Source of the DNA: Bryoerythrophyllum caledonicum
Lineage: Eukaryota > Streptophyta > Bryopsida > Pottiales > Pottiaceae
NCBI GenBank assembly: GCA_963971425.1
Contig: OZ020525.1
Coordinates: 8,725,560 to 8,789,559, forward strand
DNA: 64,000 nucleotides
Direction: 5' to 3'
Shown: positions 1 to 64,000 of the stretch, piece after piece
Numbering within the stretch: the first letter of the stretch is position 1
Layout of the letters: each line of letters begins with the position of its first letter
Notes under the pieces: generated by a model
What the model was told of the DNA's origin: nothing
Databases searched by the model: none
Seen by the model: the letters and a program-made list of their open reading frames with translations, nothing else
Translations under genes and position numbers: made by a program

Positions 1-139
1 TTCCATATATTCATGAAAATTATGGATTTTACTAATTTTAGTCGTTTCTTTTTCTTAAATTAATGGAAAAAATTGAAAGTTTCCACCATTGGGATTCTCA
101 AATGTAACAACTTGTATGAAACAAACAATTTCATATCAC

Positions 140-559
140 TTATGCAGTAATTGTCATCATTTTGTACCCCCTTTCACTAAAGTATATATTTCTACATCTA
201 TTACCCCTTGAATTGACCACAAATTTTGCACACAAATAGCTAACATATAAGTCATACTCGTAAAAGATTTGATCACATTTCGAAGTAAAAACTAGAAGAT
301 ATGCATAGTCAAAGTAGGCTGACCTTGCCGGGCAAGGGGGGAGAAATACTTTTCTTTGCACTTCAAACGCTATAATCTTCACATCCTTACGGTGGATTGC
401 AACCAAATTTTTATTGTAAGTTCATATACATGTCTATTTTAAGAATGTATGGTTAAAATCTAAAATTAGACTTTAATGTTAGATTTTGTTGCTACTTGTT
501 GATGATGGCAGTTTTGGAGTGTTTCGTGAGGGAAAATGCCTTGGGCTTTTAGGGGTTGA
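140..559. repeat. Right-part remnant of a TTAA-family element
   Basis: Positions 270-400 (a 'GTCAAAGT.GGCTGACC' stretch followed by a 'CTTCAAACGCTATAATCTT' motif) resemble the right halves of the better-preserved copies at 2049-2996 and 5977-6944. The end near 510-559 carries the family's right terminus: 'CAGTTTTGGAGTGTTT', then GGGCTTTTAGGGG and TTGA where intact copies have TTAA. The left part is missing or lies outside the window. No coding potential. Confidence 0.5.
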
Positions 560-1600
560 AAGCAACCAATAGAAAATTAGTAACAATTGAGAAAACCTAT
601 TGATGAAATTCGCCTCGGAATACGAGAAAATACCATGGACGTCTAAGAGTTAGAACTCACCAAATGAGTGAGCCTCAACTCCACCAGTCATCAGGAAAAT
701 CCCAGACCCTCGCTGTCATGTAAAAAATATATATTCTTTATATGAGAAAAACCGTATACAACTTGCATGTGATAATCATATACAACGTGTATAAAATCTA
801 ACTGCAAACGATATCATCTTGATACCCCTCGAATTCATATCATAAATTTGCAATATGAAATTTATATGTTTTGACTTTTGATACAAATTTTATATAAAAT
901 TGATATGATTGTGATATATCTAAAATCTTACACATATTTTATATGGAAAAAACTTTATATTGTAAATATATATTCTAAAATATGATATAGTGTACATAAA
1001 AATGTTATATAGTATTTGCATAAGTTAAATTTGATATGATTTGCATTTAAAGTATTTCATATACAGAAACGATATAAATACTAAATAGAGTATTTTGTAT
1101 ACAAAAACAATATGGGAAATATATAGATTTCATATACAAGTACAATATTTACATAAGAATGGAACCATAATATGTTACAATGTATTTTGAAGCCTTCAAC
1201 GTCTTTGTCCTACCAATAACATCATTTCTTTTTATGTGTGAAAAAGAAAATTATGTGGATCATAATCAATTGTGAGTAACTAATTTTTTCCTCACCATTT
1301 TACAAATTCTCAATCAACTATGTTATCAACTTTTTTGACCAAATTTTACTGTCAAGAGTCCAAAACATCAAGAAAATCCTTAATGGTTAAATTGATGTAA
1401 AAACCATCTGGAGTGTACTATTTGGTGGTGGATAGCAATGAAGGAAAGTTCTTGGCAACCTTCGTCGTTTTTACTTGAAATTGCATAAGATATTAAGGTT
1501 TCATTTTTCATGATTTTTTTTTTCTGTTGATGGAATAATGCATGATACTTCTATCCACCATTCGGATTTTAGATCCACATATATTTTTCTATTTAGAGAA
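560..1600. other. AT-rich non-coding stretch
   Basis: No gene is visible. Between about 720 and 1170 the sequence is very AT-rich, with repeated 'ATATGATAT' and 'CGATATCAT' words and many TATATG/CATATA segments. A loosely similar stretch lies at 3020-3350, so this may be an old dispersed repeat, but I could not define ends. Confidence 0.4.
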
Positions 1601-2052
1601 TAATCTTATTTTCCTAAGAAATTGGCTAGTTTCTATATCTTTGCCATTGCAATTTTTTTACTTTATCCAAAAGACCTCTATTACTTGTGATTATTTGTGT
1701 GCAATGACCTAACACAAGGTAGAACATATATCCATAAATTTTATGCAATGTGTAATGGAAAAGTATGCAAATATCTTGAGTCAAAGTATGTTGACCCTCT
1801 TCTAGCCGGGAAGAGGAAACCACACTACACTTTTCAAATGCATGTATCTTACAATCCGTATGGTCAAAGTCTATGAATTTTTTTGAGCGTCACCTTGTAG
1901 TAGTTAAGTTGCAAGGAATTTTAGGGGTTAGTTGAGATCTTATCATTAAAATTGGAAATCAAAAGTTTTGTTTTCTTTCATACTCATTACACTAAATTCA
2001 GTGACTTTGAAATGTTTTTGGTGTGAAATTATGACGGTCCTTTAGGAGTTAA
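1600..2052. repeat. Right end of a TTAA-family element
   Basis: The segment contains the family's right-half motifs (a 'GTCAAAGTATGTTGACC' stretch near 1780, 'CAATCCGTATGGTCAAAG' near 1853) and ends with 'TTTTTGGTGTGAAAT...GGTCCTTTAGGAG' and TTAA at 2049-2052. That TTAA is shared with the next element, so two copies abut on one target site. The left boundary is not defined. Confidence 0.6.
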
Positions 2053-2996
2053 CCCCTAAAAGCCCAAGTGTCACAAAATGGCAATTTGAAAATTCGGTCA
2101 GGTTCCTATGGTGTGAACTTCTAACATTCTTCTTCAAAAGTTTTATTGTAGAAGGACATTATTAAAACCTATGTGGGAATTTTTTTTTTCTAAATCCGAA
2201 ATCATATGAAAAAATTATAGCAATTTTAATTTCGAACGAGGAGAGCGGGCACATCGGGCACCTCCAAAAACTTTTACTAAAATAGTCAATTGAATGTGAG
2301 ATTTTCAATACTAGCAAGTAATATTATTTCCTTTCATATTCTTAAGAAAAAAATCCTGTCTTTAGTGGAAAATAGCGCATGAACCCAAGTCAAATATTTT
2401 CACATATTGCCAAACATTGTCGGGCAAGGTACCGAAGAAAAACTTCTTTCCACATAAAACTTAGAGATTTTAACTTTTTTAACTTTTGATTTTTTCCAGA
2501 ACAATATGTGGTGTAGACCTTCATATTGACCGTTTGGATCATCAATCTAAAACACATTAAGTTTCTAAAAAACTAAAACGTGATTTGGAAATTTTTGAAC
2601 CTCCACTACTAGCACAGTTGACTTGAATAAGCTACACCCTTTTTCTACCTCTAAGAATTGGAGTATAAGGAACTAACATCATCCTAAACACATTAGTAAT
2701 GGATTTAGACCTTATGTAGTGCAAAAATTTGATACCAAGTGAAGTCAAAGTGTGCTGATGTACCAAACGCAGGGAAGAAAATGAACCATTTGCTTGACTT
2801 CAAACACTATAATCTTTCAATCTCTGCGGTCAAAGTTTATGAAATTTTGTAGGGACATCAATAAAGAAGTCTCTATTGAGATCCTACGGTTAGGTGTAGA
2901 AATAAAAAGTTTTCCTCTTCCTTCTTAGGCAATATACTAGAACAGAGCAGTTTTGAAGTGTTTTTGGTGCGAAAATGCCTTGGGCTTGGGGAGGAG
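2049..2996. repeat. TTAA-family non-autonomous element, long form (copy A)
   Basis: It starts TTAACCCCTAAAAGCCCAAG and ends with the complementary 'GTTTTGAAGTGTTTTTGGTG...CCTTGGGCTTGGGG', a degenerate right terminus. The interior of about 950 bp matches copies B (3927-4930), C (5977-6944) and one at 57776-58734. Shared landmarks, in order, are 'GGTTCCTATGGTGT', 'GGGCACCTCCAAAAACTT', 'TTGAATGTGAGATTTT', 'CCACATAAAACTTAGAGAT', 'GAAGTCAAAGT.TGCTGAT' and 'AAACACTATAATCTTTCAA'. No open frame of use. TTAA target choice and CCC-starting ends suggest piggyBac-type mobilisation in trans (inference). Confidence 0.75.
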
Positions 2997-3805
2997 TCGA
3001 GTTCGAATCTCAACCTTGACTTACGGGGACCGTATACTGAGGGGGGACCGTATACTGGGGTATCGTATACAATAATTTGTTATATGAAATCTTTTGCAAT
3101 TTCATTGATTTTAATCGTGCCTTCAAAATTTTCATATCAGATTTTTATAAAATTATTTTCATATGGATTTGAGATATCATTTGTTTAAATCTTGTATTGA
3201 AACTTTGTGATACAAATTTTACATAATAACGATATAATTTTTTTCAAAAGATGCAAACGATGTCGTTTAGACATACAGAATATATTAGACCCAGGAGCCC
3301 TTGGAATGATATGATTTTCACATGCGAACGATATCATTCAAAGACCCTCGGATTTTTGTGATGGTGTATATGCCTGGTGGGGAATTGCAAAATGTGATGG
3401 GAAAAGGTTCTGGTGCTTTAAGTGCTGCCAGTAGTACTGTAAGGAAAGGGAACATGTCAAGAAGAGGAATATCACCTCACACTCAGAAAGCCAAGGTTTG
3501 GTCAAGATCATTCATGAGTCAGATATCATTAAGAACTTGGGCTTGACTGCCCCAATGGACAGTTGAACAGGGCCAGTACACACCCAAACTTGACACCACC
3601 AGTAATTTCTTCCATCTCCTGAAGAAGCACCATGTAATGCCATTTCCAATCTGAACAATCCACACCTTGTACCGAGGGGTAGAATGTTGGCGACCATCAA
3701 AGCTCGTAAACTGATTGCAATGCCTCACCTCCCCACCTCCCGTTACTTGGCCTCATGGTTTTTGATGAGTACTCCTCGTACCCTTTGGTAGGAAACTAGT
3801 TTATA
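2997..3805. other. No recognisable gene; AT-rich plus a less AT-rich patch
   Basis: 3020-3060 has a short direct repeat of GACCGTATACTG. 3060-3350 is AT-rich and loosely resembles 720-1170. 3350-3780 is less AT-rich and has short open frames on both strands, but nothing I recognise. Confidence 0.3.
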
Positions 3806-3926
3806 TAAACCCCTAAAGACCCAAGGCATTTTCACACCAAATAGACTTTAAATTGCTCGTTCTAGTGCAATGCATAACAAAAACTTATATGTCAACATCT
3901 AACTGTAAGATTACAATTAAGACTTA
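3806..3926. repeat. TTAA-family terminal fragment
   Basis: Begins TAAACCCCTAAAGACCCAAGG and runs on as 'CATTTTCACACCAAA', the complement of the right terminus seen in copies A-D. It is truncated where copy B begins at TTAA 3927. Confidence 0.6.
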
Positions 3927-4930
3927 TTAAGCCCTACAAGACTAAGTGTCTAAAATGGGCTTTTTGAGAGTTTGGTCACGTTCCTATGGTGTCAATTTCT
4001 AACATTCCTCTTTAAAAAAAAATCCCGGCATCACTAAAATCTCAATGGGAGGACGATTTTTTTCTTGAATCCAACATTTACTGAAAAGGTTATACCGTTT
4101 TGAATTTGAAACGGGGAAAGTGGGCACTTCAGGCACCTCCAAAAACTTATACTTGGACGCTCTATTGAATGTGAGATTTTTAATACTAGCATTTGATATT
4201 ATTTCCTTTCATACTATCCAAAAAAAGTTTTTTTCTCTAGTGAAAAATAGCATATTAACCCAAGTCAAACATTTTCACACATTGTCACACATTGTTGGGT
4301 GAGGTACAAAAAAAACTTATCCTTTCCACATAAAACTTAGAAATTTTCATATTTTTTTTAATTTATTTTTTTCAACAACAATATGTGGTGTAAAAATTTT
4401 GGTTGACCATTTGGATTATCAATCGAAAACATACAAAGTTCACAAAAAATTAAAACGTGAATTGGCAATTTTTGAACCTCCACTCCTTGCACATTTGTTT
4501 TGGATATGCTACACCTCTTTTCTGCCTCTAAAAATTGGTGTATAAGGAACGGAAATCATGCTTAACACAATGGTATTGGCTTTAGGCCTTGTGTAGTGCA
4601 AAAATTTGACAATGAGTGAAGTCAAAGTCTGTTGGTACAGTGAAGGTAGGAAAGAAAATGAACCATTTTCTTGACTTCAAACTCAATAATCTTTACCATG
4701 CCGTCAAAGTTTATAAAACTTTGAGAGTATGTTAATTAAGAAGTCTTAATTGAGATTCTACGGTCAAACTAGTATTAAAAGTTCTTTTAGAGGTAGAAGA
4801 GATCTCAATTAAGATCCTATGGTCAAATATAGGCATAAAAGTTTGTGTTTCCTTTTGAATTCATTGCACTAGAATTTAACAATTTTGAAGTGTTTTTGGT
4901 GTGAAACTATCACAGTACCTTAGGGGTTAA
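3927..4930. repeat. TTAA-family non-autonomous element, long form (copy B)
   Basis: TTAA at 3927-3930 and at 4927-4930 flank a 1.0-kb unit. The left end is degenerate (GCCCTACAAGACTAAGTGTC); the right end reads 'GTTTTT' plus 'GGTGTGAAACTATCACAG' and then TACCTTAGGGG. The interior is collinear with copies A and C. Non-coding. Confidence 0.8.
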
Positions 4931-5550
4931 GAAACATCCTCACAAAATTTCATAAACTTTGACTACAAAGATTGAAAGATTATAGTGTTTGAAGTAGAAA
5001 AAACGATCAATTTCTTCCTTGCGTTGAGTGGATTAGCAAACTTTGACTTCACTTGGTGTCAACTTTTTTCTCTACAAGGTTTAAATTCATTACCATCATA
5101 TTAATTATGATGATGTTTCCTTGTACACCAATTTTTAGAGGTAGAGAAGAGGTGTAGCATATTCAAAACAATTGTGCAAGGGGTGGAGGTTTAGAAACTG
5201 TCAATTCATGTTCTATTTTTTTTGAACTAAATACGTTTTAGAATGAGAATCCAAACGGTCAATTAAAGGTTTACACCACATCTTGTAGTAGAGAAAATAA
5301 AATACAAAAATATGAAGATCTCCATGTTTTATGTGGAGTAGAAGAAGTTTTTTTGGTACCTTGACAATGTGTGATAATGTGTGACAATATGTGAACTTTT
5401 TGAGAATGTAACCATAGGATCTTCTTTTGATTATATATGAGATAGCGTGGTAAGATATTTGTGAACTTTGACCATGAGGATTGAAAGATAATTGCACTCA
5501 ATGTGACAAATATTGTACCCCATAGGTACATCTGGTCCTTTAGGGGTTAA
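4931..5550. repeat. Inverted, chimeric TTAA-family copy forming a foldback with copy B
   Basis: From 4931 to about 5390 the sequence is the reverse complement of the right half of the long-form elements (for example 'AATTTCATAAACTTTGACT', 'AGAGGTGTAGCATATTC', 'CCGTTTGG' turned around). At about 5395 it switches to the short-form interior ('TGAACTTTTTGAGAATGTAA', 'CATAGGATCTTCTT') and ends GGTCCTTTAGGGG with TTAA at 5547-5550. Copy B and this unit therefore form a large imperfect inverted repeat. Confidence 0.65.
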
Positions 5551-5976
5551 CGGGCATTGTATATGGCGGAAGGGGGACCCCTCATTGGCTCCCAAGGCAA
5601 AAGATAGGGTCATCTCCTCCCAATTCCTGCAGCCTTATTTTCCTCCCAATTTATAGCCTAAGCCCTAAATGTCACCAAATAAACATTGCACCTCCCCTTA
5701 AACATGGTCAATAGAGGAATGAGATGACCCCATCCATCCCCTTCCATCTCCTTAGGAGGCAATGAGGGATCTCAATTTTGAGGTTGCACGAGCCATTGGA
5801 GGAGGGGGTGGAGTAAAACATGGCCTCTATTTTATTTTTAGATGGTAACCTGTTAATATCCAAAAGAGCCTCCAAAAGTAAATTGGAGCCACACGCCCCA
5901 ATTTTTCCCCAATTTTTTTTAAAAAAGCCTCTAGACCCTCTCAAATGAGAGGGCCACAAAAATGAGAGGGTGTCAA
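5551..5976. other. Non-coding spacer between TTAA elements
   Basis: Slightly less AT-rich spacer with short polypurine and polypyrimidine runs. No gene or repeat recognised. Confidence 0.35.
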
Positions 5977-6944
5977 TAACCCTTAAATTTCCAAGAGTCC
6001 CCTTGGGGGGCTCTTAAAGGTTCGGACAGGTTCCTCATGTGTCAATTTATAACATTCTTTTTTGAATTTTTTACTGTAGATGGGCATTACTAAAAGCTTT
6101 GTGTGATTCCAATTTTTTTTCTTCTGAAATCCGACATCCAATAATAAGTTATTGAGTTTTGAAGTTCATATTGAGAGAGCGGGCATGTTGGGCAACTCCA
6201 AAAACTTTTGCTAGGACACTCTATTGAATGTGAGATTTTCAATAACAACAAATAATGTTATTTCCTTTCATGTTATCAAAGAAAATCTCTTGCTTTTAGT
6301 GAAAAAGAGCATATAAATCCAAGTCAAACATTTTCACATATTGTCGAACATTGTCGGTCAAGGTACAAAGAAATCTTCTTCCTTTCCACATAAAACTTAG
6401 AGATCTTCATATTTTTTACTTTTTATTTTCCCCACGGCATTGTGTCATGTAAACCTTTTCATTGTCCATTTGGATTTACATTCTAAATTACATTAAGTTC
6501 ACAAAACAATACAACGTGAATTGACAGTTTTTTAACCTCCACTCCTTGCACAATTTTTTATAAAAAAAACCTTACACTCGTTTACCCTTTGTTTACCTTT
6601 AAAAATTGGTGTACAAAGAACTAATAGCATGCTTAACATGGTGATAATGAGTTTAGACCTTGTGTAGTGCAAAAATTGGACACCAAGTGGAGTCAAAGTC
6701 TGCTGATCCACTAAAGGTAGGGAAGAAAATGAACCATTTTTTGAACTTCAAACACTATTATCTTTCAATCCGTGCAGTCAAACATGATGAAATTTTGTGA
6801 GTATGTTACAAAATAAGTCGCAATTGAGATCCTACCGTTCAAACTAGAAGTAAAAGTTCAGGTTTTCTTCCTTACTCATTGCATTGAAACGAGTTGTTTT
6901 GAAGTGTTATTGGTTTGAAAATAGCTTGGTAATTTAGGGGTTAT
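5977..6944. repeat. TTAA-family non-autonomous element, long form (copy C)
   Basis: Ends are ATAACCCTTAAATTTCC at the left and 'TTGAAGTG...AATTTAGGGG' plus TTAT at the right, so both outer tetranucleotides have drifted from TTAA. The 968-bp interior is collinear with copies A, B and the one at 57.8 kb. Non-coding. Confidence 0.75.
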
Positions 6945-7138
6945 GACAAGGGCCCACCTCCCCAAAATACCTAGTGCAACCTCAATATTGAGATCCTAAC
7001 GAGGGAGTCATTCCGCTTGGCTGTTGTACACCCCATTCACAATTGATTGCATTCATGCATACGCCATCTACAATCATCTCCATTTACAAGAGCATCTGTT
7101 ACAACAACAAACTCCCTCTACAAATCAATCACCTCCCT

Positions 7139-7528
7139 CTACAACAGGGTTGTTAGAACATATGATGTTTTAACAAATAGGGCTATTGAAAAGGGATCTG
7201 ATTGTACCACATTGAGTTTTCCTACGTTGGGGAAGTTCTCTTTCAAAGGTGCCATTGTTTTGTGAGAAATGTGGAAAAGTTGATCGAATTCTAATAGCTC
7301 TGACAAATAATATGATTTGATGTTGAGTAATTTGTAGTGAGTAGCGACAGTGGGCACTTGGCAAGCTTCCTTGACTGGAAGAGAATCGGGAAAGTACAGC
7401 CCTATCAGAACTTTTCGGACTTCACTCATCAAACACACCACAGTCCTGAAGGAGCCTGGTGTTGAACATGCATCATGAGAAGCAACTTCATGTGACATAG
7501 GTTTCGGTGGCTTCAATGTTTTCTTCAA
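7139..7528 (-). CDS. Open frame of 129 codons, possible unidentified exon
   Basis: I do not recognise this protein. It stands out because the surrounding DNA is AT-rich and stop-dense while this frame is open for 129 codons with mixed, protein-like composition (Pro/Ser-rich N-terminus, then a Leu/Tyr-rich segment, no membrane helix or zinc-binding pattern). The first in-frame ATG is at 7528. TTAA-family elements lie on both sides. It could be an exon of a host gene, the remains of an element gene, or chance. No splice sites were assigned. Confidence 0.2.
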   Translation of the reverse strand: MKKTLKPPKPMSHEVASHDACSTPGSFRTVVCLMSEVRKVLIGLYFPDSLPVKEACQVPTVATHYKLLNIKSYYLSELLEFDQLFHISHKTMAPLKENFPNVGKLNVVQSDPFSIALFVKTSYVLTTLL

Positions 7529-9018
7529 AGATGAATTAATAGATAACTCATTCTACTATATTTCCCACCGTTATTTTGGTACTTTTATGTGGGAGAGCAT
7601 CTAGAACATATATGATAAAACTATTGGAGTGAAGTAAAAAACTATAGACATCATAGATCACAAATTGCATCTCGGACCATTGCTAATGTAAACAAGTAAA
7701 TTGAGACATAAGAAAAATGGTATCCCACCTTGTATCATGGGATCTTAACCAGATGACTATGAGAATGTATATGGATAGGCATATAATAGAAATCTGATTA
7801 TTGAAGAAATCGTAAAACAAGAATGTACATAGAATATGTATTAGTTTATAGAATATGAAACAAAAAGAAATCATCAAACAAAAATCAATTTTTCATATTC
7901 TTGTAATATTAAAGAAGTTCTTAAAAGCTTCCTTTATAGGGTGCATCAGCTATGACTCCTTTAAAACCATACAAATCCTTGCCTATTCTCCATCAAAACA
8001 CCAAAAATGTATTCATACTTATGTAAAGAACAAAACTAAAATACATAAATAAATTTATCTCCAACCATAGAATCCTAATTTATACTACTAAAAGAGACGT
8101 GTACCCAAATTTTCATAACACTTTATCGCACATATTGAAAGATTATAGTATTTGAATTGAATATTTATGTTTATATTTTCCCCTTAAATTAAGAATATAT
8201 GTGGGGATTGACTTTAATTGGTGTTAAATTATTGCATTACAATAGTTCAAGGTTTAATACTGTTATATTTACAAGAAACTAAGTTTTCACCACAAAATAT
8301 ATTAAGTGACCAAAATGCACTTCTTTTTGTCCATTGTCGATCAAAATAGTGTTAATAATAATATTTTTTACAAAGATATATAATTCTCCTTTACATAGCT
8401 ACATATTCAAATCTCTTCAAGTGATATAATATGGTGGTCTTACATAGATTATAATGAAATAAACTACCATTGAAGACTTCATTCTAGATTACCACATTCA
8501 AACAAAGTTTTGATTTGCAAAAAAATTAAAAACTAAAAAAATAAAATGATGGACATATACAATTGGTATAATTGATTTGAATTAAAAATTTGAAGTCTAA
8601 AACATTTCTTGATCAAATCCTACCCCATGTCACAGTTTATTTTAGAAATAATGATAGAGTGGCCTTATATGTACACTTAATAGACATTGACCCTTAAATT
8701 CCCAAGATTGTGTTATATCAAAACCACCTAAAAAATGCCTCTCTACAATGAGATGTTGCAAGAATATATATATATATATATATATATAGATATATATAAC
8801 AATTTTCAACCATAAGAACTTCAAATTAACTATTACAAGAAGACACTCAAAAGCATTTGTAAACTTTGATTGCATGGTTTGTATGAAACATGCGTTTGAG
8901 TGCAATATGGTACTTGTCTTTGATGCAGGAACAAGGTCGGCGTACTTTGATTCAAGATAATGGCTTATATTTCCACTACACATTGCATAGATTCTATAGA
9001 TTCAAGTTCTACCTTGTA
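7529..9018. other. AT-rich non-coding DNA with a TA microsatellite
   Basis: No gene seen. Positions 8764-8800 are an imperfect (TA)n run with one interrupting G. The rest is AT-rich with many short homopolymers. Confidence 0.45.
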
Positions 9019-9836
9019 TTAACCCCTAAAGGACCAAGGCAATTTTTCCTCAAAAACACTCCAAAACTGCCATTTTCAGCACATTCAACACAAAATGATA
9101 CAAAATCAATTTTTTGAAAATTTAACCATAGGATCTTGTACTAGACTTGTATGAGAGTGTGTGCTAAAACTTTTGGTAAGTTTGACCGCACGGATTGAAA
9201 GATATTAGCCTTTGAAGTGTGACATAATCTTTTTTTCAGGTCATACTATACACCTTCAACAAACTTCGACCACCTTCTATGGCAACTTTTTGCACTACCG
9301 GCCGTGAATTTATTGTCTTAACTTGAAAAGGATCATGTTAGGCACATGTGCACCAAATTTTAGAAGTAGAAGAGGTGTAGAAGATGTCCTAAAAAATCCT
9401 GCAATGCAACTATGTGCCAAGAATCAACAATACACTTTATATTTTGCATATATCATATCCTTCTCAAATATTTGAAATTCACAAATCCGTATGGTAGATG
9501 CAAAGATCTCAATTTCGTTTCCAAGAGGACATTTTTTTTTCTTTTAAATGGACAAAAAATCGAATTTCTATTGAATTTAGAAGTCATTGAAGTTTGGTGA
9601 CAGTATTTGTGATATGTCACACTAAACTACTGCACTATTTGTATATGTAAGTGAAAATAAATTGTAACTTTTGAACCGTAAGTCGGAATTCTACGAAATT
9701 TGTGTCTACGCAAAGCTAATCAAAAGTTGGCAATTCAATAAAAAAATCTCAGAAAATAATGCCTAGAATTGAGAACGTGGTACCTTACCCAAACTCAAAA
9801 CGTCCCCCGAGGGGACATCGGTCCTTTAGGGGTTAA
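9019..9836. repeat. TTAA-family element, 818 bp, with 17-bp perfect ends
   Basis: TTAACCCCTAAAGGACC at 9019 is mirrored exactly by GGTCCTTTAGGGGTTAA ending at 9836. This is the cleanest example of the family's termini in the window. The first 220 bp resembles the short forms; the middle ('TTTTGAACCGTAAGTCGGAA' region) is not shared with the other copies I can see. No gene. Confidence 0.85.
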
Positions 9837-10310
9837 GTCATTGCACGTCAAAAACTACAAGTAATGGAAATGTTTTGGATATGAAATAGGACTTGCAAAG
9901 ACTAGGGGTATTGAAAGTAGCCATTTACTTTGGGAAGTGGATTAATTTTCTGAATAAAAATATAACTATTGGAACTAATATCCAAGTAGTGGATAGGATC
10001 ACCATGCCTTCTTCTTTTGGGAGAGAAAATAAGTTATGAAAAAAGTGAAATCCTTAATTTCTACGTGTTCTAAAATAAAACAATGAAGGTTGCCAAGAAC
10101 TTTCCCTCACTACTACCCACCTCAAAAAATTACACTATTAAAGTTTTGCACTAGTTCTATTCAAGTTATACCTTGCTTAGCTTGCCCACCCTTATGTAGA
10201 AACTGTTTTGGGCAATATTTTTTTATAAAAAATGTTAGATTAGGAAAAACTTGTACTCTTTCAAAACTAATGATGATGTCTATCTACAATAATTAAAAAA
10301 AGTCAAATAT
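9837..10310. other. Spacer without recognisable features
   Basis: AT-rich, no open frame of interest and no clear repeat termini. Confidence 0.35.
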
Positions 10311-10392
10311 TAATGTTATAAATTGACACCATAGGAACGTGCCAAACCTTCAAAAGTCCTCCAAGGGAACTCTTGGGGAATGTAGGGATTAA
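10311..10392. repeat. TTAA-family left-end fragment, reversed
   Basis: Read on the minus strand it begins TTAATCCCTACATTCC, then 'CTTTTGAAGGTTTGGCACG' and 'TTCCTATGGTGTCAATTTAT', the left end of the long-form elements. The inner part is lost. TTAA lies at 10389-10392. Confidence 0.6.
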
Positions 10393-10425
10393 ACATCCTT
10401 CCACACCTTTGTTGCATCTCTTGTA

Positions 10426-11006
10426 CAATAGGGTGACATTCAAATTGGCCGTTTAGTAGTTCCAGGGATAGTGTCCTACACTGCTGCCAACTTTGACACC
10501 CTCCCCAAAGCTGAGAAATTGTCATTTTACCATGAAAATTTGGAGACACCATCATCTTTGTGTTGAAAACATGCATACCAAATTTCAAGTCCAGGAGACT
10601 TATACAAAAAAACTTATGCAAGATCTACCAACATGGGAGAGCTGTGAGAAAAGTGTCACAGCTGCCAACTTTGACACCCTCCCAAGAATTGAGGAAATTG
10701 TTTTTGCCCATGAAATTTTTGGAGCGAAAACATTTTTATGTTGTTTGCATGTGTGGAAAATTTCAAGTCCAAAAGACCCATACAAAAAATAATATTCCAA
10801 ATCTACCAACATGTGTAGTTTTGAGAAACAAAGGGGAAAACCATTTTACTACTTCCAACTTTGACGCCCTCCTTAGGATTGAGTTTTTGTTGATACATAG
10901 TGAAATTTTTGGCACAAGATCATCTCTACGCTGGTAACATGTGGGATAAATTTCAAAGCCAAAAGACATACATAAAAAAAGTTATTCCATATCTATCAAC
11001 ATGTGT
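10426..11006 (+). repeat. Left terminal inverted repeat of the mariner element
   Basis: About 580 bp, the reverse complement of 12625-13204 with only scattered single-base differences. Inside are three tandem subrepeats of about 180-190 bp, each carrying 'AACTTTGAC.CCCTCC', a 'GAAATTTTTGG' stretch and 'ATCTACCAACATG'. Confidence 0.92.
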
Positions 11007-11627
11007 AACTATGATAAACAATTTGAAGGTCATATTGAAAATGTCAAAATATCTTTGACACCTCATGCTTTTACATTGAACTCAATCATGTGAGTAAGCC
11101 ACCAAACATAAATGCTTCTCAAAAGATCAATAACATCTAAATGAAGAAGTGAAGAGGTGTTCCATGCAGAAGAATCCACTGGGCCATAAAGTGTGCATTA
11201 GACACATGACAATTTTTTTCTTCTAAATATCTATTGAACACTATGTAAAGGGAATGGTGTGTGTGATTTGTGATAGACTGAATGTTGAGACAATCCTCAA
11301 AACAAAGAGTGTTGTATTGTGGGATGCATGAGTGTTGATTCACATTGGGCATACATGATGAGTGATTAAGAGCAAAACGATTTTTCATGTATACATATGG
11401 GCTTGTGTTTTGGCGACCCTTCTCTCTCCTCTCAGCTCCAGCGCCTTGGCTCCCTTCTCTCCCCCTTGCTCTGCTCCAGCCCTGTTCTCCTTCCTCTGCC
11501 AATTGTCACGTGTCAATCCTGCAACCCCCTTTGCTCTGCTCTAGCCCCTTGGCCCCCTTCTCTCCCCCATGCTCTGCTCTAACCCCTATTCTACTGCTCT
11601 AGCTAGCATCACGCACTTTATAAGTTT
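11007..11627 (+). promoter_or_regulatory. Transposase leader with pyrimidine-rich duplicated stretch
   Basis: Non-coding DNA between the left repeat and the transposase start. Positions 11414-11605 are strongly C+T-rich and contain two related copies of a roughly 50-bp block (core CTTGGC.CCCTTCTCTCCCCC). It is probably the promoter or 5' leader of the transposase transcript, which is inference from position; no clear TATA box was assigned. Confidence 0.35.
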
Positions 11628-12638
11628 ATGATGGCAATTTCAGATGAAATTCGTGCTCACATCATAGGTTTGAGTGAGGGAGGATTTGCAGGAGTTCAAA
11701 TTGCAGCTATTATTGGAGTTCCTATTAGAACAGTTACAAGGTTAGTAAAAACATTTAGAGAAGATGGAACCTACAAGCGCAAACCTTGCGGTGGAAGTCA
11801 CGCTAAAAAGCTTAGTGATAGAGATGTTCGTAGTATTGTGCATTACTCAAAAATTCATCGTTGCTCTTCACTCTCAGAGATTACCAATGCATGTCCTACT
11901 CAAGTGTGTAGACATACTATTCAAAGGGTCATACATAAAAATGGCATTTTTAGTCGAATTGCAGTCAAAAAATCTTTTTTGACACCTCGTCACATGTCTC
12001 AACGATTAGCTTTTGCTCAGAAGTACCGTGGATGGAGTGCAAAAGAGTGGGAGCGTGTTGTTTGGACAAATGAATCTACTTTTGAAATTAGAAAAAATTC
12101 TCGGCAAATTCATGTTTGGAGAAGTGCATACGAGCATTATTCATCAAGTTGTCTAGCTCCTACTTTTAAAAGTGGAAGGACTTCTTTAATGATTTGGGGC
12201 GCATTGGCCGGAGGACAAAAGTCAGAACTTGTCTTTATGCCTAAAGGTCAACGTTCTGCTAAGGATTTTATAGAAGTGGTTTACAATGCCAAATTGGTTC
12301 ATTTCATGGGTCAAATTCCACAAGGAGTGCTTATGGAAGATGGGGCACCCGTCCATAGGAGCAAAATATGTGAAGAATGGAGACAAAGCCACCTTCTCGA
12401 AAAGCTCAACTGGCCTGCGAACTCTCCCGATCTCAATTCAATCGAGAACGTTTGGAGGATGTTAAAAGATGTTGTGCAAGATAGCAAACAATGCCTTAGA
12501 AGCTTAGATGTGTTGAAGGTAGTTCTTGAAAGAGAGTGGAAGTTAGTCAATGGTACAAAGCTCCTTCAACTATGTCATTCTATGCCCTCTAGGTTACTAG
12601 CAGTGATTGACGCTAATGGAGGACATACACGTTGGTAG
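11628..12638 (+). CDS. Tc1/mariner-type transposase, 336 aa, DD34E with the first Asp replaced by Asn
   Basis: The enzyme would bind the terminal repeats and cut and paste the element at TA sites in the nucleus. Residues 5-60 look like a helix-turn-helix (IIGLSEGGFAG...IPIRTVTR-type pattern); 60-120 look like a second DNA-binding domain. The DDE core is recognisable: WTNEST at 145-150, where the family has D in place of N148; MEDGAPVH with D238; and SPDLNSIENVW with E273. The D238-E273 spacing gives 34 intervening residues, the Tc1 pattern. The frame is open throughout and its last codons run into the right inverted repeat. The N148 codon is AAT at 12069-12071, one transition from GAT, so the protein is predicted to be catalytically dead but still DNA-binding. 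The first of two adjacent ATGs was taken as start. Confidence in the family is high; loss of activity is inferred. Confidence 0.92.
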   Translation: MMAISDEIRAHIIGLSEGGFAGVQIAAIIGVPIRTVTRLVKTFREDGTYKRKPCGGSHAKKLSDRDVRSIVHYSKIHRCSSLSEITNACPTQVCRHTIQRVIHKNGIFSRIAVKKSFLTPRHMSQRLAFAQKYRGWSAKEWERVVWTNESTFEIRKNSRQIHVWRSAYEHYSSSCLAPTFKSGRTSLMIWGALAGGQKSELVFMPKGQRSAKDFIEVVYNAKLVHFMGQIPQGVLMEDGAPVHRSKICEEWRQSHLLEKLNWPANSPDLNSIENVWRMLKDVVQDSKQCLRSLDVLKVVLEREWKLVNGTKLLQLCHSMPSRLLAVIDANGGHTRW

Positions 12639-13204
12639 ATATGGAATAACTTTTTTGTGTACATCTTTTGGCTTTGAAATTTATCCCACATGTTACCAGC
12701 GTAGAGATGATCTTGTGCCAAAAATTTCACTATGTATCAACAAAAACTCAATCCTAAGGAGGGCGTCAAAGTTGGAAGTAGTAAAATGGTTTTCCCCTTT
12801 GTTTCTCAAAACTACACATGTTGGTAGATTTGGAATATTATTTTTTGTATGGGTCTTTTGGACTTGAAATTTTCCACACATGCAAACAACATAAAAATGT
12901 TTTTTCTCCAAAAATTTCATGGGCAAAAACAATTTCCTCAATTCTTGGGAGGGTGTCAAAGTTGGCAGCTGTGACACTTTTCTCACAGCTATCCCATGTT
13001 GGTAGATCTTGCATAAGTTTTTTTGTATAAGTCTCCTGGACTTGAAATTTGGTATGCATGTTTTCAACATAAAGATGATGGTGTCTCCAAATTTTCATGG
13101 TAAAATGACAATTTCTCAGCTTTGGGGAGGGTGTCAAAGTTGGCAGCAGTGTAGGACACTATCCCTGGAACTACTAAACGGCCAATTTGAATGTCACCCT
13201 ATTG
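12625..13204 (-). repeat. Right terminal inverted repeat of the mariner element
   Basis: Mirror of 10426-11006. Subrepeats begin with GTTGGTAGAT at 12631, 12820 and 12998, giving spacings of 189 and 178 bp. The transposase stop codon at 12636-12638 lies inside this repeat. Confidence 0.92.
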
Positions 13205-13206
13205 TA

Positions 13207-13659
13207 CAACTTGGTACAATGGGTCTATTCCTCACCAATTAGCGAGTAAATTTAACACTATTTGTCAACTTAGTCACTTTTGGATTGCAAACATAATTAC
13301 ATGTGTACATTTAGTGTAAGGTTTCCCCAACCCCTATACTTGGCTTGACATTGATTGATATTTACCTCATTAAACTGCTCACACAAAGTTCCAACTTGTT
13401 CATATTTAGAGTGAGCTATACATCGTCCCCAAGGGTCAAACTTGGCATAGTAGCGTTGAATATTTATTCGTTTCTAGGCATAGATGTTAAAAAACAAATA
13501 TCCTTGGATTTTTTACGAGGTTAAAAAAATTGATTCCCCAAAATACTGGAACCTAATTTTAGAATGAGTTTTCACTCAATCCAGCCCTCCGGTATGGTAG
13601 TGAGACTAGTAACTATAAGGTGTGTCAACACACCTTATACAAATGTGAACGAGTTAGTG
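13207..13659. other. Spacer without recognisable features
   Basis: Unique-looking AT-rich DNA between the mariner element and a short TTAA element. No gene found. Confidence 0.35.
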
Positions 13660-13874
13660 TTAACCCGTGAAGGACCAAGTGTATGTGCGGGTACAAAAAT
13701 GTTCACTTTGAGTGTAGGTATCTTTCAATCTGTACGGTTATTAATTTTTTACCACATCATCTCATATATGCTTACAAGAAGACCCAACTGTTACATACTC
13801 AAAAAGTTCATCTTGGTAATTTTTATGAACGGGATAGATATTCCTCTAAAATGCCTTGGTCCTTTAGGGGTTAA
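13660..13874. repeat. Short TTAA-family MITE (215 bp)
   Basis: TTAACCCGTGAAGGACCAAG at the left and CCTTGGTCCTTTAGGGGTTAA at the right, with TTAA on both sides. The interior ('TATCTTTCAATCTGTACGG', 'CTCAAAAAGTTCATCTTGG') matches the copies at 16469-16694 and, inverted, 18073-18272. Non-coding. Confidence 0.85.
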
Positions 13875-14520
13875 CTAGCGGAGGCATGGGTGTACCACAA
13901 GAGATTGCTTTGGATGAGGAAAATGTTTGGTGAACCTCAGAGTTGAAAACTGAGGATTTGAGAATTGGTTCCAACTTCCAAATGGCAGAGCAGGAAGGTT
14001 AGTTGCCTTGATGACCCCATCACTTCCCCATTCAAGGAGGCTGTAGTACGGCAATGACCAACTTCTCCGCCCGGGACCCCCCGGGCCTGCGAGCGAGTAC
14101 TTTGGAAGAAAGGCCAGAATCTTAGGGCATTATTAGCGTTTGCTGTTGTAAGGCTTCTTCAGCACAGGCCAGTCCTTGGCTGCTGTCAGATCACACCAGG
14201 TGGTGGACCAAGTGGTAATCAAAAAATCACCCGGGACACTGAGAACCAACACTGAGAACCAACGCTTTCAAGTTGAGCATCCCCACATAAAATCATCCCT
14301 TCCATAGTTGGAATTCACGCAACCTCATGATTGTTGAAATTCTTTTATGGTGGTAGATAAGTAGGAATACATGCCTGTTTCAACATTGTTCTTATTCTCA
14401 TCCTCATCATTTGAATGGATTTATGGTTCTTTCTTGCTACATTTTGGGCCATGATCCACTTTACTTTTCCTGATTAATGTTTCCACCTCACAATGCTCTC
14501 ATTTGTACTGCTCGAAGTAT
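13875..14520. other. No recognisable gene
   Basis: Mixed-composition DNA with one GC-rich patch near 14070-14095 (a CCCGGG-type palindrome) and a tandem 'CACTGAGAACCAA' near 14240. Nothing supports a gene. Confidence 0.3.
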
Positions 14521-14612
14521 TTAACCTACAAAGAACCATTTGCCCCTTGGGGAATTGTGACATTTTGGATAGGTCCTAATGGTGTCAATTTGATTTTTAA
14601 AATCAGATTTTT
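14521..14612. repeat. TTAA-family left-end fragment
   Basis: TTAACCTACAAAG followed by 'CCCCTTGGGGAATTGTGAC' and 'TCCTAATGGTGTCAATTTGA', matching the left ends of the long-form elements. It is cut off where the microsatellite begins. Confidence 0.55.
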
Positions 14613-14620
14613 TCTTCAAT

Positions 14621-14916
14621 TTGTTTGGTTTTGTTTGGTTTTGTTTGGTTTTGTTTGGTTTTGTTTGGTTTTGTTTTGTTTTGTTTTGTTTTGTTTTGTT
14701 TTGTTTTGTTTTGTTTTGTTTTGTTTTGTTTTGTTTTGTTTTGTTTTGTTTTGTTTTGTTTTGTTTTGTTTTGTTTTGTTTTGTTTTGTTTTGTTTTGTT
14801 TTGTTTTGTTTTGTTTTGTTTTGTTTTGTTTTGTTTTGTTTTGTTTTGTTTTGTTTTGTTTTGTTTTGTTTTGTTTTGTTTTGTTTTGTTTTGTTTTGTT
14901 TTGTTTTGTTTTGTTT
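14621..14916. repeat. (TTTTG)n microsatellite, about 295 bp
   Basis: Five copies of a 10-mer TTTGGTTTTG-type unit (14621-14671) grade into about 48 perfect TTTTG units. Long frames on both strands here (FCFVL and NKTKQ repeats) are artefacts of a 5-bp period, not genes. Confidence 0.97.
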
Positions 14917-16096
14917 TTGGCACGTTGGTAGTTTTTTTGGTGGGAACACTTTGCTTTGTACAGCAACCCTTCAAGAAATAATTATGCTTTCTTGAGTGGA
15001 ATGTAATTGACCTTGGGCACCTTTGGATTTGTTTGCTACACCCTCTTCACCCTTAATGCCTAACAATCATATATGGGTTGTTTTGGTGCAAGCACTACAG
15101 GCCACCTCAATGGAAAAATACACCATGACTTAGAGGTGGAGGAAGATGGGCATCTATTAAGACATCACCGTGATAATTTGTGCAAGCATCAACAAGATGA
15201 TGTGATTTCCGTGAAGTGGAATTTTAAGATTTTTATGTTGTAATATACCCAGTGTGTAGATGTTATTTTGGGTGATCTAATGCAGTTGTAGATTCTCTCC
15301 GGCCAGAATACCTCATCGGCCTTAAGAGTTAACAATCTCTGATGGAGTTCATTTTTCTCTCTCATCTTACATGTATTTTTTGGTCATAAAATAAACAAAC
15401 TGAAACAAAGACTTGGCCACATCATTAATTGGAGGCAAAACATGAAAGTCACATGATTTACAGGACTCTCTGCCAGAAGAGTTGGTTTTTTGTCTCTGCA
15501 GAGTGGACGATATTGGGATGTGGAGCCAACCAAACAGAAATGAGAGCATGGGGAAGTTCATCTGTCTACTAATTGGTATGGTCAAAACGGTATTGATTTT
15601 TGCAAGTGGTTGATTACGTAAGCGATAACAGAACTCCTTCTGCAACAAGGAGTGGAACCCAGGCAGTGTCTGACTTATTAGCATGCTGTAAGGTAAATAT
15701 ACCACCTGGCAGCATCTGCAACCCTACTCACACAATATACACCCAATAGGCGGTCCCTTGAGTTAATTTCCCACACCCTCCCTAAATTACATCACATCCT
15801 CTTTTGGCCCTAGTGATTTGTTTTCTTGCTGGCACTGTTTGTGGAACACCCAAGTGTTATTTGGAATAGTAAACTTATCTGTTCCAAAACGATTTGGTAT
15901 ATCATACCTGTAGCACCAACATGAATTGACCTTTTTACATTGTTTGTAAATAATTTCTGCAGAGCATGTGGGGGATATTTCATAAAATTAATAATAAGTC
16001 AATGCCATTGAATAAGGAGATGCAACTCTTTGACCTTTCTTCCAGGCTGGATTACAATATGGCTCCCATCCATCAATACAAAATGGCATACCTTGT
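14917..16096. other. No recognisable gene
   Basis: Mixed-composition sequence. A minus-strand frame of 112 codons at 15367-15705 has no features I recognise. No terminal repeats found. Confidence 0.3.
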
Positions 16097-16099
16097 CAT

Positions 16100-16209
16100 T
16101 TAGGATTCCAAGTAGACTTTCCTCTGTTAAAAAAAAAAAAAAACACATGGGTTAGGATTCCAAGTAGACTTCCCTCTATTAAAAAAAAAAACAAAAAACA
16201 CATGGGTTA
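16100..16209. repeat. Tandem duplication of a roughly 54-bp unit
   Basis: Two consecutive copies of 'TTAGGATTCCAAGTAGACTT' plus CCTCT.TT, an A-run and CACATGGG, starting at 16100 and 16152. They differ mainly in A-run length. Probably slippage or a local duplication. Confidence 0.85.
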
Positions 16210-16468
16210 TAGCAGCCGCACTGTAAACGGGAACTGGCACACCAATGGGAGGTTCTTCACACCAACCTCTCCATTGCAGACCAAATTCTCAAGCCAAAGC
16301 CTATCGTTCCTACAAATCTTGGCCTTTCCTTGGTAAGATAATGTGAGTTTTGCATACTATCGAAATGACACTTGATTGTGGGAGTTGCTAAATGTGGGGT
16401 GCCTGAATCTTAATATGCTATGGGAGGGGCAAAAATTGTCAAAATGTTCTTGAAAACAATTCACCAAG

Positions 16469-16694
16469 TTAACCCCTGAAGGACCCAGTGTACCTACGGA
16501 GTACCAAAAAAAACATTTTGATTGCAATTACCTTTCAAGGCATACGGTCAAAATTCACAATTTCTTTTTATCACAACATCTCATATAAGTTTAGAAGAAG
16601 ATCCTACAGTTGAAATCTCAAAAAGTTCACCTTGGCATGTTTTAATTGATGGAGTAGAGATTCTTGTGAAAGCCCTTGGTCCTTTAGGGGTTAA
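16469..16694. repeat. Short TTAA-family MITE (226 bp)
   Basis: TTAACCCCTGAAGGACCCAG at the left and CCTTGGTCCTTTAGGGGTTAA at the right, TTAA on both sides. Interior as in 13660-13874. Non-coding. Confidence 0.87.
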
Positions 16695-17215
16695 ATAATA
16701 TGACTTGACCAATTTATGTCTATCAGATACAAGCGTTAAATTTGTGTTCAACTAAAATGTGGAAGAATCCTAAATTTGTCTTACACATGGGTGAATGATC
16801 ATCTCACTATTTTTCATATTTAAATTACATTGCACATTGTTATACTCTATAAAAGTCATAGTATTGGGTTCCCCACCTTTTTTTTTGGTTTTGACACAAG
16901 CAAAGAGAACCTTTACTGCAAAGGGAAAGGGAAGAACAACCAGAGGCCAAGGCAGACCTCGCCAGGACCGGCGAGACCGGTTAAGCACCCAGGCCACCAT
17001 CAAATGTTAGTCAAAGGGTTAGACCTAGTGTTAATACTAAGAGAGCTAGGGACCAAATTCCATCTCGGTCTCTCATCGACCCACGAAGCAAGGACATCGT
17101 TACAACACTAGAGATCCTTGAAACGCTTAGAAAACTTTGAATTCTTCTCAGGAGCCAGGGAGTTCCTAGACTGCGCTTTAGACCACGCGACACGCCCGTA
17201 GTCAATAAGCCCAAG

Positions 17216-17539
17216 CTAGACTTTAGTTCTCAACTTCTGTCTGGTCCACTTGGTGTTGTTGAACGTGGTATCATTCCTTTCACACCAAAGTTGCCACATA
17301 ATAATCCCTCTCAACAACAGCCAAATCCTGCTAATCCGGGTAAAACGCTTCGGGATCCGATGCTCGAAGATCCCTTGCAACCACAAAGGGGAAAAGGAAT
17401 GAGGCTGCAGGTTGTCATTAGGGTCGTCAGAATCCCTCACAGCGGCCTGCGACACCTCGGCACTATCAGGGCAGGCACCCACATCCTCACCGCGAACCAA
17501 ACTGGGGCGGACAACCTGAACGTTGAACTGCTGCAACAA
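17216..17539 (-). pseudogene. Fragment of a LINE reverse-transcriptase ORF2 C-terminus
   Basis: The translated segment holds the block 'RISRIWLLLRGIIMWQLW' followed by CERNDTTFNNTKW and QKL. This I..W.IW..RND..FNN..W pattern sits downstream of the zinc-binding domain in many plant and algal LINEs. No reverse-transcriptase core is present; the flanking 17000-17215 and 17540-17640 look like out-of-frame continuations. It is a 5'-truncated, decayed retrocopy. A related fragment lies at 56540-56990 on the other strand. Confidence 0.65.
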
Positions 17540-17851
17540 AGGTTTCCGTCTAGGAACCCCGTCCTGTTACGCCGGTTCCCCACCTTTGAACAAATTTGTA
17601 AGTCAGTAGTACGGCATTGTTGATACATACACTTATTGTCAACAAATACGCGGACCCTCTTCGTTGGTCAAGCGTGTACTCTTGAAGAGTGTACTGCTCT
17701 CTTTCAGCATCAACGATGCATGTGACTCCAGCAAATCCAAATGACTCTGCACAAATGGTAACAGAGTTACAGCCTTACAGGCTTGTTGCAAGGACATACT
17801 TTTATAAACACTCTTTCTACACTTGGACTGTGAAATTCACGGTTTGCTAGA

Positions 17852-18058
17852 TTATTCTGGAAATTTCTCTGGCTTAATGGCAATTAAATTCTCAAAATCT
17901 CCCTCGTCCTTGCACACGGTGGGTGAAGATTGGTTGATTATGTGATATACCGTGAAATGATAATGAGTTGCATCAAAGTCCTTCATCAAGTACTCACTGA
18001 TCAGGTGGCCTTTCGAATCCGTGAAGAAGCCACTTCTGGCAAGGAAGATGTTGCCACT
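17852..18058 (-). CDS. Possible host exon fragment, unidentified
   Basis: I do not recognise the protein. The frame contains 'GNIFLARSGFFTDSKGHLIS' and then a segment rich in Asp/His/Tyr, with composition like a folded protein rather than an element remnant. A plausible acceptor (CAAATTAG) lies just upstream at about 18056 on the minus strand, and a TTAA-family MITE ends 15 bp beyond. Downstream (17650-17800) a second frame also looks coding, so a frameshift or intron may separate them. It could equally be part of an unrecognised element. Confidence 0.3.
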   Translation of the reverse strand, partial: SGNIFLARSGFFTDSKGHLISEYLMKDFDATHYHFTVYHIINQSSPTVCKDEGDFENLIAIKPEKFPE

Positions 18059-18072
18059 AATTTGAAAAGCTT

Positions 18073-18272
18073 TTAACCCCCCAAGGACCAAGGCATTTCA
18101 AAACTGCCAACATATTCTTTTTTAGAATGTAATCACAGGATCTTCTTCTACACTTATATTAGATGATGGGATAAAAAAATTGTGAACTTTGACCGTACAT
18201 AATGAAAGATAATTGTAATCAAAGTGAAAAAAAATTGTTTCCCAAATGGACACTTGGTCCTTTAGGGGTATA
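18073..18272. repeat. Short TTAA-family MITE (about 200 bp), inverted
   Basis: TTAACCCCCCAAGGACCAAG at the left; GGTCCTTTAGGGG then TATA (a mutated TTAA) at the right. The interior is the reverse complement of the copies at 13.7 and 16.5 kb. Confidence 0.82.
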
Positions 18273-19359
18273 TGTTAGCCGTATTCCTTGAAGAATTTTA
18301 CAAGGAAACAAAGATGGAGGAAAGTGGCACGAATACAATGTTTGTTTGTTCCCTCGAGACATGTGTCGACAAGACATAGGTTAGTAGAGTAGTATATATC
18401 CCCCTTTCAAGGATAAACACTTTTCAAACTAGTAATGAGTACCAATAACCATTGTCTGCATTGATTCTCTTTCAATAGTGCTCTCAAAGCACTCTCTTGT
18501 TTGTCAGGAATTAAAATTAGCAAGGGCCGACATTTTTACTAAGTCGTACTAATTTCCAATCGATGATGTCCTAGTTGCCATGTTGTGATTGACGTACTAT
18601 AAGTCCTTTGCAAATGAAGCAAATATGAGTAGACACGTGTCACTTACCAACCCCTAAGTCTTACATGGCACTAACTTTACACTAGGAAAAAAAATATCAC
18701 TCTCACTAAATTTCCTCCCTTACTCTAAATTTTACAAATTTTCTTATTTTTGTCACTATGATGGGGTCTACTAAGAGCAATCTACATTTTTTGAGTGTCT
18801 CTATTCACCCCTAAAAGCCCAAGCATCCACGTATTGGAATATTAACAATATCTTTCATTCTTAGTTTTCCATTCAAATCCATATCTTTCATCCATCCATT
18901 TCTCAAAAAATTAATATTTTATTGTGACTTACATGAGGTCAAATATTTTAATAAGTTTTGGTGGTTAGATAAATCTAATTTTGAATTGGATATTTCCATT
19001 TTTAATATGGATATCTAGGGCTTAACATGAGACACTTTAACCAATAAAGCCCTAAAATATCGAGGTTGGTTCTTGCAAATCTTGGTGAGCCTTCTACAAT
19101 TGCAATTTCTATCTTTAAATTTTATTTAAAAAAAATATATGCAGGAAAGTATGATTTTTTTGAAAATGAATTTTTTTTTTCTCATAAGACCCATGGGAAT
19201 AATATCACAATATCATAAGTTTGGTCTTCTTTATTTTTGTGTAGCAAATTAGGTTTAGGGCTTGTGATATTAGAGTGAGATGGAGCCATTTTTAAAGAAT
19301 TGCAAAATTATTGATGCTATTGTAAATTGTGATTTTTATTTGAAGAAGAAAGTAGTTGT
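18273..19359. other. AT-rich non-coding DNA
   Basis: No gene. Near 18803 a lone terminus-like string (TTCACCCCTAAAAGCCCAAG) suggests another decayed TTAA-family end. The remainder is AT-rich with homopolymer runs. Confidence 0.4.
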
Positions 19360-19720
19360 GTTGTGGGGCAGCTCGGCTTGGCTTCCAATCACAAGATAAT
19401 GACCGACTTACGCATCCTTAGTGTTGATATTGCGGCGGATAGTACTGATGAATATATTTGTATAATTGAATCAATTGCCACTGAGAATTTGAAAAGGTTT
19501 GTTACTGCTGCAATGGAAATTTGTAGGCCAAAATATTTGAGACAATCCATGGTTGAAAATGTATTACATTAATTGCAAGTGAATGAACTTCAAGGATTTC
19601 CACATATATAATCCTATTAGTTGCACTCATTGGATCATGAAGACTTGCTTGGTTGGTTGGCAAGGATATACCAAATCAAGGATAGGTATGGGAGTTTGAA
19701 ACTCCCACTTGGTTGCCCCT
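19360..19720 (+). pseudogene. PIF/Harbinger transposase fragment (plant transposon-protein type)
   Basis: The frame 19363-19572 reads a block around RILSVDIAADSTDEYICI, ESIATENLKRFV and RPKYLRQ. This matches the start of the nuclease domain of plant Harbinger-type proteins (family pattern LAYG.AADATDEY, ESTA...L.RF, YLR.P). After a stop at 19570, recognisable pieces continue: a 'LQVNELQGFP' segment where the family has the ERGFPGMLGSIDCMHW block, then a 'YQIKDRYGSLKLPL' segment. The catalytic DDE residues are absent or mutated and only about 110 residues survive. A short, degenerate fragment with no detectable terminal repeats. Confidence 0.72.
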
Positions 19721-21336
19721 ACCAAAAAAAAATTAGCTAAAATTGTGCTTTTTAAGTTTAGATAACCAGCAAAGTAGTTAGTATTGCATAGAACTAAATT
19801 GTATAGCAAATAGTGAAATTAGGAAAATGCTTAACTAGTTAATTAGTGTTAGAGTGGTGATAAAACCGGGTCTTAAAACAACCAAATTTTATGACCGGAA
19901 AAATTAAAAGAAAATATCCGGGAAAGTCTCCGGGACAAAGATTCAAATCACCACTTAAGGCTAAATTAGCTAGTTAAGTCTTCATTAAGTAGATAGACTA
20001 TTTATTAGTTTTCTTTCTAGTTTAATTGATTAGGTTTCCTTTTTAGTTTAAGTGTTGTTGAAAACTTAAATTCTTATTCAAAAGAAAAGAAGTTTAATTT
20101 TATATGAAAGAAAAAGATAAAAAGGAGAAAAAAAAAAAAAGAAAAAAAGAAAAAAAAAAAAGAAAAAATAGAAAAATAGAAAATTAAAATTAAAATTATA
20201 ATTAAAGGCCTGATATCCATGCTGAACCCGGGTATTGACCAGGTACGAGCTAGGTACCGAGCAGAGCTTGGATACCAACATGGTTCCGGGCCGAGCTGGG
20301 GTACCAGGCGGGTACGGCGAGGAGAGAGAACAGAGACTCGGGTGCGAGAGGGAGTACTGCTGCGAGGGAAGAGGACAATGCACCGGAGAGGAGAGGTATG
20401 TACTACTCGAATACTGCAACAAGAAGAGAAGAAGGAAAAGAAGAATGAGGGGGAGGAAAAAGGAGAAGGATGTGATCAAAAGGACGAAGATGGCCATCAC
20501 GAAGAGGACGGTTTGTCGAGGAAAGAAATGAGAGTTGCAGCCACCTAGGGTTTGAATTTGCAACCTAGGGTTTGAAGTTATAAACTAGGGTTTGTGGAAG
20601 ATAGCGACGAAGGGGTTTTAGACACAATAGAGGTGGCGATTTCTAGGCGTGGAGGCGGTGCAAGGAGGTTCACAACGGCGGCGAGAAGATTAAGAGACTA
20701 AACAACGATTGCAAGGAGGTTGCGGGTGCAACAAAGAGGTGGCAAGAATTAAAAACAAGGTGATTCATGTCAATTGATGGATTTTCTTATTTGTTCAACT
20801 TCCTTGTTTGTAAGATCTCTTCTCATTTTCCTTTTCCCGAGGTGAATTCCAGTTGCTTTCTTTCCGGTCTAGAGAAAAGTCTCCTGGAAACTTTATACCA
20901 TTATATATTTTTCAGTCTTAGACCTTGTACGTCCTAGAATCTTGAATTCTTGCTACTCGTGCGTCTACTCTTTGTCCCATTATATATTTTTCATTGTCCC
21001 GGCCTTGTGGCAAGTCTTCTTTTGTGTTTTCCCTATTCTTCCGCTTTCCCTAGTCTTGCCTAAATTTTTTGTCTTCTTTCCGATCTCTCCGGTCTCCCGG
21101 AAAACCCCCTTCCAAAATTCTTGTTCTCCTAGCATAATTCATCTCTTTTGCTTGAAGTGGTGAATTGTTATTTTGTTTTGTTAGTCGTGTTTCTAGATAT
21201 GTGAGATGCCTACATCCACATTAATCTTTAGAAAGTACACCGGTTGTCCGGTATACTTGTGTTTTCTGGGCCAGACCAGAAATTGTGATAAGTTGGTAGG
21301 ATGATTGGTGGAAGTACAGGCACATCCCGGAGTTAG
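19721..21336. other. Non-coding; purine tract and probable 5' part of unit epsilon
   Basis: 20085-20175 is a purine-rich run (A with G). From about 19860 the sequence changes to the CCGG-rich style typical of the single-gene units further right ('AAAACCGGG', 'TCTCCGGGAC'), so the leader of unit epsilon may start here. I could not identify its terminal TG. Frames on both strands at 20219-20550 are shadows of low-complexity DNA. Confidence 0.35.
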
Positions 21337-22035
21337 TTGATCCCAGACAACATGACTCCACCGGTAACGTTGAAGCTCTCCAAGATTGATCCTAACAAGT
21401 TGGAGGGGACGGAGCAAGGAGGAGAGTTGGAGGAAGACCTCACCCGGATGGGTTGCATGGGATTATACGAGAAACCTTGGGTCTTCCAAAAGGGATATGC
21501 GGCTTCAGAGTTGCAACCTCCCGAGACATCCCGTGGAGTCTATCGGCTAACCCTCCAACATGGACGGGAGAAGTTTGGCGTAATGTGTACTCCTTTCAAG
21601 AAGAGAAGGGATAAATGCCTGGGGTCAACCAGGAGTTGCTGGATAAGCACTTATCAAACTCCTACGACGTATCGGAGTGCTACTGGAGTGATCAATTCAC
21701 GAATAACCGATTGAGGAGGGTGGTTGAGTTTCTAAATCCAATCTCCCACCCCAATCGACGTGAAAGAATCATAGCACGGCTGGCCACGACCTACATACAT
21801 GGATTCTTTGATGATTCCTTCCCGGACTGGGGATTTTTGTTAGAAGAAGCGTTTTTGCCACAACTTTGGGCAATTCAACAAGGTGGATGTTCCAAGACTT
21901 TCTTGACTCTATACCTCATGTATTTATATGAATATTATGACTATCTAGAATCGGAAGAAAAGAGGACTTTGAGGCAAGGGATGATTTCTCAGGACCATGC
22001 TTCCCGGGCCTTTCCCCAACATACTGAAGTATGGT
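21337..22035 (+). pseudogene. Unit epsilon gene, N-terminal part (MGC-domain family)
   Basis: First part of an unrecognised protein family found five times in this window. Block 1 'RMGCMGLYEKPWVF' is read in one frame; block 2 'WRNVYSFQ', block 3 'FLNPISHP' and block 4 'LYEYYDYLE' in another. So there is at least one frameshift near 21560-21600, plus a TAA just before 21615. The frame is then interrupted at 22035 by unit delta. It resumes in the same frame at 25844 after a repeated ATGGT, which shows the gene was once continuous. Function unknown; a structural Gag-like role is only a guess, as no zinc knuckle or catalytic motif is visible. Confidence 0.7.
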
Positions 22036-25000
22036 TGTCGGAACAGGGTTGATGCAAGTGCATCTCCTTGAGTGTTTTAAGTGCCCAAAACACCCCAAAT
22101 GGTCACTCTTGTATCGTTCTAGGGATTCAGGTGAAGCTAGCTAGGTTAGGACAATCCGGTTATGACTCCTTCCTATATTTCCTCTTATTCTTCTTATTCA
22201 ATCAGGCCCAATCCAATTACCTCACCTTTCCGGTTATCCGGATTGCCTCTCCTCACTTTCCTGTTTCCGATTTGAATCTGGATCCGGGAATATCAAACTA
22301 CACACAACAATAATTAGCTCTAGTTTTTCCTCATGATGTTAGCTATTGGAGGACGCGTCTTGTTTGGAGAGGGACGGTGTACAAAACTCTCCCCTCGTAG
22401 ATTAGAGTGGCAAAAGAGTCCACTATCAATCCTAACATTGTCTACACATAACAATCACACGCACTAGGGTGGTGTCTACTTTCTCACAACTGCAGGGATG
22501 CTACCGGACAGCCAGTCACGCAAGAGGTATTCCGGCCTTTTGATTACTACAACGACGGGAATCCTAGAGAATCCGGATCTGGTTGTGACTAGTTTTGGTT
22601 TTTAACCTTCCCACAGAATTCCAAAGAAACCCGGATCCCTCACTTCTTCCTTTCCACCACAATCTAGGCTTCACAAAGGTTACACAACCATTTGAAATGG
22701 GATACGTCCATGACAAGGACCACTTTGGAGCTTACACGAAAAGGAATAGATAGGTGTCAAGATGTAAGGACACAAACTCAACATTTAAAAATGGGTAGCG
22801 CATCTTATACAATCTTAGGAATAATGTCCCGTAATTAGGTGCTTGCAAACCTTCTTTCTAACACTAAGATAACGAGAACCGAACTCTAGTTGTAGCGGTG
22901 GCCATGCAAGGCGTTCGACCTATACACCAAAATTCAAGCTACTCGGGTCCGTAATCTCCCCAAGCTCTCGCGAATAGGTCAACTAACAAGACTCTTATAG
23001 CCTCGCGATCAGCAACTAAATACTCTCCCTTTGGGAGCAAAACACAAAACCCAGAACCCACGGTCAAAACGGTTCCTGACGGCTTGCCCGCCACTTCCTA
23101 ACTACCCCGACCAGATTCAAAAGTTACGGATCCAATCCACCTTTGATGGAACAAGTTCTAATTCCGGGTAAAATCCTAATTACCGGGCCACCGCTGTGAC
23201 CGTTTAGCCCTACCACTAGACTCCTAACCTCCTACGGCTAGTTTCCTGTGCACAAGGCAGGAGGTCACCCTACTCCTTGTCTTCTTGATCCTGACCTTTA
23301 TCTTCCTCCGAAGAGTCCGAGAGCTTCATCGTTGAAGTTCCAACTTGGAGCAAAACTTGTTTATCCTCTTCGACCTTGTCCTCCGGCTTCTACACCTCGA
23401 TCTGCTGGCTCGCAAGTGTTCTCTCCTCTACTTCCAAGGTGATGGTCTGCGAAGCTGACCGGGTTTGCCGCATATGGGTTACCCTCTCGGAAACGGACAA
23501 GGTCCGTCTCTTGGAAACTCGTTAGTCCAAAGTGTCAACCTCTACCTTGTTTGCCTTCTCTTGCCGAACCCTTGTCTACACCTAAGACAACGGAGGAAGC
23601 TCATCCTTCCGCTTCTTGGGTTCCGGACCAGGAATTCGGAATCCGGCTTCCGGTTCCAAAATCGTAAGTACTTCCGAAAGCGCCTCCATCGGCTTGGAGT
23701 CAGGAGACACCTCCTGCTTATCTTTCCCAACATTCCGAAAGAACCCTACGTGAATCTTCTGGCACTCCTCCAGCACCTTCTCCATCTTGGAGTGGTACTA
23801 CACCAACACCCCGACGAGCTTCTACGCCTCCGGACCGTCAAGCTTCCGGGCCTTGGTGAATCTGGCGTCAAACAACCTCGCCTTCAACACCACATCACCT
23901 GGTTGCTGCACGAATTCGATCACACGGGTGAGAGCAAGTGCAAAATTGTTTGCCTTACCCATCGCCGCAACCAACTCCACATCCTTCTGGCCCATAGTCG
24001 TCTTCATCTTCTGGTTCATGTTCACTAGGGAGATGAACCGAGCCTCCAATTCCTACACATTCCGAGATTGCAGATTTCGCTCCAAATGTCCGCAAAATTC
24101 ATGTGCTCCCACGTCACCCACAATCCGGCACGCCTCGGCTAGGATGACTTCGATCCGTTCGTAAGTCTTTTTAGCCTTCTCGTATCCTTCCGCGATCATG
24201 TCGAAAGGATCCTCCTCATCTTTCTCCTAGCAAACCTTCTTCCGACGGATTGGAGGAGTTGTGTTGCTCCTCTCGGTCTGCTTCCTCTTCTTCCTCGGGC
24301 TGGCTGACATCGACTAGATGTCGTCATCGAGGGTTGTCTACATAGACGGACAGGGACCCAAATGCAGCGGACGAACGGACAGTCAGACAGTTGGACAGGA
24401 CGGACAACACCCTTATCGAATAGATGCTTAGAATATTCTAGAGAGTATTCTCCAAATCTATATGATTTGTTCCAAATATTTTGGAATATTTTCTACCGGA
24501 CGGACATCAGCCTCTATCGGACAGACAGCCGGACGGACACCACCGGACGTACGGACGCCGGAACAACCATGTCGTCATCCGAGGAATCCGAGTCCGAATT
24601 CGGTTCCTGTTCGGGTTCCGCATCCGGATCCACATCCTCCCGCCCGTGTTTTGCTAGCACCTTGGCCGTCTCGTAGGCGGTCTTCTCGTTGTCGCGCAGC
24701 ACGTCCTCGTGCTCGTACATGTGATACATGAATGGGGAGATTGGGGTAGGTCGCACCTTCCCGAATCCGGTTAAGAATTTATTTACCAATTCTCCCACGA
24801 TGTCTCCCCACGCTACCTTCCTCTTGCCGGTGTACGCTCCCCTGATCGTGTTGGCCAATGTTGTGGTGGTCTTCGAAGGCCAATCCGGATATATGATCGG
24901 GAGTAAATACTCCATCACCCTCTAAACCCTCGGATCCTTGCAATCCGCCACTGTCAGGCCGTTCTTTGGATCTGCCTTCCCGCGTGAAGTTCCCATCAAT

Positions 25001-25843
25001 GAAAGATTCTCGGCGTAAGTACATACCTTCTCCCCACGTCTGAAATCCGTATACCTTGCTCCACATCGTTGAAGTCCACTTCTCAGGCCTTCCCCGGATG
25101 GTGCCATCGAATTTGTTGGAGACTCCGTCTAACAGCTCCCGGACTATCGCGTTGTCTCTGAAACCCCATGGCTGCTCCCGGAATCCAAAACAACCCATCT
25201 TCTTTAGATCCGCATCCAGCGCCTTCCGGTCGCTCTCGGATTCGAGAATCACCGGAACCACATTCCAAAGGTTCACGATCGATTCAGACGCTGCCCAGCT
25301 GTTGGTTGCCTTCTTCAACGTCATCGCAGCAAACCCTCGAGTGGATTCAGAGCCGGATTCTTCCCAAGAAATCTGCGGAAGAATCCGCACTCAAACCCTA
25401 ACCCGCAAAGATAGCAATACTGACTTACAACGCTCACACATACAATCCTCAACTACCCACACTCGCTCGCTTGCCGCTAACCAACCCCAAACTTACTAAG
25501 AAGGATGAGAGAAAGAACCCTGGGATTAATTATTTATTCCCAGTCTGGTAATCATTACCCGAATCCGAACCCGCCGCCGGTTATGACTGTTAAATCCGAT
25601 TACGGTTCTGACCGTTAGATCCTGGTCCTTGTAATAACCTATCGGGATTGGAATCTGGTCACTGATACCCGGATTCTTTCTTATTGTTTTTAGGGTTTCT
25701 AGTTTTAGGCAAGGAGGACTTACGATAGTTTTTAGTAAAACTCTCTATTTATAATGGGGGTGTTCATAATTTCCGAAAAATCACCACCCATTTGCCCTTT
25801 ACATATACTAAGACATTAATTCCTTAAAACCTAGGTTCCGACA
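22036..25843 (-). mobile_element. Unit delta: single-gene mobile unit with TG...CA ends
   Basis: The unit begins TGTCGGAACAGGG and ends CCTAGGTTCCGACA, with ATGGT duplicated at 22031-22035 and 25844-25848. The ends form a 9-bp inverted repeat (TGTCGGAAC/GTTCCGACA). Read on the minus strand it has a TATAAATAG box near 25750, one decayed gene (25322 to about 23250) and about 1.2 kb of non-coding 3' sequence. I compared the two ends for a direct repeat and found none, and no inner TG/CA boundary. Without LTRs it is either a gene-bearing solo LTR or a distinct non-autonomous element. Confidence 0.85.
23250..25322 (-). pseudogene. Unit delta gene (MGC-domain family), frameshifted
   Basis: Read from the minus strand. 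The ATG near 25322 (MTLKKATNSW) leads to block 1 'KMGCFGFREQPWGF' and block 2 'WSKVYGFQTWGEG'. A frameshift near 24985 is followed by GKADPKNG in another frame. TAG at 24922-24924 precedes block 3 'YLLPIIYPDWPSKT' and block 4 'MYHMYEHEDVL'. Then comes an acidic Asp/Glu/Ser stretch, a helical segment ('LKARLFDARFTKARKL') and a Lys/Arg-rich tail. Shares domain order with the alpha, beta, gamma and epsilon genes. The TAG falls at the same alignment column as the one in alpha. Product and function unknown. Confidence 0.68.
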
Positions 25844-26470
25844 ATGGTTGGCCGTACCGGTAAACCATCAAGAGGCGTCATCATCCCGGTCACTTTTGAA
25901 TGATGGTAGGTCATCCCGGTCTCACCGGGAAAACCCACCACCATCACCTCGGCCATCCAAGAGTCTTACACTGGTGGAGAACATAGCTAAATTCTCCCAG
26001 GTTGTAACCCGGGATGTCCAGCAGATGGAGATGGAACTTCTGGAGGCAAGGAGTTATTAGAGGGCTCTCTAAAAGGTGTTTGGAGTAGAAAACACCAGAG
26101 ACATTTTAACTACAGCCTAGGAGGTCCAAAAACAGTCACCTAAAGTGAAGAAGGATCTCCAAACATTCCAAAATAAACATTTTGACCCAAAGGTCAAGGC
26201 ACAGGAGACTAAGGTGGCACTAACCAAGCTACTTGCTGGACAGACTAGTGCCACCATATCAATGCAAGACCGGAGCCCAACCCAGAAGAAGAGAAGGTTT
26301 ATCTATATCAGTTCTCTTTCTTCAAAAGATCATGATCCACCTCTTCAATGTCCAATGAGTAGAGTAGATTCTCCATCTTCGAAGGAGTCGAGTGTGAAAG
26401 TCTATAAGAGACAACGAGGTCTCCCGGTAAATCCTCCCGGGAAAGAACCGGTTGATCTTTCCTTCTCATG
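25844..26470 (+). pseudogene. Unit epsilon gene, C-terminal part
   Basis: Continues in frame from 22035 across the delta insertion (codons read ...EVW then LAVPVNHQEASSS). A Ser/Arg-rich linker is followed by a helical stretch ('LVENIAKFSQVVTRDVQQ'). After a stop at 26058-26060 and a frame change, a segment with 'KKDLQTFQNKHFDPKVKAQ' and a basic KKRR tail follows. It corresponds to the coiled-coil and basic end of the related genes. Decayed. Confidence 0.65.
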
Positions 26471-28536
26471 AACGGATTCTTTGGTTGAGTCTCTGGTAGC
26501 TATGCTTGTTGATCCGGTGGAAACTTTTCATGTATCGGTGGATACTCCCAATCTACTAGTAGACCTCCCATTGAGACTTCCAACCTTCCGGTGGATTCTC
26601 TTGACTATGTACCCGTGGATACTCCCAATCTTTCAGTCAATCCTTCCATGGATCTACAGGAAGATAAGTCCACTCTTCCGGATAAGTCTTCCGGATGAGC
26701 CTATGTTACATGTTAATGTGGATTTAGCCTATTTGTTGATAGAATATTGCTAGTTGTTGTCAATTAACGCTAGGGTGGGAGTAATGATGTCCATGGGGCC
26801 TTATTGTGTACCCGGTCACTACCACTTGAGTGATTTCTCCGGCTACCTATTTTGTTAGAGAATGTTTTATCAAACTTAAACCGGGAGTCTTCCAGTTTAC
26901 CGCTGTCGTGTTGAGAGAACTTTGCTTTAGAAAACACAAGGTCTTTTTTGCATTTAGGTAGTTAAGTGCAAGACTTATCTTGTGTGTATGGCTTCAACAA
27001 ACATAAAAAATGGCTACTATGCCTTTCTTTTGCTTCTAGTCTATCTCTATAACACTCTATTTAATTTTTTTGGTCTTAGAAGCGTTAGAAAATGGCTTAA
27101 ATATCATTAGAGCCCACGTACTATCATCGACCGCGGCTCAGTTCGGCTGGCTGAGCATTTCGTTGGACCTCGCCGGTCCGGGTTTGGTTCCTTGGCTTGT
27201 CAGAGCACCTGGCGCACCCGTGGTCAGGGGACTGCTGGAATCAGCAGGAAAACCAGCTGGTGGACGCTCCTAAGCCCTGAACTAGTGACAAGATGTAGTA
27301 AAGATCCTCTGAGATAAGGATGCCGTTTGATGAAGTATGACTGCGTAATTGAGGATTAATCCGCTACTCATGTCTTTACCTTCGGTCCTAACCATTTACT
27401 TTCCCCTCTTTTCTATCCTCTTACAACATCAACTGACTTCCTTCACGACACCGCTCTAACCGGCAATCCGCCAGTGACTAGGCAACCCTCAATTCTAGGA
27501 TGAAGATGTCGTTTCCCACCTTTTGTGGACCTAGTTTTGGAGGGTAGCTAGTGGCGTTTGTGTACTTAAGGAGCCTTGAGCTCTTGGTTTAAGTACTCTT
27601 CTCTTTGTTGCTTTGCTCGTGTCTTGCCTTCATTACTTGTGTCTAGAATCATTGTTGAGCTTGTATGAGTAGAAAGGGAGGAAGTTTAGTCCTCCTAGTG
27701 GGTCTTTGCTAGGATGTGCAAGGTTGTAGCTTGTTAAATGTTGTGTAGTTGAATGTGAGCTAAGGCTTCGGAGAAAGTAGGATATCCATGCTAGATGGTG
27801 GAATAAGATCCGAAATCTACTTCAAACCCTAGACCGGTTGGACCGGGTAGAGTTGTTTACCGGATTGGATCCGGGAAGCCCAGTGCTATTTATGATAGCA
27901 TCGTTTAAGTGGGAAGTATTTGGATTGGTGGGAGGAAGGGTGACATTCCCCCTCTTGGTACACCGAGAGAGATCTCGGCTGAGCCTGAGTTTGGATTATT
28001 CCCGATTTTCTACCCTTACAGTGGATGAGGTCCCTTGATCCCGTGGAAAGTTGTCTTGCTTATGTGAATTACTTAGCACTAGATTGTTGAGATTCTTGCA
28101 TCTTCTTTGCTTGATTTATTGGGTGTGGTTGTAGTTGGAATCCGGCTTTGTGTGACCGGTTTATCAGGATTGTTTTCCGAGTTGTTTCCATGACTGTTTT
28201 TCGGTAAATTATGAAGGCTGGTGAACTAGCTGCAACCTATTAACTATTTTTTAATGTAGAGCTAGGTTGTGGAGACTGTGGCCTCTGGACTGCGAGAACG
28301 GAGGGCAGTGGCTTTCCGGGCACTATATAAACTTATCAGAAAACTACTTTGACGCTCAATAGAATTTAAGTTGAACAATTGTAGTTACTTGTTTCGAGTC
28401 ACTAAGGTACCAGGGAAGCCATCCTCCCGGATGTGCTGAGGTATTAAGTATGTATTGTTCTTAGATTTAGAAAGTTTGACACACGATAAAAATTCCTGGA
28501 AATGATCTGGATAGGTGGGTTTGCTTAAGGTTAATT
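26471..28536 (+). other. Probable 3' non-coding part of unit epsilon
   Basis: No reading frame of note. Several stretches resemble the 3' region of alpha: 'GGTTGTAGTTGGAATCCGG' with 'TTTGTGTGACCGG' near 28125-28165, and a 'GGGCAGTGGCTTTCCGGGCA' stretch near 28305. A CA terminus with a matching target duplication could not be fixed; the end should lie between 28450 and 28540. Confidence 0.45.
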
Positions 28537-29956
28537 TTGGTTAACTTTGGAAATTACAAATCACTGGACTACGACAATAGCTACTACATAGATGGTTCCT
28601 TCCAAGAACCAACACAGGCCAACCTCAGTCATTGGCATCAAGAAAAAACAAGATATGGAATATACAACGCAATGAGAGAAGTAAAGATATCCAATAGACT
28701 CCATAGACTTAAAAGATCTTCAAAACATAAACAATGGCCCTACATTAAATTATCCAAATTAAAACTTCACAATACTCTAATGAAGCCGCACACATCTTTA
28801 CAAATTGTATAAATGTATCATATCTATTAAACACTCTAATAACACACCCTACCCTCCATAATAGTCACCCCGACCAAACCTTGTTAACATCTATGGTTCA
28901 AATGCTTCACAGTCGAACACCAATTACAACCCTTCATAAAGTTAGAGCACATCAATATAGAGGGAATCTAACAAGTCGATAAACTAGCTACGAAAGGACT
29001 AAATAAATTCCAGAAAATGCCAAACACCGGTATGAATATGCCAACGCTACCCCATACTACTTCCAAAGAGATAATTGGTCTTCTATGGAAGACACCGCAG
29101 GAAAAGGCCCCATAAGATTTCTGGACTAGTATCTCAATAAATAAGACCTAATTAACAACCTGGATTTAATCTCGGAAGGTTTCCGTAATGTAGACAAATA
29201 GATCGATAACAATAACATTGACAACAAAGTTTTGGAAAATTCCACAACTACAGACTCACAAAAAACATTTATTATCAAATTTTGTATTGGACAATATATG
29301 GTAAATGCTCGCAAACAACTCTTCTTTGGAATATAACGATTTCCATCCATAACATGCCCAATGTGCACCTCCACGGACCCGGACACATGGTTACATGTAC
29401 TCCTTAAATGCCAAAACCATCACATACACTCCCTAATTGTCAAAAGATACAACAAAGCGGTATGGAAATCCAAAAACTAATAATATCCTCAAATAAATTG
29501 AGGTGTTTTATACTTATAAATGCCAGAATCTTCAACAACAATCCACAAGAAAACACCGTCCCTTCATGGCTACTTCCATGCACATGTGGAACCCAAAGAT
29601 GTCATTGTAATGCCAGATTCAGACCAGACATACTATGTCTCAAAGGGCTACAATATAAAAACTCCCTACCGGACCATATAAATACAAACCTTACCAATCA
29701 ATTTATTAAATTCAAATATTGCAATGCCAGATCTCCCTAGAAGCAATTGAAAACAAAATTAATGGATACCAACCACTTATTAATGACATTGCAGCTCTCG
29801 GATGGATAGTTGATCCCATTATTGTCATCACTGCTGGAGCTAGAGCTACTACCTATATTCTTCTATGAAAAATCTAGAAAAGAAACTCAATATTCCCACT
29901 AATCCAATTCAAAAGACATTCACAAAAATCAACACTCTTGCTATCCAACATGCGAT
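28537..29956 (+). pseudogene. Decayed LINE ORF: RNase H, zinc finger and nuclease-like tail
   Basis: Broken frames, read in order, give a retrotransposon C-terminal half. First is an RNase H start (YIDGSF, 'EKTRYGIYN'). A second RNase H block follows with TN where active enzymes have TD ('AAHIFTNCINVSYLLNT'), then 'KVRAHINIEG' and DKLATKG. Next comes a zinc-finger-like CPMCTSTDPDTWLHVLLKC. A tail around 'RPDILC' and 'FIKFKYCNAR' resembles a PD-(D/E)xK nuclease of the type in LINEs with restriction-like endonuclease. It closes with 'VDPIIVITAGARATTYI'. The reverse transcriptase is absent (5' truncated). At 29956 the frame is cut by the gypsy element and resumes at 54767. Confidence 0.7.
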
Positions 29957-30530
29957 GTGTTGTGTATAGAAAGATCAATAACCACAACAGATCGAGAGTC
30001 CTATCCAACATCAAATAAATGAAAAATATACGCTAAAACAAGTATATGTAGTATGCCCTCAAAGAATAACTAGTTAATCACTAGGGTAGTCAAGCGTCTC
30101 GCACTCCACAAAGAGAGAATCAACGAGTGCAAGTGGTATAAGAGAATGCGGAGCCTTTACTAATGATAAACAATTACTTACAAGCAAAGGTAATCAGTAA
30201 ACACTCTCTAACTCACTCACAAAGCTTGACTTGACAAAGACGTCAAGTCAAGGACGTGTGCGGCGCTATACGCACATACACACAACCCTAAGTGGATGGA
30301 AATCATCCACGGTTGAATGCGGTGCGCCATCGTGCGTCCCTAAATGGATAGATTAGTAACAAACTAATCTACGCTAAAACACTACGATGCGGAAAAGCCC
30401 TCGATGCAAGGTCCCGTGGCAGCTATCATGTATAAAAAGATTGATAACCACAACAAATTAAGAGTCCTAACCAACATCAAATAAATAAAAAACATACACT
30501 TAAACAAGTATACATAGTACACCCTCAAGT
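29957..30530 (-). repeat. 3' LTR region of the gypsy element, with a duplicated 105-bp segment
   Basis: 30063-30310 matches 54501-54747 in direct orientation (shared words 'GTAGTCAAGCGTCTCGCACT', 'GAGAATGCGGAGC', 'GCGGCGCTATACGC', 'TGGATGGAAATCATCCAC'). On either side lie two copies of a roughly 105-bp segment ('ATAACCACAACA...GAGTCCTA.CCAACATCAA') at 29958-30062 and 30428-30530. So the LTR edge has been duplicated, or the LTR is larger than its right partner. A G-rich string near 30533 on the minus strand could be the polypurine tract. Confidence 0.7.
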
Positions 30531-30539
30531 GCCCCCGTA

Positions 30540-31600
30540 AACGGATAAAGAGACCTTCTTTCTAGCTAGGACCAAACCACATCAACAAGACTAAAGTCCA
30601 CGGTGATGTGGCTGCAACAACTGTATGCATCTAGTCGAAGCTATTTCTTGTCGCCCAAACAATAAGCATATGAAGAAGTAACAAAGAGAGGATATGCAAG
30701 GTGCAATGTGAGCTCCATCTTTAATTGCCATAGACAACTTTGTTCTCAATCCCTTGGATAATCTTCATGTTGCCTATTTCTAAATCAAAACCAAGAACTC
30801 CAACTGGATGGCAACGCACCACACAGCGAAAAGTCCACAAGGAATTCAAGTCGTTTCATTGGGTGAAACGTGGCTCGAAGACCTCCGACAACAAGGGCAA
30901 GTACAATCCCCGGGCGATAGAGTAGAAAGAGGCGGCATCAAGCAAGCCACATGTCAACCACGCTGGCAATGGTCACAAAACAACATGGTAGCCATGTCTT
31001 TCTTCTTCCCACACACAAAACTCGGAAGACTGTCTGGCACAACAGCCAACTCCGGATGAACATAGCCATCAATGGATAAATGGTATGGAGTACAATTCTT
31101 AGAGTGCTATCGAAACTCCCGGCCATCCTTGCGTTCGAGCAACAAGATGCCACTCAGCAACATATCCTTCACGCAAAGAATAATGCGCCTTACCTTGATG
31201 TCTTACGTCGTAAGCGCCTCACGATGTAGATATACGTAACCTCCTATGGAAAAACGTCGCAACTGAGGTCGGTAGGCACCGCTACAAATACGAGCATACC
31301 GAAAGGTGTTACGGTTTTGAGAAATGGATAAATTTTCCAATGCCATAGACATAGCCCGCTTGAAGAACTCCGCTCCATCTCGCAGATACTAGGCCCACAC
31401 CTCTCGATTGTCCTAATCCATAACTGAAGTCAACCTTTCCCGATGTACCTTCGTAAAATTGGCTCCCGTCCGTACAACAAATGATACGGGCTGAAACCAG
31501 CCAAGGAATTCTGCCGGCTAAACCGGTAAACCATGGTAATCCATGGTATTATCAGATCCCAATTGCAATGTCCACTCTAAAGTAATCCATACTTCGGTAG
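30540..31600 (-). pseudogene. gypsy integrase C-terminal half fused to a PHD-finger-like module
   Basis: Inserts element DNA in the nucleus. Reading down the minus strand from 31600: the end of the integrase core ('YRFSRQNSLAGFSPYHLLYG'), a helical stretch ('RAMSMALENLSISQNRN'), the barrel-like segment ('SGAYRPQLRRFSIGGYVY'), then HLSIDGYVHPE. It ends with FVCGKKKDMATMLFCDHCQ, a stop (TGA where a Trp codon is expected), HVACLMPP and 'GDCTCPCCRR'. The last part has the spacing of a PHD finger (C..C, C..C, H..C, C..C), with the first Cys apparently lost. This module would read histone tails and could steer integration, as chromodomains do in chromoviruses. Several in-frame stops; not functional. 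Confidence 0.68.
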
Positions 31601-31605
31601 CCCCG

Positions 31606-33622
31606 TGTGAACCAAATAAAGCCCCCCTAATGGAAAGTCTATTTTGAACACAAAGTCCTATTTTAAGGATTCAGTCCTTATACTACCAGCACTCAAGCAC
31701 ATACATGCATGCATCACATTAGGGTTAAGTGTTTTCCACCATGTGGTTAAGTGTGACTTGCTTCAACATGGGTGAATTAAGGATGATTTCTGCCCTTGCC
31801 TTATGGCCTGACTTCAACAGCTCATATCTTTTGACTTACGACTCCGAATTCAAATATTTTTTTCCTTTAAAATGATGAACAAGTTGTTATTAACTTGATT
31901 AGACCACTTAGAACCAAGTCAGGACCGGTAACACGACTTCCACAGGCAGCCAACAGCAGACACGCCTTCCCTGAATTTCCGAACTTTGCTCAGCCTTAAC
32001 TCCTTGATGGTAACTCCGATTTACACATTTTTTCCTCCTAAACTAACTGAATTCGTGTGCTTTAAACAATGGAACTCTCTGAATGATCGACCGACCTTGG
32101 AAACCTCACATGCATGCGGACAACAGTACTTCAAACCACCCACATACATTCACGTTTGCTCATGCACATCGACTCACGACCTCATACACCACACATACAC
32201 ATGCACGAATTGGTTGCTCAGGGACCGAATGTCATGCAAGACTAAGGTTCACATCTTAGGTTTAAGAAACCCTAATCTTATCCAAATTTTGGCAACGCTT
32301 CTGCACGGAAGTTAAGACTGAAATTTTTTTGTCCTCCGCTCATGCATGCAACGATTACAACGTAATTCCAACACCAACAAGTCAAGAGATCAAGAGGGTT
32401 GGAAGAAGGAGGAGTTCCCTGATCAAGAGCCGAGTCTCTTCACGCTCTCGTTCACGGCTTCCAGCTCTAGCTCACGGCGGTCTGCACGTTCTTGTTCGGG
32501 ATCTTCACCCTTTGGCTCACGGCTTCCCGTTCTTGCTCATGGCTTTTCCACGCTCTTGCTCGCGATCTTCACCCTCTGGCTCGCGGCTTCCAGCTCTAGC
32601 TCACGGTGGTCTCCACACTCTTGCTCGCGATCTTCATCCTTTGGCTTACGGCTTCCAGCTCTAGCTCATGACGTTCTCCACGCTCTTGCTCGCGATCTTC
32701 ACCCTCTGGTATGCCCACTCACGAGTCTCCTCCAGCCGGGGCTTCCAGCTCTCTTCCTCTGCACACTCCGTACCCGTGTCCACACCCCACCAAGATTCAC
32801 CACCCTCCTCCTACGGTCGGGGCTTCCGACTCCTTGTCTCCCTCTCTTCCTTCAATCTGGTCCGCCTACTACAACTGAGCTGCAGCTGGCTCCTCATTCG
32901 CGTTCCCGCGTTCGTTCCCTCGTTCCCTTGTTCGCACGACCTCAGCCGCCACCTTCCACGGCTAGCTCCAAAAAAAATCCTTAGCCTCCAAGCTAATTTC
33001 TCCCCCTAACCCCTTTTTGCACAACTTGGAGGTGCTCCAATTTTCTATGAATAATCCTCTTTTAATTTTAATCTTTAGCCACAACGCGAGCACATGGGCC
33101 TCAAATAATTGAGGCCACTTTACCTAAATCCATGGTTCTAACTCTACCTAATTCTACCTAAATCTCATGTCACCATTTGCATGTGACTGCTCTAATTAAA
33201 ATAGTGATTGGTTGAAGGCTTTTGTTTTAAGCCTTTAATTTTTTTTGGGTTAATTTTTCCCTTTGGCTTTATGCCTAATTGTTCTTTCCTCCATCATATT
33301 TTTTTTCTCTTTTTCTCCTCCTTCAACCCCCTTAATTGTGTTAAAAACACCGGGGTTAATTGTGGCCCTTTTAATTGTTGAGAAGGTTTTTTTTCTTTCT
33401 TATAACCTTTTTAATTTTAATTTTTTTTGGTTAACCACATAAAAATCATTAATTGCCATAATATTGCTTCTAACTTGAGAAATGGAAAATTCAGAGGCTA
33501 TTTGGCCACTTTAGCCAAAAATCATGAGTTAATTTAACCTCTTAACCCAATTCACTGCTTCTTATTGTTAAATTGTGAGTTTTTTAACCCATTGTCACCG
33601 TGAGCCGGTTCTGGGGCTCTCA
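31606..33622 (+). mobile_element. Solo-LTR-like unit 1 (2,017 bp)
   Basis: Starts TGTGAACCAAATAAAGCCCC and ends 'GAGCCGGTTCTGGGGCTCTCA', with CCCCG duplicated at 31601-31605 and 33623-33627. It splits the integrase reading of the gypsy element, which continues on both sides. It is the inverted relative of 35595-37743 along its whole length. No coding gene: frames at 32.3-33.0 kb come from a GC-rich tandem repeat. TG...CA with a 5-bp duplication and no inner region is what LTR-LTR recombination leaves. Confidence 0.85.
32430..32710 (+). repeat. Tandem repeat inside solo-LTR unit 1
   Basis: Three to four imperfect copies of a roughly 75-bp unit with 'GGCTTCCAGCTCTAGCTCA' and 'CTCTTGCTCGCGATCTTCA' cores. 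The related unit 2 carries a diverged version at about 36640-36830 ('GTGCCGTGAAGATCAGCC'). Confidence 0.8.
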
Positions 33623-33627
33623 CCCCG

Positions 33628-35589
33628 CTTCACAGTCTAAACTACACGCTCCGCCAAACCGTCCGCTTCCAAATGATCCTTAGAAGTGGTATAGTGATGA
33701 ATCAAATTCTTGATACACAAAGCTTCAAAAGCCCCAGGAACTCACGCCCTTGGACTGCCGAAACCTTAGTTGGGGCTCCAAAACGATGCAACACCCAATC
33801 AAGGAATGCTATGGCTGTCAACTCTAAAGAGTTTTACAGAAGAGCCACGAGCTCAATCCACCTGCTGAAATACTCCACCATCACAAAGACACACTTGGCT
33901 TCGAATGAAGTCACGATAAGTGGACCAGCAAAGTCCAAAGACCACCGGTATCCTAGCCCCATAATGGGTAAAAGCAACAACTGCAGTGACAAGGTGTTGA
34001 AGCTGGATCTAACCCGACCACATACCTCACATCCAAAAACACACGTGGCGACCTGTTGATACATGCCGGTCCATTAATATTGGTTGTGCAACATTGAATG
34101 AGTCCATAGTACATCAAAATGTCCTAGGTCTTTGTGTACTTGCCCTATCAACGAAGACCTTTAATCGGGCCTCGGAACTATGCGCTTATTCCCACCCGGC
34201 CACACCCAAATAAAAGTCCGTTTTCCCAATGGAACCTTGCTATTTGGTGTCCAACTCCATCACGTTCTATAGGGGAAAGAGCTGGGAGAAGTGTATGATA
34301 TTGTAGCATGTGCAAAATTGGACCGTCTTCCCACACATTGCTAACAATTTGGGCCCTATCCGGTTCCTCATCCGTTACCAAATCATGCAACGTCAATGTA
34401 GAGCCAAACATCAACGTGACGTAAGCCGCCGCATGCCACCTCGGGACTAGCTCCCTTTATCACTTCATATGCCACGTGGCACCAATCAGATCCTCCTCCA
34501 AAGGACTTGGTTTGCGAGATAGACCATCCCCATCCAAGTTTGTGATGCCGACTCAATGTACAACCTCAAAGTCATACTCCCAAAGCATCAAAGCCCACCT
34601 CGAAAGCTTGCCAGTAAGCTTGTCCGACTCTATGAGCCACTTCAAAGGCTGATGGTCGGTCACCAACGTACAATGTTGCCCATACAAATAAGGCCTAAAA
34701 TGGGCTGTGGCCCAAACTGAGGCCAAAGCCTCTCCCTCATAGGACAAATAGTTGGACTCTGAATTGCTGTTGCTCCTAGAAGCAAATGCCACAATTTTCC
34801 CTCGTCCCTCATCATCCTTCTGAATAAAGAGTGCCCTCAATCCCACAACACTCCAGTCTGTATGCAACTAAAAGGATCGTGTAGCATTAGATGACCCAAA
34901 TATGGCAACTGATCGTAGAAGAACTTGCACTTGCCATGGTGCAAACGCAATCCCCACTGCGGTAAGCTCTCAAACACCACATGAGGATGCCTCACATGCT
35001 CTTGTGGGCTGCTACTAAAAATGATAACATCATCAATTTAGCATCGAAAAAACAATACACCGGTTAACACCCAGCCCATCTTCCTCTAAAACTCAGCGGA
35101 TGCGTTCTTAAAGCCAAAAGGGTGAAATTTCCAATGGTAGAGTTGATCTCTCCCATCCTGGTCAACTCCCCAAAATGGAGTCTTTACCTAGTCATCCACC
35201 ATGAATGGTTACTGGTGGTAATCAGACCGCAAATCTAGAGTACTAAATACTCTAGCGTGGCCCACCGCATCAAACAACTCCTCCGGCATAGGTATGGGAT
35301 GTAGGTTTGACTTGGTCTTATGATTGACCGGCCTTTATCTCCACACATCCGCTTCTCCGTCCAGTTGCCAAAGATATCATTCTTCAATGGCACAACTGTT
35401 GCACAAGCGTACTCGCGGTTACAAAGCTCAATCAAGCTGGCGGCCAACAAATCCTGACAACAAGTTTGAACCCCAACTTTCTCTAAAAGATTGAGCTTGT
35501 ACGGTTGTAGGAAGCTTGGGTGGTTGTCCTCCAACAAAATGTGAATTGGCTTGCCTCTATACTCCTCCAAATTTATGGAGACGACAGGC
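33628..35589 (-). pseudogene. gypsy pol middle part: reverse transcriptase, RNase H, integrase start
   Basis: Continues the pol frame between the two solo-LTR units. In order on the minus strand: the pre-RT segment (PVVSINLEEYRG, 'LLEKVG'); RT start (GNWTEKRMCGD); the catalytic box, with a stop in place of Tyr (codon at 35038-35040) then IDDVIIFS; RNase H ('LHTDWSVVGLRA', 'ESNYLSYEGEALA', 'YLYGQHCTLVTDHQPLKWL'); the integrase zinc-binding part (CEVCGRVR); and the integrase core ('WSLDFAGPLIVTS', 'VMVEYFSRWIELVAL'). Multiple stops and frameshifts, including TGA directly after FEVVH at 34553, where an Arg codon is likely. Non-functional, clear family assignment. Confidence 0.88.
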
Positions 35590-35594
35590 AAAGT

Positions 35595-37743
35595 GTGAGC
35601 CCCAAAATCGGCTCACGGTGTCAAATGGGGTTAAAAACTCACGAATTAACATTAGTGAATTGGAATTAGTGAATAGTAAATTAACATTAGTGAATTAACA
35701 TTAAGAAGTTACGTTTAACCTGCTTTTGTAGTTAAATTGGCCAAATAACCTCTTGAAACTGGTATTCCTCAATTTTGAAGTAATATTAGGGCGATTGAAG
35801 ATTTTATGTGGTTAACCAAAAAAAATTAAAAGGTTAAAAGGAAATCCTTCCCAACAATTAGAAGGGCCACAATTAACCCCGGTGTTTTTAACACAATTAT
35901 GGGGGTTGAAGAAAAGAAGATAAAAAACAAAAATTATTATAATAGAGGAAAGAACAATTAGCCATAAAGCCAAAGAAAAATTAGCCAAAATAAAAATAAA
36001 ATTAAAAGGCTTAAAACAAACGCCTTCAAGCAATCACTATTTTAATTAATAAAGAGTAGTCACATGTAAATGGTGGCATGAGATTTAGGTAGAATTAGGT
36101 AGAGTTAAACAATGGAATTAGGTAAAGTGGCTTCAATTATTTGAGGCCCATGTGCTCGCCTTGTGGCCAAAGATTAAAATTAAAAGAAGATCGTTCATAG
36201 AAATTTGGAAGCACCTCCAAGTGTTGCAAAAAAAAGATAGGGAGGACTCAGGAAATTAACATTTAGGTTGAGGTTTTTTAGAGCTGGCCGTTGAGGTGGT
36301 AGCCGAGGTGGTGCTCGATCACGGGGAACGAACGCGGGAACGTAAGTTGGGAGCGAAGCTGTGGCTTCGGAGAGACTGGCAAGGAGAATTTGCGGAGAGC
36401 GGGGTTGTCGGGTCGACGTTGGTACTGTGTGCAAGAGGGAGAATGGAGAGCCGGAAGCCCCGGCTGGAGAGAGACTGTCTGTGAGGGGTGCGTGTCTGCC
36501 GTCTGTGAGGGGAGACGGATATCGCAAGGAGGAGAGAGGACCGAGAGCCGGAGCCCCGGCTGGAACTGGCTAGGGCCCAGAGGGGGTATGTGTGAGAAAG
36601 AAGGGGAAGAGCCCCGCAATGACGTGAAGATCAACCGTAAGTAAGAGCTGGAGCGTCGTGAGCGAGGGCCGTGAGCAAGTGCCGTGAAGATCAGCCCGTG
36701 GACGAGCCGGAGCGCCGTGAGCGAGTGCCGTGATCAAGTGCCGTGAAGATCAGCCGTGAGCAAGAGCTGGAGCACCGTGAACGAGTGTCGTGAGAAAGTG
36801 CGGTAAAGATCAGCCGTGGGCGAGCTGAAGTGCCGAGGAAGAGGAGCCAACTGTGAGGTTACTCGGATTCTGATCAGGGAGCTCCCCCCTCTTCCAATTC
36901 TATTGATCTCTTGGCTTGATCGTGCTGGAGTAACGTTGTAAATCACTGCATGTTATAGCAACAAAAAAATTCTAGTCTTAACTTCCGTGCGGAAGCGTTG
37001 CCAAAACTTGGATAGGATTAGGGTTTCTTAAACTCAAGCCGTGAACACTGCTCTTGCATGACGTTCGATCTCTAAGCAACCAATTTGTGCGTGTTGTATG
37101 TGTGGTGTATGAGGTTGTAAGTGGATATGCATGAACGATGGTGAATGTATGTGGGTGGGTTGAAGCACTACTGTCCACATGTATGTAAGGTTCCCATTGT
37201 CTGTTGATCATTTGGAAAGTCCCATTGTTAAAAGCAGAAGTATTCAGTAAGGTTAGGAGGAAAAAACGTTCAATTTGGAGTTACCATCAAGGAGTTAGGT
37301 CTAATTTAAGTTCTGGAATTTGGGGGGGCGTGTCTGTTGTTGGCTGCCTCTGGAGGTCATGTGTCAGCCCTGATTTGGTTTTGAGTGGTCTAATCAAGTT
37401 GATAACAAGTTGCTAATAATTCTGAAAGAAGAAAAATTGAAATTTGGAGTCATAATTAAAAAAAAACAAGTTGTTGAAGTTAGGCCATAAGGCAAGGGCA
37501 GAAATCAGCCCTGATTAGCCAAGCTGGACGAAGTTTTAGATGAGGGGGGTGAGATAAACTAATCCAGTTGCCCTCCACCCATGCTGAAGCAAGTCATACT
37601 AATCTATTGGTGGAAAACACTTAACCCTATTGTGATGCATGTATGTATGTGCTTGAGTGTTGATGGTGGAAGGGCTGAATCCTTAAGTAGGACCTTGTGT
37701 TCAAAATAGGCTTCCCATTAAGGGGGGCTTTATTTGGTTCACA
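35595..37743 (-). mobile_element. Solo-LTR-like unit 2 (2,149 bp), inverted relative of unit 1
   Basis: Starts TGTGAGCCCCAAAATCGG and ends 'GGGGGGCTTTATTTGGTTCACA', with CAAAG duplicated at 35590-35594 and 37744-37748. Reverse-complement similarity to 31606-33622 runs end to end. It interrupts the gypsy pol frame just before the RT. No gene inside. Confidence 0.87.
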
Positions 37744-37748
37744 CAAAG

Positions 37749-39542
37749 CAACTATGATACGAACGTACGAACGCTCGTATCCTTCGTGCCTCGGCACCGC
37801 AAAGATGTGGCGCCAAATCTAAAGGCCAATCACCAAACTCTGTGGTCTCCTTCTCCACCGTAGAAGACTCATCGCGTATTGGCACGACCGGTGATTGCAA
37901 CTTAGTAGCAGAGAGGGCATTCATGCCCCAACACTCCTCACTTGGGGGATCGACAAAAAATCGTGTGTCGTGGTGATAAAATCGGAAAAAGATATCCCGG
38001 GCATCCTCTCGACCAAAGTCCTCGACTAAGGCAACAAAGACACGCTGATTACAAAGCTCATCAGATGTATGCTTCTTCAAATAAAAAGAAGATTAGTTTT
38101 GTCATCTCTGTGAGATGTGGCACCGCGGCCCATTGACCATTAGAGTTCCTAACATGCGTAGATGGTCACGCGAACGGCACTAAACGGCAAAATAGAGGCC
38201 ACAGACCCAAACGAGGGTGTTGTGGTCAATGGCTTGACCCAACAAATAACGACATTGGCCCTCAGAGAGATTAAATGCAGTGGTGGTGCCAGTCAAAAAG
38301 CCCATTGCCGCTCCCTCTCATTAGCAGAAGGCTTCTTGTAAGTTTGGGAAGTAGAATCCCAAACCATGCCCGGACTGCGTGTCCTAAAGGCAAAAGACCC
38401 TAGATAGCACATTAATGTGAAAAATGCCCCCCAAGTGAAACCAACGGGGTTCACCACCGCCAATAGTGGCTCGTCATCCTTAGTAACCTTCGTGGAAATA
38501 CAGTGGTTGTCCAAGATGTCATCGACCTTACGGCGCACGGGTCGTTGCACCTGAGCAAGTGCAGAGGTGAGCGTCGCCTATGATGCCATGTTGGTCCAAA
38601 TCCAACATGGCTGATGGGCGTAAGAGCTCAATGCCACAACATTTAGGGGACCAAGAAGATGATGGATGTATGCTCTATCCTCACACACCTTCATCCATAT
38701 ATCCCCCAATGGTTATACATTCTAAAAAATGTATGGTCATTGGAGCTTTACAAAGATAATACCCTCATGTGGTGGTTGCCATTGAATAGGGCGAGCCAAC
38801 AACGAAGTGGAAGAGTCCACTAAAAGTTGTGAAGCATCAAGAGCACCTATAATCTACTGACTGCGACGAGTCAGCATCAAGGCCTAATCCAAGCCTCCTT
38901 CGTCCAGTTATCCACCCTGATACCGCGTGGATAAAACGCCTACTGATCCACCCGAATATCATAGTTGTTGGCGCCACTCATAGCGCACTGGAGAGATACG
39001 TGGAAATATAATGGACCAGATCCCACGCCAAACATCAACTACAACGAATGTCGAGTGTACCCCATTGCTTTCTCCGTGCCCTCACCAATGTAACAATCGT
39101 AAATGGGCAAGGCTTGAGGTCCAAAGCACCTAGATACAAATCTTTGGCTAGCTGTTTGCCAATCATCACTAGCTGAGCTCCGGAGTCCAAAATGACACGG
39201 AGGGGGGTAGCTCAAATGGGATTGCCGTCCGTACGGCCCACCACCATGACTCCATCGTCATTCACCAAACATACCATCCCTAGACGAACACTACGTCGCT
39301 CCCGTGCCGACTGGAATGCAACTTTAGACAAATAAGCCACTCTAAAGATCAAGGACTGATCTCTGGAAGGCTGCTCCATAGGTGTGGACGTGGCATTGGC
39401 CTCAAATGTGGAAATTGCCTCCGTCGCCAATTTGGGCCTCATTGCCACGAAATCTTCCTCGGTGGTTGGAGCCGTCACTGCCTATGACACCTTCAACGAT
39501 GGTATGGGCACCTTGCCCTCTACCATACAACCCACCAAGTGG
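37749..39542 (-). pseudogene. gypsy gag end, aspartic protease and pre-RT segment
   Basis: Joins the gag frame left at 51659 (across gamma) and runs to the second solo-LTR insertion. At about 39180-39212 the minus strand reads LDSGAQLVMIG, the retropepsin active-site motif (D-S/T-G), which would cut the polyprotein. Just before it is an in-frame TGA where relatives have Arg. Further on are 'KVDDILDNHCISTKVTKDDE' (38.5 kb) and 'FFVDPPSEECWGMNALSA' (37.9 kb). Stops and frame changes are frequent, so no product is expected. Confidence 0.75.
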
Positions 39543-39547
39543 AATAC

Positions 39548-40690
39548 TGTTGCAAGTCGAAAAGTAAGTATTCCTCTGGATAACACTTAGTTGTAGCTAA
39601 ATGTATCCAAAGTATTCGGCGTCCGCTCTAAATTCGTTCCGACAAAGACTTATTGTTTCTTTCCTAATTGATAGGTAAAAACTAACTAACTACCGAACAC
39701 TACTCCACTAGTAAGCTTCCCTATTCATCCCTTTGATCTACTATCCGGATCCTTCCAGATTCTGGAGTTCTTACAAACAACTTCCGGAACTCGTTTCCGG
39801 ACCGCCGGAGGGTGGTTTGATTTATCTCTATTCATCCTCAGAGAGTCTTCCGGACGGTTCAAACAAGTGACCGGAAGGCCACTGATCATGTTTTGTGTAA
39901 GTGGCCGGATTCTCCACTGTCTTGTGACTTTAAGTGGCTAGGCACCCACTGCCCCGAAACTTTACGTTGCTAGACACCCACTTTCCCTACTCCTATAACC
40001 GGTGAATGATTTTTGCAGCTTAACCCACACTCTCACATCATCCGGATGGCCATCTGGATGCGGTGACACAGAGGTCAATCCGGACTACAACAACATTCCG
40101 GTTGGTACTACAGTGGTTCTACTGAATGAGTGTTGCAGTTTGAAAGTAAACTTCCTTCTAGACATACACACTGGGATTTTTCCCTAACGTAAGGGGAAAT
40201 TCCGGTCTCAACCAAAATTCGGATTCACACGAATATTTCGTGCCCTAGAGACTACCCAGGCCACCCCTGCAGTACGTCCCTTCCTGGCTCCTGGCTACTT
40301 CCGGTCCCTGCAGAATGTCAGGTCTCTACCTAATCTCTCCTCCAACTCTTCCGGGCGATCTCCTAATGCAAGCCTCAACCGGTCGTTCTAAGTACAACCC
40401 TTGCAACACTCAATCCATAAGAACATAAATCACAATATCCCAACCACAATGGATCTGCTTCCTCATAGAAAGGAAAACTTAATCACCACAAACTCAAGAA
40501 GAGAAAACGTGATAGATAGAAAATACTCTTCATGAGAGAAAACAAGATGATCAGTTGACTAAAACTCATCTATTAAGTACTAACTAATCTCTTGAATCTA
40601 AAGTCTACCTTATCTGCTCAAAATCCGGGAAATCTTATCCTAAAAGTAAAAAGATCTTATCACTAAAAATCGAGATTTCAAATCTCATAT
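39548..40690 (-). repeat. Gamma 3' region, shared with alpha in inverted orientation
   Basis: The reverse complement of 39548-40690 aligns with 46660-47836. Shared landmarks are 'GGAGATCGCC.GG.AGAGTT', 'CGGAAGTAGCCA', 'GTCTAG...GGAAT', 'GTTGTAGTCCGGATT', 'GGCCATCCGGATG', 'GGCAGTGGGTG.CTAGC' and 'GAGACTCTCTGAGGA'. Non-coding and rich in TCCGGA words. It marks the conserved 3' end of this subfamily. Confidence 0.8.
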
Positions 40691-40863
40691 CTAGGGCTTT
40701 TTTTTTGGACCTGTGTCCCTCCTGCTGGCTGCACTGCAGAGGCCAATTTTTGGAGGGACGAAGCCAGAGTAGGTAGATTTCTGACAATCTGGCGAAATTT
40801 CGCCAAAAAAAAAGCCCTGCTCATATCCAAAATTTATGGATCTGAGATCCGATTTTTCCGCTT

Positions 40864-41075
40864 CTAGGACTGACATCCATGCTTGGAAAGGACTAGAACT
40901 TCCGCTAGGATTGACATCCATGTCAGCCACTGCTCGGCCGCGAGGTGGAAGAGTCGCCCGCGGTTGAATTGGAGAAGAAGACTCCGATGGAATTCGGAAG
41001 GGAAGAGGGGATTCCTACAAAAGTCCTTCCAACATGACGTTGTGCCACTTCTGGAGGGTCTTTGTGCTTGGAAAG
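40864..41075 (-). pseudogene. Unit gamma gene, C-terminal end
   Basis: Across the beta insertion the gamma frame continues (the reading ...SWSKVP joins to FPSTKTLQKWHNVMLEGLL, then TAG). It shows that beta landed in the 3' coding part of gamma. Nothing recognisable beyond family membership. Confidence 0.6.
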
Positions 41076-41639
41076 GGAACTGTCGTACCACGAGTTTCAA
41101 AAAAAATTTAATTAGGTAGTTGGGAATGATAAAATTAGATAAAATGGTTAAGTTTGAGGTTTGATCTAAACTAGAATTAGCACGTAGGTAGAATTAACGT
41201 AAAAAGAATATAGGAACTAAGTGCCCCCCTTAAATGGAATAAGAAAGGGCCTCAAATCCGAGCCTCAAATCCGAACCTCAAACCCGAGTCCAAGGCCAAG
41301 CCAAGGGCTCGACCCGAGACCCAGCCTCCCCAATCTCAAAAGGCAGCTCGAAAAAAGGAGCTTGGCGAGAAGAGAAAGGGCAGCTCGGAAAAGGGCAATT
41401 CGGAAAAATAAGCTTGGCGAGAAGAGGAGGCAGCTCGGAAAAGGGAGCTCGGCGGGATAAGGGGAGCTCGGAGGAAGGAGTCTTGGAAGAAGCCCCAAAG
41501 CAACCAGCCGGCCTTAACAATGGCTACAAAAGCAGTACAAACCCCGAGCAAAAGCAAGGGTGCGAACTGCGAAGCAAGGGTGCGAGTTGCGAAGCAAAGG
41601 TGCGAGCTGGGAGTAGGGCAAGGGCAGGCAGTCCGAGCT

Positions 41640-42310
41640 AGGAGCTCGAGGGAACCCTATCCGAGCTGATCCAAGCTGAGAGCTCCAGAAAGCCATGTCC
41701 AAGCTTATCCGAGCTCAAGGGCAGGCAGTCCGAGTTGAGAGCTTGAGGGAGTCGTGTCCAAGCTGATTCGAGCTCAAGGGAACCCTGTCCGAGCTGATCC
41801 GAGTTGGGAGCTCGAGGGAATCCTATCCGAGCTGATGCGAGCTCGAGGAAACCTTGTCTGAGCTGATCCGAGTTGGAGGAAACTAGGTAAGAGCGAGTGA
41901 ACCTCGTGAGAGCCCGAGGGAATCTCGTGAGAATTAAGGGGACACTATCCGAGCTGGTCTGAGTTGGGAGTCTCCAGGGAGCCCTGTCCGAGCTAGTCCG
42001 AGCCAGGTGAGAGCTGAGGGAACCTCGTTTGAGAAGTGAGCGAATCTTGTGAGAGTTGAGCGAATCTCGTGAGAGCTGAGGGAGCCTGGTTTGAGCTTGG
42101 AGAACCTCGTGAGAGTTGAGCGAACCTCGTGAGAGTTGAGGGAGCTAGGTTTGAACTGGGGAAACCTTGTGAGAGTTGAAGGAGCCTAGTACGAGTTGAG
42201 GGAGCCTAGTACGAGTTGAAGGAGCCTAGTACGAGTTGAGGGAGCTAGTACGAGTTGAGGGAGCCTAGTGCGAGTTGAGGGAGCCTAGTGCTAGTTGAGA
42301 GAGCCTCGTG
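41640..42310 (+). repeat. Degenerate minisatellite in the beta leader
   Basis: Many imperfect tandem units. At 41640-41870 the theme is 'TCCGAGCTGATCCGAGTTGG' plus GAGCTCGAGGGAA; from 42000 it tightens to about 20 bp ('GAGTTGAGGGAGCCTAGTAC'). It sits just upstream of the beta start codon, so it is probably leader or promoter sequence. Open frames here are by-products of the repeat. Confidence 0.8.
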
Positions 42311-42413
42311 TGGGCTGAAAGTCCGGGCCAGGCACTCACGGAGCTTACTCATTCGAGCAAGGAGCAAACCAGTGGGTAAGGAAGAGCCTCCTGACCAACT
42401 CAAAGCAAGAAAA

Positions 42414-43925
42414 ATGGCTACTTCCCACCCAACACGTTCCATGGCCAAAGACATCTCCCCGGCTATCCCCAAGGACCCTCATGAGCTAACCGAACTCCAA
42501 GAAGACCTCCTACGTATGGGTTGCCTATCCCTTCTAGATTTCTGTTGGAGTTTTAGTGTAGAGTCCACTGTACAGGAGCTACGGCAGAACCCTATGCCGA
42601 TACCGGAAGGTGATAGCCTTCGCGATTGCCCGGACCGTTGGACCATGGGAAAGTGGCAGGAGGTGTACGGATTCCCACGAGAGGGAGCAGGTTGGACAAG
42701 TTTGAAGAAGGAAGAATATGCCAAGGGACGTTTCGGCACCAAGGACGCCAAGAATGAGTATGCGGTAAGTGATTGCCTAGACCTCCGGGCCAAACGGGTC
42801 TTCTCCTTCTTCATACCGATCCTGCATCCGGAGAAACCTACCCGAGTCACAATCACCCTTGCTAATATTGTGTATGGCTCTTATCTTAGAACGAGTGGTG
42901 AATTGGGCGGTCATTGTGAAGGATGTGGTTCTTCGTTTGACCAAGAGTGTCAACAACACTAAATGTTCCCCCCTTGCTCCGTTATTGGTCCACCTCTATC
43001 ATCATTTCAAAGAGACTACCGCAGAGGAAGCCATGGCCTTTGGAACTCACCTCATGATGAAGAAGTTTGATGGGACGGAGTCGGAATCTGAGCCGAGATC
43101 GGAAGGAGGGAGCAGCTCATCGCAGTCAGAGGGGGAAGCACCACCACCTCCCAAGCATCAACGACAAGGACCAAGAGGAGCACATTTCACCCGGACCCGA
43201 GTGGCCGCCCATGCAGCTGCTATAGGATTAGCTCAACTCGGCGGAAAGACTTACCATGCCTCCGAGTTGGTAGAGGCTCTTCATGGATATGTGGGCGACG
43301 TAGATAAGACCTTGGGACAAATAGGCAGCTTGCTTGGCAACCCCTCTTACCAAGGACTGGTCACTACGGGCAAGGAGAAGATTGGAGGAGTTGGTGACCT
43401 CCGCATTATGGAACAGAAGATCAACCGACTCACTCTGGATGTGACCAAGATGAAGAGCCGGGCATTGGAGGCAGAGAAGAGTTGTAAGGAAGCTCTTCTC
43501 CAAGCCAATGCCTCGACATCGACATTGCAACAGGCGGAGGAGGCATTGCACGTCCCGGCGGATGCAGTGATGAAAGCCAAGATGTTTGATGCTAAATTGG
43601 AGAGGGATGGCCACATTTCTAGAAAGAAGGTGATTGCCTTCATGGTGGAGCAGACCATGAAGATCGAAGAGGCGTATGCTAACATGAGGTTATTGGTAAG
43701 CAACCTCACCTATATCCTACCAAAGTTTGTGGAGGATTCGGATGGTCCGAACAAGGATGGCGAATCTTATTCAGAAGCGGATTTAGAAGTGGATTCGAGA
43801 GTTATCACTTGTCCTTCCCCTTCAGATTTCACCACACAGGCGCGGAGTGGAAGAAAGGATAGCTTGAGCGCCACGATGGAGCCTCCGTGCACGACTCCCC
43901 TTCGTCAATTCTTCCTTGGAGACCC
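42414..43925 (+). pseudogene. Unit beta gene, N-terminal and coiled-coil part (MGC-domain family)
   Basis: The start ATG at 42414 (MATSHPTRSMAKD) fits the other copies. Block 1 is 'RMGCLSLLDFCWSF', block 2 'WQEVYGFPREGAG', block 3 'FFIPILHPEKPTRV'. Near 42875 the frame shifts by one base and block 4 'LVHLYHHFKETT' is read in the next frame, which stays open to the alpha insertion. There follow an acidic/Ser linker (PRSEGGSSSSQSEGEAPPPP), a long helical stretch with coiled-coil look ('IMEQKINRLTLDVTKMKSRA') and the conserved 'KAKMFDAKLERDGHISRKKV'. The frame is cut after LRQFFLGDP by alpha. Product unrecognised; possibly a Gag-like structural protein, by position only. Confidence 0.7.
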
Positions 43926-44447
43926 TGTGGGAAACCGTTCCCACATGGTGCCAGAAGTTAAGCTAAGAATCCGACAAAAACAAAAAATTTCTTAAGAAGT
44001 AACAATAGTTCGTGCTAGAATAAAATCAATAGTCAGTTTGTAAGAATAAAGACGGATGGACCCGGCAGCAAACCCTAATTGAGCCTAAAGCTGCAAAATG
44101 TAGAGTCACAGTAGTTAACGGAATTCCAGGATAGTCTGTCACCCGGAATTGTCACCCGAAGCTGTCACCATCAACTGTCATCATGAGCCGTACTTACGGC
44201 CAGACTACAAAAGGCTGGGCCGCTAGGGTGCAAGGAGAGACTCTTTCTTTTTTAATCTTTTTTGCGTGAGGTGCTTCCGCTCTAGCACTCGTTCTCTCTC
44301 TCTCTCTCCCGATTCTCCTAACTGCTGGCCGTTAGGGTTTGATTAGTTAGACGGTTAGAACGGATGTGCGTCCGTTAGGGAGGGTTTGTGTGAGGTCGGT
44401 GCGTACAGGGACAACATTGAGGAAAAGTGAGGTATTAGGCACACTCG

Positions 44448-46274
44448 ATGAAGACGGTTCCCATGGCCAAGAAGAAAAGAACTTATAAAGATGGACGCGG
44501 ACGGCGAGACGAAGAACCGGCCGTTGCGCTTCTGCCCTTGATGCGGGTTATCCCGGAAATCCCAGCGGACCCGGACGAGTACAACCTGTTGAAGTTGAGC
44601 TCGAAGTCCATGGGATGCGAAGGCTTTCTCGAAGTTGCCTGGGGCATCTGGGAGGAGCCAAACGTCCAGGAGTTGATCGGCACTCCGGACCCAAAGTACG
44701 AAAGGTTGCTGCAAGCACATCCGGAATGCATGGGAGTTCTGGAATGGACCCAGGCGTACGATTTCCGGGCCGGTCGCACCAGGGTGGTGGAACCGCGAGA
44801 CGAGTTCCTGATGGAGGAATTCGGTGGGAAAGCCGATCCGAAGGAAGGCTACAACCTGCAAGACTTACTCCACCAAGATGCCTAGATGGTGCTAGGGTTT
44901 TTAAACCCTATTTTCCATCCGGAAAAGCCAAAGCGGGTGGTGGCAAAGTGGGCCTGCACGTTTCTCGGAGCACTCCGGGGGAAGATCGCCGTAGACTGGG
45001 GGATGCTCATGAGCGAGATGATCAACCGTCTTGTGGCCAACCTCCAGAAGGTGAAGAAATCGGCAATACCACTGGCCTCATATGTGGTGCACTTGTACTG
45101 TCACCACCTGCAACTCACTCCGGCGGAGGTGAAACGGTACAACAAAGTACTCAGCCTCCAGAAGTACGGAGGTGAAGAGTTAGAGGAAGAATCCGGAGGG
45201 GCAGCGGAGCCCGTGCCGGAAGCAACAATCGCGGATACTTTGGAAGGAGATCAGAGGGCTCAGAAGAGGCCTCGAGGGAAGAAGTCAGTGCCTGAGAGTC
45301 CAGACTTCCGCAGCTCCTCGACATCGTCCCGAGAAGACGAGTCTGGACCTACAGCGGAAGCCAGCCAGAAGAGGAGTAAGATTGACCCGGAGGACTCCAA
45401 GGGTCAGCTGAAGGAGATGGACCATCTCCTGTGTGAGGACGGCTGGAGAGTGGGCATCCTCAAGGAGATCAACTTCATCGTCACCACCAGCATAAAGCAG
45501 GTCTTCCGGAGTCTGGGAGTTGGCCGGCTGGGGGATGCCATCAACAGAGTAGAGGATCTCCGGAGCAGGGAGACCGACACGAAGGCATTGCACCTTCAAA
45601 TCTCCATAATGTACAAGGCCAATACGGAGAAGGAGAAGAAGGTAAAGCACTATCTTCAGGAGACAGCGCTGGCGGTGGTGGCCCGGAAACAGGCAGAGGC
45701 CAAGGCGAATGCATCAGCGGCTGCCTTGACAAAGGTTTGGAAGGCCCTGGAGTTTACGGTAGACGTGGTCAACCGGAGCCAACTCTTCACCGAGTTGGTG
45801 GAGAAGGAGAAGAAGGTAACCAGGACCAACATCATCCGATTTCTCCTAGATCAAGCGAAGAAGATGGGTCGGACGACTCGGACCTGGGAACAGATGAAAC
45901 TACTAGTCGACAACATCACCCAGATGGTTCCGGAAGACCAGTCAGCCTCAGTACCGGAGGACGTTACGACCCTGGGACGGACCATGGCCCCTCCGAAACC
46001 ACCACAGCCTAAGACAACTCCAGCTTCGAGTACCTCAGCGAATCCGGAGTCTCTCGACACTATGTCACCTCGGACACCAGCGGAGGGCATCGTATCTTCC
46101 AATCCTAGTATGGGTGAGATACTGAAGAAGCTGCCGGATCTGCTGTCGCCACCAAACATGCGCCTGCCAGATCCTCCGGTAGAAGACGACCCCCAGGTAC
46201 CACCGAAGTCCGTATCTCAGAGATTGGCGACCGGGCCAAGGAGTTCCTCCAGAAGCTACAGAGACTTGGTCTAG
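44448..46274 (+). pseudogene. Unit alpha gene (MGC-domain family), one in-frame TAG
   Basis: A frame of 608 codons broken only by TAG at 44883-44885. ATG at 44448 (or 44463, MAKKKRTYKD) leads to block 1 'SMGCEGFLEVAWGI', block 2 'WTQAYDFRAG' and GKADPKEGY; then the TAG; block 3 'FLNPIFHPEKPKRV'; and block 4 'VVHLYCHHLQLT'. Next are an acidic Glu/Gly/Ser segment, a basic KRPRGKK patch, a helical middle ('DAINRVEDLRSRETDTKALH', 'RSQLFTELVEKEKKVTRTNI') and a Pro/Thr/Ser-rich tail. Near 46200 the +1 frame contains 'KLQRLGLGDPVSFRAG', resembling the beta tail, so a second frame change near the end is likely. The CDS would be 145 aa, or about 607 aa with readthrough. No database family recognised. 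Confidence 0.72.
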
Positions 46275-46629
46275 GAGACCCGGTCAGCTTCCGAGCCGGA
46301 ACAACCAGCGCCTCCAGTTTCGGAAGGTTCACCGGAACAGCCACGCCCACCACCGGATTCCAGAACTCGAGTGGCTAGGGTTTCTCGAGCGGTCAGACCG
46401 TCAACCCGGTAGACCAACCTTTCGCCGGCAACTGTGAAGAAGGCGAAGAGCAAGCAGCGGACTTCGGTGGAGATCTCCTCCTCACGCTGAAGTGGGAGAA
46501 ATCGGGGACCGGGTGCTCTGACTTAGGTTAGTTTAGGTGTAGCATTTCCGGGTTTAGATTCCGGATCACGAGCGACTAACGATGGGGCTCCAAGTGACCC
46601 GGCTGCTGACGGAGTCGACTGCGGAAATT

Positions 46630-47836
46630 TGTAGTTAGAATGGGAATTCCGGAGCCGGAACTGTCCCGAGATTATAAGATCTGAGATCCGATCTGGGACT
46701 TTTCCGGATTTCTCGGATCTTTTAGATAAGATCTAGCGGATTTCCAATAGATGCAGCTAGAAGGGAGGCTAGGTTTAGAAGGGATTCACTTAGTATTTAG
46801 TAGTGGGGTTTTGGAAAAAAACCTTTTATCTTGTTCTTCTCACTCTATATACACTCCAAACCTTCTTGCCAAATTTGCTTCCTTGTAACCTTGATGTGGA
46901 GTGTAGATGTTGTGTGAAACAAATCCATTCTTGTAGGTATGATTGTGTGAGGATTCTTCCGGAAGGGGAGTGGTAGCTTTATGCGCTAGAGGGAAAACGG
47001 TCAGAATCCGTGTCGGGAGATCGCCTGGGAGAGTTGGAGGGCTATTGCAGAGGTGTGATTGGTAGACTCCAGGGTCCGGAAGTAGCCAAGAGGGGAAGAG
47101 ACGAACTACATAGGTGTTCCTGGTAATCTCTAGGGAACGAAAGTATCCGTGTTAACCTGGATTCCGGTCAAGGCCGGAGTTCTCCCCCAAGATAGGAAAA
47201 AGCCTGATGCATGGGTCTAGACGGAATATCCCTGGTGCGTGGTGACAACTGCTCTAGAGAATTACAGTTGTTCTTACCAGAATGTCGTTGTAGTCCGGAT
47301 TTGACTCTGTGTGACTGTGTCCGGAAGGCCATCCGGATGTCGTGAGAGCTTAAATCTAGGAGCAGCAATCCAATTACCGGTTAGCAGAGTAGAGAGAGTG
47401 GTGTTCGGTCACTATAAAGTTCCGGGCAGTGGGTGTCTAGCTACTTAAATCACAAGGCAGTGGGAAATCCAGCCACTTAGACAAAATAGGATCAGTGGAC
47501 TTCGGCCACTCGTTTAAAAACTCCAGGAGACTCTCTGAGGAGGACAAGAGACTCTCTGAGGAGGAACAGAGACAAATCAAACTACCCTCCGGACTCCCGG
47601 AAACTCTTTCCGGAAGCCGTTGTACAAAATTCAGACTCCGGAAGGATCCGGATTCGTAGTACTTAAATAAAGAGCATAGCTAACCTTTGAACGATTGTTG
47701 TGGTAGTTTAGTAATTGGGAGTATTTGGAAAAGAACATTAGGTCTCTATGGGAACGAAACCGGAGCGGTTACTTTGGAAGTATTTAGTGACGATTAGATG
47801 CATTCCGGAGGAATACTGTCTCTACAAACTGCAACA
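46630..47836 (+). repeat. Alpha 3' region, shared with gamma
   Basis: Non-coding, TCCGGA-rich; matches the reverse complement of 39548-40690. Tandem 'AGACTCTCTGAGGAGGA' copies lie at 47530-47570. If alpha is an LTR this would contain polyadenylation and R/U5 signals, which I could not confirm. Confidence 0.75.
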
Positions 47837-48262
47837 GACCCCGTTCGCGCAACACTTACTTTTACTCCTTTGCAGGGAATGTCTCCTTTTGTGAAGACCA
47901 CAAGTGAGAGTTCGGCTTACTTGCACCTTCTTGTACGGACTAAGGTCAAGTTGGGACACACCTCTGTACAAGAGGCCTTCATTGGGACTCCGAGCCTCGT
48001 ATTGGCCGTTCCGGCCCGGTCCGAGCCCCACCAAATCACGACTTCCGTGCTACTCACTCCAGGTGGTCCAGATGCCTCCTTGACTTCGATGGGACCCTAC
48101 CTCGGTCATCCATGGCCGGATCAACACCCTCTTCATCTGCAGATCTGTTATCACCTCTTGTGACACTCGCGAAGGCTACGGCAAACCCGACTTCGAGCAA
48201 AAGCGCGAAGAAGCAAAAGAAGAGGGAAGAGAAGAGAAGACTTAAGGAGTTGACTCGGAAGT
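47837..48262 (+). pseudogene. Unit beta gene, C-terminal part
   Basis: Resumes the beta frame after the repeated GACCC (reading GDPVRATLTFTPLQG, then 'MSPFVKTTSESS'). A frame change near 48150 leads to a strongly basic tail (SSKSAKKQKKREEKRRLKEL) ending at TAG 48260-48262. The tail could serve as a nuclear localisation or nucleic-acid-binding segment (inference). Confidence 0.65.
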
Positions 48263-49516
48263 AGGGTCAGAATCTTAGTTTGTAAGTCACTGTTCATTTG
48301 TGGACTAGGCCCCACGTTGAACTTGGGTTTAATTTGGTTTTGCCTTGGAATTCATGTAGATGCCTTTGACTTGGCACGTAGCGTTGGTGGACGGTGGCTG
48401 CGCCATCAAGGGTAGTTAATGCCGCCTGGTTTAGTAGAAGATATCGTTTGCTTTTAGCATTTGTGTGAGTTCTTGACAGTATAAGTGAAAAGCCTCTTGG
48501 CACCTCTTTTCACTGCTTGATGTGTGTATTTACTTTCAGTTTAATTCAAAACCTACGTTCTCAGAAAACCTTCGATGGTTGGAGAGCTCCGATTCCATAC
48601 ATGACTGTGAGTGCCATTTCAAGTAGTCCACTCCTCAAGTCTGTACTAACCGTCGACTCATTGTTTCCTTGTTCCATCAAATAAAGGTAGTCTGTGTGGA
48701 TGGGAATAACAGGTGAGATTGTAAATGTTTAGGAAAGGATAAGGGGGGAGTGACGGACGTGAAAGGGTCATAGCAAGTCTTGAGTGACCTTCCGGCGTCA
48801 GATTGGCGTTGGTTATGAAGGCTAGTGTCGTTCCCGGAAGCATCCTACCTCCAGCCGCATCGGATGTGGAGGGAGACTTAGAGAGTTTTGGATAGTGGGC
48901 GGGTAGGCCCCCTCCTCACTTATATTACGACTCTCTTAGTTTCGGTAACACGGGCCTAACTCCCCTTCGAGGGGATCTCAGTGACACCATAAACATTCAA
49001 GTGAGTGAGTAGAAGTAGAAGGAGAGAATGGGAGGAAGGATAGTCGTTACTTGTGTCAACACTAAAATCTCTGTAAGTCCACGGACCATTGTCGGTCGTG
49101 GTATAATCTTTTTTGAGTACTCATGTACTCCGGATGTCTATAGTGTGCATAGGTGTAAAGATAATCCTACCTCTAAAATGGGACTAGGTAGAAGTAGGTC
49201 CCCCCCCGAAGGTCCCTACCTTCCGAGTGAGGTAGGTCCCTACCCGAAGGTCCCTACCTTTTGAGCGAAGTAGGCTCCTACCCGAGGAAAAGCACTTGTA
49301 CGGAGAAGGGGGTGGTGGATGTAGTTACCGCTCAGGCGTTGTAATCTAAACCTTTCTTTTCTTTCTTTTGATGTATCTATTTTGGTATGTTTAACATTGT
49401 ATATATATCTAGGCTTGTTGTTACTCGTTGTAGTTCTCGGTGATTCTTTGTGGGAACGATTACCTTAGGGTATCTTTGACTTAAGATGTGAATACTTGCC
49501 AACACGTACTACGACA
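48263..49516 (+). other. Beta 3' non-coding region with palindromic short repeats
   Basis: No gene. 49190-49285 holds alternating GGTAGGTCCCTACC and CGAAGGTCCCTACCTT units that can fold into hairpins. 49305-49450 is AT-rich and leads to the terminus at 49516. Confidence 0.5.
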
Positions 49517-49521
49517 GGCAC

Positions 49522-51157
49522 CTTGCTCCAGCTCATAGGAGAAGCTAAATCCGTAGTCCCAATGAGATCATTGAATCCTTTGGCCGGTGTTTGTGGAGTT
49601 TTGGCTGTAGGTCTGGATGGAGTTCCGGATGGCCCGGCCCTTGCCGACGTCGCAAGTTCATCCTCCAGAATTTGGGTCTCAGGTGCCTTTGGAGCTGCGG
49701 GGGTCAGGTTCTTCACCAGCTCCTACATCTTAGTCCAAGTCTCTTCCATCTTCCGGTCGTGGTCTAGGAGCAACCGGATGATCTGCCCTCTGTTGAACTT
49801 CTCGTCCTTTAGGCTTCTCTAGACTCTCAATGTGGAGGAGAGTGTGGTTGACGGTGTCCATCAGAAAGTCGAGGGCGGCGCAAACCTCTATCAAAGCCTG
49901 GGCGGAGGCCCGGACCTTTGCTTCCGCCTCAGCTCTCGCTTGCTCGGCCCCCTCGTGAGCAGCTTCCGCTTGCTTTACTCGCTTCCAAAGCTGTACATTG
50001 GTCTGGGAGCGGATGGTTTGTTGCTGCTCCTGTTGCCGGACCAAGCCTTCCTTGGTCATCAACTCCTTGAGTCGTAGAAGAAGATCCACGGAGTCGTTTG
50101 TCCCCACCTCTTCCATGATGGCCATTATCATGGCCGTTCGCTCCCTCATCTCTCCGTCCTAGATCCTTGCCCGCCAGACCACATGCTGGCAGAGTTTTGA
50201 AATGTCCTCCGGGATGCGGTTGGTCATTGTTGGGGAAAAAGTCGGTCCCGGCTCTACTCCGGTGCACTAGAGTTCAGATGGTGGCGCTTTGGAGGGTGGT
50301 ACCTCGATCTGGGTCTGAGTCTCTCTGTCCTCTAGAGGTTGGCTCGGACGTGCGGATTCCGTAGTCTTCTGGACTAACCTGCTCCGCTTCCGGGATCTCC
50401 TGGTGACGAGCGGGGACAATGTTTGGGACTCTATGTCTTCAGAGTCCTCCTCCTTGTCCTCCGTCTCTCATCTACCATAAGATTGGATGCTAAAGAAGCT
50501 TGTCAAACTCGTCCTATTCCTCCTGACTCAACAGCTTCTTCTTGGCGTATAGATGCGCCACGTAAGAGGAGAGGGGCGTTGCTATCTTCCTCGCCTTTGG
50601 AAGGTTCTTGACCATCCGGTCGACCTGGTCTCCCATCAGAGCCGCCTAGTCTACTGTATGTTTCCTTCTCATTGCCCTGAGGAATAGACTAGCTAGCTTT
50701 GCCACTACCCTCTTCGATTTTTCCGGATGGAAAATAGGGTTTAGGAAAGCGATGACTAACCTCGTGTCCGGATCCTTGAGATCCTAGAAGACGTACTCAT
50801 TCTTCGGGTTGGCTTTCTGCAAGAACTCTCCCTTTAGCAAGTCGTCGTTGCGCTCCGCCACCTTCACTACCCCATACCGAAAGTCGTAGGTGTCCCTCCA
50901 GGTCGCAGCAGTCCTCTCTTCCGAATGAGCCCAGATGCGTCCGTCGTACTGGTTCGGCTGCTTTCCCACAAGCTCCGTCACCATCGCTTCACTTTGAAAG
51001 GCCCACGGCGCTTCTAGAAGGTCGTTACAGCCCATGAGCTCCAAGTAACTCTCCAAAATCCTAAGCTCCTCCTCCGAAGTTGGCAGTTCGGGCGCCACCT
51101 TCTGGAGCAGTTGGATTTTCGGCGGCTGGAGTCTTGCCCTTCTTTCCTACCATCCGG
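49522..51157 (-). pseudogene. Unit gamma gene, main part (MGC-domain family)
   Basis: On the minus strand ATG at about 51157 opens MVGKKGKTPAAENPTAPE. A one-base shift near 51100 then gives 'ELPTSEEELRILESYLELMG' with block 1 LMGCNDLLEAPWAF, block 2 'WRDTYDFRYGVVK' and KANPKNEYVF. TAG follows at 50784-50786, where alpha has Gln (CAG-to-TAG is possible). Block 3 is 'FLNPIFHPEKSKRVVAK' and block 4 'VAHLYAKK'. A helical coiled-coil region follows (49730-50149: 'RLKELMTKEGLVRQQEQQQT', 'DFLMDTVNHTLLHIESLEK') and a Pro/Thr-rich tail, running into the beta insertion. Upstream, TATAAAA near 51355 could be its promoter. Product unknown. Confidence 0.68.
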
Positions 51158-51658
51158 CCCCACCTCTTGGTATGCTTGCGCCTCACAATCTTTCCAGAAA
51201 CACCTACGCGCACTCTCCTCACAAAGACCCTCGTTTCTAAAAACTACTTTTGCGCTTGAGAACCTGAAGACAAAAGGCCTAGAGAAGCAAAAGAGAGCAG
51301 AGAGTGTAGAAACGACAAACGAGAAATGACGGTGCCCTCCTCTGGTAGACGAGTTTTATATCCGACACGATGTACGGATGCCGTTGAGGTCATGATGACG
51401 GTTCCGGATCTGGATATTGTCCGGATTGTTACGACAAATTCCGGACTCCACCGTACTTCGGCTTCCGGACTTTTGGAAAAGTATAGAAACTGTCATGTTT
51501 TAAGGATGTCGATTTTGCAATGAGACCTTTTTTTACCTAGGACCTATTTATGCTATTAAAACAAAGCTTATTGCCTAATTTTTTTTAATTTTCTTCCATT
51601 TCTTTCCTGATTCAGTGCCAGTGTCTGGAATTGAGTGGGAACACCTTCCCACAAATAC

Positions 51659-53500
51659 ACTAGATGGTTGAAATTCCGGTGTCAGAAAGTCAACACCGGC
51701 AAACATCGGCAATTGCAACACCTTATATGCCAAGGTGTGTGCGGCATCTCTACGACGAGAAGCAATCGGTGGGACTGGGGCCGGAGTGGGAGCAATAGTA
51801 GAAGTACCTGCATCCGCGATGTAACCGGGACTGACCAATGAGGTCCAGAAAACCCGTGCGGCGTGGACGGCCACTACCAACCTACATAAAGAGTGAACGT
51901 GCCACTGCCTGTGCGATAGTCTTAGCACGAGTGGAAAGTGTTGCCACCACCTCCCTTGAAGCGCCATACAAATAGCAGTCTAGGGCTGAAGGTGAGCCAT
52001 GACCCTTCACCGAAGACTGTGTGTTGGCCACTTGCCCCAAAGAAGCCATCGTGCTCACTTGCTTCGTTAGCTCCGCCATTTCGGCTTGAAGTTTCTTCAC
52101 AACATCCGATTCAATAGCCAAAGATCCTAGGCGCTTCTCCGGGTAAAGAACAAAATAATTCTCATCAGTGTGGCCCGACTTGCCACAGTGATAGCATGTC
52201 ACAACCTTCTTTCCCTTGCGCCCAGCCTTTTCTGTAGTCTTGGCCGCCCCAATCTTGGACTTGGCCTTCACGATGCTTGCCCCTTTCTTCTTAGAGCAAT
52301 TGGGGTTCCCCTCGGGAAAATCGCCTCCCCACTAGCTGAACAATGCACAAACTTTTTAGGTTGTGTGTCCGCCAAGCTACCAATAGTTGTAGCAAGCTTC
52401 TTAGACTTGGGAGTCTCCAAAAATGACTTGACAAAATATGTCGCTTCGCTCACGCCCAACGCTCTATCAAGCACTTCCACCTCGGCAAACGCTTGCCCCA
52501 AAGTGGCGTTGCCATGATACCGAAAAAAATATGCTGACCAATCAACTCCACCATCCGCTTATCCAACTTGGAGATGAAGATCTTTACTAGCTGGCGCTTC
52601 GTGAGTACATCACCAAACTCCGCTAACAAACGTGCCAACAGCGTATATATAGTGCAAGGGATATCCTACTTCTCCCAGCGGAAATCCTAGATGGGCTGCA
52701 TTTGATCACGCCTAAATTCCTCGTACTCCACCTCGAGACTCGCTATGAATTGCGCCAAAGGATCAAAGGCTGGCGGATTGTTTATTGCCATCAATGCCGC
52801 ACGTGTGGCTACGGCCAAATGGGACATGGCTCTCATGCCAGCCCGTTCGACTACAATGGCAATACCCTTGCCCTTGGAGTCCTCACCAAGTAAACTCTCT
52901 TCGGCCTTGGATTCCTCGGTGGAAGTCGGGAGCTGGGCAATCCCACTCTATTTGAGCGCAGTCACCAACTGTATACATTCGCGCCAATACTCCTGAAGCG
53001 GGCGTTACTTGGCGTCATCTTGCATGATCCACCTCCCATATGTCTGAAGGGCCTCTAGCTCAAAATGTTGGGGCAAGAGCTCGAACGTTTACCACTCGTT
53101 AAATGACGACGTCTGATGGCGTTTCTTCTTCATCCAGGTCAGAAATCAGAGCCGCCAATCGGGTAGGGAGATGCCTAGAGCCTGTCTTGAGAACCTATCT
53201 TGCATGACATGACGGCAATCGTCCTCATGTCACTGTACGTGCCCACGCCCCAGACTAGAAGCCTAAGGTTTGTATCCAACGCCGAAACAGGCTCAAAAGC
53301 CTTGGCAATACCCGACCCTGGCCCAAAGTCTGCGGTGGTAGTACTCTCTGAGTGGTCTGGTGAGGGGAACGGTAATACCAACTCCGGGTACTCACCATAA
53401 TAAAAAATCACCTTGAGATCTATCTACATGTACTATCTAAAGGGTACAAACGAGCAACCTGCACCTAGAAAGCCACCAAACTTTGTAGTTCACCGGTCAT
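51659..53500 (-). pseudogene. gypsy gag, including two CCHC-type knuckles
   Basis: Structural polyprotein of the outer gypsy element. Recognisable along the minus strand: 'DLDEEETPSDVV' and 'GVLARMYTVGDCAQ' (53.1-53.0 kb); capsid-like 'LARLLAEFGDVLTKRQLVKI' with 'SKLDKRMVELIGQHIF' (52.6 kb); 'HGNATLGQAFAEVEVLDRAL' (52.5 kb); a damaged first knuckle starting at FVHCSASGE (52.3 kb); and a second one, CYHCGKSGHTDENYFVLYP, with the last Cys changed to Tyr (52.2 kb). Frames change several times and stops are frequent. The frame continues at 39542 after the gamma insertion. Confidence 0.78.
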
Positions 53501-54500
53501 TACCACCAGCTAAGACAGGTCCAACTACAACCCCCTACATCAAAAGCTTTTGCCGGCCATGAATCCAACTTCACCCCTACGGTACCCTATCACAATCTGG
53601 GACAACAAGAAAATGGGGCCACCGGAAAACACCAGCAACAAGTCCGCAACACGGAGGAAGTACCGCACAAGAATCTAGAAATCAAAATCAGATCCTCTCT
53701 CCAACAACGCAAAAGCGGTTAATGAAAATAACAGAGCCACTAGCACACGCCTGCAGTGGATGGTCATTAGTCGGAAAAACGTGCAACATCACAAGGGAAA
53801 CATCCAAAGTGTCCTTCCTAAAGTCTAAAAATAAGTAGGTAGCAAGCTAATGCGGTTGCGGTGTTTACAATCCAAGTCCCTCCAATGAAAATCACACACT
53901 CAGTGATTAACACGCTCAACACCAGTTCAATACCAAAATTGGATTAATGATGAAGTTTCTTAAATATAGGCCCACATTTGACTCAAAACCGAGTTAAATT
54001 GCCTTAGTTACATACCTCCAAAGGTTAGATACTAATCTTTTTTTTAAAAAACCCACATAAACGTGATTTGGAAAAAAAAAATTCACTAAATCTTTTCCTT
54101 ACCCCTTAGTAGAAACCCCCATGGAGAGTTCGAACTTGAAGTCACAATTCAAAAGAAAAAAAATAGGAGATATTAACTCACATTTAATGAATTCTACCCA
54201 AATTATAGTTTCATCCACAGTGGATGAAATTTTCATGTAGTGGATGATTTTGCAAAAAATGGATGAAAATTAACCGTGGATGAAAAATTGTAGAATGAGG
54301 GCCAACAGCTGTTATTCTTCTTCCAATTCTTGCACCACTCACATCTTGCTAAAAAATTGTCCGATTCAGGCGCCGTTTGTTGTGTTGGCTTCATCTTGAG
54401 GCGCTTTAACACATCAATCTAAGCACCCAAATTTCTCTAAACTCACCCAAGCTCAAATTCTAGAACTAAAAAAAGGAACGTAGGCGGGTATTTGTCAATT
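53501..54500 (-). other. gypsy 5' leader region, no gene
   Basis: Lies between the 5' LTR and gag on the minus strand. A GGCGCCTGAATCGGAC string near 54365 could be part of a primer-binding site, but I cannot match it to a tRNA. Short 'GTGGATGA' repeats occur at 54215-54290. Confidence 0.35.
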
Positions 54501-54766
54501 GAATAACTAGAAAATCACAAAAGTAGTCAAGCGTCTCGCACTCCACAAAAGGAAAATCAATGAGTACAAGTTGTATAAGAGAATGCGGAGCTTTTACCAA
54601 TTATGAATAATCACTTTCAAGCAAAGAAAATCACTAAACACTCTCTAACTCATTCACAAAGCTTGACTTGACAAAGACTTCAAGTCAAGGTCGTGTGCGG
54701 CGCTATACGCATACACACACAACCCTCACTGGATGGAAATCATCCACAAACACTACGTCCCATGAT
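54501..54766 (-). repeat. 5' LTR remnant of the gypsy element
   Basis: Direct-repeat partner of 30063-30310 (see that entry for shared words). Its right edge falls where the LINE reading frame resumes. The 105-bp edge segment present on the left is missing here. Confidence 0.7.
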
Positions 54767-54840
54767 AGATGTTCATACTCCTACATAAACAAAAAATTGA
54801 AAATAACCAATCTGTCATAGAATCAAACAATGCCCCTTAA
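54767..54840 (+). pseudogene. LINE ORF continuation to the right of the gypsy insertion
   Basis: Reads 'ILLHKQKIENNQSV' in the frame expected after AIQHAM at 29955. It is the only visible remnant of the LINE's 3' coding end and the best evidence that the whole 25-kb nest sits inside this LINE. Confidence 0.6.
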
Positions 54841-56539
54841 ACCTATCAAAAGCACACATTTAACCCTAACATATTATCTCATCAAATTGAGCCTTGTGGC
54901 TTTGATTGGTTCTTCGTCCTTGGCTATTGGTTACTTGTACATAGTGTCTACCCTCGAGATGGGGAAGTAGTTCCATACTACTAAACCTATGTCTAGTGGA
55001 CATTGGTTTAGTGGTGGAACAAACAGACACTTTATTCACTCCGGCCTCTTTGGGGACCAAAGTTTTTTTTTTAATGTTATCACACCCTTCTTTTCACTAG
55101 AACGGTAATGTAAACAAAGTGTATAATATTTGATTATATCACATTCAAAGGATTTATGTATACTGTGATAATATGATGGTCCTTAAAATAAATAGAAATG
55201 ACAGTAGAAATGAAGGTAGAGACAAAAGCTTTATATGAAACCAAATGTAAAAGCTTGAACAATAAAGGTAGTTGAACGTAATATTTCATTGAGATCAAGT
55301 AAAAACTTCTTAGTAGATACCAAGAAGGTCCTAATGTTGCATTGATGTTAAATGAGCAACACCAATTCTAGTGAGTTTGTCATGGATATTTCATTGCTAA
55401 AATCTGAAACCACTAGTCATTATCGGCATTGGGTCATGATGTGTGCAATTTTGGGTTGCTCCACCTCAATCGAGCTCTCATTGATGGCATTGCCTCGAAA
55501 GTTGAACAAGGCCGATCGGCATTGGGTACCCTCCATGAGTTGGTTATCCATGGCATGTCTTCTCTCTTTTACTCACTCTCACTTATTGGCATTGGGTGAA
55601 GGAGGGCACCAAATTTCACCTACTCTAGAATTTGATTATGGGCTCCGGTGGTTTTTGGGCTTTTAAATTATCAATTCCAAATCTTTGTGATTAAATTTGA
55701 AAAAATATTTGTTGAATTTCATTCTTAATTCCGCATCTTTCTACATAAATGTTTTTGACATACAATGTCATTTGAGTCCCGAACTGGCTGAAGTGATCGG
55801 AATTGGGTGCCTCTACCTTAGAATGTAACTTTTGGGCGCATGTAAATCATAAGAGGATGGTGCATTACCAGATTATGAGAGCATGGTGCATCACAATGTC
55901 ATGGTGGTGGTCCTCACTTGAAAGTTTGGGCTAGTGATTGATTGAAGGATGTTTTGGCTCAACTTATAGCCATCCTTTTTGTAATTACATATGCTAAAAA
56001 CCTTTTTATAAAGCATTGCACACTTAGAACACCAAACTAAAATGCTCCAAAACAATACGCAAATGGTAAAGATCAAATTTGAACATTAAAAACAACTTAC
56101 TTCAACCCTACTTTCATTGCTCATACCATGCATTTTTTTGGTTCATTTTATTATGTTCCTTCCTCTTCCACTCCTTCAACAACATGATCATATTTGCTAA
56201 AGAATAACTCTTCAAATAAGAAAAATTAAATAAAACTATCATGACCTATATATAAAAAAATCTTTAAGCTCTTTCATACTATATTTAAACCAAGATTGGA
56301 CCATCTTAGCCATATATTCTTAAATTAAACGAAATTCAATTTTAAAAACCTTGTTTTTGTTTATTTTTCAAATATTCATTAAAAAATACAAGCTAGTAAC
56401 TGTTCAATGTAACACGTTTCGATATTCCATTTTGGAACTAAGGTAGGACATCTCAATACAACCTACCAATTGCTGCCCCTAACCTCTAAATTCAAATGGA
56501 CCAAAAGCTAGCGAGGAAGGAGGCAAAATTGCAAATCTC
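54841..56539. other. AT-rich DNA, no recognisable gene
   Basis: A plus-strand frame of 104 codons (55352-55666) has no recognisable motif, and its DNA repeats 'CGGCATTGGGT' words. The remainder is AT-rich. Confidence 0.35.
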
Positions 56540-56990
56540 AAGTGGCAACTCTGGCACAAAGCTGTGGGAGTGAACCAATAGCGGAATTGGGTTTTTGCCA
56601 ACACCAACGGCGAATGCGAGGTTTGCAACGAATATGCACAATAGAACATTGTTCATAGGTTTTTGGAGTGCCCTCAGGCTATTGATGCTTCGAATTATGT
56701 TTTTTTAATTCTCATTGCGGTTGGTAGCTCTAGCAAGAGAAGGTGGGCGAAACCAAACCTTAAGAAAACACTTTTTGTTGCTAGACTCCCCAGGAAGTTC
56801 AAAGAGGTGGGCAAACTTTGTCTTTTCTTTTGGGAGATTACGCTTTGAACTATTTAGATTCCGTGTAAGGATTGGGTGTTAAAACAACAACGATGGAACA
56901 AGCACAAAATTTAGAATACCACTTGGCAGGGTCTCACTAACTATAGGAGACTGCATGAGAGAGAGTGGTGACGACCATATTGGATTATAA
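56540..56990 (+). pseudogene. LINE ORF2 fragment: RT zinc-binding domain and C-terminus
   Basis: With stops ignored the plus strand reads 'LWHKAVGVN', RNWVFANTNGECEVCN, 'NIVHRFLECPQA', then 'WVLKQQRWNKHKI' and TWQGLTNYRRLHERE. The C..C / H....C spacing is that of the zf-RVT domain after the reverse transcriptase in plant and algal LINEs. 5' truncated, several stops. Confidence 0.68.
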
Positions 56991-57228
56991 AAAGATGGCG
57001 CCACCACCCAATCTAACACTATTTGGGGTTGTTTTGAAGTTGTGCATAGGAGACAAGGGGACCATATGACTTGGTCTAGAGGGCTGTAGGTTTGGGTGTG
57101 TTTGGTCCTTTGCGTGGGAGGCCCTGTGTGCTCTCTTTGTTTGTTGGTTTCTTCTTTTGCAATTAATCTTTACATGACCAAGGGATTTTAGACGAATATC
57201 TTCTCCATTGTTTAGATACTGCATAGAT

Positions 57229-57385
57229 GAACTTTTTGAGAATGTAACCATAGGATCTTCTTCTAAACTTATATGTGATGATGTGGTTAAAGTTTTGTGA
57301 ATTTTGACGGTACAAATTAAAAGACGATTGTAGTTAAAGTGAAAACATTTGCCCCCAAGGAGACACTTGGTCCTTTAGAACTTAA
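57229..57385. repeat. Short TTAA-family MITE, truncated
   Basis: 'TGAACTTTTTGAGAATGTAA' through 'GACACTTGGTCCTTTAG' with TTAA at 57382-57385. It matches the inverted short form (18073-18272); the left terminus is missing. Confidence 0.7.
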
Positions 57386-57775
57386 ATTCCAATTATATTT
57401 GTGCCAAAAAAATTTATCAAAAAAAAACAACACAACACAACACAATACAACCTAATATTGCTTCTATATGCACGTCATGGTAAGCTTTGGGTGTTAAAGA
57501 CAATTGTCCCACTAAAAAGTTCATATATCCTTTACGCGTTAGACTCCAAAACAAGAACTAATTTGGATAGTTTAGAGTAAACTTTTTGCAAAATATTGTT
57601 TGTATACGGATTGCCTACCTTTCAAGTTCTCTCATACTCATTTTTGAGGACTAGGAGGGGTTCAATTGTTTTATTTTATTTTAGATGCAGGAATTGTCCC
57701 ACTTCTAGCAATTTCAAGATAGCATACGTCGGGCCAAGAAATTTAGAGGTTTTTAATAAAAAGGAATGGGATATG
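57386..57775. other. AT-rich spacer
   Basis: A short CACAA repeat at 57428-57450. Nothing else seen. Confidence 0.35.
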
Positions 57776-58734
57776 TTAACCTCTAAATGAAAAAAGTCCT
57801 GAGGTGGGCTTTTGCAAATCTTGGGCACGTTCCCATGGTTGCAATTTATAGATTGCAATTCTTGAAATTTTGTATAGAGATGCAAGAAGACAAGAGGTAC
57901 GTAGGAGTATAATTTTTCTTCACACCAGACTTATAGGAAAAAAGTTATGCCATCTTAAGGAAATAATTGTCAAGTGTGGGCACATCAAGCAACTCCAAAA
58001 ACTTTTGCTAGGACACTCTAGTAAATTTGAGATATTCAGTACTAGAAATTAATATTAATTACTTTCATATTGTAAAAAAATCATTTCTTGTCTTTCGTGA
58101 AAAAATACATTTTATCCCAAATCAAAGATTTTCACCCATTGCCACACATTGTTGGGCAAGAACCAAAAAAACTTCTTCCTTTCCACATAAAACTTTGAGA
58201 TCTTCATATTTTTCACTTTTTGTTTTTTCTACTACAAGGTGTGGTGTAAACCTTCTTATTGACCGTTCGGATTATCATTCTAAAACATATTTTGTTCCCA
58301 AAAAACTGGAACGTGAATTGGCACTTTTTGAACCTCTACACCTTACACAATTTTTTTTGAATATTCTACACCCCTTCTCTAACTCCAAAAATTGGAGTGC
58401 GAGGAGTTAATATCATGGTCAACACGATGACATAAAATTTAGACCTTGTGTAGGGAAAAACTTTGACACCAAGTGAAGTCAAAGTCTGCTAATCCACTAA
58501 ACACAAGGATGAAAGCGAACCATGTTTTCTACTTCAAACACTATAATTTTTCAATCCGTGCGGTCAAAATTGATGAATTTTTGCGAGTGTGTCACTTATT
58601 AAGTTCTAAATGAGATCCTACGGTTAAAACTAGAAAAACGGTTTTTTTTTTGTTTCCTTTCTTACTCAGTGCACTAGAATTAACCGTTTTGAAGTGCTTT
58701 AGGTGTGAAATCGTCAAGGAAATTTAGGGGTTAA
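57776..58734. repeat. TTAA-family non-autonomous element, long form (copy D)
   Basis: TTAA at 57776-57779 and 58731-58734. The left end TTAACCTCTAAATG is diverged; the right end is 'CGTTTTGAAGTGCTTTAGGTG...AATTTAGGGG'. The interior is collinear with copies A-C 50 kb away. Confidence 0.82.
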
Positions 58735-60387
58735 GAAAATATTGTAGCAATCAACATATCATGGTATTCATTCTGAAGTATGTCCTGATGATTTACCCAA
58801 TTAGCTAAAAGCAAAAGAGCAGGGAGACCATGATCAGGGAGACGGTGTTTCCCCCTGCGAGACTCTTTTCTCTTTGTATGTAGAAAAAGGGCACGACAAC
58901 GAGGCGCCTCGTAGGCGAGGAATCTGGCAACATGGCTGCCCCCTCACAGCAACCCGAATGAAACCAAACAAGAACAACACGCACCTGCGACGCTTGCCGC
59001 CCGTGTCGTATTCCCCGTCCTATCGACTTGGCCCCTGCTGTAGCGTGTGTCAGCGGGCCCACTCTTTCCCAAGCTAAATGTGCACAATGCTCACCTGCTG
59101 CGACGCCCGATCAATCAAATCCAGCGCCCCCATTTCGCGCGATCGTTTGCTAATGATTTTTAATAGCACCTTGATAAAAATACCTCGCCCTCACTGCCTG
59201 CTTGCTGGAAAGAAGTGAGTTCGTTAGGGTCGAGACCGCTCGGGAATCCGGACCGAAACTGCGACGTTGCGAATCTGCCTAGGAATGAATAATTGATCCG
59301 TCACCGCTATGGTGGCATAACAACATGCACACAACAACTCCTGCAGACGCGGTAATTCTCGTTAGTGCTGCGGTATGCTTGACAGTGATCGTGTACAGTG
59401 CAGCTGGAGTGAAGATGCAGATGGGTCCTGAGTTGAGAATCCAATCAATTGAATTCAACTGAGAGCCAGCGGACATCGTTTGGAAGGGGCCACTGGATTA
59501 TGATTCGATGGTAAAATTGCCCCTTCGATTCTGCTCATGCGAATTTACCTCTGCACGTCGCCAAGTGTTGGTGCTGCACAAGAAAGATCCGTTTATGCAC
59601 GATTCGATAAGTTATAAATTATGACCTTGAGTTAGGCGGTGCATTAGATACTACCATGTGACAAAATTCCCAGGATTAGAATAGAGTAACTTTGTGGCAT
59701 TTTATAATCAGTACGATCCCAAAAAATGACATTGTATAAGGTGATATGAAATCAATTTCAAGATGGATTTAGAGAAAGTAAAGCGCAAGATCTAAAGGGC
59801 GGAGTGGTGATCATTGAACGCGTGAGGCAGGTAACAAGCAACAAGGAACTGGATCAAGGGAAGTCTGATGGATCGAAGAATATGAGGTTCCTTGTCCCTG
59901 TTGCCACCACCACTGGCCACAGGCTGTGGGGTAATAATGCAAGAGATTCCGTGGAGATGAGTCACAGTTCTCATCTAGGCTGTGAGTGGCCGCTGTTTTG
60001 AATGTATCTCCGCGATTCGCTGTCAAGATGCCTGGCTTGCCACTCTGTAATTTCTGATGAAGAAGAAGTAGAAGTAGATGAGGTCAAAGGGTGGGGCAGA
60101 TCCGGTTGACTTGTGCCAGCCAGGCTGGTGCCCACTGCCACAATGAATTCTTCACCCACCCCCTCCTTGGGCAATCCTTTAGCAAGTTACAGTAGTTGCC
60201 TCTGACCCCACCTCCCCACACTTTTCTGCCCCCTTTTCGATTGCCCACTTTCTCCTTCCGAGGTATCATTGCCTCCTGACCTCCATTATGATTTCCTCCT
60301 CTACCTAGCCCTTGCAAACATTGGACCTATGGAATATCTCTTGCCAAAGGTCGACAATGCTGGATTGGCCCCCTCGTTGAGCATACG
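58735..60387. other. Less AT-rich, apparently unique DNA, no gene assigned
   Basis: Composition differs from both flanks and I see no repeat termini. Short frames (for example minus 60084-60317, Gly/Arg-rich) lack recognisable motifs. It could be host intergenic or intronic DNA. Confidence 0.3.
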
Positions 60388-60395
60388 CACATGAG

Positions 60396-60828
60396 CAGTG
60401 GTGATTTTTCACAAGGTCCCTAACATGTCCCGGGACATGTTCTGAAAAAAAAAACATTTCCAGTGGACAGGTTCTCTTAAAATGAACCGGTTTTTGGACG
60501 TGTCAAATTCACTTTGGACGGGTTCTAAAAATAAATAAAAATTTGACAATTTATTCCCAAAAAAATGAATGATGCAAATATCAATTACATTATGTCATAT
60601 ATGACATGTGAATGTAAACATAATGGAGTCAAACCACTAATACCTAATCAAAATATCAATCTTCAAAAGGCTGGATTCACCTCCACACATTGATTCATCA
60701 ACCACAATATTTAGAACTTTTTTAACACAATGTCAAAGATTTAAATTGAAGGTAAACTAAGCAATTGTATAAAAATTTAGTTAATATAAACATGTTCAAT
60801 TTTTACAAAAAAAAAAAGAACTTACCAT
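60396..60828. promoter_or_regulatory. hAT left end: terminal repeat and subterminal motifs
   Basis: The terminal 21 bp pair with the right end. 'TTTTGGACGTGTC', 'TTTGGACGGGTTC' and 'AGTGGACAGGTTC' follow within 150 bp. In hATs such repeated motifs are transposase-binding sites (established for other family members; inferred here). Confidence 0.6.
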
Positions 60829-63258
60829 TCAAACAAGTGGATGAATTCTCCTATCCTTCATGTTTCTCCAGACAAGCATCACTGCATTCCAATTAATGTT
60901 TTCAACTGGAATATTTGCACATGAAATGCGCATCAAAGCATCTAAAGCCTCCAACTTCAACCTAGTACGGAGATGACTCTTGATCAGGTTTTGTTTGGAA
61001 AAACCCCTCTCACATATTGCAGTGCTCACAGGAATCACCATAACTCTCCTCCACAAGTTACTCAAACCAGGCCAATTGATGGACCACTCTGGAGTTGTAC
61101 CTGCAAACTCCCATGCTTCAAATAAAGACTTATTTGGGATCATCTCTCTCATGGTCTCTACCATCTCCAAGCACTCACCTCGACACCGATCTTGTTCTTC
61201 TTTAGAACTCTGGAACTTCACAAACAACCTCTCCAACCACTTTTCAGTAATACGAGTCCTCTCATCATCATTTGCTGGATAGAGATTGGGGCTGAAGAGC
61301 TTGCATGCATTGAAGATGCCTAAGTCTGGAAACCTATTATTCAATGCATCCACCATCCTCTGCACATACTCTGCCCAAATGAGTTTGCACTCCTCAATAG
61401 TACTGGCTCTCCTAGTAACACTCTCCAAATGCATTGGATAGGTTCTCAGGCCACCATCTGCAACTGGATACTCCATCTCCATAGAAGTTGCACAGGTCTC
61501 CAAAAATGGCCACAATGCCCTTGAACCTCTTCCAAATGCTGCACCTCTAGCAGCTAGAAAACGTCTACTCAATGTTGTGATACAAATGTTTAAATGACCT
61601 CCAATCTGAGTAATATCCACATGGTCACTCTGAAATAGCTTATTGAGTTTATTCAACTCAGTAAGAATATCCACAAGTAACCGTAGAAGGAATTGAAACT
61701 GAAAGGATGTGAGTTTACGATACCACATTGCTTCTTCTTCACGGAAAAGCTCCAGAAATGAGGGCATACAATCCAAAATCCGTTGCATCACTTGTCCGCA
61801 GGATAACCATCAAACTCCATGTATGTGGAGAACAACCAATGGATCCATCGCAAACTCGAGCATCAACTGATCAAGCTGTGTCCGCTGCAATGATGACCTG
61901 CCCACCCACGTGTATGCAAAGTTGGAGATATCATCCAAAACCTGTAGCTCCGGTGATGCCTCAGCTACATCGCTGGCTGCCAGTGCATCTCTAAACAAAC
62001 ACAGGAATTAATTAGTGAATATATTAGATTCTAGAAAATAATGAAATTCATTAAAAAAAAACTTAAAATTAAAGACTCACCTATGTGCAATGCAATGCAC
62101 ATTAACAAGTGTTGGTACATCTGCCTGAAGTCTGCCTGCTAGTCCTTGTCTCACCCCAGTCATAGAAGCCGCTCCATCAGTAGCTAAAGCCACTAATTTG
62201 TCAAGAGGCCACTGCAACTCCTCCAATAAATCCACCACATTCCTATAGAATACCTCTCCTGTGGCTCGTGGAACACCAGACAAACCAACATACTGCATAC
62301 GTGGAGGGCCTAAGCCACCACGAGATAGACTGCAAACATACACAATCAAATGCTGCTCTAGACTACGATCGGTTGATTCATCTACAAGAAGAGAGATCAC
62401 CGGTGAATCTCTAACTTCTAAAAGATCAACATCCCTCAAATGCTGTGAAATGGCCCACAAAAAATCAAATGCAGATTGTCTACTAGTGTAAGCACCGTAC
62501 TCATCATTGACAGGCATGTCTGGAGCCCTGAGGTGTCTAATTATCTGACACATATCCTCATACTAGTTGATAGCTCTATCATTAACTACCAAATGGTATA
62601 AAATCTTCATACAACAAACAATTCTAGCACTCTCTGCATCAATAGCATTTACCACATGTCTAGCCATGGCAAGTGCCTCAGGGTTATCTCTCACCGGTCT
62701 CCACCTGAGCATGGCATGAGCATGAAGGGTTGATCCTTCATGCTCCTTCACAGCTGAAAGTTGCAATGACTCACAACCTTCTCCTCTGGTCCCCCATCGT
62801 GAGTTTTGACGAGCTGCTTGACATGCTGTACACTTCATGTAGGACTTCTGTCTAGGGAGAGCAATGTGCATCAACCAGGGCCTTCCCTGACGCCATACGG
62901 GCATAAACTTCCTCCTCCTTGGAGGCCGCCCTCCACCACCATGAGCTGGAACCTGTACTCCTACATTATCCTCCTCATGTGCACTATCATCAAAATCATT
63001 GTCCTCCCCCATCTCATTCTCTTCCCCCATCTCAATGTCCTCTCTGATCTGATCATGACCTTGAACGCCACCTTGCTCTACCTCAACATCAGGAATACCA
63101 CGTGGAGAACCCCTAACAGAAGATTCTGACAACTCAGGCACTTCATTCCTCCCATCACTCAAAGTTTGAGAAGAAGAAGATGCCCTAAACATATGGAGAA
63201 TGCTCTGTTGCCGGGCATCTCTCCTTTGCTTGGGTACTCCAGACACTGGCAAAGACAT
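60829..63258 (-). pseudogene. hAT transposase, BED/TTF-zinc-finger type, two exons, two in-frame stops
   Basis: Exon 1 is 63258-62081, the intron 62080-61991, exon 2 61990-60829; about 779 codons. An acidic N-terminus (residues 40-100) precedes a zinc finger (C143, C146, H173, H179 or H181). The RNase-H-fold core has 'LLVDESTDRSLEQHLIVYV' and 'LATDGAASMTGVRQGLAGRL' with both catalytic Asp, then VNVHCIAHR at the splice junction. The C-terminal dimerisation domain has 'NLWRRVMVIPVSTAICERGF' and SKQNLIKSHLRTRL, including the catalytic Glu. The stops are TAG at 62563-62565 and TGA at 61810-61812; the latter sits where Arg is expected (CGA). Otherwise intact. It resembles ZMYM/KIAA1586-like hATs. 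A recently active copy silenced by two point mutations is the simplest reading. Confidence 0.9.
61991..62080 (-). other. Intron in the hAT transposase gene (90 bp)
   Basis: On the minus strand: donor CATAG|GTGAGT, acceptor TTTGTTTAG|AGATGC. Removing it joins ...HCIAH to RDALAASD in frame, as expected for the family. AT-rich, of typical spliceosomal form. Confidence 0.85.
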
Positions 63259-63965
63259 AACTGCAATACATATTCAAAACAAATCAATCACCACACACAT
63301 GAAATACAAAAACCCTAAATGTGTGACTTACCCTAAACCTAGACTCTATGTTGATTTCTTGTATACATTACTTCTCTATCACTTGAAAAAAATAAGAAAT
63401 ATCAAAGTAAACAAACATACCTAGGTCCTGAAGCTTTAGTCCACCTCAAAAAATCACAACTGGGCTGAAAACGCACCACTGAGCTGTGCAAGAGTTGGAC
63501 CCAAAAAAATGAGCCAAAAACTGAACCTCGTAGTTTCTGCAGCCTGTGCAGCCTCGCAGTCTGTGCAGCCTGTGCAGCCTCAGCCTCGACCTGAGCTGCA
63601 GAGCTTGGCCGGGTCGGGCCTTCAGGCCGGGCCGGGCCAGGCTTCAGAGCCGGGCCAAGCCAAGCTCTACAGCGGCCACGCTTTGCAGCTGCCGCCTGCA
63701 GGCTCTACCTGTTCTTTTCGGTGTTTTTTTTTGTGTTTTTTTTTGTGTTTTTTTTTTTGGTTTTTTTTTTGGTTTTTTTTATAAACATACGGGATGGGTA
63801 TTTCTTTTTTGAACCGGTTTTGGGACGGGTTGTTTTTTTTTAACCTTTCAATGGACGGGTTGGTTTTGAGATTACCAGTTTTGGGACGGGCTGCAATTTT
63901 TTTTGCCTTTCAATTCAAGGTTTTTGGACATGGCCGGGTTAAAACTTTGTGAAAAAACAACCCTG
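63259..63965. promoter_or_regulatory. hAT right end: leader, low-complexity DNA and subterminal motifs
   Basis: Upstream of the transposase start. It contains a GC-rich stretch with 'GTGCAGCCT' repeats (63536-63600), a T-rich run with GTG spacers (63718-63780), and repeated 'TTTTGGGACGGG' and 'ATGGACGGGTTGG' words before the terminal repeat. No clear TATA box. Confidence 0.55.
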
Positions 63966-64000
63966 CACATGAGCACCGTATGGTGATGTGAGGTACCAAA

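Follow-up and report, generated by a model that had tools for sequence, protein, structure and literature searches.

Single-gene units in a moss genome are very probably solo LTRs of Ty3/gypsy elements whose LTRs hold an accessory gene

What are mobile units that have retroviral-type ends and a single gene, with neither an LTR pair nor pol? Four of them lie in the 64,000-nucleotide stretch of Bryoerythrophyllum caledonicum DNA analysed here (the window), and the initial annotation had left two readings for them: solo LTRs of about 3.7-4.5 kb that themselves encode a protein, or a class of single-gene elements moved in trans. The units are listed below; their lengths were taken from the coordinates, with nested inserts subtracted.

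22036..25843, gene on the - strand: delta, very probable solo LTR of 3808 bp, TGTCGGAAC...GTTCCGACA, target duplication (TSD) ATGGT/ATGGT
39548..51653, gene on the - strand: beta, very probable solo LTR of ~3665 bp without gamma, TSD AATAC/AATAC
41081..49516, + strand: gamma, very probable solo LTR of ~4520 bp without alpha, TGTCGTACCACG...CGTACTACGACA, TSD GGAAC/GGCAC (4/5), inserted in the beta gene
43926..47836, + strand: alpha, very probable solo LTR of 3911 bp, TGTGGGAA...CTGCAACA, TSD GACCC/GACCC, inserted in gamma

TG...CA termini and 5-bp duplications, as first annotated, were confirmed on all four units, the duplications of alpha, beta and delta being exact and that of gamma agreeing at 4 of 5 positions. 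The nesting given by the initial coordinates, alpha within gamma within beta, was found again. In none of the four units was a direct repeat detected between one end and the other (exact seed of 14, minimum of 40 nt, ungapped), as had been claimed for them, and no Rfam family was found within the window at gathering thresholds.

Using homologues as tblastn queries, the same protein family was found to be encoded in all four units, plus a fifth fragment. The idea that each unit carries one gene of a shared, unrecognised family is borne out, no Pfam family being assigned to it. The gene copies, and one upstream motif, are:

21358..21857, + strand: epsilon, the fifth gene copy, N-terminal part only
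24604..25339, - strand: delta LTR gene fragment, N-terminal domain, frameshifted, with TATAAATAG upstream at LTR position 91
40856..41086, - strand: continuation of the beta LTR gene past the gamma insert, from homology
42372..43890, + strand: gamma LTR gene, frameshifted and interrupted by alpha, preceded by tandem repeats at 41601-42342
44463..46349, + strand: alpha LTR gene, ATG at 44463, single-frame homology to 46349, in-frame stops at 44883-44885 and 46272-46274
49510..51189, - strand: first part of the beta LTR gene, broken by stops and frameshifts
51354..51360, - strand: beta TATAAAA, a putative promoter motif ahead of the gene, LTR position 294

The alpha gene begins at LTR position 538. 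Gene starts are found near LTR position 480-540 in alpha, beta, delta and the C3 element described below, and near position 1290 in gamma, after the tandem repeats. The epsilon copy had been drawn from 21337 to 26470, as the host of one unit: its left part stands, as homology at 21358-21857, but its right limit is not supported, the sole match to the right of the delta insert having an E value of 9.4.

To see how far the ends of the units recur elsewhere, alpha was compared with its own genome (437 Mb, 894 contigs). At least 48 matching rows, alpha included, were obtained at 67-100% identity (among the matches listed, 39 of 3536 candidates), and 23 of the 48, again among the matches listed, extend from at most 13 bases from the start of alpha to at most 2 bases from its end. 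When alpha and 20 copies were examined, 12 of the 21 proved to have flanking 5-mers identical at 4 or all 5 positions, versus 6 of 420 cross-pairings. Absence of target duplications at other copies had been named beforehand as fatal to the annotation; they are present in these 12 alpha-family copies, and also in the only two of the six beta-like loci (L035-L040) that are readable at both ends, L035 and L040, with the exact duplications AGACC and ATCTT. Based on the end positions and the 5-mer agreement across copies, we conclude that the unit boundaries are real. The remaining 9 of the 21 alpha copies had no duplication at 4/5 or 5/5. Three of them (L015, L016 and L022) are accounted for as LTRs adjoining a PBS or pol; L017, L019, L020, L023, L024 (3/5) and L026 are left unaccounted for, the ends of L020 and L026 being extrapolated.

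The search of the assembly for alpha copies flanking gag-pol, proposed together with the initial annotation, did return relatives that are LTRs. In L015 and L016, both of the alpha family, the PBS-like motifs CAATTTTTGGCGCCG and CGATTTTGGCGCCG come directly after the LTR, and a PBS-like TGGCGCCG motif, which we take to be a match to a tRNA end, is found 3′ of L015, L016 and the 5′ LTR of C3. The open frame downstream of L016 matched Retrotrans_gag (4.5e-9) and Ty3_capsid (1.2e-7) in Pfam, and a Retrotrans_gag match (1.9e-5) lies ~2 kb downstream of L015. L022 is preceded by an RNase H (1.4e-28) and a weak integrase match (4.9e-5, 24.0 bits, below the Pfam cut-off of 32.6 bits), then by the PPT GACAAAGGGGTTA before TGTGGG.

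The clearest arrangement of pol and LTRs was that on contig C3. Its pol frame, 1206 aa long, contains RT (1.7e-25), RNase H (5.6e-38) and integrase (3.8e-13), in that order, and the pol stop codon lies inside the PPT TGAAAAAGGGGTAA, which adjoins the TGTGGG of a 3855-bp LTR. This LTR has an intact 742-codon frame, with its first ATG at LTR position 482. A second LTR begins 9714 bp away and ends before CGATTTTGGCGCCGCTG. The pair was compared at its two ends: 125 of the first 127 bases and 108 of the last 109 are identical, and the proteins from both LTR frames are identical as well. The outer flanks of the element, GTCTT/GCTCC, do not form a matching TSD, which recombination between two elements would explain. 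At no fewer than three loci (C3, C14 and C1:53.83 Mb), two gene copies on one strand are spaced 9695-9714 bp apart, and the pol piece keeps the same offsets at each locus. The gag and the full pol frame come from different copies, and protease gave only a weak match (0.0066), at another locus than C3. Taken over these copies, the Ty3/gypsy (Metaviridae) features found are TG...CA with a 5-bp TSD, a PBS, gag, the RT-RNase H-integrase order and a PPT before the 3′ LTR.

The whole gene is contained in the LTR and reads in the same sense as gag-pol. Plus-strand synthesis begins at the PPT, and reverse transcription duplicates the LTRs. Since the PPT comes directly after pol, the gene, and all that is downstream of the PPT, belongs to the LTR. 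No window unit adjoins pol, and the LTR status of the window units therefore rests on their relatives. Each of the four is a single TSD-bounded LTR sequence with no internal region (for gamma, with its duplication at 4/5). As they have duplications but no interior, and as their relatives are true LTRs, we conclude that the window units are, with high probability, solo LTRs of Ty3/gypsy elements whose LTRs hold a complete accessory gene. The first of the two initial readings is supported by these gag-pol relatives. The statement that there is no LTR pair and no pol holds for the units of the window, but not for the family, in which LTR pairs surround pol, 9.7 kb apart.

The second reading, non-autonomous single-gene elements without LTR pairs that are moved in trans by an integrase, is what each unit looks like when taken alone, with its TG/CA ends, its TSD and its one gene; just three pairs 9.7 kb apart were seen among the matches listed (60 copies), which also favours it. 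It is nevertheless not needed, and we judge it extremely unlikely, because the same sequence is found as paired LTRs round pol and adjoining a PBS and gag, i.e. the same units serve as LTRs of gag-pol elements. Moreover, we know of no way to copy by reverse transcription a unit that has neither PBS nor PPT. A DNA transposon with TG/CA ends was also considered, and dropped once PBS, PPT and pol had been found.

We then turned to the protein. Searches of protein databases yielded 14 relatives (7 and 13 listed in two rounds), all of them predictions from metagenome contigs, and 11 of the 14 are 640-740 aa long. In the LTR protein, an N-terminal domain of helices is accompanied by a coiled coil. 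Only weak, scattered matches came from Pfam, NCBIfam and PDB sequences, so that the Pfam check suggested at the outset found no family, and the VIA-align listing for the N-terminal domain contained no match. The N-terminal helices and the coiled coil, like the single gene of each unit, are also what a duplicated or displaced gag, in the manner of TR-GAG, would present. We find this very doubtful: a separate internal gag exists, with the Retrotrans_gag and Ty3_capsid matches given above, and hhalign related it to the LTR gene with a probability of only 6.2% (E 0.006 in a single comparison, 31 columns). The Pfam matches listed for 15 LTR-gene members included no gag family, and the C3 LTR protein has no CCHC motif. 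Judged from its sequence, the LTR protein is not the element's gag, and the outcome against which the initial annotation had warned, full-length elements in which this gene is simply the internal gag, was not observed. An identity with TR-GAG was likewise rejected, as the units have no LTR pair, a separate gag exists and the LTR gene is not gag.

A kinship of another type deserves more credit, and we give it somewhat less than an even chance: the LTR gene would be a remote relative of plant Transposase_32 (PF20167), a known type of accessory ORF, with the PPT shifted to its 5′ side. A protein of the same genome that matches PF20167 at 4.1e-7 (30.5 bits, cut-off 45) aligns collinearly with the LTR-gene profile over ~100 residues, at 8.7 bits. 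The best shuffle reached 7.6 bits among the matches listed (1927 of 3000 shuffles), and among the controls listed (135 of 218 frames) only LTR-gene fragments scored higher, as far as checked. This is, however, a chain of two weak links; hhalign gave 0.8% (E 0.069), and PF20167 was listed by none of the 15 LTR-gene members at E values up to 10, its gathering cut-off not being reached. Such a kinship may refine the solo-LTR explanation, and does not exclude it.

Is the gene of any use to the element? In the alpha family, dN/dS was computed on 20 sequences: alpha itself and 19 loci, L026 being left out for its split match. The mean in the gene frame was 0.34 (sd 0.06), with all 190 pairs, which are not independent, below 1. 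The same stretch read in the two other frames gave 0.90 and 1.08, and the non-coding LTR read as coding 0.70-0.82. Similar figures were obtained in the beta-like family (6 loci, 15 pairs), namely 0.38 in frame versus 0.71 and 1.11 in the other frames, and 0.70-0.81 for the non-coding LTR. Going by these ratios, the LTR frame was under purifying selection in two families. A genome search with the C3 protein, among the matches listed (60 of 8469 candidates, 87-100% identity), gave the copies of a young family, 17 of which, among these 60, have no stop over 742 codons. The dN/dS values and the stop-free copies mean that the gene was preserved as a component of the LTR, and that some copies are recent. 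One could still see in the frame a passive passenger, for example a captured fragment of a host gene that the element does not use, since stops or frameshifts affect 20 of the 20 alpha-family copies compared and no function is known. The purifying selection in two families, the presence of the gene in every LTR subfamily met and the stop-free young copies all argue against it, and make it highly improbable.

Of the 60 young copies among the matches listed, 10 have pol of their own family on their strand at a distance of at most 12 kb, and for several of these ten no partner LTR is listed. Most young copies therefore seem to be solo, the counts being drawn from listings (P0004, 66 of 6929 candidates; C3 protein, 60 of 8469; pol piece, 40 of 135) and not from a census. 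In the solo-LTR explanation, reverse transcription would copy the LTR gene into both ends of the element, and LTR-LTR recombination would then delete gag-pol while keeping the gene in one solo LTR. As each LTR contains it, the gene can persist after its parent element is gone. A bolder proposal, which we regard as rather unlikely, is that the LTR is a self-contained transposable protein gene, with its own promoter, a frame left intact in solo LTRs spread across the genome and a product acting in trans on the parent family, e.g. against silencing. If true, what recombination leaves of a retrotransposon would be a lasting helper gene.

Motifs that bear on how the gene is read lie on both sides of it. 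Upstream of it, TATA-like motifs are present in beta (TATAAAA, position 294), delta (TATAAATAG, position 91) and C3 (TACAAAA, position 265; no canonical TATA was found in the C3 LTR). TACAAAA occurs at a comparable upstream place in 11 of 20 alpha copies, and TTAGGGTTT follows a CT-rich tract in 14 of the 20. Judging by these motifs, a promoter close to the 5′ end of the LTR probably drives the LTR gene. Downstream of the gene, TATAA is found near alpha position 3488 in 19 of the 20 copies, and TATAAG in gamma. These post-gene motifs could serve the genomic RNA. In that possible alternative the gene would sit in U3 and form the final frame of the genomic transcript, its expression relying on that transcript, on a spliced form of it or on internal promoters, which is how MMTV sag is described. 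As to the product, its structure makes the chances about even that it is a nuclear or assembly accessory factor acting in trans.

Some known arrangements resemble this one in part. TR-GAG elements, as described, share a single protein gene and LTR-type integration, but have two LTRs round gag, whereas in the moss units the LTR itself holds the gene, which is not a gag (PMC8704663). The additional ORFs described for plant elements (Athila, Bagy2, Grande, RIRE2, Retand) are conserved extra ORFs adjoining pol, as here, and the extra protein of Grande is described as nuclear, with its own promoter; these ORFs, however, are internal and usually sit between pol and the 3′ LTR, whereas in the moss elements the PPT precedes the ORF, which is part of both LTRs (PMC7264820). 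The rice elements Retrosat2, RIRE3 and RIRE8 are reported with LTRs of ~3 kb or more and an extra ORF0 of unknown function, and for Retrosat2 the figures given are LTRs of >3.2 kb and 429 solo LTRs. Long LTRs, an extra ORF and many solo LTRs are therefore shared, but their ORF0 is described as a separate ORF upstream of gag-pol and not part of the LTR (PMC3485330). In the literature searched, in which few subscription journals were covered, we found no conserved gene inside a plant LTR, which does not prove that there is none.

These observations bear on how such sequences are handled. Solo LTRs are here gene copies, against the usual treatment of LTRs as non-coding, and annotation pipelines may label them host genes or unknown single-gene repeats. 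In this plant lineage, LTR phylogenies can be built from a protein. The family is also a test case for accessory genes moving between the internal region and the LTR via a shift of the PPT.

LTRs are described as ordinarily non-coding, and in the account of MMTV given in the same source most of the sag gene lies in the U3 of the LTR, the relatives of sag being mostly solo LTRs (490 of 527 shortlisted contigs) (PMC4667437). The likeness with betaretroviral sag is that of a protein gene within the LTR that survives in solo LTRs; the differences are an unrelated host and element, and a sag gene that is, in that account, mostly and not wholly in U3 (PMC4667437). The moss protein, moreover, is of an unrecognised family, 640-740 aa long, and belongs to a plant Ty3/gypsy element. 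The likeness is one of arrangement only, and no homology is claimed. As an analogy, MMTV sag is the closest in arrangement and the same in kind, and the moss family is an independent parallel to it. The moss elements are plant Ty3/gypsy elements whose LTRs contain an accessory gene under selection, an arrangement already known in kind from sag.

In the alignment of the alpha family (the solo LTR alpha and its relatives in its own genome), synonymous divergence was 0.41 in the LTR gene, the conserved frame inside Ty3/gypsy LTRs of this genome, versus ~0.22 in non-coding LTR read as codons. As the value for the gene is nearly twice the other, it seems that either the non-coding LTR parts are constrained or the gene is more mutable.

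A second LTR of the family of gamma, the solo LTR in which alpha is nested, runs from locus L030 (from 9745, reverse complement) into locus L034 (to 3443, reverse complement). Its LTR gene has few breaks, and its terminal sequence is CGTACTACGACA. The primer-binding-site-like motif expected directly after the 5′ LTR of a full element is absent after its end, where flank is found instead. Tandem repeats precede the gene in gamma itself, and DNA transposon coding sequences are present elsewhere in the window:

41601-42342, tandem repeats of 20, 31 and 69 bp, immediately upstream of the gamma LTR gene
11607-12638, + strand, Tc1-type transposase, 343-codon open frame matching DDE_3 and HTH_Tnp_Tc3_2
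60829-63273, − strand, hAT-type transposase pieces, Dimer_Tnp_hAT and zf-C17orf113 zinc finger in neighbouring frames

Window 31622-37726 holds a 6.1-kb palindrome-like structure, possibly a long-TIR transposon. Its inverted arms show 79-95% complementarity, and each outer end carries GTGTGAACCAAATAAAGCCCCCC; inspection by eye found no target duplication around the structure.

In the genome at large, rbcL gave three matches without stops, on separate contigs (C821, C590 and C894; L031-L033). The two compared, L031 and L033, differ in sequence; the matches are perhaps plastid DNA from two plants, or nuclear copies.

Open frames with sub-threshold similarity to Transposase_32 (PF20167), a family of plant accessory proteins, occur at 44 places in this genome (e.g. 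C2:12428512-12428946), some with frames of >500 aa; these may be distantly related to the LTR gene.
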